64,000 nt of DNA from Trichaptum fuscoviolaceum (lineage: Eukaryota; Basidiomycota; Agaricomycetes; Hymenochaetales; Trichaptaceae), in contig CAJSYZ010000003.1 in assembly GCA_910574455.1 (NCBI GenBank), forward strand, positions 4,463,250 to 4,527,249, given 5' to 3'. Of the stretch, positions 1-64,000 are shown one piece after another (position 1 is the first letter of the stretch; each line of letters begins with the position of its first letter). The notes below the pieces were generated by a model, which was not told the origin of the DNA, searched no databases, and saw nothing but the letters and a program-made list of their open reading frames with translations. Position numbers and translations under genes: made by a program.

Positions 1-3000
1 CCTATCTATATTGTCGTTGAAAAGATTGGATCCCAGAATCGTCATGGTAGATGGCTTGGAAAATGATTTCAAGAATAAACTCCGTGATTTTACAAATCTC
101 ATTCGGCATACCACTGATCCAGCGATCCCATTGTCCACTCTCCGTACATTCAACAGTTCCGCAAACTGGGTCTTGTCTTTACAACCAGAAGATGAACATT
201 ACCATGTGGGCCGAAAATGGCTCGGAAAGATCATGTAAGTCATCATCGGTACTGTGGTTACGCTGGTCGTTGACATAAGTTTGTGTTCAGTCCGATTATT
301 CTTCATTCTTCAGGTTCTGCACTGCTCGACGCAAGAGATAATTTCGACGATCAGCGAACATGCACACAGCTTGCGCTGAGCTGGGTAAACTATTACAGTT
401 TATGCCTTGATGTAAGTCTTTGTTTCAGATTTCCTTTGGCTGTCGCTAACGGCTTTCTCAGTCGGAAATGTCCGATAGCTGGGATTTTTCTGCTGGTCGA
501 CTTCCGGCGATGATGGTTGTGGAAATAGCTCTATTAGCTACCTTGACATCCGCAGATACAGTTATCTCCATGCTCGCAGCGAGAGGCTTGAGAGATCTTG
601 CCATTGCAGAATGCTTACCAAATCCACGACGGACTGTCGAGGAGCCGGAGAACGCTGCGAAGAGGTATCCCATGTATGAGCAATTGGGTGACCCTACGGT
701 CGTGGTCGTTGGTGAGCCTTGTGTTAAATTCCTGGCTACGAAGAATGATCTAATGCTGTCGTTAGGTCGGGTTGCTCATCAAAAGCGCATCAGGAAGCTC
801 CTGCGTTTGATGCAGAATCCTTGCCCGCTACACGCTGCTGTGTGGCATGAGTGCTATTGGAGATGGTCGATCCTTAAAGACTGGATCATGCACGTTTCCT
901 CGCCAACATCTCAGAGCCCTACAGATGCTCAGTATAACCCAAAGCCTCAAGGAGACTTGACGATGTCTGACGAGGTATGGAAGAGTCCTTTGATCCTTGG
1001 AATTAGATTGACATGTCTTTCCCTGGAATATAGGAGAAATTCTTCCAGTGGCAGAATTTAACGTGGTTCTTGTCTTCCTTCGGAGCTATATCGGTCATTG
1101 AAGAATGCGGATGTGTAGCGTTAACGTCTGTCATGCCGATACAGTTCATACCGGACCGTCTTCGTATCACAGTAGACGGGGACCAAATGTTGCAAGATTT
1201 CATGTCTTCGTCAATGGAAGTTCTGATCGCCAACAATCCCGTGGCTCGTGACACCGCCAAGGAGGCGTTAGGCTCAGAACTAAATCCTCGTCTATACGGC
1301 AGGCTTTTCAAGCATTTGAACGAGTGAGCGTGTCGATTTATCTTACCCAACGATCATTCCTTACGGTTCAATCAGGGTCATTGATGATATAGCGCAAACG
1401 ACCAAAGGAGGTCGTCTGGAAGCTGGTGATGAGCTGCTATTAATTTTCTTTGACCAGGCAAGACATCCCTATGTCAAAGATTACAGTTATTCTTATACCC
1501 CTATCCTCAGTTTCTTACCGTTCTTAAACTACTGGTCGACCGTCCGGATGCTCCGTCAGAAGATGTTCTCGGCAATATGGACCTGAACCAAACACTTTTA
1601 TCGATGGCAAGACTCATGGATAGCTTAAGCCAAGACTCGTGCTATCGTTTGAGAGCAAAATTCTGCAGTTTCTGTGAAAGTGCCCTCGCTCGTACAGATG
1701 CATTTGGCCTTCGTAAAGATGATGTGGTTCGTAATAATCTACTAGAAGTGGTTGTTGAGTGGATAGAACCCAACGTGAGTATTCCAGCATGCGTTGTTTT
1801 TCCATTACTCTGATGGCCACTGACATATACTTGCTATCGAAAGGCGGCGAAGAACAATAACGTGGCTTTGGTTCAACTCCGGCATGAAGCTAACGTTGCA
1901 GGCCTTCGTGCAATGGTCAAACTTCTGGAACGACTACGGCTACAGCCCCTGGATATATCTGCTGGAGACGACGCAACAAATGCTGTTTCTCGAAGGTATT
2001 TGAAATACCAGCAACGGTTTATTGAGATGCTTTCATCCAGCTCAGTTGGTGTAGTACGTATCAATCTTTTTATCTAAACTATCTATTCCTTAATCCTTCT
2101 CGTTCTAGGCGGAAGAAGATGTTAGATCGCACGAATCTAGCGAGAATCTTGTAAGCTTTTACCACAAACCTCTCGTGAACTGTTTGTTGACTATTTGCTA
2201 AAGAGCCAGCCGATAGTGAGCGAGAGGCGCCCTGACATTCGCGATATGACTGTCAATGGCTTGGCTAATCTGTTATCCATGAATATTGACATTGGGCTTA
2301 AGCATTTCATGCCCCTTAGTGACGACCCGGACCCGGGTAAACGTGCAATCTTCTGCAAAGTTGTTTCACGAGTCATGGACCTTGGAGGAAAGATAGAGAC
2401 AAACGGCTACTCAGCTGTTGCCAATCGTCGAATAAAGATTGGAGAGGTGCGCTTTCACTGAACGGAAAATCAAACGTTTTCTTACATTTTGCACTACAGC
2501 TCGTAAAGGGTTCAGACGTAAGTCGGGACACAACACATTGATCATTGATCTAACTGCTTCTCGTAGATGATTCTCGTGTTGTCTATCTGCGAGACTTGCC
2601 CTCCTGGAGAAGTGGATGTCATCATTCCGGTCCTGCTGAACTTATTCGACACCAGGTCATCTCTGCTATCTTTGATGAAATTGCTGGTCGAGCGTGAAGT
2701 CAAAACTACTCGTGAGTTGCTTTTCTGCTTTAGCCGCGTGTAGTGACGAATAATTTGCCAGAACACGAGAGCAATCTTTTCAGAGGCAACTCAATGAGGA
2801 TGAAACTGCTCTGTGCTTTCGCGAAGCAGCATGGTTATGATTATCTTAGATCCCTGATCAAGCCATTCTTAGAAAGAATGTGCCAATGCACAGCTGATTA
2901 CTCCTTCATTCTCGATCCATTGAGAGCTTCGGAGGATGAACTCACAAAGAACCGAACCGCTGTCGAGTTCTGGACAGAGGCTTTCGTGAAAGTAGTTTGC

Positions 3001-6000
3001 CAGTCTGCGAACGGCATGCCTCTGTGAGCACTGCCTTAATAATTAATGTCGTATGAATTCCATGTTAACCTCTATTTTGTAGAATGCTTCGAGAGATTAG
3101 TAATCACATTGCTCTAACAGTGTATGTTCTTCGATATCTCTCATTGATCACTTGTGCTGATGAATACTTGCAGTGCCAAAGTCTGGCCAGAAGCAAAATT
3201 CGCTGCTCTGGGGGCATTCATATTCTTGAGGTAGGTGCATTGCGGTGGATTTCCTTGTTTGTGGTTTTGACGAAATTTGTAGATTTATTTCTCCCGCACT
3301 TGTTTCACCAGAAACGATCGACGTTGAGCTCCCTCAAGGCAGCAGCATGAATACCCGCCGAGGCTTACTTCATGTCACTAAGATCATTCAGAACTTAGCC
3401 AACAACGTGCGATTCGGGAAGGAAGAGCATATGGTGCCTTTCAACGACTTTTTGATAGCACATGTTCTTCCGGTAATGCGCTTTCTGACGGAATTGAGCG
3501 TAAGTCGAACGTAGTCCTATGCGTTTTCAACACCATCTGAGATGAAGAGTAGGACACGTCTGGCACAACCGAAGAAAGTGATGATTGGATCGGCGGAAGC
3601 TTTGACGAAACAGACGCTATAGTTCTTCATCGTTTCTTTGAGAAGCATGCAGATAAAGTCGGAAAGGAATTACTTAGCCTATCTAAATCCTCTAAAGATG
3701 GCGAAGCCGCCGTCATTGGTGGCAAGAAAGCATGGGATACATTATGTGCTGCTCTAGTTGAGATGGGACAACCTGTCGAAGTCCCGAGAATGAGTCCTCT
3801 CAGGTCTACAAATCTCGAGGAATATCGGGACTTCATGTACCGAAACGCCGATCGTAACACCGAGTCGGTACAAAACATCTTCACTGATATCGCAATCAAA
3901 AAGGTGTGTAAATGCATATTGCATTTGGTGTTAGCTCTAACTCTCCGCAACGTGCCAGGATGATAGTATTTTGTACCTTATGTCGATATGGAAGCTCGAT
4001 GTCGAGGTCCTTGACTTTGAGCTTCTCATCTATCATGTTTTCAAGGCAAGGATAATATACGTTTGTGATGTTGTTGTTGGCGCTGAACTTTGTTGTAGAC
4101 ACTCATGAGTGCAGAACACAACGATAAATCGTTTGAGATTATCGTCGACTGCACTAATTATACAACAATGTCTGAGGTCCCTATGCAATGGTTCAAATTC
4201 TTCCTCGAGACCACTCCGAGCGACATGCGAGAACGGTTCAAGATGCTCCATATCTTGAATTGCAACCAACACATGGCGAAATTTCTCCGCAAGCTGTACA
4301 ATATTTGTTCAGGTATTTATACATTTTACTACATTGGTCTCCAGATATAATGAATAACCGGCAGGGACGTTCAATATCGAGGTGCGATCGTATCTTTCCA
4401 TGAGCGATCTCTCTATAAACCTCGACATTGATCTTGCAGAGGCCTTGCATGAAGCATGTGAGTTCTTAGACTCGACTAAGTTCTCTCCTTATGACTTAAT
4501 CATTGACATCGCAGGGTCTCTGGAGCAAGAGGAGAGAGAAGAATTTATTAATGTGATGCTTCGCCAAGCTCATTTGATGAAGACACCAGTCAATATTACA
4601 GTCGCGCAATCCCATCTACGTATTGACCATGTAAGTTATACTTAGAATCGGATATACTACCACTCCCATTGACCAACGGCAATAGGTAAAGGCTCAACTC
4701 GTCTATCCATCATTCATGTGCAAGACGACAGAGATAGTCCCATATGCGGATGTTGGTGATGTGTACAACATCACCGGAAGGGATGTACACGAATTTATCG
4801 TGAGACGAAATCGCAATGGAGGAACACTGTACTTCTCTTCGTCTGAAAGGGAGCATATCGTAAAGGTAAGGAAATCGACTATTAGTATCTTCATTGACGT
4901 GTCTAACTAAATCTAGGCCATCCGATTGTCGAAAAGTCGCATGAGCGTATCCCGGACGAAGTTCTTCGACAGGTTCTCGAGGCTTTCAAACGTCTCAGCG
5001 CTTTTGTTGAACATAGCAATGTTCAACGCATTTGCTGATTCTCTTGATCTTCGTGGTGCTGCATATAATTTGTTGACATCAGTATGCTCTTCTATTAAAT
5101 ATGACGGGGAGTTGTTTTTACCTACTGGTACGTTTCTCGTCGCTTTTCTTATGTACTATTACTGATCATTTCTTGCAGGCGGCTTTATTCCCGGTAGTCC
5201 CGTGACAACAATCACTCAACTCAGTGAAAAATTGGCGGCGTTTGCTCCCGAGCTTACCTTGGACTTCATCTCGCAAGTCTGTGTCGAACTGGTCAAAGCA
5301 ACGGTCCTCCAGAAAGCTATCTGTTTGCAGTATATGAATCCCTGGGTGAAAAATCTGAACAAATTTTGCGATCCTACCGATAAGCTGTACGAGTTATCTG
5401 GAGCCCGCTTGCGAGACTGTATCAAGAACCTGATTGAAGTAACGGTGCAAGACAAAGATGTATGTGTAGACATTTTAGTTCTACTCTTCTTTTCTTCGTA
5501 ATGACATGGTTCCTCAGGCATATTACATTCTACAAAGGTATACCTGGGCTGAAGTTGGCAAACTTGAAACAGGGGCTATGAACATTATCGTGGACGAGAT
5601 GATGCGCACAGCTTCTGACGACGGTATAGGTTCAGATAAATGTGAAACAATGGCCGAGACCATGTCTTCCATGTGTTCTGCAAGAATTCGGGGAAGAATT
5701 CTTGCGAAATTGCGAAAAGTGAGATAACTCTCGTTTATCTACCTGTATAATTGCTGAGGCATCTGCGCAGGCTCTGGGTAAAACTTGCAACAAGCCAAGC
5801 CAAACTCTGGAAACGAATGTACATTGGAACGAGATTACTGCATATGCACGACTTGCTCTTGGTTCTGGCCTCTACGCGCAACAAACTGCTCATTATCAGT
5901 TGTTACTACCAGAGGTCGTCCACCTCGTCACTCTACTGGCGAGTCAAGGAGATGTCGCTGTTCGGTGTACAATCTATGGGCTGGCATTACAGACGTTCCA

Positions 6001-7597
6001 GTCAATGTATATGGCGAATTCAGAAGACTCAAGTCGCTCGCCTGAGATCCGAAGCCTACTTCACGATTTGCAACAACCGGAAATAATACGCCTGTTTGGT
6101 CTTGAGAAGACATCGGCCTTGAGTCCCACATACGTTGCATTCAACAATGGAGACAATGATCTTAGCTCTTTGGAAGAATTATCGCGATGGCTTTTACGTG
6201 CAGTCGAGACTTGCGCTGGTAATTCTGGTAAGTTGATTGTCTTGAAAATAGTGTAATGAAGCTGACATAAAGAAGGGTTGGCAAACATCTGGCGAGCGCG
6301 ATGGATGGGATTGCTGACATCGACCGCGTTCCAGCTGTCTCCGAGCGTCCAGCCACGTGTGTTCATTGTCATGGGTACATTGGCTTCTTCAGATGTGGAC
6401 GATGATCTACTGTATCAAATGTTAGTAGCTCTCCGGAACGCACTAAGGCAATCCAACGAGGCAGACACGCAGTGCGTGGTTAGTATGCTGCATTGCGTCT
6501 GCACATTTGTCTCTACTTTGGCAGAGAACTCCCGTTACATAGGACCACTCTTTTGGCTGGCTGTTGCTCTTCTAGAGTCAAGCCATGCGCCTTTCTTCAT
6601 TGAGGCCAATAAACTCCTCTGCGCTTGTGTTACAACGCTGAACCGACACGAAGCATTTAAGGAGCGAGGATTTGTGGCAACCCTTTTGGAAGCAAGAACC
6701 CACCTCGATGATATTTCCATGCAGCTGGATCAAATGCTTGGCCTTTCTTTCGATTCCGACTTCTCCTTTTCCCTTGCCGCCATCATTTTTAAAGGTGTTC
6801 GCCGTCCATCACTCCGAGCCTCCGCGACAGAGACACTTCGGTGTCTACTTAAGACTGTTGTGTCAACGCTTCCACCTTCCGCGGAAGATGAGGCCCCTAT
6901 AGACGGAGATGCTTTAGGCTATGTATTGGCACTTCTCCCGACTTCCACCACGCCACAGGCTTTCAAACAGCTTATGCAGGACTCCGGAGCTGGTGCAGCT
7001 TGGGCGCAGAAGGATTCATTCGAGCGAGCTGAATTGGATGACGGACAGGTCCCTTTCGTTCCCTTCGAAGTCCTTGGATGTCAAGACCCGACAACGGCTC
7101 TCCTTACAGTGTCCTTCGTTGGCTCAATGTTGACTACTGCACAAAGTGATGATGCCGAGTCGCAGATGCTATTTGGAGTTCTGAAAGACATGTCCTTTGC
7201 TTTCCCTGATATCGTATCTATGGCGTAAGTAGTTTTCCTCTGATCGTCTGACGTCCGACATACTAATATTTACCCCTCGGTTAGTTATGATGGACTACTT
7301 GTGAAGATTCATGACATCTTCTCAACATCCTCAAATCCATCGATATTGTCCTCGGTTTCCACTATTTTCCGGGTTTCTATGGAGAATGCAAGTCGACCTA
7401 CCTCTGCAAAAGAGTCGACGTCCACCTTAAGTACGCTCGACGAAGAATCAACTTCTGGGCAGAAGCAAAAGCAAGCTTTGAAGGAGCTGAACATGCAAGG
7501 CTTATCAAGTACCTTTCAGTTTTTGCCACTCAATCGGGGATATGTTAGCAAAGTACTTCATTGGTTCCCCGGCCTAATTTCTAAGATCATAGATTAA
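1..7597 (+). CDS. IRA1: Neurofibromin/Ira-type RasGAP, 5'-truncated by window edge
   Basis: Negative regulator of Ras that stimulates GTP hydrolysis. The gene enters from the left edge already in coding sequence and runs through roughly 20 exons to a TAA at 7595-7597 (last residues GLISKIID). The RasGAP domain lies at about 2.2-3.5 kb: an LFRGNS segment near 2775-2792 corresponds to the family's conserved LFRGNS region, and FLRFISPALV is rebuilt across an intron at about 3231-3283 (FLR ends in AG, then GTAGGT...GTAG, then ATTTATTTCTCCC). A Sec14/CRAL-TRIO-like segment follows at about 3.9-4.65 kb (KSFEIIVDCTNYT, LHILNCNQHMAKFLRKLYN) and a PH-like segment at about 4.68-4.92 kb, the bipartite module typical of neurofibromin. 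The long helical C-terminal part runs from 4.9 to 7.6 kb; its largest open exon is about 6276-7224, and the last exon is 7285-7597. No lesion was seen in the signature segments. Not every intron was modelled, so the exact protein is not given. Confidence 0.9.
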
Positions 7598-8096
7598 TTG
7601 GATGAAACCCCTGTTTATTGCTACGCAAATTTTGTATGTGCATTTTTCACTTAGTTTGTATCTGTTCTTAGCTCCCCAGGTCACTTCACAATACCTTCAT
7701 TCCTACACTAGTCGTATCTCTCTGGTTTTGCATGTATTATTCATATATTTGTTGCCGATGGTTTTTTGTTCACTATTCTTCGAACATCTTCTGTATCATA
7801 GATTACTACAGTATGGATTGTCAATCTCATTGCTTTTCGCGGCTCTTGCTATCCGAATGAATGGAGCTCAGCTTTCGGGGGCAGTGCCAGACATACATAA
7901 GGCGTGAACTACTTTCGGCACTGGCACGACGCGTCTGACAATTATAGCTCACCAACTGTCCCACTTGTATAACTTGGATATTAACTCCTGACGACGGACT
8001 CACTGAGCTCCCTCCTCAACTTAATGCACGCGTCTACCGTGTTTTCGACTGCCTCATAAACTCGAGCAGAACCTGGTCCCTCAGTGCGACAAAGGC
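7598..8096. other. Intergenic spacer: Ira 3' UTR and next promoter
   Basis: About 500 bases between two genes on the same strand. The first half is T-rich, as expected of a fungal 3' UTR and terminator. A hydrophobic open frame at 7602-7907 comes from this T-richness and has no family features. The second half is the presumed promoter and 5' UTR of the coiled-coil gene. No clear TATA box was seen. Confidence 0.5.
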
Positions 8097-11000
8097 ATGC
8101 AGCACTCGCACTCGGAAGCAGAAGTGACCATGCTCAACCATTCCGACTTTTCGCGTCCGGGAACGCCAGATTCGCAACTCACGAATAGTTTATACCGGGC
8201 TAACGCAACGATCGATGACCTGACAACAACCTTGACGAAGGTCTCGCGGGCACCAACGCCGGATGATTTGAATTTGCTGCACTGTTGTTGTGGAAGGGAG
8301 GAGTGCGAAAACTCGAAGGCGTGGTCAGCATTTCAAAGCAAGTTGGAAAGCAGGCTTATCCTCTGCGCTGGTGAGCTCCTTCCGAGAAAAGGTTGTAACA
8401 ATTAGTAATGTCGTCGATGATAGAGATTGGACAGGCCTTGCTTGAAAAGCATGAAGCGTATGTGCGTCGGCATGGCGGCCTTTTGGATGAAGATGTAGAG
8501 GTGGATCTATCTTTGAATGACGCTCGGACGACAGCTAACAATCCGACGCCTGTAGTCGGACGATGAATCCAGATTTAGCATCTCATCCCGACCCGAAACT
8601 CCAACTGTCAGATTGACTCAAGTTTCTCAGCAAGACGCTCATTTGCAGCTCGATGCTCGGATGACCCAGCTGGTGAAAGAGAACTTGACGCTTGAGAAGG
8701 TAAACAAAATTGTTGGTTGGATGACTGGTACTGTGAATAACACAACTACATCTCTTTCTCTAGCGACTCAACACCGCCCTCCTCCACAGCGAAGTGGCAG
8801 AGTCAGCTAATAAGACACTCACGAAGGAACTGGAAGACTCTAAGGAAGCGATCGCTCGCCTGAATTTCAGTCAAGTTAAATCAACCGGTTGGGAGACGCG
8901 ACTGAGTATGGCATTGCAGGACTCAGAAGATTTGAGGCAGGAGCTGGATAGTGAACGACAGAGGTCGAAAGCACTGGACACGCAGCTGACAGCCGTGAAA
9001 GAGCGGTGTAGTGAGTCAAACCTCATTTCACGTTTCATTCTCGACTTGACTCGACTTGCAACGTCGTACAGCCAAGCTGCAGTTAGAACATAAGCAAATG
9101 AATGACGAGCTAGAAGACCAAAGGCAGTCAAGAAGGGAACTAGCGGAGGAGATACTGCGGGATGCCCGTGCACGTCTGGAGATGATTCAACAAACTGTGA
9201 GTTTTATCTGTTCCATCCTCGAATACTCGTTCTCAATGTCTGAGCAGCAACTCGGACGTACTGTTACTTCTGAGTTGCCCGAAGTGACTCAGGTTATGGA
9301 ATCGCTTGTCGCTGATAATGAAGCACTCAAACGCGACATCGCAGAATTGCAAAACCTCCTCGCAGAGTCGCGAGAGGATGTGCGTTTGCTGCGAGACGAA
9401 GTCGAAGAATCCAGAGCTCAAGCTCCCAGTGGGCCGGAAGAAAGATCTAGGGTTTTTTCCAGCCCATTCAAGCCCGGGCACCGTGGTCATATGTCTAGCT
9501 GGGGGGCTTCATTTGGTCAGACACCTCTCTCACCATTATGGAATGCTCCAGGTGAGGCGTCTCGTGGACCATCTCGAGGCATCGCATTCTCAGCTATGTC
9601 CGACGGTTCTAACCATCCTTATGTGAGTGTTTTCCTTGTATACTCGAACGCACCTAATAAAGAATTTAGGAACCTTTGACGCCAAGCACTGAACAACGAC
9701 CGCTCTCTCCGGCTGACTCCAATATGCAGCCAGAGCGACAGTTACCCTCTCTGACTAGTCCTTGGACGAATTATCCCCCTTCGCATCCTTCGATTGATAT
9801 AGATGGCGGGAGCATGCACGGAAAAACTCCCGATACACCAGAGCGGAAGTCACCTAGGCGTCCACTACTTCTCCTGACACAGAACAAAGAAGTTCAAACC
9901 GATGCTATAAACTGGGCGAATTTGCTCTCTCCTTCACCTTACGCGCGTTCACACGGATTCGATGACAGCTCAAGCGCTACTCCGCCGAACGAAGGCCGAT
10001 CGGAAAGCTCGTCTTTTGTAGAAGGCTCTACCCACTCTTCGACTATCGCTGCACTTGTTGATCGTGTGAACTCCTTGTTTACCCGCATCGCGCAAGCGGA
10101 TGCTCGAACATTAACGAACAGGCTAAGACGGCAACACCTTGCAGGTGACGTCGCACATCTATCGCGAGCGACTGTGTCAGCTATACTTGCGGAGGTGAAT
10201 GGGCTGCGAGCACACTTCCGTGCCGTACTCGAGGATGAGAAGATCATCAGCACGTGCACTCGACGTGACTTTCGTGCCTTACTTTCTTTGTTCAAAGAGA
10301 TGTTTTCTGAACTGGGCCATATGCGTATCACGCTAAACGATGTAATACTGGATCCCACTGTGGCTCAGAAGGTGAGTGCCGCCGCTATGACGGACTCGAA
10401 GGACGTTGACGAGGCAAGAGGGAGAGCAGCATCGCGTAGCCCGTACGCACTCGGCGGGTGGATGGCTCCTATATCCAAACTTTTCGGGACGTCTGCAGTT
10501 ACGTCTTCCGACAGGGGATCGAACGCGTTATCTGTACCTACCCCTCGCGTTGCGACTGGAGCAGGGATAGCTTCGGCATCAGCGAAGCAAAAGCCAACGC
10601 GTTTTGTCCCCAAAATTGGACCTGCTTTAGGCGCTTCTACGACAACGGTCAACGTCGAGTTCTCTGGTTCGGGAGTAGGTCGCTCTGTTTCGAGCGCATT
10701 GACGACTTCAAATGGCGCTGAGCAAGCAATATTACGGGCTACAACTCCGGTGGCAACTCACACTGGATCATCGCGCACTGTCTTGGACATCTTTGCAGGC
10801 GCACCTCGGCCCCCCGATGGAGACGCGTGGATTGTGGTCTCGCCAAAGGCTCAAAGGCGTCTTCGACCTGTTCCATCCGGGGCGAACTTGGAGACGGCAA
10901 CGGTGTCAAGAAGCATGGGCCGCAGAATGGCCAGCACTCGGTTGTCTCGGAATGTCGATGCTGTCATCGACTCTGAGTCTGCTGTGCATGAGTCCGATGA

Positions 11001-11526
11001 TGAAGACGACGATCATAACTTGAATGACAGGTTGCTCGAGCGTACTTTACGTCCGAGAGGTTTATCGGATTCGTCCATTCGTTCCACTTTTTTGGCTGGT
11101 GAAGAAAGCGCACGGACCTCCGAACATCGCAATTCTTCGGCTAACGCAAGACCTTTCCTTCCCCATGCAAGAATGGACGGTGGTAGCTCTTCGAGGCAAG
11201 GTGCATATCCGGTACAACAGTCAACGCGTACATCTGTTCTTCACGCACTTAGCAAGACAGTCCATGCGGTCAAGAGCCCTCCTTCCTCTGCGCCCCCCTC
11301 AGATTTCTCGGTTTCTCCCCCGCCGGTGCACCGAATAGACCACGCCGGCATTCGCACAGTCTCACCTCGCCGTATAAATATATTGCCGAGCCTTGCTGGA
11401 TGGGCAGCAGCGCAGGCCGGGCTTGACGCCCACGCTACTGAATCGTTTGTTGGTAGTGTCCGCGAGGAAGATACACATTTTACCCGTAGGAAATGGAACG
11501 TTGACATGCAAGGACGGGACATTTAG
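8097..11526 (+). CDS. Large coiled-coil protein of unknown function (1030 aa)
   Basis: I do not recognise the family. Exons 8097-8370, 8424-8494, 8556-8699, 8764-9010, 9072-9196, 9248-9622 and 9670-11526 join in frame to 1030 codons plus stop. The intron before 8556 carries CTAAC about 18 nt upstream of its AG, which supports the model. The intron at 9197-9247 is 51 nt and open, so it could be retained. The N-terminus is followed by a cysteine-rich patch (LLHCCCGREEC) near residue 60. Residues about 110-370 are heptad-like and charged, consistent with a long coiled coil. The middle is Ser/Pro-rich and disordered, with a second helical block (LVDRVNSLFTRIAQADARTL and onward) at about 10,060-10,370. 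The C-terminal third is Ser/Arg/Pro-rich. There are no membrane segments or enzyme motifs. A cytoskeletal or scaffold role would fit the architecture, but that is a guess. Confidence 0.8.
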
Positions 11527-12916
11527 GATGCTTTTTTTATCAGGAACGCTAGCTATTGTATTTGTAACGTTATTCTTCATACTCTTTATATCTGTAGATC
11601 AATCTAATGGCAATGTACATATATTTCATCATGGAGGTTTCAATAGGTACTGTAAAGGAACTTTTTATCACACCACAAATATACCACCACATTTGGCACT
11701 TTCGATATATCCCATCAATCAATTAGTTTAACGCCTTTCTTGCATGTGCGTCTGCCTAGCCATCCAAGTTCTTAGAAAGTGTATCCGAACCTTTTTGCCG
11801 TCCTGCTCGTGTCGCAGCTCCTAGTATTCTACTTGAAAAAAGATTGTGCAAACACCAATGAAGAAATTGGACAGAAGAGAGCCGGCCCGAGCTCATACCA
11901 GTAGTACTGTAGTAGTGAGCATTTATTTGCTTTTTTTCTTTATTTTGCTGACTTGTGTTAACCAAGTTGGACTTTGGAACTCCGATTAAAAACAAAGACA
12001 ATTATTTCTCCGTAAATTTCCGAGCTGGAATACAATCGAACTTCGCGCCTCCATCAGTGATACGTCACCTCAAGTTGATCCTCGATGTCTTAAGAATTGT
12101 TAATGCTCAATTGAACAAATCGCCGGGGTGTATACTCGAGAGTTTGATCTGGAGTATGGCATGGTATGACTTGCTCCTGATATGCATTATTCACTCACTC
12201 AGGCTGGCATCCAGTACATTAATCCGTCCTCCATTGTGCAGTTATACCGTCTCAGGAACTCACAAATTGCACAGTATGCACAATCTGAAGACAATTCTTG
12301 TACCAAATTCCAAATCAATCATATATTCAAGTAATGTGGAGAAATCACCGGTATCGATATTGAAGCATATTGCGCTACATTTGACTGCCATATCGTTCCA
12401 ACGTCTGACAACTCGAACGTAATCGACATTGACGCTCATGCTAATCATCTCCACACCGTAACCAATGTATGTACATGTGCAGCTACAGGTACAGCTCCTG
12501 AACTGACCAAACATAGTACTCTGAAATTTCCAATATCAATATATTGGCTTTTTGCTTCATGTGTTGCACGGATGACCTGGAAATCTATTCTGAGCTATAC
12601 TTAACCTTTTGTATCTGCACAATCAGGAGGATGGCCGATGCATCAAGCACCAGTACAATCTATGTCTTGGCCCCGCATGAGACATTCGTGTGTTCACGGC
12701 CGATCGTAACTGCATCGCTCGTTACCCACACGAAGGCAAAGTCGATAAGCTCACTGTCTTTTCTTACCATTATATGCAAGGCATATGGTAGGCTATCTGA
12801 AGCTTCTCCGTCGCGTGCTCGTATTATTATCCTTGCGGTACAGCCCTCGAAGCGGACACCCGTCCATTTGTCTCTCCTTCAAGCCTTTCTGCGGATTGGG
12901 CATTATTTTCTTTATG
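11527..12916. other. Intergenic spacer without a supported gene
   Basis: About 1.4 kb. Open frames at 11,955-12,422 and 12,544-12,921 lack family motifs, signal peptide logic or splice support, and overlap frames on the other strand. AT-rich stretches near 11.5-11.7 kb fit the 3' UTR of the coiled-coil gene; the right end is the promoter of the peptidase gene. I see no repeat or RNA gene here. Confidence 0.5.
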
Positions 12917-12923
12917 TATAAAA
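12917..12923 (+). promoter_or_regulatory. TATA box of the S28 peptidase gene
   Basis: TATAAAA lies 90 nt upstream of the ATG at 13,013, followed by a pyrimidine-rich leader (ACCTCACTGTC, CTCTCTTTCATC). This layout is common in highly or conditionally expressed fungal genes for secreted enzymes. Confidence 0.65.
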
Positions 12924-13012
12924 GCTGGTATCGCGCATGCTCAACCTCACTGTCGACAGACGAGCCTCTCTTTCATCTTGGGCATCTCTGCTCCGGTCAC
13001 TCACTTCTCACA

Positions 13013-15166
13013 ATGGTTCTTGGTTTACTCAATCTTGGTCTACTTCTTTGTCTTGCGCCGTGGACGCTCGCATCGAGACTGAGCGATGGCAGAACACATG
13101 GCAACGTGCCTCCAAAGTCCGGCGTCCCGCGCGTCCATCTTGAACCAGATTTACCAGTTGTAAGCAAGAATGGCACGAAATTACCTCCGTACAACACGAC
13201 GTACTTCTTCGACCAACTTATCGACCACAACAATCCCAGCCTCGGGACATTTACGCAACGATACTGGCACTCCTATGAGTTCTATGAACCTGGTGGACCA
13301 ATTGTCCTCAACACTCCGGGAGAGGAGAATGCCTTCGGTGAGCATTACGAATCCATAATGGGACCTATGTCATTCGTGACTTATGAGTTTATAGGTTATG
13401 TTGGATACGTTACGAATAGGACAATTAGTGGTTTGATTGCTCAACAGCAGAACGGAGCAGCTGTTGTCCTGGAACATCGGTTTTACGGTTACTCTAACCC
13501 GCGTCCTAACCTTAATGATTCGAGTCTTGAGCTCCTAACGATTCAGCAAGCCATCGAGGACCTTGCCTATTTCGCAAAGAATGTGAAGTTGCCGATGCCC
13601 AACGGGGATCAACTAGGTCCCGACAAAGCGCCTTGGATTCTTGTCGGCGGAAGTTATAGTGGTATGTGACCTTTGTCTAATTTAACTAGTATCTTTTCAA
13701 ATGGAAATGTGTAGGTGCATTGACTGCCTGGGCAATGGTTGAGTAAGTAATCTAGGCAGGTTGAATGCCATTAATAAAATCTAATCAACTCTTAGCAAAC
13801 CGGACGTTTTCTTCGCTGGATACGCGTCGTCTGCTGTCGTGCAGACCATCACTGATTTCTGGCAGTATTTCGATCCTGCCCGTCAGTTTATGCCGAAAAA
13901 TTGCTCGGCTGATGTACAGGCGGTTATTGAGTATGTCGACTTCACATTCACCTTCGGCTCTGATGAGGAAATCGATGCTCTCAAGAACAACTTTGGCCTG
14001 GGTGCAGTGAAGCACCTTGATGATGCTGCTGGTGCTTGTGAGTGTTTCATACGGCTTACTGTCTGCCAACCGACTGACGAAAAGGACAGTGCGCAACAAC
14101 TTCTGGGATTGGCAGAGTCTCTCGCCTAACAGTGGCCCAAATTCGGCTTTCTACCAGTTTTGTGATGCTTTAGAGGTAAAGGACGGTGTCTCCGCCGGAT
14201 CGCACGGCTGGGGCCTTGACCATGCTTTGAATGCATGGGGTACTTATTGGAATACCACATACTACAAGCGACGTGAGTTCCCTACTATGAACCTGACATT
14301 GCGCATCTTGACACGTTTCTTTCAGTGTGCGGCAGCCTCGACGCAGAGTAAGTGTTTTTCGTATTGAGGTGATGGGTCCAAAAGTTGAATTAATCACAGG
14401 TCATGTTTCGGAACGTATGACCCTACGGCATGGTTCTGGACAGACCCAGCCGTCAACAACGATGGGCGGTCGTGGATGTGGACTGTGTACGTAGCTTCGT
14501 AACCCATGCAGGTTGATCTATTGACAACCTATTTAACAGCTGCAATGAAGTTGGATTTTTCCAAGGTGGCGCTCCTCTGTACTGGCCTACGATAGTGACT
14601 CGGTTCCTCGATGTTGATTATGATGTGGTGCGTATAACTTATCTCACTTTAATAAGCATTGTAGCTTACCAATACTTATACACAGCGCCAATGCTCGTAT
14701 TATTTCCCGGAGAAATTCAAGACGCCTACTCCTCCGAATGTTGATGCTACGAACGAGGCTTATCACGGCTGGGACCTTGAAGTCGACCGTCTCTTCTTCG
14801 CCAACGGACAACGTGAGTGTCTTTGCCTCCAAGCGAAATATACACCTTTGACCTCTTTAAACGAAACTAGGCGACCCATGGCGTGATGCAACTGTTTCAT
14901 CGGACTTCTATCAGCGCGACAGCACCGAACTGATGCAGATTGGCGTTAGCGACGCGTACCATTGCTCTGACATGCTTACAGTTGCCGGAACTGTCGACAA
15001 GACCGTCCTTGCAGTCCAGCAGCAGGGCCTAGCTGCAATGAAGACCTGGCTCGCCGACTGGAAGCCAGCCGAAAGCTCCAAGAGCGTGCGCCGCGAGGAG
15101 TCTACAGAGCGGTTTGTGAAGCCTGTCAACTTGTGGACAAGGAAGCGTAATCCCATCGTGGATTGA
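13013..15166 (+). CDS. Secreted serine peptidase, family S28 (prolyl carboxypeptidase-like)
   Basis: Hydrolase of the lysosomal Pro-X carboxypeptidase/dipeptidyl peptidase II family. In fungi these are secreted and cleave next to proline, serving nitrogen acquisition. Nine exons (13013-13661, 13715-13742, 13796-14037, 14090-14272, 14326-14347, 14400-14486, 14540-14627, 14686-14812, 14871-15166) join to 573 aa, the usual length. The N-terminus is a signal peptide (VLGLLNLGLLLCLAPWTLAS). The nucleophile motif GGSYSG is completed across intron 1. The Asp is in NGQRDPW, completed across intron 8, and the His is in SDAYHCSDM, so the triad is intact. EHRFYGYS precedes the nucleophile, as in the family. 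Several N-x-S/T sites suit a glycosylated secreted protein. The start is the first ATG after the TATA box and gives the signal peptide directly. Exons of only 22 and 28 nt are easily missed by gene callers. Confidence 0.95.
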
Positions 15167-15679
15167 AAGAGACGAATTGAAAGCGTACAATCACATATAC
15201 GCGGTTTTTGGATTTAGATTTTCTTTATTTTGATTCGCTTGGTTTTGGATGTGCATTGGTGTATATTAAATAAGTTGATCTGTATGTGTCACTCGGAATG
15301 TTGTTGGCGGGAGGTGCTGACAAAGATAGTATCATCCAAGTTCGGTGTTCCGACTTCAAGTTGATGACTTCCGAGTCCAGTTGAGACTCGTCTGCATGCT
15401 GCGCATACCATTGACTCTTTACTTACCTGCTAACACTCAAAGACACGCAAAGATCATCCACTGCGCGCTCGCTCCTTCTATGCTAAAAGCTGTGACGCTT
15501 CTGTTACCTTAGGCTATCAGAGTCTCAGACCTACTCCCGAACAGCTTTCTTGGTTTCACTTGGTAACGGCTCCGCCGGCGCGAACTTCCAGTTTATCAAT
15601 TGCGAGGATAATTCCTGGATACTAATTCTGAACTCTTAACAAAGATCCGGCACCCAACCTATAGAGGTCGCCAGGCATT
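15167..15679. other. Intergenic spacer between peptidase and hydrolase genes
   Basis: Contains the peptidase 3' UTR, with T-rich and TATATTAAATAA-like sequence around 15,260, and the hydrolase promoter. No gene, repeat or strong TATA box is visible. Confidence 0.5.
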
Positions 15680-17238
15680 ATGCAGTGGGACAACCCCTGG
15701 AAGACTGAAGTGAAATCCGAATCTCAGTCGGACGCAGACCCGAACACCCTTACTGTTGCGAAGGCACTTCCCCCAGACCTGCTTCTAATTGTTTTCATTC
15801 ATGGGTATGCCCACAAATTTCACTTCAAATCAACACCAATATTAACAAACACACCTCTCTTTATTCTAAGATTTAAAGGAACAGACTCGACATTCTCGAG
15901 CTTCCCCGAGCGACTGAAACATCTCGTTTCGGAAACCATTAGCAATATAGTCGTTGAATCAATCGTCTTTCCTGCCTACGAGGTATGATCCCTATGAATT
16001 CTGGAGAGAACACAATCTCATAGTCTATGTTAAGACGAAAGGCGAACTGGTGTGTCTAACTTCTAGTGTCGGAGCGCCGCAGCTTTCGCTGATTATTTGT
16101 TTAGAACGCTGCTGTAGAGCGCTTTGCTGACTGGCTCACAACTCTAACTGTCGAAAAAGAGGTTGCAAGTGGTTCTGGAGGAGGGGCTGGTAAGGCAAAG
16201 ATTGTGTTATGTGGACACAGGTTTGTACTCTAATATGTTTCACGTGCGTAAGCCTCATTCTTCCTTCATCTTTCAGTATGGGGGGTCTTGTAGCAGCTGA
16301 TACGTTGATTGGAATGGTCAACTCACGACCGGATAAACAAGCACCTCTCTGGCCAAAGATAGTTGCCTGTATAGCACTTGATACGCCTGTGAGTATATTT
16401 TACCAAGATCCAGAACCAAGAGACTTAAAAATACTGCATCTGAAAGTACTTCGGACTGCATCCCTTCGTGTTCAAAAACAGTGCTTCCAAGGCCTTCGAA
16501 TACGTGAACACGGCGAAGCAAGTTGCGTCGTCTCTGGGTTTCTTCTCAAAGTCATCATCCGCTGCAGCAACAAAGGCACCTGTCGCCGCGATAACTGCAC
16601 CTCCGATTGCCAATACCTCGGCGACAACTTGGACCAAATGGGCAGTTCCTGCGGCTTATGGTGTTGGAGGTCTGTTGGTCAGTGGGGCTGCTGCTGGGGC
16701 AGCGTATTACAAGCGCGATGATTTAGGTATGGGCTACAAGTGGGCAACGGATCACATGAAATATGTCGGAACTTTGTGGGATGAGAAGAGTCTGAAGAAG
16801 CGATTAGAGCAATTGGTGGAAATTGAGAATAACCTCGGCGTTACGTTTAGAGAGTATGATGATTATCTCCATCTTTCCAGTGCCTACGCTGATGTAACAT
16901 TCTTCAGTTACTATACGCTTCTCCCTCCTAAGCCTCCACAATACCAGGAGCCGCGAACATTCGCAATTCTGCCCCCTCAGAACTCACCTTTGCGCAAATA
17001 TTTCTTGTCTGTCGAAAATAATTTGGCAGAGGATGAGATATCCGCTCACACTGGTATGTTTGAGGCCAGCAAAAACGACTCTTATTATGGGCTAGGGATT
17101 GAAGTGGCGAAGGTCGTTAGAGAGGCCGTCATGACGTCCCGAGGTATTGTTACGAATGAATCTGCTCCCCATAACGTCGAGGCCACTGAACCGGCCGTTC
17201 AGGAGGCCTCGCAGGGCGAGAATCTTCTTGATAACTAA
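15680..17238 (+). CDS. Alpha/beta hydrolase with GHSMGG nucleophile motif (423 aa)
   Basis: Lipase-like alpha/beta hydrolase; substrate unknown. Exons 15680-15804, 15871-15982, 16035-16049, 16105-16220, 16277-16388 and 16447-17238 join in frame to 423 aa. Exon 3 is a 15-nt micro-exon (encoding TKGEL) needed to hold the frame. An oxyanion-loop segment (VFIHGFKG) is completed across intron 1, and the nucleophile elbow GHSMGG across intron 4. Residues about 195-235 form an Ala-rich stretch with a plausible membrane or hairpin segment (VGGLLVSGAAAGAAYY). The acid and His residues of the triad were not assigned. There is no signal peptide, so it is probably intracellular. It is convergent with NAA10, with 133 nt between stop codons. 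It resembles DUF676-like fungal lipases, but family assignment beyond alpha/beta hydrolase is uncertain. Confidence 0.85.
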
Positions 17239-17371
17239 CCTAACCATGTTTGCGTCTTCTTGGATATATGTATACTTATGATAAGAAAACTTGGCAAGCT
17301 TAGGATGTACGTTACATTGTGTAGTGAATAGGTAGATGGATAGCAATACAGGCGTGGAATCGATCAATAGA

Positions 17372-18128
17372 TCATTTCAAGTGCAGACGCATAGCGTATG
17401 CATCTTCCCCATCAGCATCTGGAGAAGCAGTTTTAGTCAATACATATGTTTAGCGAAAAGTAAGGCTGACGACGAACAATATCCCTTCTCCACGCCGTGT
17501 ACCGTGAATCCCAGGGTGTCACGGTACAACCCAATTGCTGCACGATTTGATTTTCTGACATGTAGTGAGACATACGATGCCTTGTATATCGTAGCCATGG
17601 CATCCTCTGTCGCAGCACCTAAGTTAGTTCGAGTGCAAGCAGCATGAGCCATGAGCCGAGCACGTACGAGACTGGAGCATCAACTTCTTTGCGAGGCCTA
17701 GTCGTCTGTAACCACGAATGACCGAGATTGATGTGACATGGCCGTGTGCATCTTCACCAGACTGGAGATCCTCCTCCCTGTGGACATCGGTCAGTTGGTT
17801 GTTGGTTGGGGGATTAGAATTGAATGGAACATACATTTTTGCAAGGATATAACCAACTATCCGACCCTTATGATCCTCCGCCACATACGACAGCCCGGGC
17901 CATGTTAAGGCATGATATAGATCTTATGAACGGCGTTTGATGCGTTCCATGAGTCACTAGAAACTAATGGTTCACATACAGTACTTCATGGTATAGTTTT
18001 CTGGTAGGTTTTGGAGATTGCATGCCTGCATCCCCATAAGATCCTCGACCTATGCTAGTGTTATGCACTTAGGTCATCAGCACGGATATTTAGTATCTTC
18101 GGCGTACCCGAGCAACGCGGATGTTCAT
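17372..18128 (-). CDS. NAA10: N-terminal acetyltransferase catalytic subunit (NatA, ARD1/NAA10)
   Basis: Catalytic subunit of NatA, which acetylates the N-termini of nascent proteins at the ribosome together with NAA15. Six exons on the minus strand (18128-18108, 18049-17980, 17922-17835, 17777-17668, 17618-17478, 17418-17372) join to 158 aa. The 21-nt first exon encodes only MNIRVAR. Family sequence follows: [20 protein letters not shown], then [19 protein letters not shown], the acetyl-CoA loop [13 protein letters not shown] (R/Q-x-x-G-x-G/A type), then [20 protein letters not shown], ending [16 protein letters not shown]. Conserved words are restored only when the introns are removed, which strongly supports the model. 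It lacks the acidic C-terminal extension of animal NAA10, as usual in fungi. Confidence 0.95.
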
Positions 18129-18504
18129 CTTCGAATGTAGTAAATACCAGGAGCTTCACAAGCTCTATATTGGTTCAGACGAAGAACGTTGGTGAAGAAA
18201 GAGGCCTGCACTGCTTTCTCACGATAATTGAGTTTTTTTGACAACAGACTATGTATCTCGAAAGAAAATATGTACAGTATGATTGCGTTCTTAATGGAAG
18301 CCACAAGTGGAGGTATTATACAGTTCATGCCAGTGAGGAGAGTTTACTGTTTAGTAATATATTGATTCAATCAAAGTAATCCGATGGTTTGTAGCATATA
18401 CAGTGTGGTCTCCGAACAAGATGAAGTGGGAGCAGGTCCATGGATAACTTTCCACGAGAGATACGAAATAGTCGACGCTGATCTTTATGAGTGTATTGGC
18501 CATT
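18129..18504. other. Spacer: NAA10 promoter side and GRR1-type 3' UTR
   Basis: About 375 bases between the NAA10 start and the stop of the F-box gene, both on the minus strand. It should contain the 3' end of the upstream F-box gene and the NAA10 promoter. No additional gene or repeat is supported. Confidence 0.5.
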
Positions 18505-21500
18505 TCAATGCCTGTCGCTATGGCGCCGATTGTTCGCTACAGTCGTCGATGAGCCACCACCTAACTGTGCACCGGGATCACGATTCGACGTTGAGGACGA
18601 TGCGCCACTAGACCCATTCCGACCGAAAAATAATGCACTAGCATACTGCTCAGCGGCGCTTAAGGTATTCCGAAAACTTCTTTTGACGCTCCGACCCCTT
18701 CCGTCCAATATCGTCTCTTCTGAACTCAGCTGCGCGGAGGATGAAGCCGATGACGAGCCTGGTCTCGAACCTGATAATGCCGCTTGTACCGACTCATGTA
18801 GCTCACGTGTTGTCGGAGAAGCCGAGATATACGGAATGGGAGAACTGGGATCATGCTGGTCGAGCCTCGTCGCCCAGGGCAGGGTCTCGTGAGACGATGT
18901 CAGGCCATGACGGTATAATGGATGGAAAGTATCCGGTAATACCTGCTGTCGTCCGCGGTCCGCATCATTGACACGCTTCTCTTGTACTGGTCCACGAAGA
19001 GATAAATCTGACTCAAACCGTGCCGTTAAGTCTCCGTTTGTAGTAGGCGGTTGTTCGTCGTTGGGAGATGAAGTGTCGCTCTCGGATCGCCAAGCCGCCT
19101 GCATCATCGTGCTAGGACCGGGACCAGCTACTATTTCTCGACCCTCTCTTCCGCGGCCATGTCCAATCTCCGCAAACACAAGATCCGGTGTATACATACC
19201 GCCCGAACCCGCCTCACCCGCCTGGCCAGCGCGATTCTGATACGTCCGAAAATACGAAGCCCCATTAGACGCATTTGTGTTATTCGTGCCCGAACTATGC
19301 GCTGATCCAGCGTCGCTTGCCTTCGAGCTGGATCGCATATCTTGGTGCATCGGCGAAGAGAACATGGTGGGACGGGGATGATAGGTAGCAAGTTGAGGTG
19401 GAGGAGCTGGCGATGGTGGTTCAATGATCAAATCCTGGCCAAAACCTCGAGACCTATGCCGCCCATTTGATGAGCCTGGCTGCGGGGTTGGTTGCAAGGG
19501 AGGGCTGGGAGTAGTGGACATCGAGCTCGGATGTGTGTCTTCGACAGGCAACCTTGCCTCCGAAGCTATCCCATTCGTTCTATTCCCCAAGCGAGCTCTG
19601 GACGTGACAGTTGGCGGGAGTTCAAAAACCTCATCTGTTGCTATGATTGTTCCATTCGCACTCGGTGCTCGCAGGATGTCTACCGAACCTAAAATTGCAG
19701 CCCGAGGAGTCATTACGGTTTCATGGTGTCCAATTTGTGCGCCATGTCGATTTTGAGTATGGCGAGTATACGTATAAGGTGTCATCTCGCCGGAGTCATC
19801 GTCTTCTCCTGCATCATAGTCTGTGTCATTGTCTCCCTCGTCTGTAGCCTGTACACTCGCCATGAGGTCATTGAGGTAGTTGCGTAGATCGTGTACGCCT
19901 TTCCCGGAGTAGACACAGAAGGCTGCCCTTTGGTTTGTATTGAACTCCTGGGTGAAATGTTAGTGAACAGTAACGCAAGTGAAATATAATGAATTACCCT
20001 TGGAGGAGATCGACAGAATTGCTGAAGTTCCTGCCTACGGAATGCAGGGATGCCCGTCAGACTCAAATGAGTGAGCTTTGTCAAGTTTTGAAGCAGGAAG
20101 TGTATGGCGATGACAGTGATGTTTTCACAGTATGAAAGGTGAATTCGCTCAAGAGTCGAGTGCCGATCTGCCAGAGAATATATGGCTTGGTCTGTCAAGT
20201 TTGTCACACGTACAAGACCTATGCGCCGCAGTTTCGGAAGTGTAGCAAGCTCGTGAACAGACATGTCAGTCAAAAGTGGACAGCCTATTGAGTAATTAGC
20301 AAAATGGCTCTGAGTGGCCGAACAAAAAACTCACATGCAAGGTCTATGTAGCGTAAACGCGTGCATGAACGGGCCAGCATCCGCACTGCATTATCAGTGA
20401 TTGCCGATGCATGCCCAAGGTGCAGATAATGTAAATGCCTTCCGAGATCGCAAATGCTCTCTACGGCGGCGTCCGTTAACTGAGAACATTTGGCGAGGAC
20501 AAGGCTCCTGATTTTCGGTGCACAAGCAATTATCCCTGCCACAGCATCGTCGGTGATCAAGGCAAGAGAGGTCAGATCCAACATCCGCAGGTGTTCGCAA
20601 ATACGATTGAGGCGTAGTGGCTGGGGGATATCCATCGAATTTAACATAGCACTCGGAAAAGGTTGGACACCTGCCTGAGTTTCCACGATTAGCGACTTTG
20701 GGTTCGCAGGAAAAGCGTTATCCGTCAATTCCACACACTGCGCCAACCGGAAGTCTCGTAGATGTGTTACGTGCATCCATACATCCCGAACGGCTTGATC
20801 AGTGACTTTTGGGCAACCATTAAGATCAATTTCCAATAAGAGCGGGCAACGCTTCGCAAGAGCGGAGACGGATTGGTCGGTAATTTCTCGGATGTTGCTG
20901 AGCTTTATGCGACGAAGAAGAGGGCAGTTCACTGCAAGTGCGATTATGCCCTCGTTGGAAATGCTCTTACAGCCTCCGAGGTTAATGCCCTGCAATCTGG
21001 TGGCGACCTTTGCAAGTGCGATGATGGATTTGTCCGTGCAGGGGGACACACCCGACAAGTCTATTGCGGTGAGATTCGCACATTGTGCTAGGACCTTTTG
21101 GAGAGCTTCATCGCTGATTTCGACGCAATTTGCGAGGTTGAGCCGCTCCAATTTGACGCAACGTGTTAAGCGGGTGAAGAGGGAATCGGTTAGCTCGCGG
21201 CCCAAGTAAAACAAGTTCAGTCTGCGCACAAAGCGCGCATAGTCGAACATTCGATCTTCCGAACCAATGACCTGTAGCATCTGTACAAAGCGACTTGTAT
21301 CGGTGAAGCTTGGTCGATGCCATAGTAATTCCACGGCACACTCGCACCACGACCTGGAGACTAGGAGAGCGCTGTGCAGATCTCGAGTTGAATGTAATTG
21401 ACGGAGGACATGAATAAGAATTTCTGGAGGAATGTGCGATGCCGGAGAGTTGTGCGGTGTTAAAAAGTGATGCCCGGTTTCGCGAGAGGCATGTTGCCAG

Positions 21501-21733
21501 TGTGCGGGTGCGATTTCCACTGGATAGATAGAAAGTTGCAAGTCCTTAACATCGTCGTCATCGTTGTCGGACAGCGAGGTTGTTGAATTGTTTGCTGAGT
21601 GCGAGTACATCGAGGTTTTGGGCATCGTTGGACACGACAACGAGGAGGATAACAAAGACACGATCGACGTTGGCGGAGGGCTTGTGGCCTTGGACAACGT
21701 GCGGCGGATGCAAGCTGAAATGGGGCTCGGCAA
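18505..21733 (-). CDS. GRR1: SCF ubiquitin ligase F-box/LRR protein, GRR1 type
   Basis: Substrate receptor of an SCF E3 ligase. Grr1 homologues control G1 cyclins and nutrient signalling. Three exons (21733-20335, 20284-19998, 19947-18505) give 1042 aa. The F-box (HIPPEILIHVLRQLHSTRDL...LVSRSWCECAVELLWHRPSF) is at about residues 98-145. Around a dozen cysteine-containing leucine-rich repeats follow at about 165-560 (for example LERLNLANCVEISDEALQ and LLEIDLNGCPKVTDQAV). The conserved module after the LRRs (EFNTNQRAAFCVYSGKGVHD) is restored by intron 2, as in fungal Grr1/GrrA. A Ser/Gly/Pro-rich C-terminal tail of about 420 residues, encoded in exon 3, is longer than in yeast and probably disordered. 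The first ATG at 21,733 gives the longest form; an in-frame ATG at about 21,625 (MPKTSMYSHS) is an alternative. It is divergent from the small gene at 21,857. Confidence 0.92.
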
Positions 21734-21856
21734 CTGCCGGGTTTAGTAGCCAACTTAATTGGGTGAGCTCTATTTTCTTCCGTTTGTTGGCAATTTGTCA
21801 ACTTTGACGTCCTTTCTTCTCATCCTATACTTCATGCGCGACATTCTCTGTTGATT
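21734..21856. promoter_or_regulatory. Short bidirectional promoter between GRR1 and a small gene
   Basis: Only 123 nt separate the two divergent start codons, so the genes probably share a promoter. If the alternative GRR1 start at about 21,625 is used, the spacer is about 230 nt. No TATA box is evident; a pyrimidine-rich stretch (CCTTTCTTCTCATCC) precedes the plus-strand start. Confidence 0.45.
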
Positions 21857-22206
21857 ATGCCAGCGTCATCGACAAGCTCGTCTGACGAGAAACGTTCATA
21901 CGCAAGCGTACCACTCGGTCCTCCATCGTCTAACGGCCGCATCCCAGTGACCCCAGGTGTGCTGAGGAGCATATTTGCATCATCGAGGACGGCAATGGAG
22001 GAACGCTCTATATCCCGCGTTGCGTTTTTCAGGTGCGTGAGAGCTGTTGCTTTTGGAAGGACATCAATTGATGATAGATGCCTTTTTGTGCTCCCCTTCT
22101 AAGATTCGTGGGCTTTGTGCTGAGTTGCATCGGCATCAGTCTTGCTGCATCTCGAAGTGTTGGCCGTGGCATGAAAGGGGGCGTCGGCCTTTTGGGTGTT
22201 GTATGA
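21857..22206 (+). CDS. Small predicted membrane protein, two exons (92 aa)
   Basis: Not recognised. Exons 21857-22032 and 22104-22206 join in frame. The intron is 71 nt with GTGCGT donor and CTAAG acceptor. The N-terminal half is Ser/Pro-rich and hydrophilic (PASSTSSSDEKRSYASVPLG). After the splice comes a single hydrophobic stretch (FVGFVLSCIGISLAASRSVG) and a Gly-rich end (GMKGGVGLLGVV). The layout suggests a small C-terminally anchored membrane protein. Its position 123 nt from GRR1 and clean splice sites argue for a real gene, but coding evidence is limited by its length. Confidence 0.5.
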
Positions 22207-22595
22207 AATCACAGATTTTACTTTTTGACATGTTTCATCTGGTATGTACTGTAGATTGCTAGGCTATGAAGTTTGAACGTGAGGCAATATCTCACACAAT
22301 AGTATCAGACTCCTCAGCATTTCTACATCGTCGATTTTCTGCTACTGATCATCTATCAAAATACTTATGTCCTTCGAACTTCAAATAATCAAATTGATGT
22401 CGCGCAAAGAGTTATTCCGCTGAGGAACTTTGATAGTCTCAATCGGTTCGCGACCATCCTTTCACAAATATCTCTAAAAATTGTGTATTACGCATTGCAG
22501 ATGAATAATAAATTTAGGTGAATGAAGGTATTCCTGTCAAAAAGTAAGAGCAGCCACTAACAGCTTGTTTCCAAGTGAACTCAGGCTATAGGCTT

Positions 22596-23210
22596 TTAAG
22601 ACCACAAAAACACCGTTGGGAATTGTTGTGCAATCAATTGCAATTTATTCCCCCTAAACTTCCTCCTAGTTTTTCTACCCAGAGGACTCGATAGCACCGA
22701 AGTGGACTTCAGAACTCTTGTCGAAGCTGACACTTCGTAAGCGAGGAAAGCTCGGCATCGACTCACTTCAAGTTGGGTATGGATGATAATTCCCTTTCCC
22801 GTGAAAGAAAGATGTTGGAGACACCGTAGCCTACTGAAGCTGCGCGGCATTGCGTGTTCGTTAGCGTCGTCCAAACGAATTATCAATGTTGTTAACCGAT
22901 CGTATGGGTCGTACGGGTTGAAGAAACAGTTTTCCCAGTGAGTTTCTGGAGTACCGTGACGGTATAACAGTTGATAAATGATAATTTGACACTCCTCAAG
23001 CGAAGGAACTCTTAGGCAGCAATTCGTCTGGAAGTATCGGAGTGATGTCTGTGTCAGACTGTGACTGCTCCAACACGAGAGTCTGAGCTTTGACCGCCTC
23101 TGCAGCTGCCTCCGTGTAGTCTTCCAGTCAAGGAAGAGGTTTTCAAATCTTAACTGCGCCTCATCGCGCATGAGGTGGATATCGATGCTCGCACCTCTCA
23201 GACCAATCAT
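22596..23210 (-). CDS. Hypothetical protein or gene remnant, LRR/F-box-like composition
   Basis: A 204-codon minus-strand frame with no certain family. It contains leucine-spaced segments (YDRLTTLIIRLDDANEH and FSRLRCLQHLSFTG) like those of the variable F-box/LRR proteins abundant in mushroom genomes. A second open frame at 23,317-23,508 on the same strand (LSYIATLDLSSTEDLSVLSL) could be another piece of the same gene. A GTGAGT donor-like site at about 22,767 suggests an intron, but I could not complete a convincing chain. The sequence lies between the conserved block and the repeat-rich block and may be a decaying gene. Confidence 0.3.
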   Translation of the reverse strand: MIGLRGASIDIHLMRDEAQLRFENLFLDWKTTRRQLQRRSKLRLSCWSSHSLTQTSLRYFQTNCCLRVPSLEECQIIIYQLLYRHGTPETHWENCFFNPYDPYDRLTTLIIRLDDANEHAMPRSFSRLRCLQHLSFTGKGIIIHTQLEVSRCRAFLAYEVSASTRVLKSTSVLSSPLGRKTRRKFRGNKLQLIAQQFPTVFLWS

Positions 23211-23510
23211 CCATGGTTAAATTACCATTCCTTAGACGCGCTTGTACTACAAGCTTTGTCAAGTTATCAAGATATAGTCATCTTGTTGCATTACTCTGTA
23301 ATGTACAAATCAGTCATCAGTCATAGCGACTCAGTCTGGGAGTAGTAGAGAACTTTCTGCATGACTGAAGAGTTAACACACATGTTGCCTCGGGAAGTTG
23401 ATTCGATGCTAAACTCAGAACAGATAAATCTTCAGTGGATGACAGGTCTAAGGTTGCTATGTAGCTGAGTGCAATTGAGTCGTGAAGAATGAGTGACTTG
23501 AGTGCCATAC

Positions 23511-23900
23511 ATCAGGGAAACTTCCTTTTGCTTACGGCGACTGACGCGTCCTGACGCGTCCTGATTTGGCTGGCACCTGTCTGAAGGGTCGCTACTTCGT
23601 CTGAAAATACACTGATTGCCTTATCTCACTGAAATAAGGAGTGTTTCAGGATGCAAGCCGTCTCTCAGTGCATCAGAATGCAAGTCAGGATTTCAGTGCT
23701 CAAGTGTAATACATCAGAGATTGCTAACGGCGGCTGGCGCGTCCTGGAGCTTCCTTAAATGGGTTGAAGCGTTGTCATGCCTGCCTGAAGTGTTGCCTGG
23801 CTGCCTGATGGCCTTAAAACGGCGTTTCAGGACAAAATCAGTGCGTAAGGAGGGAAGCTGTACATCAGGTGGCAAGTCAGACTCAAGTGAGATTTACTAC
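23511..23900. repeat. Dispersed repeat, copy 1 (MITE-like)
   Basis: Starts with ACATCAGGGAAACT, then GGCGACTGACGCGTCCTGAC, followed by CTGAAGGGT and CTGAAATAAG blocks. The same blocks in the same order occur at 37,187-37,380. A second diverged unit (GGCGGCTGGCGCGTCCTGGA, GGCCTTAAAACGG, TTTCAGGACA) follows at about 23,730-23,880. No open reading frame of note, so it is probably a non-autonomous element. Confidence 0.6.
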
Positions 23901-24150
23901 TACTACCACTACTGTACTCAAGTAACTTGAACCTCTGTTTTGAGATTTCAAGCTACCTTCATCTTCATGACATCTTGAAAGCGACAGCAAACACCATTGA
24001 CAACCTCAGTCTACAATGATCATTCAACGAGAAGCAATTCAATAATAGATACAATCACGATGCTCCTGGCAACTTTTGAAGACAAGAGCATGCACTCAAC
24101 AATTTACTCAACAAGATAACACCGTTAGCACTATTCAAACGGGCCTCAGC

Positions 24151-24570
24151 CTACTCAATATCGAGCATTGGGAAGTGATGGATTATTGTATCCGGTAAGG
24201 CCAAGGCATCTTGATTCAAGACGGAAGCAACAGCAAACGTGCTGTGCGCGTCGATTGCCACATCTAATAGAGCAGATGCAAGTGAGAAGATGGTCAGCCT
24301 GAGTGACAACTTGAAAAGGATAACTTACAATGGACTTGAGCAGCCGACAGCTCAACTTCGGCCCAATTGCTCATCGTGACCAAGACATCTTTTTCGATGT
24401 TTGTCTGCAGGAGCCTGCCCGCCATCTCCTCCAGCTTTATAAACGGTTGCGGAAACTTGAACCAGAGACGGGGGTTCAGAAGCAGCTGGAGCCAAGTTGG
24501 CGTTCTTGGCCAGAAATCGGGGTAGACGAGGCGCGCCCAATCTGTCAAATCGACGCAGGAGGTCACGGGA
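24151..24570 (-). pseudogene. Truncated RNase D-like 3'-5' exonuclease copy
   Basis: Paralogue of the gene at 47.9-48.9 kb. It retains CVDLTDWARLVYPDFWPRTP, LLLNPRLWF, then SNWAEVELSAAQVH, and after a spliced intron the ExoIII-like YVAIDAHSTFAVA, ending at a TAG at 24,151-24,153. The N-terminal half with the ExoI (DxE) and ExoII motifs is missing. Homology stops at about 24,570, next to where the palindromic-word DNA begins. The 3' flank (23,940-24,150) also matches the flank of the other copy (47,640-47,880), so the duplicated unit is larger than the gene. It cannot encode an active exonuclease. Confidence 0.7.
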
Positions 24571-24589
24571 ACGCCAAATTTATTGGATC

Positions 24590-25200
24590 ACTGGCATTCA
24601 AGTTGCAGTGATCATGATGTCCGACTCCGACGGCCCGGGAGTCACGGCAGTACTAGTAGTACTACGTGGCAGCCTGAGGTAGCGTTTCCACTCCGAGTCG
24701 TCGGACTTTCAACTAGTTCAAGTTCAAGTTCCGAATTTAGTAGCCTGAGTACCCCATGCCCACAACTTGACGTTGCACCCCAGTGAGCCTGAGCGACGTG
24801 TCGTGCCCGAATCTAGTACTTAGGCTTGTTCTTTAACTTTGCACTTCAACAGCTTGAAGCCCTCTCATCCTGAAGTCCACCTGAATTTCATCCTACTTGT
24901 AGACTGCTGGCACTGGTGGTGAGTGAGCTTTCAGCCTTCTAGATCTACTTCATCCACTGACTGAGATCTTCAAGCTTGTACTTCTACTACTACTAGTAGT
25001 AGCTCTACCGATTAGAACCACTCAGGCTACACTGGCAGCCTGAGCCTCAGGCCGAGCGTGAGCCTGATCCGCTTCAAGTTTGCTACTACTACTACTACTA
25101 CTACTGCTACTCGCTACCGAACTTCCGCGTGAGGTAGTACCACTACTACCACTACCACTACTACTACTAATATTCGGCATCACTACTCACGGCAAGACTC
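24590..25200. repeat. Palindromic-word DNA, block 1
   Basis: Non-coding DNA made of a few short self-complementary words used repeatedly: AGTACTAGTAGTACTACG, TCAAGTTCAAGTTC, GACTCCGACGG / CCGAGTCGTCGG, GCAGCCTGAGCCTCAGGC and a (CTA)n run at 25,083-25,110. The block lies between the truncated exonuclease and the start of gene A. Confidence 0.75.
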
Positions 25201-25223
25201 CAAGTCTCCTCCAGTTTGCAGTT

Positions 25224-27680
25224 ATGCCAGACAATAGGAAGCGTCCGCGCATCCCGAAACTTGAAGGTGAGCCTGAGTTTGAGTCGGACCCCTCGCCGGT
25301 TCTGACAATTATTTCGAAGAATCCGAATCCGAGTCGGAGCGCGTTTCTGTCGAGCGTCGTTCCAGTGGTAATCGGAATGCCCATGAACGTCACTATTCAC
25401 CGCCGTATTCACAGAAACACTCAGGCTGGCACAGGAAGGACAGAAGTAATAAACGGAGGAGGAACGATCATGAGCACAGTCCCACGAGCACTCCGGGGCC
25501 GAGCCGTACTAGTACCAGCGCCAGTGGGCAATACCAAGACAGGACCAGCTCTTCATACCCTGTGGAGGCGTACCGCGACTATAAAGACAGCGTTCGCGAA
25601 GACAAATATACACCTCATATAAATTTGGGAACAGTCACTGGCGCCAGTGGCTTTCGAGGGTGTGACCAGAACTCTGGTTCACCGAGTTCCTATCCCTCCT
25701 CCCGGGAGGTCGCGCAGAACAATCCGACTGCTCCAAGTAGGATCAGTGTTCCACGGACTCTTCGCATTAGCGTCTTTAAGTCGTCAACCCCTTCACCTGC
25801 TCCTCGGTCTGGAGTTAGCAACAGCCCACTTAGTACTCCAAATGACATCTTGTCGGATATGCGTTCTAAAGTGATTACTGCCCAAAACTCTATGAGCAGT
25901 TCGCCGGCAATTGGAGTATCGGATTCTAAAGTTGATAATGTCGATCAAAGCGAAGGTAACGCATTCTTCCTCCCTTTCCTATCATAGTCTGTGTCCAAAG
26001 CTAACCCTTCACTGGCACAGAAAACATCAAATCGGCTCACTTGATAACAAAGAGTCCATCTCATTCGCCAACCCCCTCTGAGCTCGCGCCCTTATACGAT
26101 CCAAATGCAGGAGTCAAGCAGCTGAAGGACTTGACCAAGCAGCTGAAAAAATGGGAGGACTTTCATAAAAAGGATTCCAATGAATTGAGGGCTCGAGTTA
26201 CGGATTTGGAGAAGAGGTTTGCCGTGATGGAAGGAGTCCAGAAGAACGTTGCAGATACTTTAAATGACGTATCAGCGTCAATCGATCTCGTGGAAGACAA
26301 AATGTCTGGGGTAAGTAACATGATCACATTTCTAAAAAGAGTGACATCTAAAAACATACCCTTGTTAGTCACGGCAAGCAGGCGACGCTGTAAGAATGAG
26401 GAAGATTTTAGATAATCTACTGACCTACCTCCGGGAAGGCTCTGCAATTGTCCTTGATTTCACTGGCGAGGACGTAAAGAGAACCCAGCACTTAGCGTCA
26501 TCCCGTCCCGGCGCTCCCAATTACTTTGCCGCCGACTTTTATGCATTGCATGACGTCATGCATGAACACTTTAAACGACACCTTCTTTACCTGCCACCTG
26601 TTCCCCCGACACATCCTGATGCCGGTCGTAAATTATACACTGTGGGAAAAAGACCCACCACATGTCCAATTTATCCGGAATCGTGCAACTCAGCAACGTG
26701 CAAAAAAGTGTTACGACGAATCTCATGAGACCAAAATAACTGCTTTCCGGTTCTTTCTACCATATTTCCAGCTCCATTACAACGCACTTTACGATTTCAT
26801 CGTAGAAATTGACAAACTCCTCCAACAATGGGCAGCTCTTCAACATAATTTCAAGCCCAATGCAGAGGAAAGGCTCTACTTAATGACGGTGGACAACCCA
26901 GGAACTTTCGTAACGCCTGCGGTCGAACTGTTTGGGGGATTGCCTCAGGCACGCCCTCAGCCTGACGTTCACAAGCATCTAGTCTTTAAAGACTCGGAGA
27001 TTGGACGGAGACTGGCGCTCACACTTTGGGACAAGGTCGTCGCACTCCATAACGGTGAAGAAGTGCCGGACCTTGTCAAGTCCGACAACGATCACATCAA
27101 ATTTGTTGAATACATGAAAAGGACCTTGGGGGCCTTGGGGCCTAATCCCTCTTCTCACGCTGATTTTTCGAACAACATCGACTCAAGTCATGTCCGTCGC
27201 TTGGATAAGCTTCAGCGGAACTTGCTACATGGTTTTAAAATCGTCAAGAGGTGGTTGCAAATAGTCCTCAACGAGGATCTTTTCAACGCAGTCATGGGTA
27301 ACTCGCTATTCCATTCAATCCGCCGCGTAATGAACGATATCATACATGCTCGGGAGGAGAGGACTGACGCAGTCCTTGACTCTATTGAGAAGTTCCCGGC
27401 TTACGTGATAAATACCCGCATTACCCGCTATGATGAATTTCAAGACCAACTGATGGCAACGGTGCGCGAGTTACATGACGATATACCACCCGGAGCGAGG
27501 GTTACGGCCGGGGCTTCGACTGCCAGGACGAGTTTATCACCGGAAGAGATCTACAACTCACAGTATCGCGATTATCTAAGCGAAGTGATAAACCAAAAGC
27601 CTGAGGATATTGTCACATCGATGTATCTTCCTAATGGCAAGCAGGAAGAAAGGTCTCCTTCTAGAAACAGTTACTACTAA
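25224..27680 (+). CDS. Orphan gene A, FFL-motif family, one apparent frameshift
   Basis: Family not recognised. Exons 25224-25266, 25320-25955 and 26021-26310 plus a last exon from 26369 to 27680 follow good splice sites; intron 1 has CTGAC near its 3' end. The N-terminus is short and basic. A Ser/Arg/Asp-rich disordered segment follows (ESESESERVSVERRSSGN, NKRRRNDHEH). Then comes a coiled-coil block (VKQLKDLTKQLKKWEDFHKK, SIDLVEDKMSG) and a helical C-terminal domain with AFRFFLPYFQLHYNALYDF at about 26,745-26,801, resembling genes B and C. The reading frame shifts between HPDAG and VVNYTLW near 26,625-26,640 with no usable intron, so the gene is broken or the base call is wrong. It is convergent with the Plavaka gene, 441 nt apart. 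Confidence 0.6.
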
Positions 27681-27829
27681 TAGCTGTTGCGGGCTGGACT
27701 CGGAGGTGAAGCTATGACTTGGAGTTCCCATGTAATCTTTGCGCTATGCTAGTGTCTACAGTTTTTCCTTGTGTCACTTTTTGATTTGCTGATAATAACA
27801 TTACCTTGACCAACCTGAATGAAATACTA

Positions 27830-28000
27830 CTGCCATGATATCATTGCCAGTGTACCACTAGTAGTATACTGTACAACTTGAAAGCAAGCCAAGAACACCA
27901 TAACTTGAAGTTGAAGTTAAAACAGTGTCATGGTACTAGTCTTTAAGAGCCGATGCTGCAATGCCAGTGTAGTACTACGTTAAATAGCGTAGTACTAAGG
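27830..28000. repeat. Palindromic-word DNA, block 2
   Basis: Sits between the convergent 3' ends of gene A and the Plavaka gene. It contains CCACTAGTAGTATACTG, ACAACTTGAAAGC, ATAACTTGAAGTTGAAGTT, AATGCCAGTGTAGTACTACG and GCGTAGTACTAAGG, the same vocabulary as blocks 1 and 3. Confidence 0.65.
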
Positions 28001-28121
28001 TCTGTTTCGTCTAGTACATCCTTTTGTTTCATTGCCATATCCGAGTCCTCACTCGTAAGTTTCAATATAGTACATTCAAGGTTGTGTATGCTAATTGAAA
28101 AGCTTTACTTCAAGTTAGTAA

Positions 28122-31100
28122 TCATTGTCTAGTTTCGTACAATGTTTCGTGCATGTGCATGTCAGCAAATCTGTTAACGTAGAATCTATCGTAAAAGTCC
28201 AGGGATTCCTCAGGTGTCAATGACTTCGGAGGAGATTCGTCACCCTTCGGGACCCCAAGGAGGTGAGCTAAACGAAAGATGTCCCCTATATCTATCACAG
28301 ACAGCTTCGGAGCCTTGCAGTGACGGTGATAGTGATGTCTGCCACTGCCATTCACTCCGGGACAGCGTCCAACACAGGCGGTAGAGCTCTCCAACTCATA
28401 TGCTGGTTCAACTATCCACATTCTTGTTTTCGGGTCGGGCGATTCTCCAACACGCTTGAAAAACTGGACGAGAGCGCATTCCTGACGTTCCACTTTAACG
28501 GTGAATGAGAAAAGAAGTATAACCCTGGCAACTCTCATTCCTGCGAACCCCTGTTTGCGGGAACCACCTCGGACAAGAACTGCATCTCGTCGAGGTTTTC
28601 CGCGCCAAGAGGGACTGGACCTGATCACCTCCCTCATTGCTTGTTCTATAGGGATCGATTCACCACGATACGCAAAGAACGCGGTGGCTGAATGGAAAAT
28701 TGAAAAGTCATTGCTAATATCCAGTTTATAGTGTTCAAATCCGTTGTAGTTTAATTTGGCTTGCCTGCTACTACTAGTAGTAGCAGAACACTTTGAGTTG
28801 GTGTTACAACTTTCGTACTTGTTGAATAAGTGTTTCTTGATGAGTTGTTGGAGTTGTCGAAGTTCTGGATAGCCTTCTATTGCCGCGAGAGCATCGAGCT
28901 GTTTAGGGTACACTTTACTGGACTCTGCAAGGATAACAATAAACAAGTTGGATTTGCAGCACCAAAAGGATGTTTCACTAACGTTTTTTCGAAGCCATTA
29001 ACGTAAAGCTCAAAGGGTCATTCCCGCCACCCAAGCGGAGCTGGCGTTCAGCATTTCCTACGCCATGAACCGCACCACGCTGTGGCTCATCTATTAAACT
29101 TTCGAAATCGTCCAAATCTGCAATTTCGTTGAGCTCTTGAATACCCACAATGGCATCGAAGAAGTCATCTGTATCATCAGCTACACCTACTACTAATACG
29201 TCACGTTGTTGCATCTGCTCTCCCCCACTGGCATCAGGGTCCCTCTCAGCGTCATCCGACTCTGACTCTGACGACATATTCTTGCGCAAAACATCTCGCA
29301 AAGCTCTCCACGAAGCCTCGGCTAACGTATCATCCAGCATTCCACGCCTTTTGAAGTCTGCCCTCGATGCAATAAGTTTACTGAGTCGTTGGTTTGCTGT
29401 GATCATCTGACCCAAGGGATCATTTTTGTTTGAGCGTCGCCATGTTTCCTTGACCGCGTAAATGTGCTTATTCTCTGTGATTGATGAACATAGTCCACTC
29501 GGTGCAGCGAACAGAGGAATCATTGTAGGATAGTGGACCATGGCATGCTGTCGTGGTAGTGAGAAGTTATCCCGGATACCCATAGCTATGAATATTTGCC
29601 GATATTGATGAAAGCAATCCAGAGAGGCTTTGATCTGATCAAGTGTTGAGGCTGTAATCGTGTACCGACGCACAAGATAACAGAAGTCGAGAAATGCACT
29701 CAATGCATGAATTATATCATCCTGCACAATGCCCACAATAGCCGGAAGATACACCTAAGCGGTTTACATCGACTACTATCAGCAAACGACCGCCTCGAAC
29801 AAGAAGGAAAAACCACATACTTTCATAAGTGCCTTTGAATCATTGCCTGTCCATTGCTTGAAGCCTCGGCCTTCGGGGAATCTACGTAGTCCAGGAAAAG
29901 GAGCAGCGACTCTGATTCTACGCGGAGGTCAGCGATAGTATTCATATTATACAAATTGTTTGAGAATGGCACCTTTTATCCACAATATCCAGCTCTGTTG
30001 TGGTCAAGCTCTGGCATATCCACTCGACAAGATGATCCTTGAAAACACCTTTGATGATTTGGTGCAATAGGTCCGGAGAAATGAGATTGCATATATCTGC
30101 GCGCGGAAAGTCATTGGTGAAGGGCTACGGGAAAACATAGTTCTTAGAAGCGCATCCAATGGAGAATTTGGAGCACATACCACGATATCTTGGTGGAACC
30201 CATACTCTTTGCGAATTGTTGCTCTGGTTAAGTTGTTGTCATTTACCTGCTCTATCAATCGTTCGTGTAGCTCTTTTGTTCGAGGATTTGATGCAAACTC
30301 CGGATTATCTAGGTCCTTGTGGGGAGCTGTGCATCTATATAGCCACCGTAAGCCATTTCCTCAGACTCCTATGCGATTTTGGAAAGGATGGTACTTACTT
30401 GCAGCACCATCCAGTGCATATTGCGCATAGACTCACCTGTTCCGGATAATCGGCTATATACGAGCCGAGTCCGAGAACCGACCTACGCAAGTGACCATCA
30501 GGGCACCGGAGAATGGTCTGTTCATTGTTTATGGACATGGCGGTCTTCAGTGAACTCAAGATTCTCGATATAGATGAATGAAAAATTTGATGTCTAAAGC
30601 GACGGAAGTCATCTGACTTTTCGTACTGTCGCTCAGCTGCAAAAAAGCGTCAAAACACAATTGAATGGCTCAGTTTTTGACACACACTCTTTGGTATTGC
30701 TAAAAATGCTACAAGCTGGACTGTATTCAACTTTTGGGACCGCCGGGCCTTGTTTGATACATTTCCTATTGAGAGATAAACGGATAATATTCGTTGTTGC
30801 CAGTTCCAACGGAAACTGTTGTCTTGTCGCTCCCCAAGATCACCGGAACGAACATGGACCCATGGACTGCTTTATCTTTGGCTGAGATTTTGTTCTAAGT
30901 CAAGGATAATCAGTACACTTCCTCCAACTTTGAATGCTGCATTATTCATGACTTACAGCCTGTTCCCAAGCGAAATTTCCGGACATGTAATTTCTGAACA
31001 CTCGTTCTTTGTCATTGATGTCATCAGATTCCTCCTTTGGCTGATATTCACGAAATGGGACATAGTCGAATTCGCCTTCTAAAGCCGTATTATCCACCAA

Positions 31101-32134
31101 ATTTCGGATCACTTCCAAGGGATCCCGATACCATACATCATATTCTTTCCTCTTCCATGACTCGGTGTTCTCGTCTGTCGCTTTTTGGCCATTGTTGTCC
31201 GTGTAGAAGTTACTAAAGGATTTCCAAGGCACATCACCAACTCTCGTAGCGTCAATGACATTGTACAACTTTTGTGCGTCTCCATCGAGTAGCGTACTAG
31301 TGGGATCCAGATCTGAGTCATCGTCGGGCTCAGTTACGTCCAACTCAGAATATCCGCCAGATTTCGCGTTCTTCACAGACTGAATTCGCTGGTAAGCCTT
31401 CATGATTCCGAGAAGCTTTGTTATATTACCAGCAGACATTTGCTCATCGCGATAAAGAAAGTCTGCGAGCTCAAAATCTGCTCGGCACGAATAGGGAGAC
31501 CAGTCATTTGGTGCAGGTTCATTTCGCGGAACAGGTGGTTCTTCGTTTTCTAAGTTGTTTCCTTCCGCATCACACGGGGTGGCTGCACGATGTTTTTCAT
31601 CAGAGTGTTATCAAACCGAGGACAATATACTTGGTGCGCACCATTCATATATCTGTGGTACACCTTTAGGTTACCATCACTCTCCTCATGATCTCCAACG
31701 TCGAAGTCGAAATCTTCAGAGGATGCACTACGGCCACTGTCACTTCCGGTGCCAGAATGGGACAGAGAATCAGGTCTGTCTAGGTCTTGAAGCAGCTCGT
31801 CTCGGCCTATACTGAGCATCGAGATATCCTGTGTAAGCATGGAAATATCGTAATCGTAGGAGTCAGAGCCGCTCTCAAAATGACCCTCTGTTGGAAGTTC
31901 GGACGACCTCGGTAGAGGTTGAGGAGTTGGAGCTCGTGTGGGTCGAATAGGTGAAGAATCATAGTCGTGACCACAGACAGTAGATCTTGCCACGGATGAC
32001 ATCGGATGAGCTGAATATTCATGTCTTGCTCTTCCAGATTGACTCTTGAATGTCCTACTACAGCTGGGCAAGGTGCATCGAATAGTTGGTGGAAAATGAA
32101 AGGGATCGTGCTTTTTCCGTGTCGCTGGCATCAA
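28122..32134 (-). CDS. Plavaka transposase with N-terminal C2H2 zinc finger
   Basis: Transposase of a basidiomycete Plavaka element; predicted to bind element ends and cut DNA in the nucleus. Read on the minus strand, the N-terminus (ATG at 32,134) has a C2H2 finger (CTLPSCSRTFKSQ...HEYSAH, C-x4-C...H-x4-H). Family blocks follow: FADFLYRDEQMSAGN-like sequence near 31,440, NVIDATRVGDVPWKSF, EYDVWYRDPLEVIRNLV, EFDYVPFREYQP, GSYIADYPEQ near 30,450, PFTNDFPRADICNLISPDLL near 30,110, YLPAIVGIVQDDI, then FSLPRQHAMVHY and GLCSSITENKHIYAVKETWR near 29,460-29,580. The C-terminal exon (28946-28122) carries FRLAHLLGVP and ends at TGA. Several introns interrupt 29.75-31 kb and were not all modelled. No definite lesion was seen, so it may be functional. 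A palindromic word sits inside the last exon. Confidence 0.8.
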
Positions 32135-32144
32135 CTTGAATGTA

Positions 32145-32260
32145 GCCTCAATAGTAGTACTACACGTTGACGACAGTGCCAGTGGCAGCCTGAGTGAGCC
32201 TGAGCCTGAGTGAACCTGAGTTAAAATTAGTCATAGCAGTAGTAGTGGGCGTAAATTTTC
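32145..32260. repeat. Palindromic-word DNA, block 3
   Basis: The 224-nt gap between the divergent starts of the Plavaka gene and gene D consists largely of AGTAGTACTACACG, GACAGTGCCAGTGGCAGCC, then TGAGTGAGCCTGAGCCTGAG and GCAGTAGTAGTGGG. It is probably a shared promoter as well as possible transposase-binding DNA. Confidence 0.6.
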
Positions 32261-32357
32261 AACTTGTCTACTAAGATAGACGCCCCCACCTCCCTGATCT
32301 TGAACTTGCACCTTCGATCCATCTTATCCTCATACAAGACTCAAAACACTGCACAAA

Positions 32358-35300
32358 ATGTCAACTCGAAGACAGACAAGGGCCAAGAACAGCGAACAGC
32401 ACCCCGGAGCAGTCGTTGACCAACTCAGAACAAGACGAACACAGGAGGAGATATTGCGGGAGAAGGAAGAAAAAGACAAAAGGAAAGTACAGCAGGCAGC
32501 GAGGCGGGATGAGGCATTGAAGGAGAAGGAGGAGAAGGAAAAACAGAAGGAAGAACGGGCAGCTTTCCGCAGAGCTGCGGCCCAGCAAGTCGCGGTTGCG
32601 AAAGAGAGGAAAAAACTCGCTGCGGAGCAGAAACGGGCAGCAAAAGAACAAGAGGCAGCTGACAAGGTACGAAAGAAGGTGACTGCAGCAGAAAACCAAG
32701 AAGCAGCGATGCTAGAGACCGTAGAAATTGAAAACAATTTGTCGAAGGCTCTTGAGACACGCACCCAGATGGGCTCAACAGTGCCTAAACTCGCTGGAAA
32801 ACGTGGACGTAGGAAGCCGAAGGGCGAAGCTAGTAGTAAGTTTCAACCTCAGATCAGTAATTACATAGCTTTGAACTGGCGTAAGCAGGCTCGAAGAACG
32901 ATGTTAAAGACGTGTCGGGTTGTGAAGTTGAATACAACGAAGACTTAGACATTGGTGAGTTATACTGCCTATACATTTTCAGATGTTTTCGAAGCTTGGA
33001 GGTTGACTACTTTGACTCACAATATGAAGCGGCGAGTACGGATGCGTCAAACAGAAAGCCTGCAAAAAAGGCTAGGAAAGAAGATCCCAAAGGTGAACTT
33101 CCATTTCGCACCCGTGTGCAGACCGCAAAGACGTCGAGATCTGCCGCCACTCCAAGCAACATTTTCTTTCACGCACCTGCCGGACAGAACGAGAGCCTTT
33201 CTGGTGAAGAAACGGATATAATAGACTCGCCCGCTACGTCAAAGCGGGACGACAAGACAAAGCGACCTGCCAGGGCGCTTCGCAACACAGATGAATCCAC
33301 TTTCATTGGTGAAGAGGATGGAGGACTTGAGGTGGCAGGGATAGACTCGAGAGGGATCAATTTGTGAGTTTAAATTTGAAATCTTGCAATGCGTACGGGA
33401 TCAATTTCTGGAATGCACGATGTAATGGTAAGTGTGAAGCTTGATTTAGACTCAGCTAAAGCTCATAGTATGATCCAACTAGATTACTAATGTTCATGCT
33501 GAGGAAGCGGATCATGACGCTCCGACAACGGGATCAAATTTCCTTCTACCTACAACGATGACACTCACGTCTTTGTTACCATATTATGAGCTTCGCTGAC
33601 GCCAAGCTACACTAGACACAGCATCTCATTGCAAGACAATGAAAACTTAAGTCCTTGGGAGGATGAAGGAGAAACAATAACCCTCGCAAGCTATCATGGT
33701 GTAAAGAATAGCTCAATCAGCGTGCAAAAGACAGCACATTTTGTCGATTCGGACACAAATATTGTGAGTTGACGGAACATTAGAATGGCAGATGCAGTCT
33801 GAATACCTTGCTTGTAGGGCGAAAGCGATCCGAGGAGACTGACAAGGCCGGCTCAAGCTAGTGTGAGTGCGACTTATTACTGTTCGATTCACGTCAGTTA
33901 CCCCATGACCGTTTGATCATATCCCTTCGTTATTATTTTTCTGCCAACTGTCGTGTAATGAACAGGATGGAGGTAGCAGCAACTTGAACTCAAAGAAAAG
34001 GAAGTTGCTGCGCGACACTCTCTCCGGGTCGCAGGTTTCAACGGTAAGCGACGTCATATCATTCCTACCTTTTCCAATCTACTAACCAATCCCTTTCCGT
34101 ACTTGAGGATAAGAACAACGAGACAAAACCAGGTGGACAGGTGAGTGCCAGACAGTGAAGCACAGTGATCTTCATGCTACATCCTTCCTTCCTTGCTTGC
34201 TGAATTGATCTTTGGACAGGATGCAAACAAGAGAACTGCCAATTCGCAGGCACCGGTAAGTCCCATCTTAATCCAGTTTCTCTCGTTTCCCCCTGATTTA
34301 TGGTTGTAAGGTGCATTCACTAGCCTTGGAACCCCGTATACAGGTATGTGTGGGCGTCGATGCACCGTAGGCTCACTTCCGCTGTAGCAACTGTTCGTTC
34401 CCTTCCTCACATCGGGTCGATCACTAATTTGTGCCTATAAATAGGACATCATAGTCACAAAAAACAGAAAGAGAAAGTCGCCACCGGACATCGACTCCCA
34501 GGTTGATGTGGTAATTCTTCCACCTTCACGTGTAATGGATTCCTTCATGTTTATGTTTACTTACTTTACACTATCTCAATAGGCTAGTAAGAGTGTCAAG
34601 GTCAAGATGTCATTGTTGACTGGCATGGACACACAGGTCGGTGCCACAGTAAGTGTCAATTCTTTGGTAGCCGGCATTTTAAGTTCGTTTCTGACCAGGC
34701 GGAAAGGACTTGAGTAAGAAGGGGAAACCCTCTGACATTCCTTATCGGCCTGAGGCCGACACAACGGTAATTGCTTCCTTTCGAGCTGCTCACTTGCCAT
34801 GGATAACAGCTTTCTGACGTGTTGCAGTCTGAGATTGGATCCGCTACCTCTCATCGCAAGAGGCAGTCGCTGGTGGCTGATAATGAAGCAAGTGTGGGTC
34901 GATTGATACACTCTAAATATGAGCATTCACTCACTATTCTTATTAGACCGGTGGTCGAAAGATGCCGTTAGCACCTCGAACACAGTCGCTTGCAATGACG
35001 AGAGTATCCTGCACTCCCGGACCCGAAGTGTTAGTGACTGGGGCTTATCCTGGTCATCACAAAGTCTCTCGGACTACTAGCTCAGTGTGTCGAATCAAAT
35101 TTATTTCTATGACATATTTTTGCTGATTCACTTATATGCAGACATCAGTGGGGCTGGAGGACAAGGGTCGAAATGAAGGAAAGGAAGGATCTCGCGTGCC
35201 AGGCAGAAAAAGGGCGACGAACCAGTGTCTCCCTCCCGGTACTCAGGCCGGTTGGACTCATATTTTATTACCTTCACTATTTCGCGCAGTGGGAAAGTCC

Positions 35301-36584
35301 ATCACGCCATGGCAAAACCCGGACAATGAGCTCATCAGCACACTGTGGGGGAAAGTGTTTGATTCTGTGGAACTAAGTTAAGAAACACAGTTCGCCGACA
35401 TCTGTTCTCTAGTTGAGTCATTCTTAGTTATCTTCAAGTTACCTTTACCAGATTGAGATGCAATCCTTGTATTTCAGGCGGCCCAGAGATGCTCTGATAG
35501 CTGGCGCAAGAAACTGTTTGAGAAAGCTGAGCATTCAGTTGCGAGTTTTATCAGCGGCGAACAATCAAAGTCAATGCAAAACGAAGCAATTGTGAAGACG
35601 TTGCAGACGCTAGTTGATAAGAAGAAAGCCGAACCGTTTCTATGGGAAAGCTGGTATAGTATGGAAAGGGTAAGTAAAATAGTACTTGTGGCATTTTGTG
35701 TCCATGCATTGACCCTGAATGTACAGAAGCAAGGACTGTTCTGCTCTGACCTCGTGGTCTCAGTGTTGTCCGTACACATCGTCTTAGCCATGGGTCGGCA
35801 TAAAGTACTGGACAAAAACACCATAGGAAAGCCTATCGGTCCCTCGCCCTTGCGGCAACAGCGGTATCTATTTTTTCAGAACTTATAGTGGCTTTATTCG
35901 CTGATCTCCTCATGGATAGGTCAAGGTTGCCATTGATAAACAGGTGGCTCGGTTGCAAAATATCAAAGAAGAGCTTGGTGGCGCTGAGTGGTATTTCACT
36001 AGCGCTCTGTGGCAGCCTCATACGGACGACTACGTTAACTTGTTGTCGAATCCCTCTTTCTTCACTGAATCAAACTGGGAAAAGGTTCGATCCCACCTCC
36101 TAGCTTACGATGCCAGTAATGATATCGATGCTGGAAAGAACACCGAACTTGTTGGATCGGGTATCACTGGCAGGGACTTTTCCTTATATTTTGATGTTGC
36201 AGGTCCGGATTCGCCTGCGAGAAAGCGTATGACGAAGGCGCTGGTAATTGGGAAGACGGGAGCGATGATAAGGGCGACGAGCGTGAAGGAGCTGAGCATA
36301 GAAGCGATGTTGAAGGTGATGCAGAGGACGAGGATGCCGATGCTAAAGGAGATGACGACCTGAGTGAGAGCGGGTACGAGGGCGCTGACAAGATTGAGGA
36401 CGAGGGCGCGGACGAGGACGAGGACGAGGGCGCGGACGAGGACGAGGACGAGGGCGCGGACGAGGACGAGGACGAGGGCGCGGACAAGGACGAGGGCGAG
36501 GAGAAGGATCCAGGCGGAGATGGCGATAATGAGGAGGACGACGCTTCAAAATGGGATTCGGCCACGGACTGCGTAGACTTCTAA
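32358..36584 (+). CDS. Orphan gene D: coiled-coil N-terminus, acidic repeat C-terminus
   Basis: Family not recognised. It is divergent from the Plavaka transposase and spans about 4.2 kb with many short exons (first exon 32358-32835). The N-terminal 150 residues are Lys/Glu/Arg-rich and strongly helical (REKEEKDKRKVQQAARRDEA). The middle, made of small exons at about 33.6-35.1 kb, is basic and Ser/Pro-rich with nuclear-localisation-like clusters (KKRKL, KNRKRKS). A folded-looking part at 35.48-36.2 kb includes KKLFEKAEHSVASFISGEQ, KTLQTLVDKKKAEPFLWESW and LAWYF-type aromatic segments (GGAEWYFTSALWQPH). The end is a strongly acidic Glu/Asp/Gly/Ala tail encoded by a 24-bp tandem repeat, finishing at TAA near 36,584. 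Only part of the splicing was verified. By position it could be the accessory second gene of a CACTA-like element, or cargo. Confidence 0.5.
36390..36500 (+). repeat. 24-bp tandem repeat encoding an acidic tail
   Basis: About four copies of a 24-nt unit coding for GADEDEDE, with slightly degenerate outer copies. It lies in frame in the last exon of gene D. The opposite strand reads as a Pro/Arg-rich artefact frame. Confidence 0.85.
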
Positions 36585-37156
36585 GGGCAAATCGTTCACT
36601 GGTGAGCCTCTTCGTTTCGTCTCTGTCCGTGCGCTCAATAACTTATTACCATCGACTCGCAGAGCAGCCTTCGTTTCTACTGGCACGCCAAAGAACATGC
36701 AGAATTGAAGGCACGGTAGCGAAATGGGCCTGCCACTGCCCGTGGCAGTGGTTCAGAATCGTGTCGTGGCGGGTTCCATGATAGTGACTGCTATGCTTAG
36801 TCTTGTGTAAATGACTGATGGACTTGAACGCTGAGGCACTGATAGCTACTTACCGTTGTCTTATATTACTTCTGATGCAATGAAATACTTGGATCGTTCT
36901 TATGCACTTGAACTCTTGAGCACTGCAGTTTGTCTTACAACACTTGTCTCCTGCTGTAATTAAAGGATGAAGCACTGAAGCACTGGAGCACTGGGGTGCA
37001 GATTGCCTGAAACACTTAGAGCACTGATTCAGCCAACTCGTCCTTATTTCAGCCAACTGGTCCTGAATAATGGGAGGACATGCATGAATAAGTGCGGTTT
37101 GCCTTATTCAGACTTCAAGTCACTCAGGACGTTTAAGTAACGCTTAAGTCACTTTC

Positions 37157-37400
37157 AGCAGAAAGTAGTTTCCCTGATGTAGCCTTACATCAGGGAAACT
37201 ACTTTTTGCTTAAGGCGACTGACGCGTCCTGACGCTGCCTTAAATGGACTGAAGGGTTGCTATGCCTGTCTGAAATCTACTGATATGTTGCTATGCCTGT
37301 CTGAAATCAACTGATGGCCTGAACACACTGAAATAAGCCAATTTTCAGGACACACTCAGTACGTCAGTACATCAGGAGGTCAGTCAAGCATAAGTAAAGA
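37157..37400. repeat. Dispersed repeat, copy 2, with a near-perfect hairpin
   Basis: Positions 37,162-37,181 and 37,186-37,205 form a perfect 20-bp inverted repeat around the 4-nt loop GCCT, extendable to 25 bp with one mismatch. The right arm continues into the blocks shared with the copy at 23,511 (GGCGACTGACGCGTCCTGAC, CTGAAGGGT, CTGAAATAAG, TTTCAGGACA). CTGAAATC-containing units repeat at 37,255-37,320. It is probably a foldback or non-autonomous DNA element. Confidence 0.7.
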
Positions 37401-37539
37401 CTAAGTACAAGCATGTACAATTCAAATGTCATAGTAAGTACAAATCAGTACACCAGTAATTCAGTACGCCAGTATTGTAGGCTGCGCGCTGCTTTCCTCT
37501 CGCCTTCGCTGATAAGGATGTTCATGCTTTTCGTTGTTG

Positions 37540-38311
37540 GCTGAGCGACTCAAGCACATTTGCCTTGTGCGCTTCGAGAATTGTCCGACTTCCGCCCAAG
37601 TGGCATATTCTTCCTGACGCCTGAAACAATTGTCAAACATAAATTCCAGAGTTCTTACTACGGGTTTTCGGAGGACTCGGACATACTATTTTCAATCTGT
37701 TCCGAAAGCAATTTCTCTCTTGTCCGATTGCGCACGTTCTGATCATTTTCCCTCAAGGTCCATGTTCTTGAATTACCCTCCACCTTGAATGGTCCGCCGT
37801 AGCCGCTCGTGTCAATTCTCGTCACCGCAACCTATCGATCTAGCTCTGCTTCTACATCCTTGAGAAGCAGATTGCCTCCGGTGGGAAGTGGGGGTAGATC
37901 TCGGTCTGGCAGTTGTTTGTTCAATAGGGAGTTTTGGTCTGACGCCAGAACGATCGGTATATATCGCAAGTGTTCATACTCCTGGTTTGTTCCTTCTGGA
38001 TCATCCGAAAAGTGTTTGAGTAAGGCTTTATACTGTAGCTCGAATGCACTTTAACAAGATGACTTACGGCCGTCAGCGAATCAACAAGTATCCCCATCGA
38101 TATGTAGGCAACACTCATTATCTGCAACTTCGCTCACGTCGTAAGGCTTCAGAATAAGCTCTGTGATACGCATCACTACACCTGTTCGGTCGTCCAGCGT
38201 ATTGGCAAGCCGGATTTTCTGCTTTGCAAATGCCTGGATCATCGAAAGTACGTTCTCGGTGGACAACTGGCTGATTTAGGAGGTGGTCGTGAACTTCCCT
38301 TGCCCAGCTCG
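37540..38311. other. Left flank of the chromovirus; unrecognised, partly coding-like
   Basis: On the minus strand a short frame at 38,266-38,081 (STENVLSMIQAFAKQKIRLA...GVVMRITELILKPYDV) looks protein-like. Further on, fragments such as LPTGGNRLLLKDVEAELDR occur in other frames with stops. I cannot assign a family. It may be a decayed gene that was already broken before the retrotransposon landed at 38,312. Confidence 0.3.
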
Positions 38312-39129
38312 TGTTACAACCGTCGGGAATTGTAGCGGGAAACAGTTTCGGGAAACTGGAATTCGCGACAAGAACCCGCGTTCGGGAATCTGGATTCGCG
38401 ACTGGGAACGAGCGTGGGAATTCAGGCGGGAAACGCGCGGGATTCTATCCAAGCGCGTCGCGGGATTCTCAAGGCCAGCTAGGACTCTTCACTGCTTTGA
38501 ACGTCAAGTAAGCGGATCCCTAAGGAAGCACTCCACAAGTAAGTATTGCGCAACTAACTACACAGGAGAAAAGAGAGGGATCGCACCTAAGGAAGCACTC
38601 CACAAGAGGTCAAAAGTGGGGTGCTCCTTACGATGCCTACAGCTATTTATCTACTTCGTAAAGACTGTATAGTTAATCTACGCTAAGTGTCCTTGCGCAA
38701 TGCGCACCTATCTACTACAAACGATACATGCTACGACCGCACTGCTAGGCATGTCTATCCCGTCTCTCCAGATGGCTACGGCCTGTCCGTGGACGTCAGC
38801 GTCCGGTCCGGGGCCGCGACTAGCCAGACTAGGTATGCCAGACTGTTGCAGGTCGTCACCTTGAGGTACTAACGGATTAATGAGCGTATGTTGATAAGTG
38901 AATGTACGTGTGCCGTGGCGGGTCGTCGTAAATGAGTGTGTGTATGCGTGCATGGTTGCCGGGACGGTGGTGCGGGATACGTCACGTGAGCATGGGATCG
39001 TGCGATTCGGGAATGAGGTTTCGCGCGGGGAATCCAATGGCGGGATTCTCCCCGCGGGTTTGTCTGCTCATGTCGGGATCCTTGGCGGGAAAGTGCGGGA
39101 AATGAGAAAAGGAGCCCGGGATCTCGACA
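38312..39129 (-). repeat. 3' LTR of the chromovirus (818 bp)
   Basis: On the sense strand it starts TGTCGAGATCCCGGG and ends GGTTGTAACA. Against the other LTR I see three substitutions (38,318, the TAAGG/TCAGG site near 38,523, and CATGT/CGTGT near 38,750). It contains an ATAAATA TATA-like box and the leader module described separately. Confidence 0.95.
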
Positions 39130-42100
39130 TTACCCCCCTCCAAAGGCGCAACTCCGGGGCGCCAAGCTTGAATCTTGCTCAGGTCACAGAGCTCGATAGC
39201 GTTGACTTCTCGAGGGGCGTCCGGGTGTTTTCGATAGAAACTGCGAATTTTAGCCTTTGCATTACCCATATCCTTTGCGGGAATCCATGTATCTTCCGCG
39301 CTCGAATATCCCTTCCATCGTACCAAATATTCAAATCTCCGTCTAAACCGTCTAGCATCCAGAACCTCTTCCACCTCGTACTCCAGATCTCCTTCTACTT
39401 CGACTGGGGGCGGCGGGGGTTGCGTTCGACCGGGAATGTCGTCTTCGTGGTATGGCGAGAGTAGCGATACGTGAAATACGGGATGAATCTTCAGCGACGC
39501 GGGGAGTTCGAGTTCGTAGGTGAGGTCACTTAGCTTTGCCTTCACTTTATACGGCCCTAGTTGTTTCGGTAATAATTTGCGCGCTCCTGGTCGCCGAACG
39601 TTCGTCGCCTCAAGCCATACTTTATCCCCGACTGCGTACTGCGGGGCCTCGTTCCTGGCCTGATCGTAGTGCTGCTTCATGCGCTCTGCCGCAACCTCCA
39701 AAGCCGCTCTTGCCTCTTCCTGTGCCTGCTGAAGCTCCTGTAGTCGTGCGTCCGCGGCGGGGACCGTGGACAGGCCGTCGCTCGGGGCAATCGTGAATTC
39801 GGGATTGTAGCCGTAGACAAGCGCGAACGGGGATTGTCGTGTTGCCGCGTGCGCTTTCGTGTTGTGCGCGAATTCTGCCATTGGGAGTAATCCGGCCCAG
39901 TTTTCTTGTCGTGTATCTATGAAAGCCCGTAAATATTGTTCCAGCTCTTGGTTTACCCTTTCGGTTTGCCCATCCGTCTGCGGGTGATACGCAGTCGACG
40001 TGGTACCCTTGATACCGAGTCGGGAAAAAAGGGCTTTCATGAACTGCGCGACAAACTGTGGTCCTCGGTCGGATATGATCTGGCGGGGGGTTCCGTGCAG
40101 CTTCCAGACGTGCGCAGGAATAGTTCCGCAGTTTCCGGTGCATCAATGTCAGACGTGGTCGGGATAAAATGCGCTTGCTTGGTGAGACGGTCGACCACCA
40201 CGAAAATTGCGTCGTAATCCTCAGATCGGGGGAGCTGGGTGATGAAATCGCACGAAATCGCCTGCCAGGGGCCCTGCGGGATTTCGTTCGGTTGCAGGAG
40301 TCCTACCGGGCGTTGGGATCGGTTCTTCGTGCGTGCGCAGGTATCGCATCCCGAAACGTATCGTTCTACGAAGTTAGACATCCCGGGCCACCAGTAGTTG
40401 CGGCTTACCATCTCAAACGTTTTCCAACGTCCAGGATGTCCGGCAGGGAGACTGTCATGGTAAGTCTTCACCACATCCCGGCGAATGGTCTCGTCTTTCG
40501 GGACGTAAACCTTACCCTGGTACAGGATGAGGCCTTCCTCGGTGCTCCAGTCCTCAAGTTCCTTGGTCAGGACTCGAGGCGCCTTGGACTTGACCAACTC
40601 GATTGCGTCCACCAGTTCGTCTTCATACTGATCTGACTTACGAATGCGTCGTAGGAGGGCCTGATCCCCGTGTACCTGTGTCATTCCCCGACGAATTGCT
40701 TTTAGTCGAAACATTTCGGGGGTCAAGAGGGTCCGTCCCGTGTTGTCTTCGCCTTCGGGTTGGAGATCGACGCGTCGTGACATGGCGTCGGGTTTGCCCC
40801 CGAGTCGCCCTGGGCGATGGCGAATCGTAAAGTCGAAGCGAGTGAGGAACAGACTCCACCGGGCTTGGCGTCGCGTCAGCGTTCGGGATTCAGAGAAATA
40901 TAGCAGATTCTTGTGGTCAGACACGATATCGAGTTTATGACTCGCACCTTCGAGATAATGTCGCCACTCGTCAAGAGCTCTAATAATCGCGAGTAGCTCC
41001 TTGTCATAAATCTCGTAGTTGCGTTCCGCATCGTTGAGGGATTTCGAGAAAAAGGCGACCGGATGTATCAGCCCGTCGTCGCCTTCCTGGGACAAGACCG
41101 CGCCGGTCGCGAAATCAGAGGCGTCGCATTCCACGATGAATTGTCGCGACATGTCTGGCATCATCAGGACGGGGGCGGTCGTGAACATGCGCTTGAGATA
41201 GTCGAAAGCGAACTGCTGGTTTTCTGTCCAGGCCCAGCGAACGTCCTTCTTCAGCAGCGTTGTGAGCGGTTTGACGATGTGCGAGAAATCCCGAATGAAG
41301 TGTCAATAGAAATTCGCGAACCCGAGGAAGGCTTGAATGTCTTTCACCTTTTTCGGGGTAGGCCAGTCGAGGACCGCCTGTACCTTGGCGGGATCCATCG
41401 CCACCTTTCCCTGCGAAATAATCATCCCGAGATACTCGACGGAAGTCTGTTTGAATTTGCACTTTTCGGGTTTGCAGAACAAGTCGTTTTCGCGTAGCCG
41501 TTTAAGGACTTCCCGTACGTGTTCATTGTGCTGCGATTCATCTTCGGAAAAGATTAGCAAGTCGTCAAGATAGATGATCACGTATACTCCAATGAGGTCT
41601 TTGAAGATATCGTTCATCATGTGCTGGAAGGTCGCTGGGGCATTCGTGAGCCCGAATGTCATCACCGTTGGTTCGAAATGTCCTGCCTGAGTCCGAAATG
41701 CAGCCTTCCACTCGTCGCCTTGCTTCAGTCGCACATTGTGGTAGCCCCATCGTAAATCTAGAGTCGTGAAAACCTTCGCCTTTTGTAGCGCGTCTACGAG
41801 TTCCATCGTGAGGGGAAGCGGGTATCGATTCTTGACCGTGATGTCGTTCAGTCGTCGGTAATCGACTCCATGCGCAAGGTTCCATCCTTTTTCTTGATAA
41901 AGAAGACGGGAGCCGCTGCAGGGGATTTCGAAGGTCGTATGTACCCCTTGCGCAGGTTTTCGTCAACGAATTCGCGAAGGGCATCGCGTTCGGCTGGGGC
42001 CAAGGGATAGATTTTGCTGTACGGGGGAACCTTCCCGGGTTCTAAATCTATGGCGTGGTCATACGGCTTGCGCAGTGGAAGCCTTTCGGATTCAACTTTC

Positions 42101-43167
42101 GAGAAAACGTCGGCAAACTCACGGAATTCGGGGGGAACTAGTTCTTCGAAGGTTTTCTCGCCTTCCTTCACCGCAGACTTCTCAGCGATGGCCTGGGAGT
42201 GGGTGTACGAGGCGGCAATTTTGTACGCGAAATGGTCGTCCGTCGTGACGAAGTAGGATTCGGCGTTGTGGTACTGGTCCCAATATTTTTCTGAGTACCG
42301 AAATCCCGGTGGGACAGCTTCCCATTCGGCCTGGGTCCTGTCGGGCCCCCAGGGGGTCTCGACTTCTTCTGCTATGGCGAGGCGGGGAAGCGGGACCAGG
42401 CGTTGCTGGTTGTCACACTGGGGCGGGCAGCGGTTGAGATCGACCACATCGTTGGTCCAGTCAATGGTTGGGTTATGGTGCCGCAACCAGTCGATCCCCA
42501 TGATAATATCGTCGTCGCCAATATCCGCGACGGCCATGGTCAACTGTTCTAAGTGTCCCTTCATCTCGACGTTGAGGACTACTTCCTTGGTGATGCGTCC
42601 AATCGCGTTCGGGGAATTGTCTGCGTTTCGCAAAAGTATCGGGATTACCAAGTCTCGGGTCTGGAGTCCGTGTCGCGAAACGTAGCGGGAATTTATGAAA
42701 GTTCCCGACGCACCGCTGTCTAACATTACTGTGGCTAAGGCATCCGTCTTTCCGTCGCTAACCTGTACCGGGAACTTCAAATGTCGTCGAAGACGACGGT
42801 CTATTGTAGAGATGGTTAAATACAAGGGACCATTATTAAGAGAGTTCTTCGGCCACAAGGGCGGTTGGGTCGTATAGGGCGCGACTGAGCAATACGACCC
42901 TACTGAAAATCCGCTGGGGGTGGGGCTTCGGGATTGTGAACGTTCTTGGCGGCGGGCGTCATGGCGGCGAATGCGTTCTGTAGCACGGACTGCTGCACAT
43001 TCTGGACGTACTGTTCCGCCATACGTTTGAGCGTTTCTTCGAACGACTGGAGCGCGGGGGGCGATGGGCTCGACGGGGACGTGGATTTCGTCGCCTTTAG
43101 GTTTCGGGATGGCGGTCGCGTTGGGCAATCGCTCACCAAATGGTCTTTCTCTCCGCAGTAGTAGCAT
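38982..43167 (-). pseudogene. Chromovirus Pol (PR-RT-RH-IN-chromodomain), disrupted
   Basis: Polyprotein for retrotransposition. The protease motif LDSGASG is near 42,710 and the reverse transcriptase YLDD at 41,561-41,572. RNase H starts around VECDASDFATGAVLS (about 41,135), and the integrase has an H-H-C-C region (CDTCARTK) and YHPQTDGQTERVN. A chromodomain (EYEVEEVLDARRF...YLVRWKGY...TWIPA) lies at about 39,230-39,386, and the frame ends inside the 3' LTR at 38,982. Three lesions are visible: a frameshift near 41,870 between LRM and VDYRRLND in RT; a TGA at 41,304-41,306 replacing Arg in FANFY-RHFIRDF (CGA to TGA); and a frameshift near 40,112 between ELFLR and VWKLHG in integrase. It cannot make a full Pol unless these are sequence errors. 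Confidence 0.93.
39130..39146 (-). other. Polypurine tract of the chromovirus
   Basis: On the sense strand GGAGGGGGGTAA abuts the 3' LTR that begins TGTCGAG. This purine run is the expected primer for plus-strand DNA synthesis and confirms minus-strand orientation. Confidence 0.8.
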
Positions 43168-44108
43168 AGTCCCTTACTCCTGCGCTCCCGGCGCACCCTG
43201 TCAATCTCCATTGCGTTGGGATCCTTCGTCGAGCTTGCGCCCGCAGTCGGGATCGTACGCGGAGCTGAACTAGTGGTGCCGGGATTGCTTCGGGGCGTAG
43301 CCGCTGGCTTTGATACTGGTCCATAGGCGTGTGCGAGCCTTAGCTTCTCGTCCGTCTCGGAAACCCAGTTGACGTAGGCATCGAATTTCATATCCTTCGC
43401 CTCTGTGCTGGCGATGTGCTGGCGAACCTGGTCTTTGAGTCCCTTCCGGAACATGTCGAGGTAGATGACATCCGTCGTTGCGTCCTTGGGCCACCCGGTG
43501 AGGGCTTGGAGGGCACGGAATTGCGACGCAAACTCGGCGACCGTTCCTGTCTGGCGTAGGCGCATCAGCTTGTCGGCTGCGGCTTTGTCTGCATCGATTT
43601 CCCCGTAAGAGGCGCGAAGGGCGGCGAACAGGGCCTCCAGGCTGGCGGCTTCTGGCGGTGTCGGGATGTCCTGGAGTCGATCTAGAATGGGTCGTGCCCA
43701 GTCTTGCGCCGGCCCCCGCAGTAGCATCAGAGCAAATGCGACCTTGCGGGTTTCGTCTAGTCCCGGATGTTGTCCGAACAGGTAGAGCTTAATCTGGTGA
43801 ATCCAGTTCTCCAGCTTGGCTCGTTCGCCTTCGAAGGTGTCGGGAAGCTTCATCTTGAGCCCGGCTCCGCCCCCAGACGGGGAGGCGGGCTGACTCGCGA
43901 TTTGGGCTTCTAACGCCCGGTTGGCGTGCTTGAGCTGGGCGACTGTGTTCTGGACCTGATTGTGTTCGTTGACTAGCTTGGAGTAGCGCTTTTCGAGGGT
44001 GTCGAGGCGATCAAGGATGGGCTGGAGTTTGTCTTCCTCCATCGAGGAGCTAGGGGACGGGAAAGCGAAGGTGTCTGCGAGTCCTCCCCATTCCTGGTGG
44101 GACGACAT
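42900..44108 (-). CDS. Chromovirus Gag (402 aa) with zinc knuckle
   Basis: Structural protein that forms the virus-like particle and packages RNA. It has a helical N-terminal coiled coil (DRLDTLEKRYSKLVNEHNQV), then the retrotransposon Gag domain (MKLPDTFEGERAKLENWIHQ... RLRQTGTVAEFASQFRALQ), and a CCHC knuckle CYYCGEKDHLVSDC (C-x2-C-x4-H-x4-C). The frame is intact. Pol overlaps its 3' end in another frame, consistent with frameshift expression. Confidence 0.92.
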   Translation of the reverse strand: MSSHQEWGGLADTFAFPSPSSSMEEDKLQPILDRLDTLEKRYSKLVNEHNQVQNTVAQLKHANRALEAQIASQPASPSGGGAGLKMKLPDTFEGERAKLENWIHQIKLYLFGQHPGLDETRKVAFALMLLRGPAQDWARPILDRLQDIPTPPEAASLEALFAALRASYGEIDADKAAADKLMRLRQTGTVAEFASQFRALQALTGWPKDATTDVIYLDMFRKGLKDQVRQHIASTEAKDMKFDAYVNWVSETDEKLRLAHAYGPVSKPAATPRSNPGTTSSAPRTIPTAGASSTKDPNAMEIDRVRRERRSKGLCYYCGEKDHLVSDCPTRPPSRNLKATKSTSPSSPSPPALQSFEETLKRMAEQYVQNVQQSVLQNAFAAMTPAAKNVHNPEAPPPADFQ

Positions 44109-44197
44109 CGCGGGTCGGCGGTACGGGTGCGGGGGTAGAAGTAAAGAGCGTGAGGGTGTCGAGTCCGAGCGGCGGTGAGCCAGGACTTTTGACCTAA

Positions 44198-45015
44198 TGT
44201 TACGACCGTCGGGAATTGTAGCGGGAAACAGTTTCGGGAAACTGGAATTCGCGACAAGAACCCGCGTTCGGGAATCTGGATTCGCGACTGGGAACGAGCG
44301 TGGGAATTCAGGCGGGAAACGCGCGGGATTCTATCCAAGCGCGTCGCGGGATTCTCAAGGCCAGCTAGGACTCTTCACTGCTTTGAACGTCAAGTAAGCG
44401 GATCCCTCAGGAAGCACTCCACAAGTAAGTATTGCGCAACTAACTACACAGGAGAAAAGAGAGGGATCGCACCTAAGGAAGCACTCCACAAGAGGTCAAA
44501 AGTGGGGTGCTCCTTACGATGCCTACAGCTATTTATCTACTTCGTAAAGACTGTATAGTTAATCTACGCTAAGTGTCCTTGCGCAATGCGCACCTATCTA
44601 CTACAAACGATACATGCTACGACCGCACTGCTAGGCGTGTCTATCCCGTCTCTCCAGATGGCTACGGCCTGTCCGTGGACGTCAGCGTCCGGTCCGGGGC
44701 CGCGACTAGCCAGACTAGGTATGCCAGACTGTTGCAGGTCGTCACCTTGAGGTACTAACGGATTAATGAGCGTATGTTGATAAGTGAATGTACGTGTGCC
44801 GTGGCGGGTCGTCGTAAATGAGTGTGTGTATGCGTGCATGGTTGCCGGGACGGTGGTGCGGGATACGTCACGTGAGCATGGGATCGTGCGATTCGGGAAT
44901 GAGGTTTCGCGCGGGGAATCCAATGGCGGGATTCTCCCCGCGGGTTTGTCTGCTCATGTCGGGATCCTTGGCGGGAAAGTGCGGGAAATGAGAAAAGGAG
45001 CCCGGGATCTCGACA
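44198..45015 (-). repeat. 5' LTR of the chromovirus (818 bp)
   Basis: Same length as the 3' LTR and about 99.6% identical by eye (three differences). It ends in sense direction with GGTCGTAACA and is followed on the other side by the GCTCG target duplication. Confidence 0.95.
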
Positions 45016-45129
45016 GCTCGCTCTCAACTCACATCGTCTTATTCATCAGCGACACAACTCACTTCGATACTGATTGACCAAGGACAGCACCACCGTAGTC
45101 CTAGATTTAAGAAAGTAAGACCACTACAG

Positions 45130-46420
45130 GCCGGAACAAATGACTATTCGAGAAGAGCTCACTCGAGTGGTTGATCCATCCCCTCGCACGAACGTACCAC
45201 AGATCAAGTTCACTGTACCTTTCGTAATACCGATACCGTATCCGTGAGACAGAACTCTACCTTCACCATCGAGTCCTTGATGCCAACCAGACGGCACGAC
45301 AGCGCAGCATGTCCGTTCCACACGACCTTGCTCGAGGTGAACTTGATAGCGTTGCCGACAATGTTCGTAATGACCTGGCGCAGATGCAGCGAGTCACCGA
45401 TGAGCTGATCAGGAATGTCTGGGTAAACATCATATGTGAGGTCGAGGTTGTTTTGCGATGGTCGTACAACAAGAGTCTTGAGGTTACCGAAAACCGTGTG
45501 TCTCAGTGAATACCAAACTTGCTCTATCGTCATCCTGCCTGCTTCGAACGTAGTAATTAATCGAAATATTAGCAACTGAATTCGGAAGCATCGGCGGCGG
45601 ATTAGCTTACTCTTCGAGATATCCAAAATATCGACATTAATCAATAGCAGACTCCGAGCCAAACTATGCACCAGCAGAAGACTCTCGCGCTGACTCTTAT
45701 TCAAATTGCTATCCAGCGTAAACTCTTTCATGCCAATGATACCGTTCATAGGGGTCGAATCTCATGAGACGTGTTCGCCAAGAACTCCAACTTGGAGCGA
45801 CTGGCAAGTTCGGCAGCTTCACAAGCGGCGGCGTTCTTCTAAATCGACTCGCGCAAGTAGTGCACAATTTAATTGATTTGATGAGTCTCAAAGGATTCCA
45901 TCTCGCCTGAGCCTTTGACGGTGATGAAACACGTGAAGTCGCCGTTTATACTAGTAGCTGCAGTACTGATCTGCACGAAACCACGCACTTCGGTCGTCAA
46001 GTTTCCGGCCATGGTGTCAACAGCCATTCTATTCGGAGTGCGTTCAGTAAAAACCACACTACACAATTCAGCGGAATGCTAGTGAAATAAACATACATGA
46101 TTTTTTGCTGTGACATGAACATTCTCGATTTCAGCTTGAACACCGAGTTTTTTCGTTCTGACTTCCCGCGCGACTTTGGTCACCCCCGCAGTGAAGAGAG
46201 CCAACTGGTCAACCATGCCATTGATGGCCAAGTCCAGAATATCACCCTGAACAGACACGCCCACGATCTCCTGCGTCAAGTCGCCACGAGCGACGGTCGT
46301 AGTCGCGACAACAATGGTACGCACTTGAAAGTTCACCTGCGTCAAAGAAAAGTGAGACAATTCTCTCCAAGACAAAAGCGCAGCATAGGTTGACCGCCCA
46401 TTTGCTGTACTAGTAGTCAC
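45130..46420 (-). pseudogene. Group III (NIK1/OS-1-like) hybrid histidine kinase remnant
   Basis: Decayed osmosensing and fungicide-response histidine kinase. On the minus strand, HAMP-repeat words occur ([50 protein letters not shown]). The H-box ANTSHEIR with its phospho-acceptor His lies near 45,760-45,780, followed after a 1-nt shift by NGIIGMKEFTLDSNLNKSQR. Then come EAGRMTIEQVWYSLRHTVFG and the N-box of the ATPase domain (LRQVITNIVGNAIKFTSSK). A further shift near 45,230 separates KVEFCLTDT from GIGITKGTVNLI; similarity fades by about 45,150. The receiver domain is missing. Non-family sequence (for example KSKLIRRRCFR) sits between blocks and may be unspliced introns or insertions. It adjoins the chromovirus but was not obviously split by it. 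Confidence 0.8.
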
Positions 46421-47540
46421 AGTCTCGAGCTCCATCGCCCGCGAAGTTGTCCAGATCAATAATTGTCTAACACATTTAGCTTCGGTTAGATCTGTGTTGA
46501 TATGATAGTTTGAAGAGCAAAGTATCCGAAATAGACGCATGTGGTTTCGCTGATGAATAAACCAGTATAAGCCTAGTAATATAATAGCAAGAAGAGAAGT
46601 CCGTACTTATAGTTCCAGAGGCTTCAAAGGTTGCGCTTATTCTCTTCCCTCGCATGCCCTCATAGATGTTCGCCACCGTAGTCCGATGCTTGTGAACTAG
46701 ATGTAGCGCCTAGGTTCACGCTACCTTCCGGCGACTTGCTAGAGATTGGCCGGGAGATGCTGGCAGCTGTTTCATGGAAAGATGTTCGCCTCGCGTCATC
46801 GCGTTTTTCACTATCGGAGGTGTATCACATTCAACTAGAGGTATGAAGGTGTCTCGCAAGACGGTATGAGGTGGTGTTCCGAGGCCGGGGCCGGGGCCGT
46901 CAGCCTGCAATTGACGGACGCGAGATTTACTACGTTGCAATGGCGGTTTCGGCGCAGGAAACTGATATGTGAAGCGAGGGGCATCCAAGGACACATGCGC
47001 AAGGCTGGCGCGGGATCGGTCGTGTAGTTCATCTGCCCCCTCATCAATAGCGTCCTCTGCCACCTCTTCAATTGTCAGCGGACGGCCCTTGCCCTTCCTT
47101 TCCTATAAGGCGGTGTCGACTCTAGTTGAAGACGAAGGATTGTTACTAATTTTTGATGAAGATCACAACAGTTGGTGATGCAACATGTATCGGCCTATCC
47201 TCAGCGGGTGTCGTTCGAAAGGTAGAAGATGCTCGCTTCAGCATGCACGTCGGAGCTCCTCTCACTATAACAAGGCCGCCCACCTTCTCCTCTCCAGGTA
47301 CTAAAGACAAATGTGAGTGATAAGATCAAGCAAGAAGCACGTTCTCAGACGTACACTATCGTTTTTTGGTTCATTCGGAAATGTTGAAGTCTAGGCGAGT
47401 TCAATACAAGCTTGAGGGTAGGATAAAACATAACTTGTTCAGGCCAATAAGTGGTCTTATGGAATGGGTGGGGGATGGCGGAGAAGTGCTCATAACAAGA
47501 CTGGAGAACGTACACTGTGTCGTTGAGGGGACGCAGTGGT
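46421..47540. other. Unassigned stretch right of the kinase remnant
   Basis: A minus-strand frame at 47,063-46,716 (FTYQFPAPKPPLQRSKSRVR) has protein-like composition and could be an upstream exon of the kinase remnant or another broken gene. I recognise no domain. The rest shows no gene or repeat. Confidence 0.3.
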
Positions 47541-47625
47541 AAAAAGTTCAAGTTCAAGTTCAAGTGCAAGTGCAGTCCGAGTCACGGTGGCAACTTGAAC
47601 TTGAACTCTTCAAGTTCCAATTTTA
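47535..47625. repeat. Palindromic-word DNA, small block
   Basis: GTTCAAGTTCAAGTTCAAGT, GTGCAAGTGCAGTCCGAGTC and CAACTTGAACTTGAACTC, the CAAGTT/AACTTG word in both orientations, lie just downstream of the exonuclease gene, mirroring the association at the truncated copy. Confidence 0.6.
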
Positions 47626-47880
47626 GATTTAAAGCTCCACTGGAAGCATCATCATGGCAAGCAATCCGAACAGCAGACAGACACCATTGGTGACATCTTC
47701 CAAACCACTTTGATACCTCAGACTACGGTGATCATTCGGGAAAAAAAGGCAATTCAATAATAAATTTTAATCATGAATCTCCTGGCAACTTTGAAAGACA
47801 AGAGCATGCGCACAACAATTTACTCGATAACTCAAGCACATTTGGTCAAACCTGCTACTGGTGGGCCTCAGCCTACTAGA

Positions 47881-48990
47881 TCAAGCCTCGAAGTTCTTGA
47901 TGTACTTATCCGGTAAGGGTGAGTGGCTTTGGCTCAGGGCCAAAGCTACAGCAAACGTGCTGTGAACGTCAATAGCTGCATCTAGTATTCCAGTACAGCA
48001 GATCATGCAAGTGAGAACTTGAAGATGGTTGATCTTGAACAACAGAATGATAACTTACACTCTTTTTGTGCCGCTGATAGCTCGTCAGCTGCCCAGTCAC
48101 TCATTGTGACCTCACTACTCTTCTTGACGTTCAGCCTCAATACTTCTCCCACTATTTTTTCGAGCTTGACAGTCGGAGTCGGATGCTGGAACCAGAGACG
48201 AGGGTTTAAGAGCAGTTGGGACCAGGTCGGGTTTTTGGGCCAGACTTCCGGGTAGACAACGCGTGCCCAATCTGTCAGATCGACACAGGAGCGCACAGAG
48301 GTGCGAAACTTGCGCTTTATACGCACTGTGTCACCTGCCATTTCTTCTGTTAGGCCACCTCGCAGGAGAAAAGATAAGTTATTCATACCGTTGATTCCTG
48401 CGGAAATTTTCATGACTGTACCATCCCCAAGGAGTTGCGCCAACGTAGGGGGAAGGTCAGTAAGAGTATGCGTCCTGACTAGATAAATGTGGTGTTGAAC
48501 TGCGAGTTGGATGAGGTCCACGCGATGATTGGGCCCTTCTCCGCCACTTGCCCACTCGATGTCAATCGAGACAAATCTACTAGCTGGTACCTGTGGCAAT
48601 GATGCATATATTGCAGTCACTGCATTGTCCACATCCAAGCCCGTGCGACACTGTATCGGAACTATATTATGGAGCCTATATTGATGTAATTCGGAGAGAG
48701 GTGTTGGTGGTACCCCGAGAAGATCAAGAAACGTTTGCAGTTTCTTGTGTATCTAGCAACAAGTCAGTGTACAGATCTTGATATGAATGAAACAAGTACC
48801 TTCGTTTGAGCCCTTGCTGTCCACCGTTGAACGAGCTGAAAGCGGAGGACGGTGCGGAGGTGCAGGCGTGCGTAATCAAGGGAGAGGAGGATGAGAAGGA
48901 TAGTACGAAGATTTGAGAACATGATTCACGGTGGAATGGCTTGATGATGATCTTGGGGACAATACCCGCTCCCACTTCACACTTATACAA
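47881..48990 (-). CDS. RNase D-like 3'-5' exonuclease (DEDD superfamily)
   Basis: Predicted DnaQ-like 3'-5' exonuclease fold; substrate unknown. The main exon runs from about 48,765 to 48,053 on the minus strand and starts after an AG with HKKLQTFLDLLGVPPTPLSE. An upstream exon within 48,990-48,790 (THACTSAPSSAFSSFNGGQQ) gives a Ser-rich N-terminus. ExoI DxE is present (RFVSIDIEWASGG). The ExoII region reads KISAGINGMNNLSFL, where families normally have Asp (often GVNILND), so a catalytic Asp appears replaced by Asn. The ExoIII motif is split: SDWAADELSAAQKE, an intron, then YAAIDVHSTFAVA, ending at TGA 47,881-47,883. Splicing restores the YAA-x-D motif, which supports a gene under past selection. 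Activity is doubtful because of the Asn. The first exon and start codon are uncertain. Confidence 0.7.
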
Positions 48991-51470
48991 AGTAGTTGAA
49001 GTCAGTTTTCTGATTTCCCATTCTTCTAGAAAGAGAGAGGGAGCTATTAGTGCTTTGTACTATGACTCGGATAAACCGCAAGTTGAACTGATAGTAGGAG
49101 ATGACAAATGATTTCTTCCGGATGACTTGATTATAAGGCTTCTTTTCATTTTAAGCACAAACGAACAAGAAAATGAGTCATGTTAACTCCGAAGAAGTCG
49201 GGAGGATACAACCCACTGCACAAGAAGCTGCTCCATCAGCTCTAGAAGGATTTCGAAGAAAGCCATGAGTAACTCACCATACAACAGTCATCCCTGTACA
49301 CAACCCGAAACTTGAACTAGAACCGTGCCAAAATGGGAAATGGGCCAACTTGAATGCATCCCAACCCGCTTCGGAAGGAGTAATTTGCATGAAGGCGCGT
49401 TTCTCGTCCTCGGAGCTGAGGGAATTGCGCTGTCGGCCGATGATGGACTCATACTGCACATTGAAACCGAGTGTTCTCCGTTTAGGCGGCAATGGTGGCG
49501 GGGCAGAGGTGTTTGGCAAGGAATGGGGACACGACAAGTTGACAACAACTTGGATGATGTCGAAAATGCAGTTATATTTTTCCCTTTGCGGCATTTGCAA
49601 ATTGAGTTGTGAGTCGCTTTGTCGACCTTTGTGCATGCAAGCGGAATATTGGGATGCATCAAACTGCCCGGTGATACATAGCCCCGTATATACGAATCCG
49701 ACCGCGCAACTTCGCAACCTTCCCTCTCCAGCATCCTTCCCATGTTTTTGGGCTCTTTACGCCGCTCAGGCCAGGCGAACTTAGGATTAGATGTCGATTG
49801 AGCAGGGATCCCTGAAGTGAGAGTAGACGGTAGGGATAGAGACTCGTCCCGACTGACTGCTCAGCGCGAGTCCTGTGGCCGCTTATTGTTGAGCTTGAGA
49901 TGGTCGAGGAAAAGAGGAACGATGGAACGAGAAGAAGCTGACGCGGCCATCGTTCCTTCCGGTGACAAGAAAGTCGGAGTCATACTGGAAAGTTGTCACT
50001 GATGAGTCGGGGATACAGGAATGTGAAGAAAATCATACCCATTTGCAGATTCCATACGCGAACGGATGTGTCCAATCCCCCTACCCCCACCCCAAGAAAA
50101 AGAAGACAATATAATTTTCGGCGTAAATCTTATGCAGATGTTCTCGGAGAACGTATAGACATTCCCCGTGCCGATGCTCCAAAGCTGAAGAAGCCCGTGA
50201 GTATTATGATTCAAAAATTAAAAGAACAACTTACTCGAGAAGTACAGTAGTAGCTTTCGCTCACTGATTACTGCACGCATACATCCTCTCCTCGTGCCTG
50301 TGAGGGCCGGTTCAGTAACTTGCCTCTTTGCACATCCGAAACGTCGGTGATGCGTCTCGCAATTCAAAACCTGAGAGGAGCGGACCTCGGATGCAAGTGC
50401 AGCAACCAGTTTTAATGTCCTGCTCTCTGAGCTGGTCATCAGCCACCACTGACGATGAGCTCTCTGGCATAGCCCTGTCCCTCGGAGAAGGTTCACTCAT
50501 GATATATGGTGACGGATGTAACCACTCTACCATCACAAATCGCTGAAGAAGTTTGTGTTGTCAACTGTGGAGGTGGACGCGTGCGCATGTGTGCTCGCCA
50601 TTGCTTTAGTCGGTGGGGGGATACGCGTCGGCATAAATCTGCGAGAGAATCCTGGGTCAAGAATTGGGGCGCCTGCTGTGGGCGCAGTAAATTGCGTAGA
50701 CGGCAGTGGTTTCGTTCCTCTGCAAAAGCGGTCGAACTCCTACCCCCTTGGTTTCCATACGAGCCTAGAGCGGCGCACGAGTAGAAACGCGTCGACCCAC
50801 AGGGAGCTAACAAAGTAAGGCGCAGACGTTTTACGCGAGCTGCGCGAGGCGTTGAAACCGATAGAACAATTTGAGCGTGCCGAGACAGGCAAAGCGCGAG
50901 TCGGCAGATGCGCGGCGGAAGAAAGAGGTCTATCAGAGTTGTACAAGGTCCCGCATGGTGTTGGGAGAGAATCGGGACGTGCAGGAGGAATTCGATGTTG
51001 AAAATTGGTAGAAAAGTGAAGAAGAGAATCTGCGGTGACTTGGGCGTTGGGATACAGTGGTAGTTGAGGAGGAGGCCATGACTACGTCAGTTCGCTACTG
51101 AAAAGTCACTTGAGGCCATCAACGATATTATAGAGCTTACTCATCTTGGATGATTGGTTAAAGTGTGTCTGTAAGGTGGTTCCTGCCCTAGGCTGCCAGT
51201 GCCAGTGTGTAAGATGATCCCGTGTCAACTCAACTGTACATCCTACGGCAGCGGCTGTTCCTTTTTCCGATAATTGCGTAGGATGCGATCAATAGTGGAG
51301 GGTGCGGGCCAAGATGTAATCCTGGAGAGCAGAACGTAGTGTTAAACAGAAAATACACCAGGACGTAAGACAACCTGAGGAAGTTCTCTGTTAACGAGCC
51401 TGGTTGTATGGCATGGTGACTACGGCCAGTGTTGAGCATCTTCAATGTCCACCAAGTACTATGCCTGTGG
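48991..51470. other. 2.5 kb without a supported gene
   Basis: Many overlapping frames on both strands (for example 49,274-49,784 and 50,493-50,818), none with recognisable motifs, consistent splice sites or compositional bias. Some may be remnants. The far right merges into palindromic-word DNA. I see no RNA gene. Confidence 0.4.
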
Positions 51471-51477
51471 TAGCAAC

Positions 51478-51850
51478 AACTTGAAGTTGAAGTCGACAAC
51501 TGAGTGCCAGCCTGCCAGCCTTAGTAGTGAGTGCCACAACTTCAAGTTGAACTTGAAGTCACCGTGTCAGTGACCGGCGTGCCACTGGCACTGGCAGTGG
51601 CAGTGAGCCTGAGTGACTCCGACTCAGACATCACTGGCAGAAGAATTTGCCGTCCATGTCCTCTTCATCTTGCTCCCCGGAACATTGAAGGGATGAAGTA
51701 GTGATGTTGAAGGCAACTTGAGCCAGAGGAACTTTAACACGGTGTATGTCCCCGAAATGTTAAAGTAGAAGCACAACACAAACAAGCCTTCGGGTACTAC
51801 TAGTACGAGTACTAGTAGGCTAGTAGATACTCCTGGCAGCCTGGGGATGC
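51478..51850. repeat. Palindromic-word DNA, block 4
   Basis: Two clusters. At 51,478-51,640: CAACTTGAAGTTGAAGT, CAACTTCAAGTTGAACTTG, GCCACTGGCACTGGCAGTGG, GTGACTCCGACTCAG. At 51,795-51,850: GTACTACTAGTACGAGTACT and GGCTAGTAGATACTCC. They lie downstream of gene C's stop. Confidence 0.7.
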
Positions 51851-52076
51851 GCTGCATCGTATGAGATGTGGTGATCAGTATTTACAAAATATCTTCAAGT
51901 TGAAGGTCATATCATCAAACAATCAAGCAAGACATAGGCGTTTTATTCAAGAAAAAGACGACACATCATTGTTTACTATTATCGGAAAGACAAAGTCGAA
52001 ACATCATTGTTTATCAGGAAGACAGATAGACTCAACGAAGTTTATACCGTGACCATATACTCCGGGTAGTAGTATA

Positions 52077-55000
52077 CTAGGACAAGGGCGTCAAAGATTT
52101 GAGTCGAGATACGCCTTCGCCGGTAATCCGAAACTCAAATGGCTCTTTGTAAAGAGGATTGGAAGGATTCACAAATCCTTCCTTGGAACTAGGAGGCTTC
52201 CGTGTTTGCTCACGCACTTCCTTTGCCCAGTCCATGCGCAGAGCCAAATAAGACTGAGGTGCCCGACCATAAGGGCCATGGTTCCCCACTATCTTGCATA
52301 TCCTTTTAAGCACGTCCTGCTGTTCATAGGTAAAGAGTGGTTCCCCCGCTGTCAGGTGCAGTACGGATGGTGCGTTTTCTATGAATTTGGAGAGAGATTC
52401 GTCGTCACCATAATAATGTCGGTCGTGGATAAGTTTATTCAAATGTTGCCTGAGTGGAGTCTCGTTCATCACCTCAAAAACGACATGTTCAGAAGACGTA
52501 ATCATCTGCATCGCGTTGGAAAGGATAACAGCTTTCTCCCTGTGCGTATTTCGCCGCTTCTCCAGATGCAGGATCTTCGATAATTTTTTTCGGTCTTTGT
52601 CATTTTCCGGCCACTTTCGCACTGGCACCGGGACTTCCGTGAGATTCGCCTGCTTGACAACTTCCGCTAGTGTGTTCAAGGATAATTGGTCGAAAGAAGC
52701 TGAGACTTCCTCATAACTGCGCTGTATATCAGCTGGGAGAGCTTTTGGAGGAAAACCTTTGGCCGACGCATGAGGTATGTCCTCAGAGCCATAGTATTCG
52801 ATGTCGCCCTCTTCGGCCATCTTTGCAAAGAATTCCTCGAAATAGAACTTAGGCAGGTCCTTCAGATCGAGGACACCCTCTTCTGATGGATCAAGATTTG
52901 GGAACGGTTTGCACGTAAAGTCATCTATGCTGGCATCCCATGTGGACTCCTGCTTGTCGAGTGTGGTGGCTGGCTGTTGTGAATCCAACTTCTTCAGCTT
53001 GCGATTGAGGATGACATACAACCTTCGATGGAATTCGAAGATAAGATAGAAGCGCACAAGAAAGAAACGGAACTTTTCGATGGATTTTGCGTCAGGCGAC
53101 GGCTGCCAGGAGTTTGTGAAGGGGTATTTGGATTTAAGCTCTGCTCTCGCGCCCTCTACCAAGCTGTGCAGCTTCTTTTCGGTTTCCCTCAGCGTCTTCA
53201 CGGCCCGGCCCCTCTTTTCCTCACTACACTTTGGGTCCTTTGTCGTCTCCTCCACCTCCTCTGCTTTGTTTTTCGCCTTAACCGCCTCCTTGTATGTCGT
53301 ATCCTCCTTGCGGAAGTCTGCTAACTTGTCTTCAATCCCTGCTAACCACTCTTCGTAGCGTGCTTTCTCTGAGGATATGAGGCTTTGAGGTAAAGCGGTG
53401 AGCAGGTCATCAAACAGATGCCTTGCAATGGGAACCTTTCCGTTCCGGCACATGGTTGGTTGGGCAGTGAACTCAGCGTAAAGCTCGTTTACACCTCTGA
53501 TGAGCCCCGCTGTCTTGACACCGCCATCACCAGTAATGTCAAAAGGGGCAACCGATTCGATCTTGAATTTGTTTGGGAAAACAATGGCAAAAGCCATATA
53601 AAGAATGTTCCTGGCGTCCTCGAAGACGTGTCGTAGTTTAATACTACAAGCTGCCGCTTCGCTCTATGTGAGAACTCATGAGTTTAATTTGTTTTGCAAT
53701 AGCTTTCAAGATGACTTACCGATTCAGCTGCTACGACAATGATTTGAAGCTCGCGTATCATGACAGCGAACGATGCTATAGTCCGCGTCAAAAGGTCGTC
53801 TTTGGAGCGGTCCGCCTTCCGTTCAGCATCCAATGTCTGGTCCGCCTTCCGTTCAGCATCCAATGTCTCCATACGAGCCAGCTTTTCGTTCATTTGATGC
53901 ACCTTGTCGGTGGTGCTTCGAATCATATCAAATTGACTGTCAAGCCTTTTGCTAACATTAGCTGCCATGACGGAGTGTAGCGCATGGATGCCCTCCTCAG
54001 CTGCAGCCCTCGCAAGCATCGGGTAATTCAGGGTTGCCTGGTCCTTTATATGTTGTATCTCGTTGGAGAGAGATTCGACTTTCTCCTCCAAGCTCTTTAT
54101 TGTCTCCGAGTAAACCGTACTGAGATCCGTGTTCTCCGATTTGGCCGCCTTTTTTTTCGTGGCTTTCAGATCTTCCTTTTTTTTGTCAAGATCTTGATAT
54201 CCCTCAACATTCCGCATCGCCCGTTCCAGCCGTTCATCCACTTTCTTTTTTTCATCAGTATTCGCCGCCCGAGCTGCCGCTCCATGCTTGAGTTTTGTTA
54301 TCACCTGGTTGAGAACTTTGGCAGTCTCGACCAGCTTTCCTCCAATGTCCGTCCATTCCTTGCCCGCTTTGTCCAAGTCGCCCCCTATCCCATTGAGCAT
54401 GGTGACTGACAAGTCGCTAGTTGGGTATAGGAAAGAGATAAGAAGCAATCTACACAGACTGGCAATGTCACTCACAGGTTCGTTTTCAAGTCTTCGACAC
54501 TGTTTGACGGCTTGGAGTCCACGTCCGACCCAGGTTTTGCCACCCCACTGCCAGTGGCACCGGCACTGGCGGCCTTGCTGTGTCGGGATCCCCCAGGACC
54601 CCAACATGTCTAAGGCAAACCCGAACAGAACCCGGTATACTGAAACCCGAAACCGCGACCTTGGCTAGATCCCGAAAGGATCCCCCGCTCTCTGATCCCA
54701 GAAGAACCTCTGCTTCGCCATGCATTCTCCTGCTAAGAGTTCCGCCCCGCTACGACCTCCTCGCCCCTGCTTGTCCTCGCCCACGTCTCCTCGTCAGCCC
54801 CCCGCCTCGTCCCTGTGTCTCGATCCATCCCTAGCCCGCCTCGTCGTTCCCCCGACTCTAGGATGATCCCCCGCTCGCTCCCCGCTCCCGTCATGCTCTG
54901 TTCCCCGCTCCAGCGAACCCCGTACCTCGCCATAGTCCCGAAGTCACTCACCATAGCCACAGCCATAGCCATAGCCTGCCACAGCCATAGCCATAGCCAT

Positions 55001-57272
55001 AGCTATCCCAGACCTCGTAGGTTCTCGACTATGCCCGGATACCAGATCCCGGCCTCGCGTCCACAGTCATGAAGTGCAGTTAGGAGATTGATCCACTGCG
55101 TCCAAAGCCGACCTCTGTCTGGCCTTGAGTAAGCCAACACGACAGCGGTCAAGGATTGCTATCCCGCAATCCTGCCCGGTCACGAACCCTGCCCTGCGCT
55201 CGTCCTGCCACGGTGCCCTAGCTAACCCCTTCGACATCCTGTGCCTCTCGACCTGCCCTTGTTCGTCCACAGCCTGCCCCGCCAGGAATCCCGCCTCGCC
55301 GCGAACGCTGTCAAGCGTCCCCTCTGACAATCCCGCAACCCACGCTCGTTCACGGTTGGAGTCCTGTCAAGACTCCCCCACTCGTCCCGGTTGGAGTCCC
55401 GCCAAACTCCCCCCGCTCGTTTCCCGACTAGAGTCTCGCCAGACTCCCCCGCTCATTCCCGGTAGAAACCCCGCTCGCTTCCCGGTTGGAATCCCGCTCC
55501 TTTCCCCCGCACGATCCCAGTCGAAAACCCGCTCGTTTCCCGCCTCGCGTCCCGTCTCGAATCCCTGCGCAAATCCCCCGCAGGATTCCCGCCTTCGATC
55601 CCGCCGCAATTCCCATCGCAACCCCAGCTAAGTTCCCGCTCTGATTCCCGAAAGATTCCCGCTACGATTCCCGGTCGAACCCTGTCTCGATTCCCAGTCG
55701 AACCCTGTCTCGATTCCCGGTCGAAACCCAAACTCGACTCCCAGTCGAAACCCGAACTTGATTCCCGGTCGAAACCCGAACCAGATTCCCTGCATGATCC
55801 CGTCGCGAATCGCGCGAGTTTCCCGTCGTCCAAGGGAAACCCCTTAGCTTCCCCGCTCCTCGATGCTAACCTCGTCTTGAGATAGCCCCAGGTGATTGGC
55901 CTGGCCACGCACGTGCCAGCCAACTAGTCTCGTTAGTAGCGTCCTGTCCCGGCCCGCAGACCACATTCCCGCCACCCCGTGTGCGGGATTGATCTCATTG
56001 TCCGCAAGGACTCGAACCCCGTCCTTAGTCGCCCTGCCCCGCGCGCGCCTCGCGATTAGGCTTCGTTACGACATCGAAGCACCGACTTCTTCGAAGTTGG
56101 TCCCTGTCGATCTCCCGCGACCCTGATCCACGCCAGAAGTTGCCTGCAACTTATCCCGAGACAATGTATGCATTACATCCGCCCCCCACGCTCGTTACCC
56201 CGCGGCCTGTGCGCCAGCTTGATACCTCGCGCACAATTACATTCCTTTAGTTCTCTTTGTTTCACTTGACCATGCTTCACGCTCGTTCCCTTAGATCTTG
56301 CTCAGATGTTCCCCGCACCGAATCCCGAATCCCGGATTCACGTCACTGTATGCGCGGCCTTCGCCCGCAAGATTGTGTAACTAGTTAGTTGCGCGTTTGT
56401 GCATGCCCGTTCCCTGTAGATTCTGCCCAGTAGATAAATACCTGTCGCCACCGTAAGGAGCACTCACTTTTGTCCTCTTGTCGAGTGCTTCCTTAGGTGT
56501 GTTTCTGTCTTGTCTCTAGTGTAGTTTTACAATGCTGACTTGTCGAGTGCTTCCTTAGGGAACCCCCTCCTGATAACAGAAGTGTTGCCTCGAGATCCCG
56601 GTTATCCTGAGCTCTCTGCTCCTGTCCTGAGCACGCCTGCTCTCTGGCTCTCTTGTCTCTGTCTTGTCCCGGATCCCGCTCTGCGAATCCCGCTCTGAGT
56701 CCTGCCCAGAATCCCGCTCTGAGATTCCCGCCAAAGTCCCAAACGATTCCCGCGCTGCGATCCCTGCACGAATCCAGATTCCCGCGCGAATCCAGATTCC
56801 CGCCAGAATCCCGCTTGGCATTTCCCCGCGTCTCGACTCTGTCTTCCCGCGCCTCGACTCTGCCTTCCCCGCCTCGACTCTGACTCCGTCCCGTCCTCGC
56901 CTTGAGCCCCCTTGCGTCTCGCCCCCATAGCCCCGCTCCCCGCGCGACCCGTTGGCGTTGTAGCGTCCTTAACGGTTCCCCTTCGCCTTCTCCGCTGCCG
57001 CGCGCTCTCCCAGGCCTTGCCCCGGAAGCCGCTAACGCGCCCCGGCCCCCAGGTTCCCCCCAGGTCGTAACACGCTGACAGTAGAATGGAATGTCATCAA
57101 GATGCAATTAAGCTCAGGCTGGCAACACTACTCACAATTCCAAATTGGATGTGTCTGGTTCCGCCTCAGTGGCAGACGTCAAATTGCCACTGCCAACTCC
57201 TAGTCCGACCTCAAACTCCGATTGTGACCTCAACCCGGGCCCTGCACTTGCAAGAGACTCCGAGTCGGACAT
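52077..57272 (-). CDS. Orphan gene C, FFL-motif family (840 aa), LTR inserted at intron 1 end
   Basis: Family not recognised. Exons on the minus strand: 57272-57136, then (across a solo LTR) 54577-54476, 54416-53720 and 53663-52077. They sum to 2523 nt, 840 aa plus stop, with all phases matching. The N-terminus is Ser/Asp/Glu-rich (SDSESLASAGPG, then GSGVAKPGSDVDSK) and is encoded partly by palindromic words. Residues about 85-310 are a coiled coil (DEKKKVDERLERAMRNVE, KSLEEKVESLSNEIQHIK) with a 10-residue duplication. The C-terminal 530 residues are a helical domain with KFRFFLVRFYLIFEFHRRLY at about 53,000-53,060, resembling A and B. No membrane segment or enzyme motif was found. Apart from the LTR it carries no lesion, so it was recently coding and may still be expressed if intron 1 is spliced. 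Confidence 0.7.
53810..53869 (-). repeat. 30-bp exact tandem duplication in gene C
   Basis: Two adjacent copies of a 30-nt unit (53,810-53,839 and 53,840-53,869), differing only at the last base, encode TLDAERKADQ followed by TLDAERKADR in the coiled coil. The frame is kept. Confidence 0.9.
54581..57072 (+). mobile_element. Solo LTR, 2492 bp, chromovirus-related
   Basis: Starts TGTCGGGATCCC and ends GGTCGTAACA, the same ends as the chromovirus LTR, in plus orientation. The flanks TGCTG (54,576-54,580) and CGCTG (57,073-57,077) are a 5-bp target duplication with one mismatch. It has no gag or pol. Inside are a CCATAG hexanucleotide run (about 54,950-55,010), irregular repeats of CGATTCCCGGTCGAAACCC type (about 55,660-55,800), and an ATAAATA box at about 56,433. 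The leader module with two CTTGTCGAGTGCTTCCTTAG copies follows at about 56,475-56,560. Its right 900 bp matches the inverted sequence at 63,019-64,000. Open frames in it are by-products of its G+C-rich repeats. Confidence 0.8.
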
Positions 57273-59260
57273 GGAGACGCCGGGCCCATTCACTGGCAGG
57301 CTGTCAAGAGAATGTCCTGGTCACATACTTTGAAGGCTGGCAACATGAATGACACTTACTTGATTGCTGATTTGCCACTGTCATCTCGCTGTACCAACTG
57401 AATGAGAAATTCAATCCAATTCACCATGTCTGACCGCGTCTTTATAAGCCCGGGCCACGGATGGGCTCCATTTTTGCCGAAAGAAACTATTCCTGTTTGG
57501 ACTTTTTGTGAAAGAATTGAAATTACTACTAATACTAGTTTTTGAGACATGTACTACATACCAGCTAGTCTGGCTTCCTCTGGATCCAGCAGCAGTCTGA
57601 CTTCCATTGGCCCGGGAGGCTCAGGCTGAGTGCCAGTGGCTTGCTGGCCCGGGATGCCAGTGTTAACAGGTAGCAGTGGCATGTTAGCGTGAGGGACAAC
57701 ACTGGCAGACATTCTGAAGGGATAGTCATTGAGTTGCTGGCTTCAAGATGATGTGGGGGGCATCATGATGGGGTCCGCTGCCAGTGGCAACTAAAAGCTA
57801 TTCACCGTCGGAACGTGAACTTGAAGAAGTTGATGGAAGTCGGATACTACCGCTGCCAGCAGGCCACACCGTGACTCAGGCTGACGGAGTGCCGTGAAGA
57901 GTAGTACTATATTTAAATTTAAGTACTCAGGCTAGTACTACTATGCCAGTGATACTACTACTACTAGTAGTAGGACTTCCCAGCCTCACTGGCACTGGCA
58001 GTGCCACAGCATGAGTGCACCCGCCGCGAGTAGTACTACTACCGTAACTACTAGTACTACTACTACTACTACTAGTACTTACTAGTCGAATTTGAAGTTG
58101 ATGATCTCAGCAACTTGACAGCTCGGCCGCCGCAGTTCGCTTCGGAGTCCGAGTCCTCGCCGGATAGTACTATAGTAGTACTATACTTGTTTGTGTTTCA
58201 CGGCATGATGATGCGGAGGCACCGTGATCATCATTATGATGGTACTAGAGTAGTGACGCAGCCTGCGGCTCAGGCTGAGTCGGAAGCCACCATACTCAGG
58301 CTATGCTTCCCGTACTAAGGATTTAGAATGGCTTTTTCGTCCTACAAGTAGTATGTAGTACTAGTACTAAACGGCACGGCTCGGAGCCAAACTCTCCGTC
58401 TTGCCCGGGCCCTAAATTTCCAGGATCTAGCAGAGGGGAAGGGTCTGCCAGATGGTCCGTGTCTAGGACAGTCGTCCTAAATGCCTGCCTTGCTTACCGT
58501 ACTAGTAGTAGTATCAGGTAAGATATCATAAGTACACCCTGATACCTTACCTTCAAGTTCAAAGGTAAGTTATACCGCGGGACTCCATGGACCGGCAGAA
58601 CTTCTGCTCAAGGCCGGCGGTGGACGGGTGGCTTCAACCTCCCTAAATGCTTGCCAGCCTGAGTGCCAAGCGGGGTCTTATGGGTTTCAATTTCGGGTGT
58701 CCTAAATCCTTCATCCAGTGGCGCCACTGGCAGTGATACCGTGACTCAGGCTCAGCCTGAGCCTGAGGCTGCCACTGCAGTGCCAGTGGCAGTGAGGCTA
58801 CTAGTTCTGGGAGGAAGGGCACTGCGTTCCGGAATTGCGTGATAACGCTCAGGGAAATCTGCCTCCCGTGCGAATGTCTTCAAGTTGACAAATGGGGGAC
58901 TCGGACTCGGAGTAAGGGACTTGCCGGCGAAGCTCGGCCCATTTTCTACTAGTACTGTAGTATTAGTAATAACTTGAAGTTGCCCCTCAGGCTCACTGGC
59001 ACTCACTGCCAGTGGCTCACTCAGGCTACTACTAGTACTAGTAATAGCCTACTACTACTAGTACTACTCAGGCTGCCGGTGGCATGCCACGGTGGCGACA
59101 CTTGACCTTCATTCCAACTTCACTCACCGTTTGAATAACCCTTGCCATTACTTTCCTCTCAGGCATACTACTACTACTAGTAGTATTCCTAGTAGTAGTA
59201 CTCACTGCACTGCCAACTTGATCTTGAAGTAGCTCAGGCTCTTCGTTCAGTCACTATCAA
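57140..59260. repeat. Palindromic-word DNA, block 5 (largest)
   Basis: About 2 kb mostly without genes, between the starts of gene C and gene B. It is densest at 57.53-58.35 and 58.65-59.23 kb. Words include ACTACTACTAGTAGTAGGAC, CACTGGCACTGGCAGTGCC, ACTGCAGTGCCAGTGGCAGT, GACTCGGACTCGGAGT and CTCAGCCTGAGCCTGAGG. The left edge (57,136-57,272) is also coding exon 1 of gene C. No promoter element could be separated from the repeats. Confidence 0.8.
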
Positions 59261-59269
59261 ATCTCCAAA

Positions 59270-61097
59270 ATGTCAAGTTCTGATCTCGGGAATACTCCAA
59301 GCTCTTGCTTGGACACAGACGAGGACGAGGACGGTTCAGAATCCAGCTTTGGTCTCAACACTCACAGCTCAAAGTCCGCGATCATCGAAGACGAGAGCGA
59401 ATACGAAGTGTATACAAATCCTGTAGAGGTTAAGTTCGGTAGGACCACATATTATCTATATTTCAGTGTGTGGTTTGGCTTATCTTCAATGACTTGTCAG
59501 AGGACCTACCCTTTGGTTATCGCTCGGGAGCATATATCGATAGCACGGTGGTCCAGTCAATCACCAAAAGCTTAGAGTCCAAGCTAGAGCATGCAAATCG
59601 CTTCGGGTTTTCGTCGAACGATTTCAAGGAAACACTTGTTCTGGCTGATCGGCTGGGGAGGTACTTTGATACGTCAAATCAGTATATCAGTAACCGGGTT
59701 AGGGAAGCACAGGCTCTGCAGAGGAAGACGGCTGTGATGCTAGACCAGTTTCGGATCAGTACATACCAGTACACGGACATGATCTTCAAGCTAGGTGAAG
59801 AACTAGCTATCCTGATGCGTTATACGGTAAGCTGCAAATTAAATCAAAAGCTTGAATGCACGTCTCTAACCGCTTGTTCTTATGGTAATGCGCTATAGCC
59901 CGAGGAGCCACTTGAGCTGCTTATCCGCAAGCGTGTGGAGGAATCAAGACTTGCTGTCGCCACGGCGTTCATATCTGTTCTTCCCGGCTTTTTCCCGTCA
60001 GGGAAACTCATCAATGTTTTCACTGGGGACGTCATCTGGGATAATTTCTTGTCTTGCTTAGTCGCCCGATATCATTCACACCATGCAATCGTGCGTTGGC
60101 AACGTAAATTTGAGGATGAGGAGGCCGGCAATCGATTGATACAGACAAAATCTGTCTTTTCTGCCATAAGGATCGACATCAAAGGCACAAAGCTCGAGGA
60201 AAATGTTCGTCGTGAACTCTCTGCTCAATTGAAGCACTTTACGCCAGTCGTGGGCGTGAATCTTAAAGGCTCTACAAGCAGGCCCCGAAACCCAAGGCTT
60301 GCGCTCAAGTTCTTTCTCCCCCTACTTATTTGGTCATATAACGAGTGCAAGGATTGGATCGTCTTCCTAGACAAATGCCGTGTGCGGAACAATTGCCAAA
60401 GTCGCCCGTTGGTCAACTCTCAGAAGCAGAAGTCAATTGTTCTGCGACTCAGGCGACTCCGACTGTCTTTCAATCCGGAACAGCACGAGAGGCTCGGCGT
60501 CGATGGAAACGTGAACTTGAACGTGCCGGTGGAGAAGCTGCTCTAGCTGACTTTCATCGACTCATTCAGAAGTCAATGGATATTCTTGGCGTCGACTCGG
60601 CTGATGGTGGAACGTCCTCATTGGAGAATAATCGACAAATCCAGCGCGAATACGGAAATTATTCGGTTGTTCTGCGCAGGTTCAACTGGATCAGGAAATG
60701 TTTAATCATCCTCTGTGATGATTCGCTTCTGGATCTGTTGCTCATGAATGATGGTGCAATGCAGCGCTTCTCCAGGGAGATGGACTTTGCTAGGCTGGGC
60801 ATTATCGAAGTGACTCGAGCCATTAGGCAATTTGACGATGCTGATCGCAAAGATATAGACAAGGAAAGACTCGACAGGGCCGCCGAATTTCTCCACGAAG
60901 ATATGGAACACATCGATCATGCCCTTATTCCGGCAGAGCAAATTTTTGACTCTTTACTCCTGAAGACAGTCGACGATTTACTTCGTAATTATGGTCCATT
61001 TTATTTAACAGATTATGGAATCCTATTTGCTCTTCTCGACAAATTGGATCCCATCACGGACACCGACTCGGATGTCAATATGAGCTCGGCGATGTAA
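59270..61097 (+). CDS. Orphan gene B, FFL-motif family (557 aa), intact
   Basis: Family not recognised. Exons 59270-59428, 59467-59826, 59899-60379 and 60424-61097 total 1674 nt and stay in phase. Introns are 38, 72 and 44 nt; the first and third are very short but keep GT..AG ends. The N-terminus is acidic and Ser-rich (SSSDLGNTPSS, DTDEDEDGSESS). A helical region follows (SITKSLESKLEHANRF, VREAQALQRKTAVMLDQF). Then LALKFFLPLLIWSYNECKDW at about 60,299-60,358 aligns with AFRFFLPYFQLHYNALYDF of gene A. The C-terminal 200 residues are helical, containing WIRKCLIILCDDSLLDLLL. There are no known motifs. It is convergent with the second Plavaka copy, 771 nt apart, the same layout as gene A with copy 1. 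Confidence 0.65.
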
Positions 61098-61224
61098 CTG
61101 GCGGTTGCATATTGGACCATTCCCCGACACGAAGTGTTCTAGGGTTCACCAGCGCGCGATTCAAGTTTAAGTTGTGGCCGTGTTAAATTTTTATTTCGTT
61201 TTACTATGTTTATGACAAAAGTCA

Positions 61225-61790
61225 AGGACTCGGATTGTACTAGTACTACTCATTCTATGCCAGTGCTTACTCCCTTTTCAAGTTTAACTTAAAGCTCCTC
61301 TCGCACTATGCTGCACTATTGGTAGTTAGTACTAGTAGCAACTATGTGACATCGTTTTCTTGATTACTACTATATACTGCAAAAAAATTATTTATTTATT
61401 CATAGCATATGCTTCAAGTTGATAGTACTACCGTGACTAGTACTACTAGTAGTCTGTGTTCAACTTCAACTTCAACTTCAAGATGGTTAAATTAGAACTT
61501 GAAGTAGTACTAGTAGTAGTAGCAGCCTGAGGCAGGTTATTGGTTCATTTCCAGTTGTTGGCAAGTTCCATGTTATTGTACACTTTTTACTTGAAGTTTT
61601 CTATGTTCATACTAGTAGTACTAGTACCAGTAGTAGTAGTACTCAGCCTGAGGCTGCCAGTGCACTGCAGCAGTGGGAAATTTTGACCACTGCCACTGAC
61701 AGTGGCATCTGACATGATCCAACTTGAACTTGAAGTCTAAGATGCACCGACTAGTAACACTACAATTCTAGTATAGCTAGTACCATAATC
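61225..61790. repeat. Palindromic-word DNA, block 6
   Basis: Lies between the convergent 3' ends of gene B and Plavaka copy 2, as block 2 does for gene A and copy 1. It contains TGACTAGTACTACTAGTAGT, CAACTTCAACTTCAACTTC, TACTAGTAGTACTAGTACC, CTGCCAGTGCACTGCAGCAG and CCAACTTGAACTTGAAGTC. Confidence 0.75.
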
Positions 61791-61867
61791 CGTCACTGAA
61801 CATTTAAATGTTATATCCTTACTTCATAAGTTTCAAGGTACTTTGTGAGCTAAATGAGGGTTTATCT

Positions 61868-63018
61868 TTATTGTTGCCTACTTTCGTACAATGTTTCATG
61901 CATGTGCATGTCAGCAAATCGGTTAACATAGAATCTATTGTAAAAGTCCAGGGACTCCTCAGGTGTCAATGACTTCGGAGGACATTCATCACCCTCTGGA
62001 ACCCCAAGGAGGTGAGCTAAACGGAAGATACTCCCTAGAGCTATCACGGATAACTTTGGAGTTTTTGAGTCACCGTGACGGGGGTAGCCTGACTCCGAGT
62101 CGGAGGTGTCATTCAGGTCACTCCGGCGAGTCCGAGTCAGCGGTTGACGGCAACTTCCAATAGTAATACGCTGGCACACGGTAGAGGTCTCTGACTCATA
62201 CTCTGGCTCGACTATCCACATTCTTGTTTTTCTGTCAGGTGAGTCTCCAATGTTCTTGAAAAACTGGACAAGGGCGCATTCCTGACGTTCTCCATTGGCG
62301 GTGAAGGAGAAAAGAAGCATAACCCGAGCAATTCGCATCCCTGCAAACCCCTTTTTGCGAGAACTAACTTGGACAAGAACGACATCACGTCGTGGTTTTC
62401 CGCGCCAAGAGGGATTGGACCTGATCACCTCCCTCATTGCTTGCTCTATAGGAATTGATTCGCCGCGGTAGGCGAAATACGCGGTAGCTGAATGGAAGAT
62501 GGCAATGACATTGCCCATGTCCAGTGCAAACTGTTGTTCGGCTATCAGGCTTTCAGAAGCGCTTCCGAGGTCATAGTATCCTAATTCGTTCAAGTTGCAC
62601 CTTTCGTACTTGCAGAATAAGTATATTTTGATGAGTCGTCGGAGCTGTCGGAGTTCCGGATGGCCTTTTATCGCTGCAAGAGCGTTGAGCTGTTTGGGGT
62701 ACAGCTTACTGGACTCTGTAAGGATAGCAACGAATAAGTCAGATATCCAGCGCCACAATTTGAAGCTCGTGTTACTGACGTTGTTTCGAAGCCATTAACA
62801 TCAAGCTCGAAGGATCACTTCTACCACCTAAGCAAAACCGATGTTCTGTATTTTCCACATCATGAAGAACAACACTACTTTGCAGTCCTTCCACTGATGA
62901 AGTGCTGAAATCATCCAGGTCAGCAATTTCGTTGTGCCCTTGATTACCCACAGTGCCATCGAAGAAATCATCTGTATCATTGGCTGCTCCTGCCACACCA
63001 ATACACTGCAACTGCTCC
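61868..63018 (-). pseudogene. Plavaka transposase, copy 2, 5'-truncated by an LTR insertion
   Basis: Homologous to the C-terminal quarter of copy 1. Shared text includes PKQLNALAAIKGHPELRQL, FAYRGESIPIEQAMREVIRS, PSWRGKPRRD and FRLAHLLGVPEGDECPPKS, plus an upstream exon with DDFFDGTVGNQGHNEIADLD. At 63,018 the coding sequence stops and an LTR begins (TGTTACGACC). The two copies are clearly diverged, so they are separate elements rather than a recent duplication. The upstream three quarters, including the zinc finger, are not in the window. Confidence 0.85.
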
Positions 63019-64000
63019 TGTTACGACCTGGGGGGAACCTGGGGGCCGGGGCGCGTTAGCGGCTTCCGGGGCAAGGCCTGGGAGAGCGCGCGGCAGCGGA
63101 GGAGGCGAAGGGGAACCGTTAAGGACGCTACCACGCCAACGGAGTCGCGCGGGGAGCGGGGCTACGGGGGCGAGACGCAAGGGGGCTCAAGGCGAGGACG
63201 GGACGGAGTCAGAGGCGAGGCGGGGAAGGCAGAGTCGAGGCGCGGGAGACAGAGTCGAGACGCGGGGAAATGCCAAGCGGAATTCTGGCGGGAATCTGGA
63301 TTCGCGCGGGAATCTGGATTCGTGCGGGAATCTGGATTCGTGCGGGAATCTGGATTCGTGCAGGGATTGCAGAGCGGGAATCGTTCGGGACTTTGGCGGG
63401 AATCGCAGAGCGGGATTCTAGCGGGAATCTCAGAGCGGGATTCTGGGCAGGACTCAGAGCGGGATTCGCAGAGCGGGATTCGGGACAAGACAGAGACAAG
63501 AGAGCCAGAGAGCAGGCGTGCTTAGGACGGGAGCAGAGAGCTCAGGATAACCGGGATCTCAAGGCAACACTTCTGTATCAGGAGGAGGTTCCCTAAGGAA
63601 GCACTAAGGAAGCACTCGACAAGTCAGCATTGTAAAACTACACTAGAGACAAGACAGAAACACACCTAAGGAAGCACTCGACAAGAGGACAAAAGTGAGT
63701 GCTCCTTACGGTGGCGACAGGTATTTATCTACTGGGCAGAATCTACAGGGAACGGGCATGCACAAACGCGCAACTAACTAGTTACACAATCTTGCGGGCG
63801 AAGGCCGCGCATACAGTGACGTGAATCCGGGATTCGGGATTCGGTGCGGGAACATCTGGGCAAGATCTAAGGGAACGAGCGTGAAGCATGGTCAAGTGGA
63901 ACAAAGAGAACTAAAGGAATGTAATTGTGCGCGAGGTATCAAGCTGGCGCACAGGCAGCGGGGTAACGAGCGTGGGGGGCGGATGTAATGCATACATCGT
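63019..64000 (-). mobile_element. LTR of a chromovirus-related element, truncated by window end
   Basis: Begins TGTTACGACCTGGGGGG and matches the reverse complement of the solo LTR's right end (57,072 down to about 56,164) throughout. It may be another solo LTR or one end of a complete element. It contains four copies of an 18-bp unit at 63,288-63,359 where the solo LTR has two (about 56,768-56,803), and the leader module at about 63,590-63,740. Confidence 0.85.

Follow-up and report, generated by a model that had tools for sequence, protein, structure and literature searches.

Palindromic words in Plavaka-rich DNA of Trichaptum fuscoviolaceum follow one formula with a free dinucleotide and are probably transposon excision footprints

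Introduction

Plavaka elements are little-studied relatives of CACTA, Transib and RAG1 elements. A 64,000-bp stretch of the Trichaptum fuscoviolaceum genome (contig CAJSYZ010000003.1, positions 4,463,250 to 4,527,249; hereafter the window) is rich in Plavaka DNA and contains intergenic sequence composed of odd palindromic words. CACTA (En/Spm) elements carry subterminal repeats, and a sequence-only reading of the window had suggested that the words may be an extreme form of such transposase-binding arrays, with fold-back-driven replication or hairpin repair as alternatives. What are these words, and how did they arise?

Results

A formula with a free dinucleotide

The presence of the odd palindromic words was confirmed. 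Their core reads XY-C-Y'X'-G-XY, with XY standing for a dinucleotide and Y'X' for the reverse complement of that dinucleotide; examples are TACTAGTA, AACTTGAA, CACTGGCA, AGCCTGAG and GACTCGGA. The words thus follow a formula with a free dinucleotide and are not a fixed set of motifs. The whole window holds 165 formula words, 154 of which lie in the 22-64 kb part, compared to 14.7 for control formulas. The 30.3 kb of Plavaka DNA in the window contain 150, whereas 200 first-order Markov sequences gave 7.2 +/- 2.5 (maximum 18). When enriched 8-mers were ordered by count on both strands, TACTAGTA ranked second (48 counts, that is 24 self-complementary sites, expected 1.2), followed by AACTTGAA at rank 3 (42, expected 4.3), CACTGGCA at rank 6 (32, expected 2.2), AGCCTGAG at rank 7 (31, expected 2.2) and GACTCGGA at rank 22 (17, expected 3.0). 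The seven blocks at which the sequence-only reading had seen the words reused do contain them, and together these blocks (4,067 bp, 6.4% of the window) account for 106 of the 165.

The formula also emerged from broader searches. When all 16 possible middles were compared, the reverse-complement middle was the most frequent for 10 of 16 dinucleotides in the 22-64 kb part, and likewise for 10 of 16, one of them a tie, in 20 random 10-kb stretches of the genome. A symbolic search with inserts of 0-6 bases between repeated dinucleotides placed C-Y'X'-G on top (316 versus 74.2, z 27.9), and the best z for any other insert length was 6.8. Among the 16 single-base pairs compared in the random set, C..G was highest with 209, followed by 103, 100 and 93, the others giving 41-74; pooling all single bases had masked this effect and yielded only a weak excess (1569 versus 1315 and 1245), which was resolved once C..G was counted separately. 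Stepwise removal of units took out 170 from the 22-64 kb part, compared to 15.0 +/- 4.3 (maximum 30) for 300 control grammars, and 171 from 19 random stretches, compared to 53.8 +/- 7.8 (maximum 73). Footprint forms with a 3-6 bp target gave no signal comparable to the 2-bp form. The formula was not enriched for XY = CG or GC, nor for GG/CC in the random set, nor for AT and GT in the window. Reverse palindromes as such, the count proposed by the sequence-only reading, were at or slightly above chance at 8 bp (251 versus 250) and 10 bp (74 versus 62.5), since most words are quasi-palindromes, and more clearly in excess at 12 bp (23 versus 15.6) and 14 bp (11 versus 3.9).

Plavaka elements and their ends

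The window contains an older Plavaka element and parts of a second one that is related to another copy in the genome, E2, as follows.

23510..37179, minus strand: older PlavakaB-type element, 13.67 kb, ends CATCAGGG...CCCTGATG (terminal inverted repeat), target-site duplication (TSD) TA on both sides (23508-23509 and 37180-37181)
30945..31607, minus strand: open frame with part of the Plavaka transposase, in the older element (Pfam PF18759, E=2e-23, profile positions 3-99 of 325)
37188..38306, minus strand: right end of the E2-type Plavaka element, terminus CATCAGGGAAACTACTTTTTGC, flanking TA at 37186-37187; the right ends of four other E2 copies are the same
38312..45015, minus strand: Gypsy-type LTR retrotransposon within the E2-type element, 818-bp LTRs 99.6% identical, TSD GCTCG; 1 formula word
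45016..54580, minus strand: continuation of the E2-type element; for 46700-52700 there are 24 further matches elsewhere, at 99-100%
54581..57072, plus strand: LTR-like sequence within the E2-type element, TGTCGGG...GTCGTAACA; 0 formula words
57073..63018, minus strand: continuation of the E2-type element; 58146-63018 aligns with E2 11185-16039 at 98.9% identity
63019..64000, continuing to 65490 beyond the window, minus strand: second copy of the LTR-like sequence, in opposite orientation

The LTR-like copy at 63019 forms the left bound of the surviving E2-type element. We considered whether the 2.5-kb inverted repeat at 54.6-57.1 and 63.0-65.5 kb could be the long terminal inverted repeats of a word-bearing element, and rejected this: the TG..CA boundaries, and a copy inside E2 that is missing from other E2 copies, indicate an LTR present in both orientations. 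For the duplicated gene (28.1-29.7 and 61.9-62.8 kb), earlier taken for two exonuclease copies, there was no Pfam match; at 48.0-48.8 kb there is a weak match to an exonuclease that falls short of the curated cut-off.

The older element is about 81% identical to E2 across several stretches. E2 matches PF18759 with E=6.3e-18, and in both elements the match is a single open frame spanning only the first third of the profile. PlavakaB has been described with CATCA..TGATG ends and a TSD of 2-3 bp (PMC12730594), and both elements have these termini, a 2-bp TSD and PF18759. A degenerate 22-bp end pattern, with C...G termini, gave 539 matches and its reversed version 0. Plavaka copies end in CATCAGGG..CCCTGATG, and the 2-bp flanks were identical for 24 of 25 end pairs (all four E2 copies and the window element, then 19 of 20 further pairs, picked among the first 100 ends listed); the remaining one of the 25 had no matching TSD, and none of the 20 further pairs showed a 3-bp TSD. 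Insertion thus duplicates XY, for which eight different dinucleotides were seen, giving XY-CATCAGGG...CCCTGATG-XY.

Words gather in spacers and at insertion points

The word blocks, none of them assigned to a strand, are listed below.

24589..25515: older element (clusters 24589-24793 and 24984-25515, the second overlapping open frames 25068-25622 and 25283-25987)
27845..28116: older element
32132..32246: older element
47547..47617: E2-type element
51477..51902: E2-type element
57524..59280: E2-type element (clusters 57524-58369 and 58499-59280)
61065..61735: E2-type element, including polymorphic site S1 (61401-61431)

The association with Plavaka elements that had been suggested before was borne out, as most of the block sequence falls within spacers of two transposons of the Plavaka type. 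The older element holds 45 formula words versus 4.5, the E2-type stretch 45016..54580 holds 28 versus 2.8, and 57073..63018 is the densest word DNA with 76 (12.8 per kb) versus 2.7. Stepwise removal of 24 formula units shortened cluster 57524-58369 from 846 to 702 bp. Open frames of at least 150 codons make up 47% of the Plavaka DNA, yet contain only 27 of its 150 words. The LTR elements of the window have 1 formula word in 10.2 kb, compared to 4.5 for controls, although they may simply be younger.

Subterminal binding arrays, as the sequence-only reading had proposed, should lie near the element ends, but the outermost 500 bp, counted at four ends, contained 0-1 formula words per end. A different array, of TTCAG/CTGAA/TCAGT/ACTGA, occupies the outer 450 bp (12-18 per 450 bp versus 1.7 in the body of the older element). 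Formula words were also found outside the elements, most densely beside insertion points: outside 11 Plavaka ends the excess per kb was 9.8 within 100 bp, 3.4 at 100-300 bp, 1.6 at 300-1000 bp and 0.4 at 1000-2700 bp. Three of the 14 listed ends (37188 and 37179 in the window, and 2976 in locus L034) were excluded, each having another element end immediately on its outer side.

Recent gains of 6 bp

Copies of the 25-kb element family were compared at three sites. A 6-bp unit was present in 3 of 62 copies at S2 and in 1 of 62 at S3, both recent gains, and in 55 of 61 copies genome-wide at S1, where it could be a gain or a loss. The only length changes at these sites were 0 or +6, with 0-6 or 0-12 allowed, and gaining copies are about 99% identical to each other. 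The letters of the gained unit were read in one copy each at S2 and S3 and in some of the copies at S1. Single element copies have thus recently gained an exact 6-bp formula unit. Two +3 changes were seen in TA tracts and could be slippage.

Words in the rest of the genome

The 20 random stretches contained 209 formula words versus 57.2. One of them (L011) held a Plavaka element, and when it was dropped the remaining 19 gave 162 versus 53.6, an excess of approximately 0.57 per kb; extrapolated from these random stretches, this would amount to about 3x10^4 footprints in 59 Mb. The sequence-only reading had regarded equal abundance elsewhere as the observation that would speak against it; the words do occur in random DNA, but at lower density. 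Nor are they absent from the block at 1-22 kb, as it had stated, where they are near background (11 versus 5.6).

Discussion

Excision footprints as the probable origin of the words

We consider it likely, with a probability of roughly 0.84, that the words were left behind as excision footprints by cut-and-paste transposons of the PlavakaB type and have accumulated genome-wide, since the formula fits a C...G-ended element with a duplicated XY, units are gained in steps of 6 bp, and the words pile up at insertion points. XY-C-Y'X'-G-XY consists of duplicated target bases around a palindromic P-nucleotide insert, as expected of a hairpin footprint. During excision, the transposase would nick one base inside the element, so that the terminal C is left behind, and the nicked 3' end would be joined, precisely where the element begins, to the opposite strand, forming a hairpin L-X-Y-C-Y'-X'-L'. 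A host nuclease would then open each hairpin two bases beyond the unpaired C, and the resulting 3' overhangs, XYCY'X' and, from the other strand, Y'X'CXY, could anneal via their last two bases and be filled in. The predicted product, L-XY-C-Y'X'-G-XY-R, exceeds the empty site by 6 bp. Elements inserting into or beside old footprints would nest the units into longer strings, among them CTACTACTAGTAGTAG, GACTCCGAGTCGGA and CACTGCCAGTGGCAGTG. Most footprints would gather in the spacers between an element's own genes, because insertion there does little harm and the spacers are copied with the element. Of the two alternatives raised earlier, hairpin repair comes close to what the evidence favors, whereas fold-back-driven replication is disfavored by the constant C and G and the 6-bp step. 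A tentative extension, which we rate as possible but rather doubtful, is that Plavaka prefers its own footprints as landing sites, creating self-reinforcing hot spots and a nested palindromic language, and that, the join being so uniform, hairpin opening and overhang annealing form a dedicated, V(D)J-like step.

Several observations fit the footprint model less well. The common enriched 8-mers TACTACTA (rank 1) and TAGTACTA (rank 4) are off the formula; TAGTACTA and CACTGCCA were considered as separate words, and nesting accounts for both in part. After removal of formula units from the 22-64 kb part, C..C and G..G words remained above background (64 and 50 versus 8-19 in five other classes shown), with XY = TA the largest class (24 and 13). 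No clean case of a site filled in one copy and scarred in another was found among the 25 end pairs and available loci; one candidate, copy C11, has surroundings with seven identical copies, but was rejected because the right flank of the inserted E2 is other Plavaka DNA. Finally, the dinucleotide spectra do not match. The 24 TSDs comprise CA/TG 7, TA 6, AT 5, AA/TT 4, CG 1, GA/TC 1 and AG/CT 0, whereas the footprint excess is distributed as AA/TT 0.32, CA/TG 0.18, GA/TC 0.17, TA 0.14, AG/CT 0.14, AC/GT 0.03 and AT 0.02, so that AT is rare in footprints and common in insertions, and AG/GA the reverse.

This mismatch with extant Plavaka TSDs would be accounted for if the footprints came from another C...G-ended, 2-bp-duplicating transposon family, either small and non-autonomous or extinct, and not from the PlavakaB elements seen here. 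One sequence carrying a Plavaka-type end occurs in 7 copies that do not differ over 175 bp, suggesting that small elements may do much of the jumping. We nevertheless regard a different family as unlikely, since PlavakaB ends and their 2-bp TSDs fit exactly, the words pile up beside these very elements, and units are still being gained in copies about 99% identical.

It is far less probable that the words are arrays of binding sites for a transposase or a regulator, maintained by selection like CACTA subterminal repeats. They are tied to CACTA-related elements, and the homologous spacer of block 32132..32246 keeps its vocabulary and changes its order, judged by eye, in E2 (7897-8258, 15 formula words) and in locus L005 (1477-1956, 15). 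However, the words are nearly missing from the terminal 500 bp, where the other array lies, the dinucleotide is free, and what is gained is an exact 6-bp unit that follows the dinucleotide of the site. An equally slight chance is given to abortive attack by the transposase, in which target DNA would be cut and hairpinned without stable insertion and repair would leave the unit. This could explain why scars are so many relative to present copies (the extrapolated count versus 539 ends), but a duplicated XY marks an insertion that was completed, and such an attack is, as far as we infer, not an established reaction. Least probable of all is an origin by replication slippage or by fold-back template switching, in which local seeds grow into cryptically simple DNA. 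TA-type tracts, (ACT)n(AGT)n and +3 changes resemble slippage, and one of the 6-bp differences, TACTAG, can also be read as a tandem repeat of its neighbor, but these processes do not predict that for most XY an unchanging C and G flank the inverted dinucleotide, nor do they predict the constant 6-bp step at the scored sites or the clustering at Plavaka insertion points.

Comparison with known systems

Excision scars are usually studied singly in laboratory assays. With one stereotyped scar in excess genome-wide, past jumps may stay legible in a genome as a nested record. The formula amounts to a sequence-level prediction of Plavaka cutting and of host repair at the excision site, and counting its occurrences would be a test open to any fungus that has Plavaka elements. 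Footprints would also explain a strange, seemingly functional intergenic 'vocabulary' that motif finders could report as regulatory.

The elements resemble PlavakaB of the CMCT clade in their CATCA..TGATG termini, 2-bp TSD and Plavaka transposase domain; the parts of that description available to us do not cover excision footprints (PMC12730594), whereas the 25-kb family in this genome, of which 62 copies were scored at each of two test sites, shows a stereotyped scar. Like CACTA (En/Spm) elements they have subterminal arrays, of the TTCAG type, but the palindromic words are not those arrays. The closest parallel to the scar is that of the hAT element Ac/Ds, whose footprints are palindromes derived from hairpins, often joined by microhomology, and the likeness includes the hairpin intermediate, palindromic P-nucleotides around a central base and microhomology joining (PMC5873905). 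Ac/Ds footprints vary, with 28 kinds from 128 colonies in that study (PMC5873905), whereas here one form dominates, the central base is a constant C/G, which fits the element end, and the scars build a genome-wide vocabulary. A nick followed by hairpin formation on the flank, the chemistry proposed here for Plavaka, is that of Transib/RAG (PMC11844651), and Plavaka has been grouped with Transib, RAG1 sharing their C(2)C and H(3-4)H motifs (PMC12730594). The one-base stagger into the element end would set Plavaka apart from Transib/RAG; it is inferred here, the passages seen in these sources containing no description of Plavaka chemistry.

Palindromic words in Plavaka DNA

In the window, which spans C3:4463250-4527249, the palindromic words described in the sequence-only reading were found at the positions that it had assigned to them, and they rank high by count in its list of enriched 8-mers. 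Their association with Plavaka was confirmed, since two Plavaka-type transposons occupy most of 23.5-63.0 kb and hold the word clusters. The features concerned are as follows (window coordinates unless a contig is named):

23510-37179: older Plavaka element; terminal inverted repeat CATCAGGG, TA flanking both sides, transposase PF18759
37188-38306, 45016-54580 and 57073-63018, minus strand: E2-type element, in three pieces
37188-63018 and contig C3:856792-873791 (stretches L031, L011 and L030): E2, a 25.3-kb PlavakaB-type family
38312-45015: Gypsy element; 818-bp LTRs, 99.6% identical; target site duplication (TSD) GCTCG
54581-57072 and 63019-65490: two 2.5-kb LTR-like copies in opposite orientation, TGTCGGG..GTCGTAACA
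23510-23959, 36730-37179 and 37188-37637: dense TTCAG-type arrays at Plavaka ends

The Gypsy element and one LTR-like copy split the E2-type element of the window, and the second LTR-like copy truncates it. The left LTR-like copy has a near TSD (TGCTG/CGCTG) and the right one has none; placed in opposition, the two mimic long terminal inverted repeats. The eight bases at 37180-37187 (TAGCCTTA) separate two Plavaka ends placed back to back, each of which owns one TA. E2 was first identified in one of the random stretches, L011. When E2 family members were scored against a 4.5-kb query, 32 of the 34 matches, E2 itself included, were full length at 99-100%, and 62 copies in the genome matched at two short test sites. 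Intact copies measure approximately 25.3 kb, based on the positions of their ends. Among the scanned E2 open frames, the Plavaka frame alone passed a Pfam cut-off, and weak matches below it were to a 3'-5' exonuclease (48006-48752), HisKA (45213-45761) and DUF6674 (53687-54664). An insertion of about 397 bp with inverted ends (CTCAATTTTG..CAAAATTGAG) at E2 16039-16436 is missing from the window copy (58146-58148). For one host protein encoded in the window, the closest named relatives, at 51-56% identity, belong to the Hymenochaetales genera Phellinidium, Coniferiporia, Phellopilus, Fomitiporia, Schizopora and Sanghuangporus.

The core words share one formula

The formula behind the words was spotted because near-identical E2 copies differ. 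Words contained nine length changes, six of them 3- or 6-bp units and three of 1 bp; outside words, alignment edges excluded, all were 1 bp except two (2 and 3 bp). Four 6-bp differences take the form L-XY-R versus L-XY-C-Y'X'-G-XY-R, in which XY is a dinucleotide, Y'X' its reverse complement, and L and R flanking DNA (CAAG/CAACTTGAAG, CTTG/CTTCAAGTTG, CCAG/CCACTGGCAG and GTAG/GTACTAGTAG). Enriched 8-mers of the window fit the formula XY-C-Y'X'-G-XY exactly, namely TACTAGTA (XY = TA), AACTTGAA (AA), CACTGGCA (CA), AGCCTGAG (AG) and GACTCGGA (GA). At 22-64 kb, 10 of the 16 XY had the reverse complement as the most frequent among 16 possible middles (154 words in all versus 14.7); in 20 random stretches the number was again 10 of 16, with one tie (209 versus 57.2). 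Enrichment was absent for CG and GC in both sets, for GG/CC in the random stretches, and for AT and GT at 22-64 kb. In a search of symbolic inserts of length 0-6, those of length 6 having fixed outer letters, C-Y'X'-G ranked first by a wide margin. Repeated removal of the unit from 22-64 kb took out 170 units, versus 15.0 ± 4.3 for 300 random grammars, and required two to three rounds, indicating that the units are nested.

The words are strongly concentrated locally, and nine clusters take up 114 of the 150 formula words in the window's Plavaka DNA, but words were enriched in the 20 random 10-kb stretches as well: TACTAGTA occurs 26 times there versus 3 for the same word read backwards, and CACTGGCA 33 times versus 2, thus the phenomenon is genome-wide. 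Whole-genome counts (59.09 Mb, 12 contigs), repeated elements included, gave 249 for a nested GA-class 14-mer and 3 for its reversal, and 150 and 0, respectively, for a CA-class 15-mer. In the window's Plavaka DNA, open frames of at least 150 codons cover 14.3 of 30.3 kb and contain 27 of the 150 words. The Gypsy element and LTR-like copies hold 1 formula word in 10.2 kb versus 4.5 for control formulas, which is a weak control since these elements may be younger.

Recent gains of single units

Three sites polymorphic for the 6-bp unit among E2 copies were scored by length in all genome copies matching the exact flanks, with 0-12 extra bases allowed at S1 (61401-61431) and 0-6 at S2 and S3; within these ranges, the extra length was always 0 or 6. 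The unit was present in 55 of 61 copies at S1 (missing in 6), in 3 of 62 at S2 and in 1 of 62 at S3. Its letters were read in one of the three S2 copies (locus L002) and in the single S3 copy (locus L046). For S2 and S3, the simplest reading is that the rarer state is the derived one, in which case units were gained singly and recently. At S1, the change may have been gain or loss.

Element ends and their surroundings

PlavakaB elements are described with CATCA..TGATG at their termini and TSDs of 2-3 bp, and Plavaka is grouped with EnSpm and Transib (PMC12730594). The genome contains 539 matches to a degenerate 22-bp end pattern and none to its reverse. We compared 25 end pairs, comprising four E2 copies, the older element, and twenty other pairs of neighbouring opposite ends chosen among the first 100 of the 539 listed. 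An identical 2-bp duplication was found in 24 pairs (TA 6, AT 5, TG 4, CA 3, AA 2, TT 2, CG 1, GA 1). In the formula, C and G are the bases with which these elements begin and end, and the two flanking XY represent the duplicated dinucleotide.

The suggestion that the words are a CACTA-like subterminal array was not supported, as the outer 500 bp of each of four ends contain just 0-1 formula words. The same four ends carry 12-18 TTCAG/CTGAA/TCAGT/ACTGA motifs per outer 450 bp, versus 1.7 per 450 bp in the older-element body. These arrays are likely the true subterminal repeats and a better candidate for transposase binding than the words.

Outside 11 of 14 Plavaka ends, the formula-word excess over controls was highest within 100 bp, at 9.8 per kb, and fell to 3.4, 1.6 and then 0.4 per kb, to 2.7 kb. 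In random stretches, it was 0.20 per kb in open frames of at least 150 codons versus 0.81 elsewhere. This pile-up beside ends and low excess in open frames indicate that the footprints mark places of repeated landing or insertion tolerance. Long open frames (at least 150 codons) in 19 random stretches contained 39 formula words versus 24.4. A 6-bp scar preserves the reading frame and in some cases may lengthen a protein by two residues.

Discussion

PlavakaB-like elements most likely left the palindromic words behind as nested footprints of their excision. The sequence data show the 2-bp duplication, the C...G ends, the formula, the nesting, the recent 6-bp gains and the clustering at insertion points. 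As a route, we propose that a nick would fall one base inside each element end and a hairpin would form on the flank, leaving the terminal C unpaired. Opening of the hairpin two bases beyond this C would yield 3' overhangs that could anneal across two bases (Y'X'/XY), and fill-in and ligation would then give L-XY-C-Y'X'-G-XY-R.

Some observations fit less well. TSDs and footprints differ in their dinucleotides: AT makes up 5 of the 24 TSDs and 2% of the footprint excess, whereas AG/CT and GA/TC together make up 1 of the 24 and 31%. The survivors may lack elements that leave readily, repair may proceed differently at AT sites, or there may be a contribution from other transposon families. After unit removal, related words of the C..C and G..G types were still above background, with TA as their largest class. 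A self-complementary XY allows the overhangs to pair along their entire length, from which +3 units (TACTA/TAGTA) would result; slippage is an equally good candidate for these. Among the 25 end pairs and the loci examined, no single site was found both filled and scarred. Sequence adjoining one Plavaka-type end (stretch L034, 2801-2975) is identical over 175 bp in seven copies, this one and six other places; an E2 copy on contig C11 lies at the edge of one of them, and its right flank differs.

This type of scar is already known; what is new, as far as searches of the open-access literature go, is how stereotyped and dense it is, the formula that it follows and its connection with Plavaka. These searches found no description of Plavaka footprints or of genome-wide accumulation of one footprint form. 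In Marasmius oreades, a deletion at a Plavaka element was not taken for excision by the authors who mention it (PMC9674265). By analogy, the hairpin route for Plavaka is a prediction: Ac/Ds in yeast and plants uses a hairpin route with P-nucleotides and microhomology joining, as proposed here (PMC5873905), and RAG and related recombinases, including Transib, share the proposed order of nick, then hairpin (PMC11844651).
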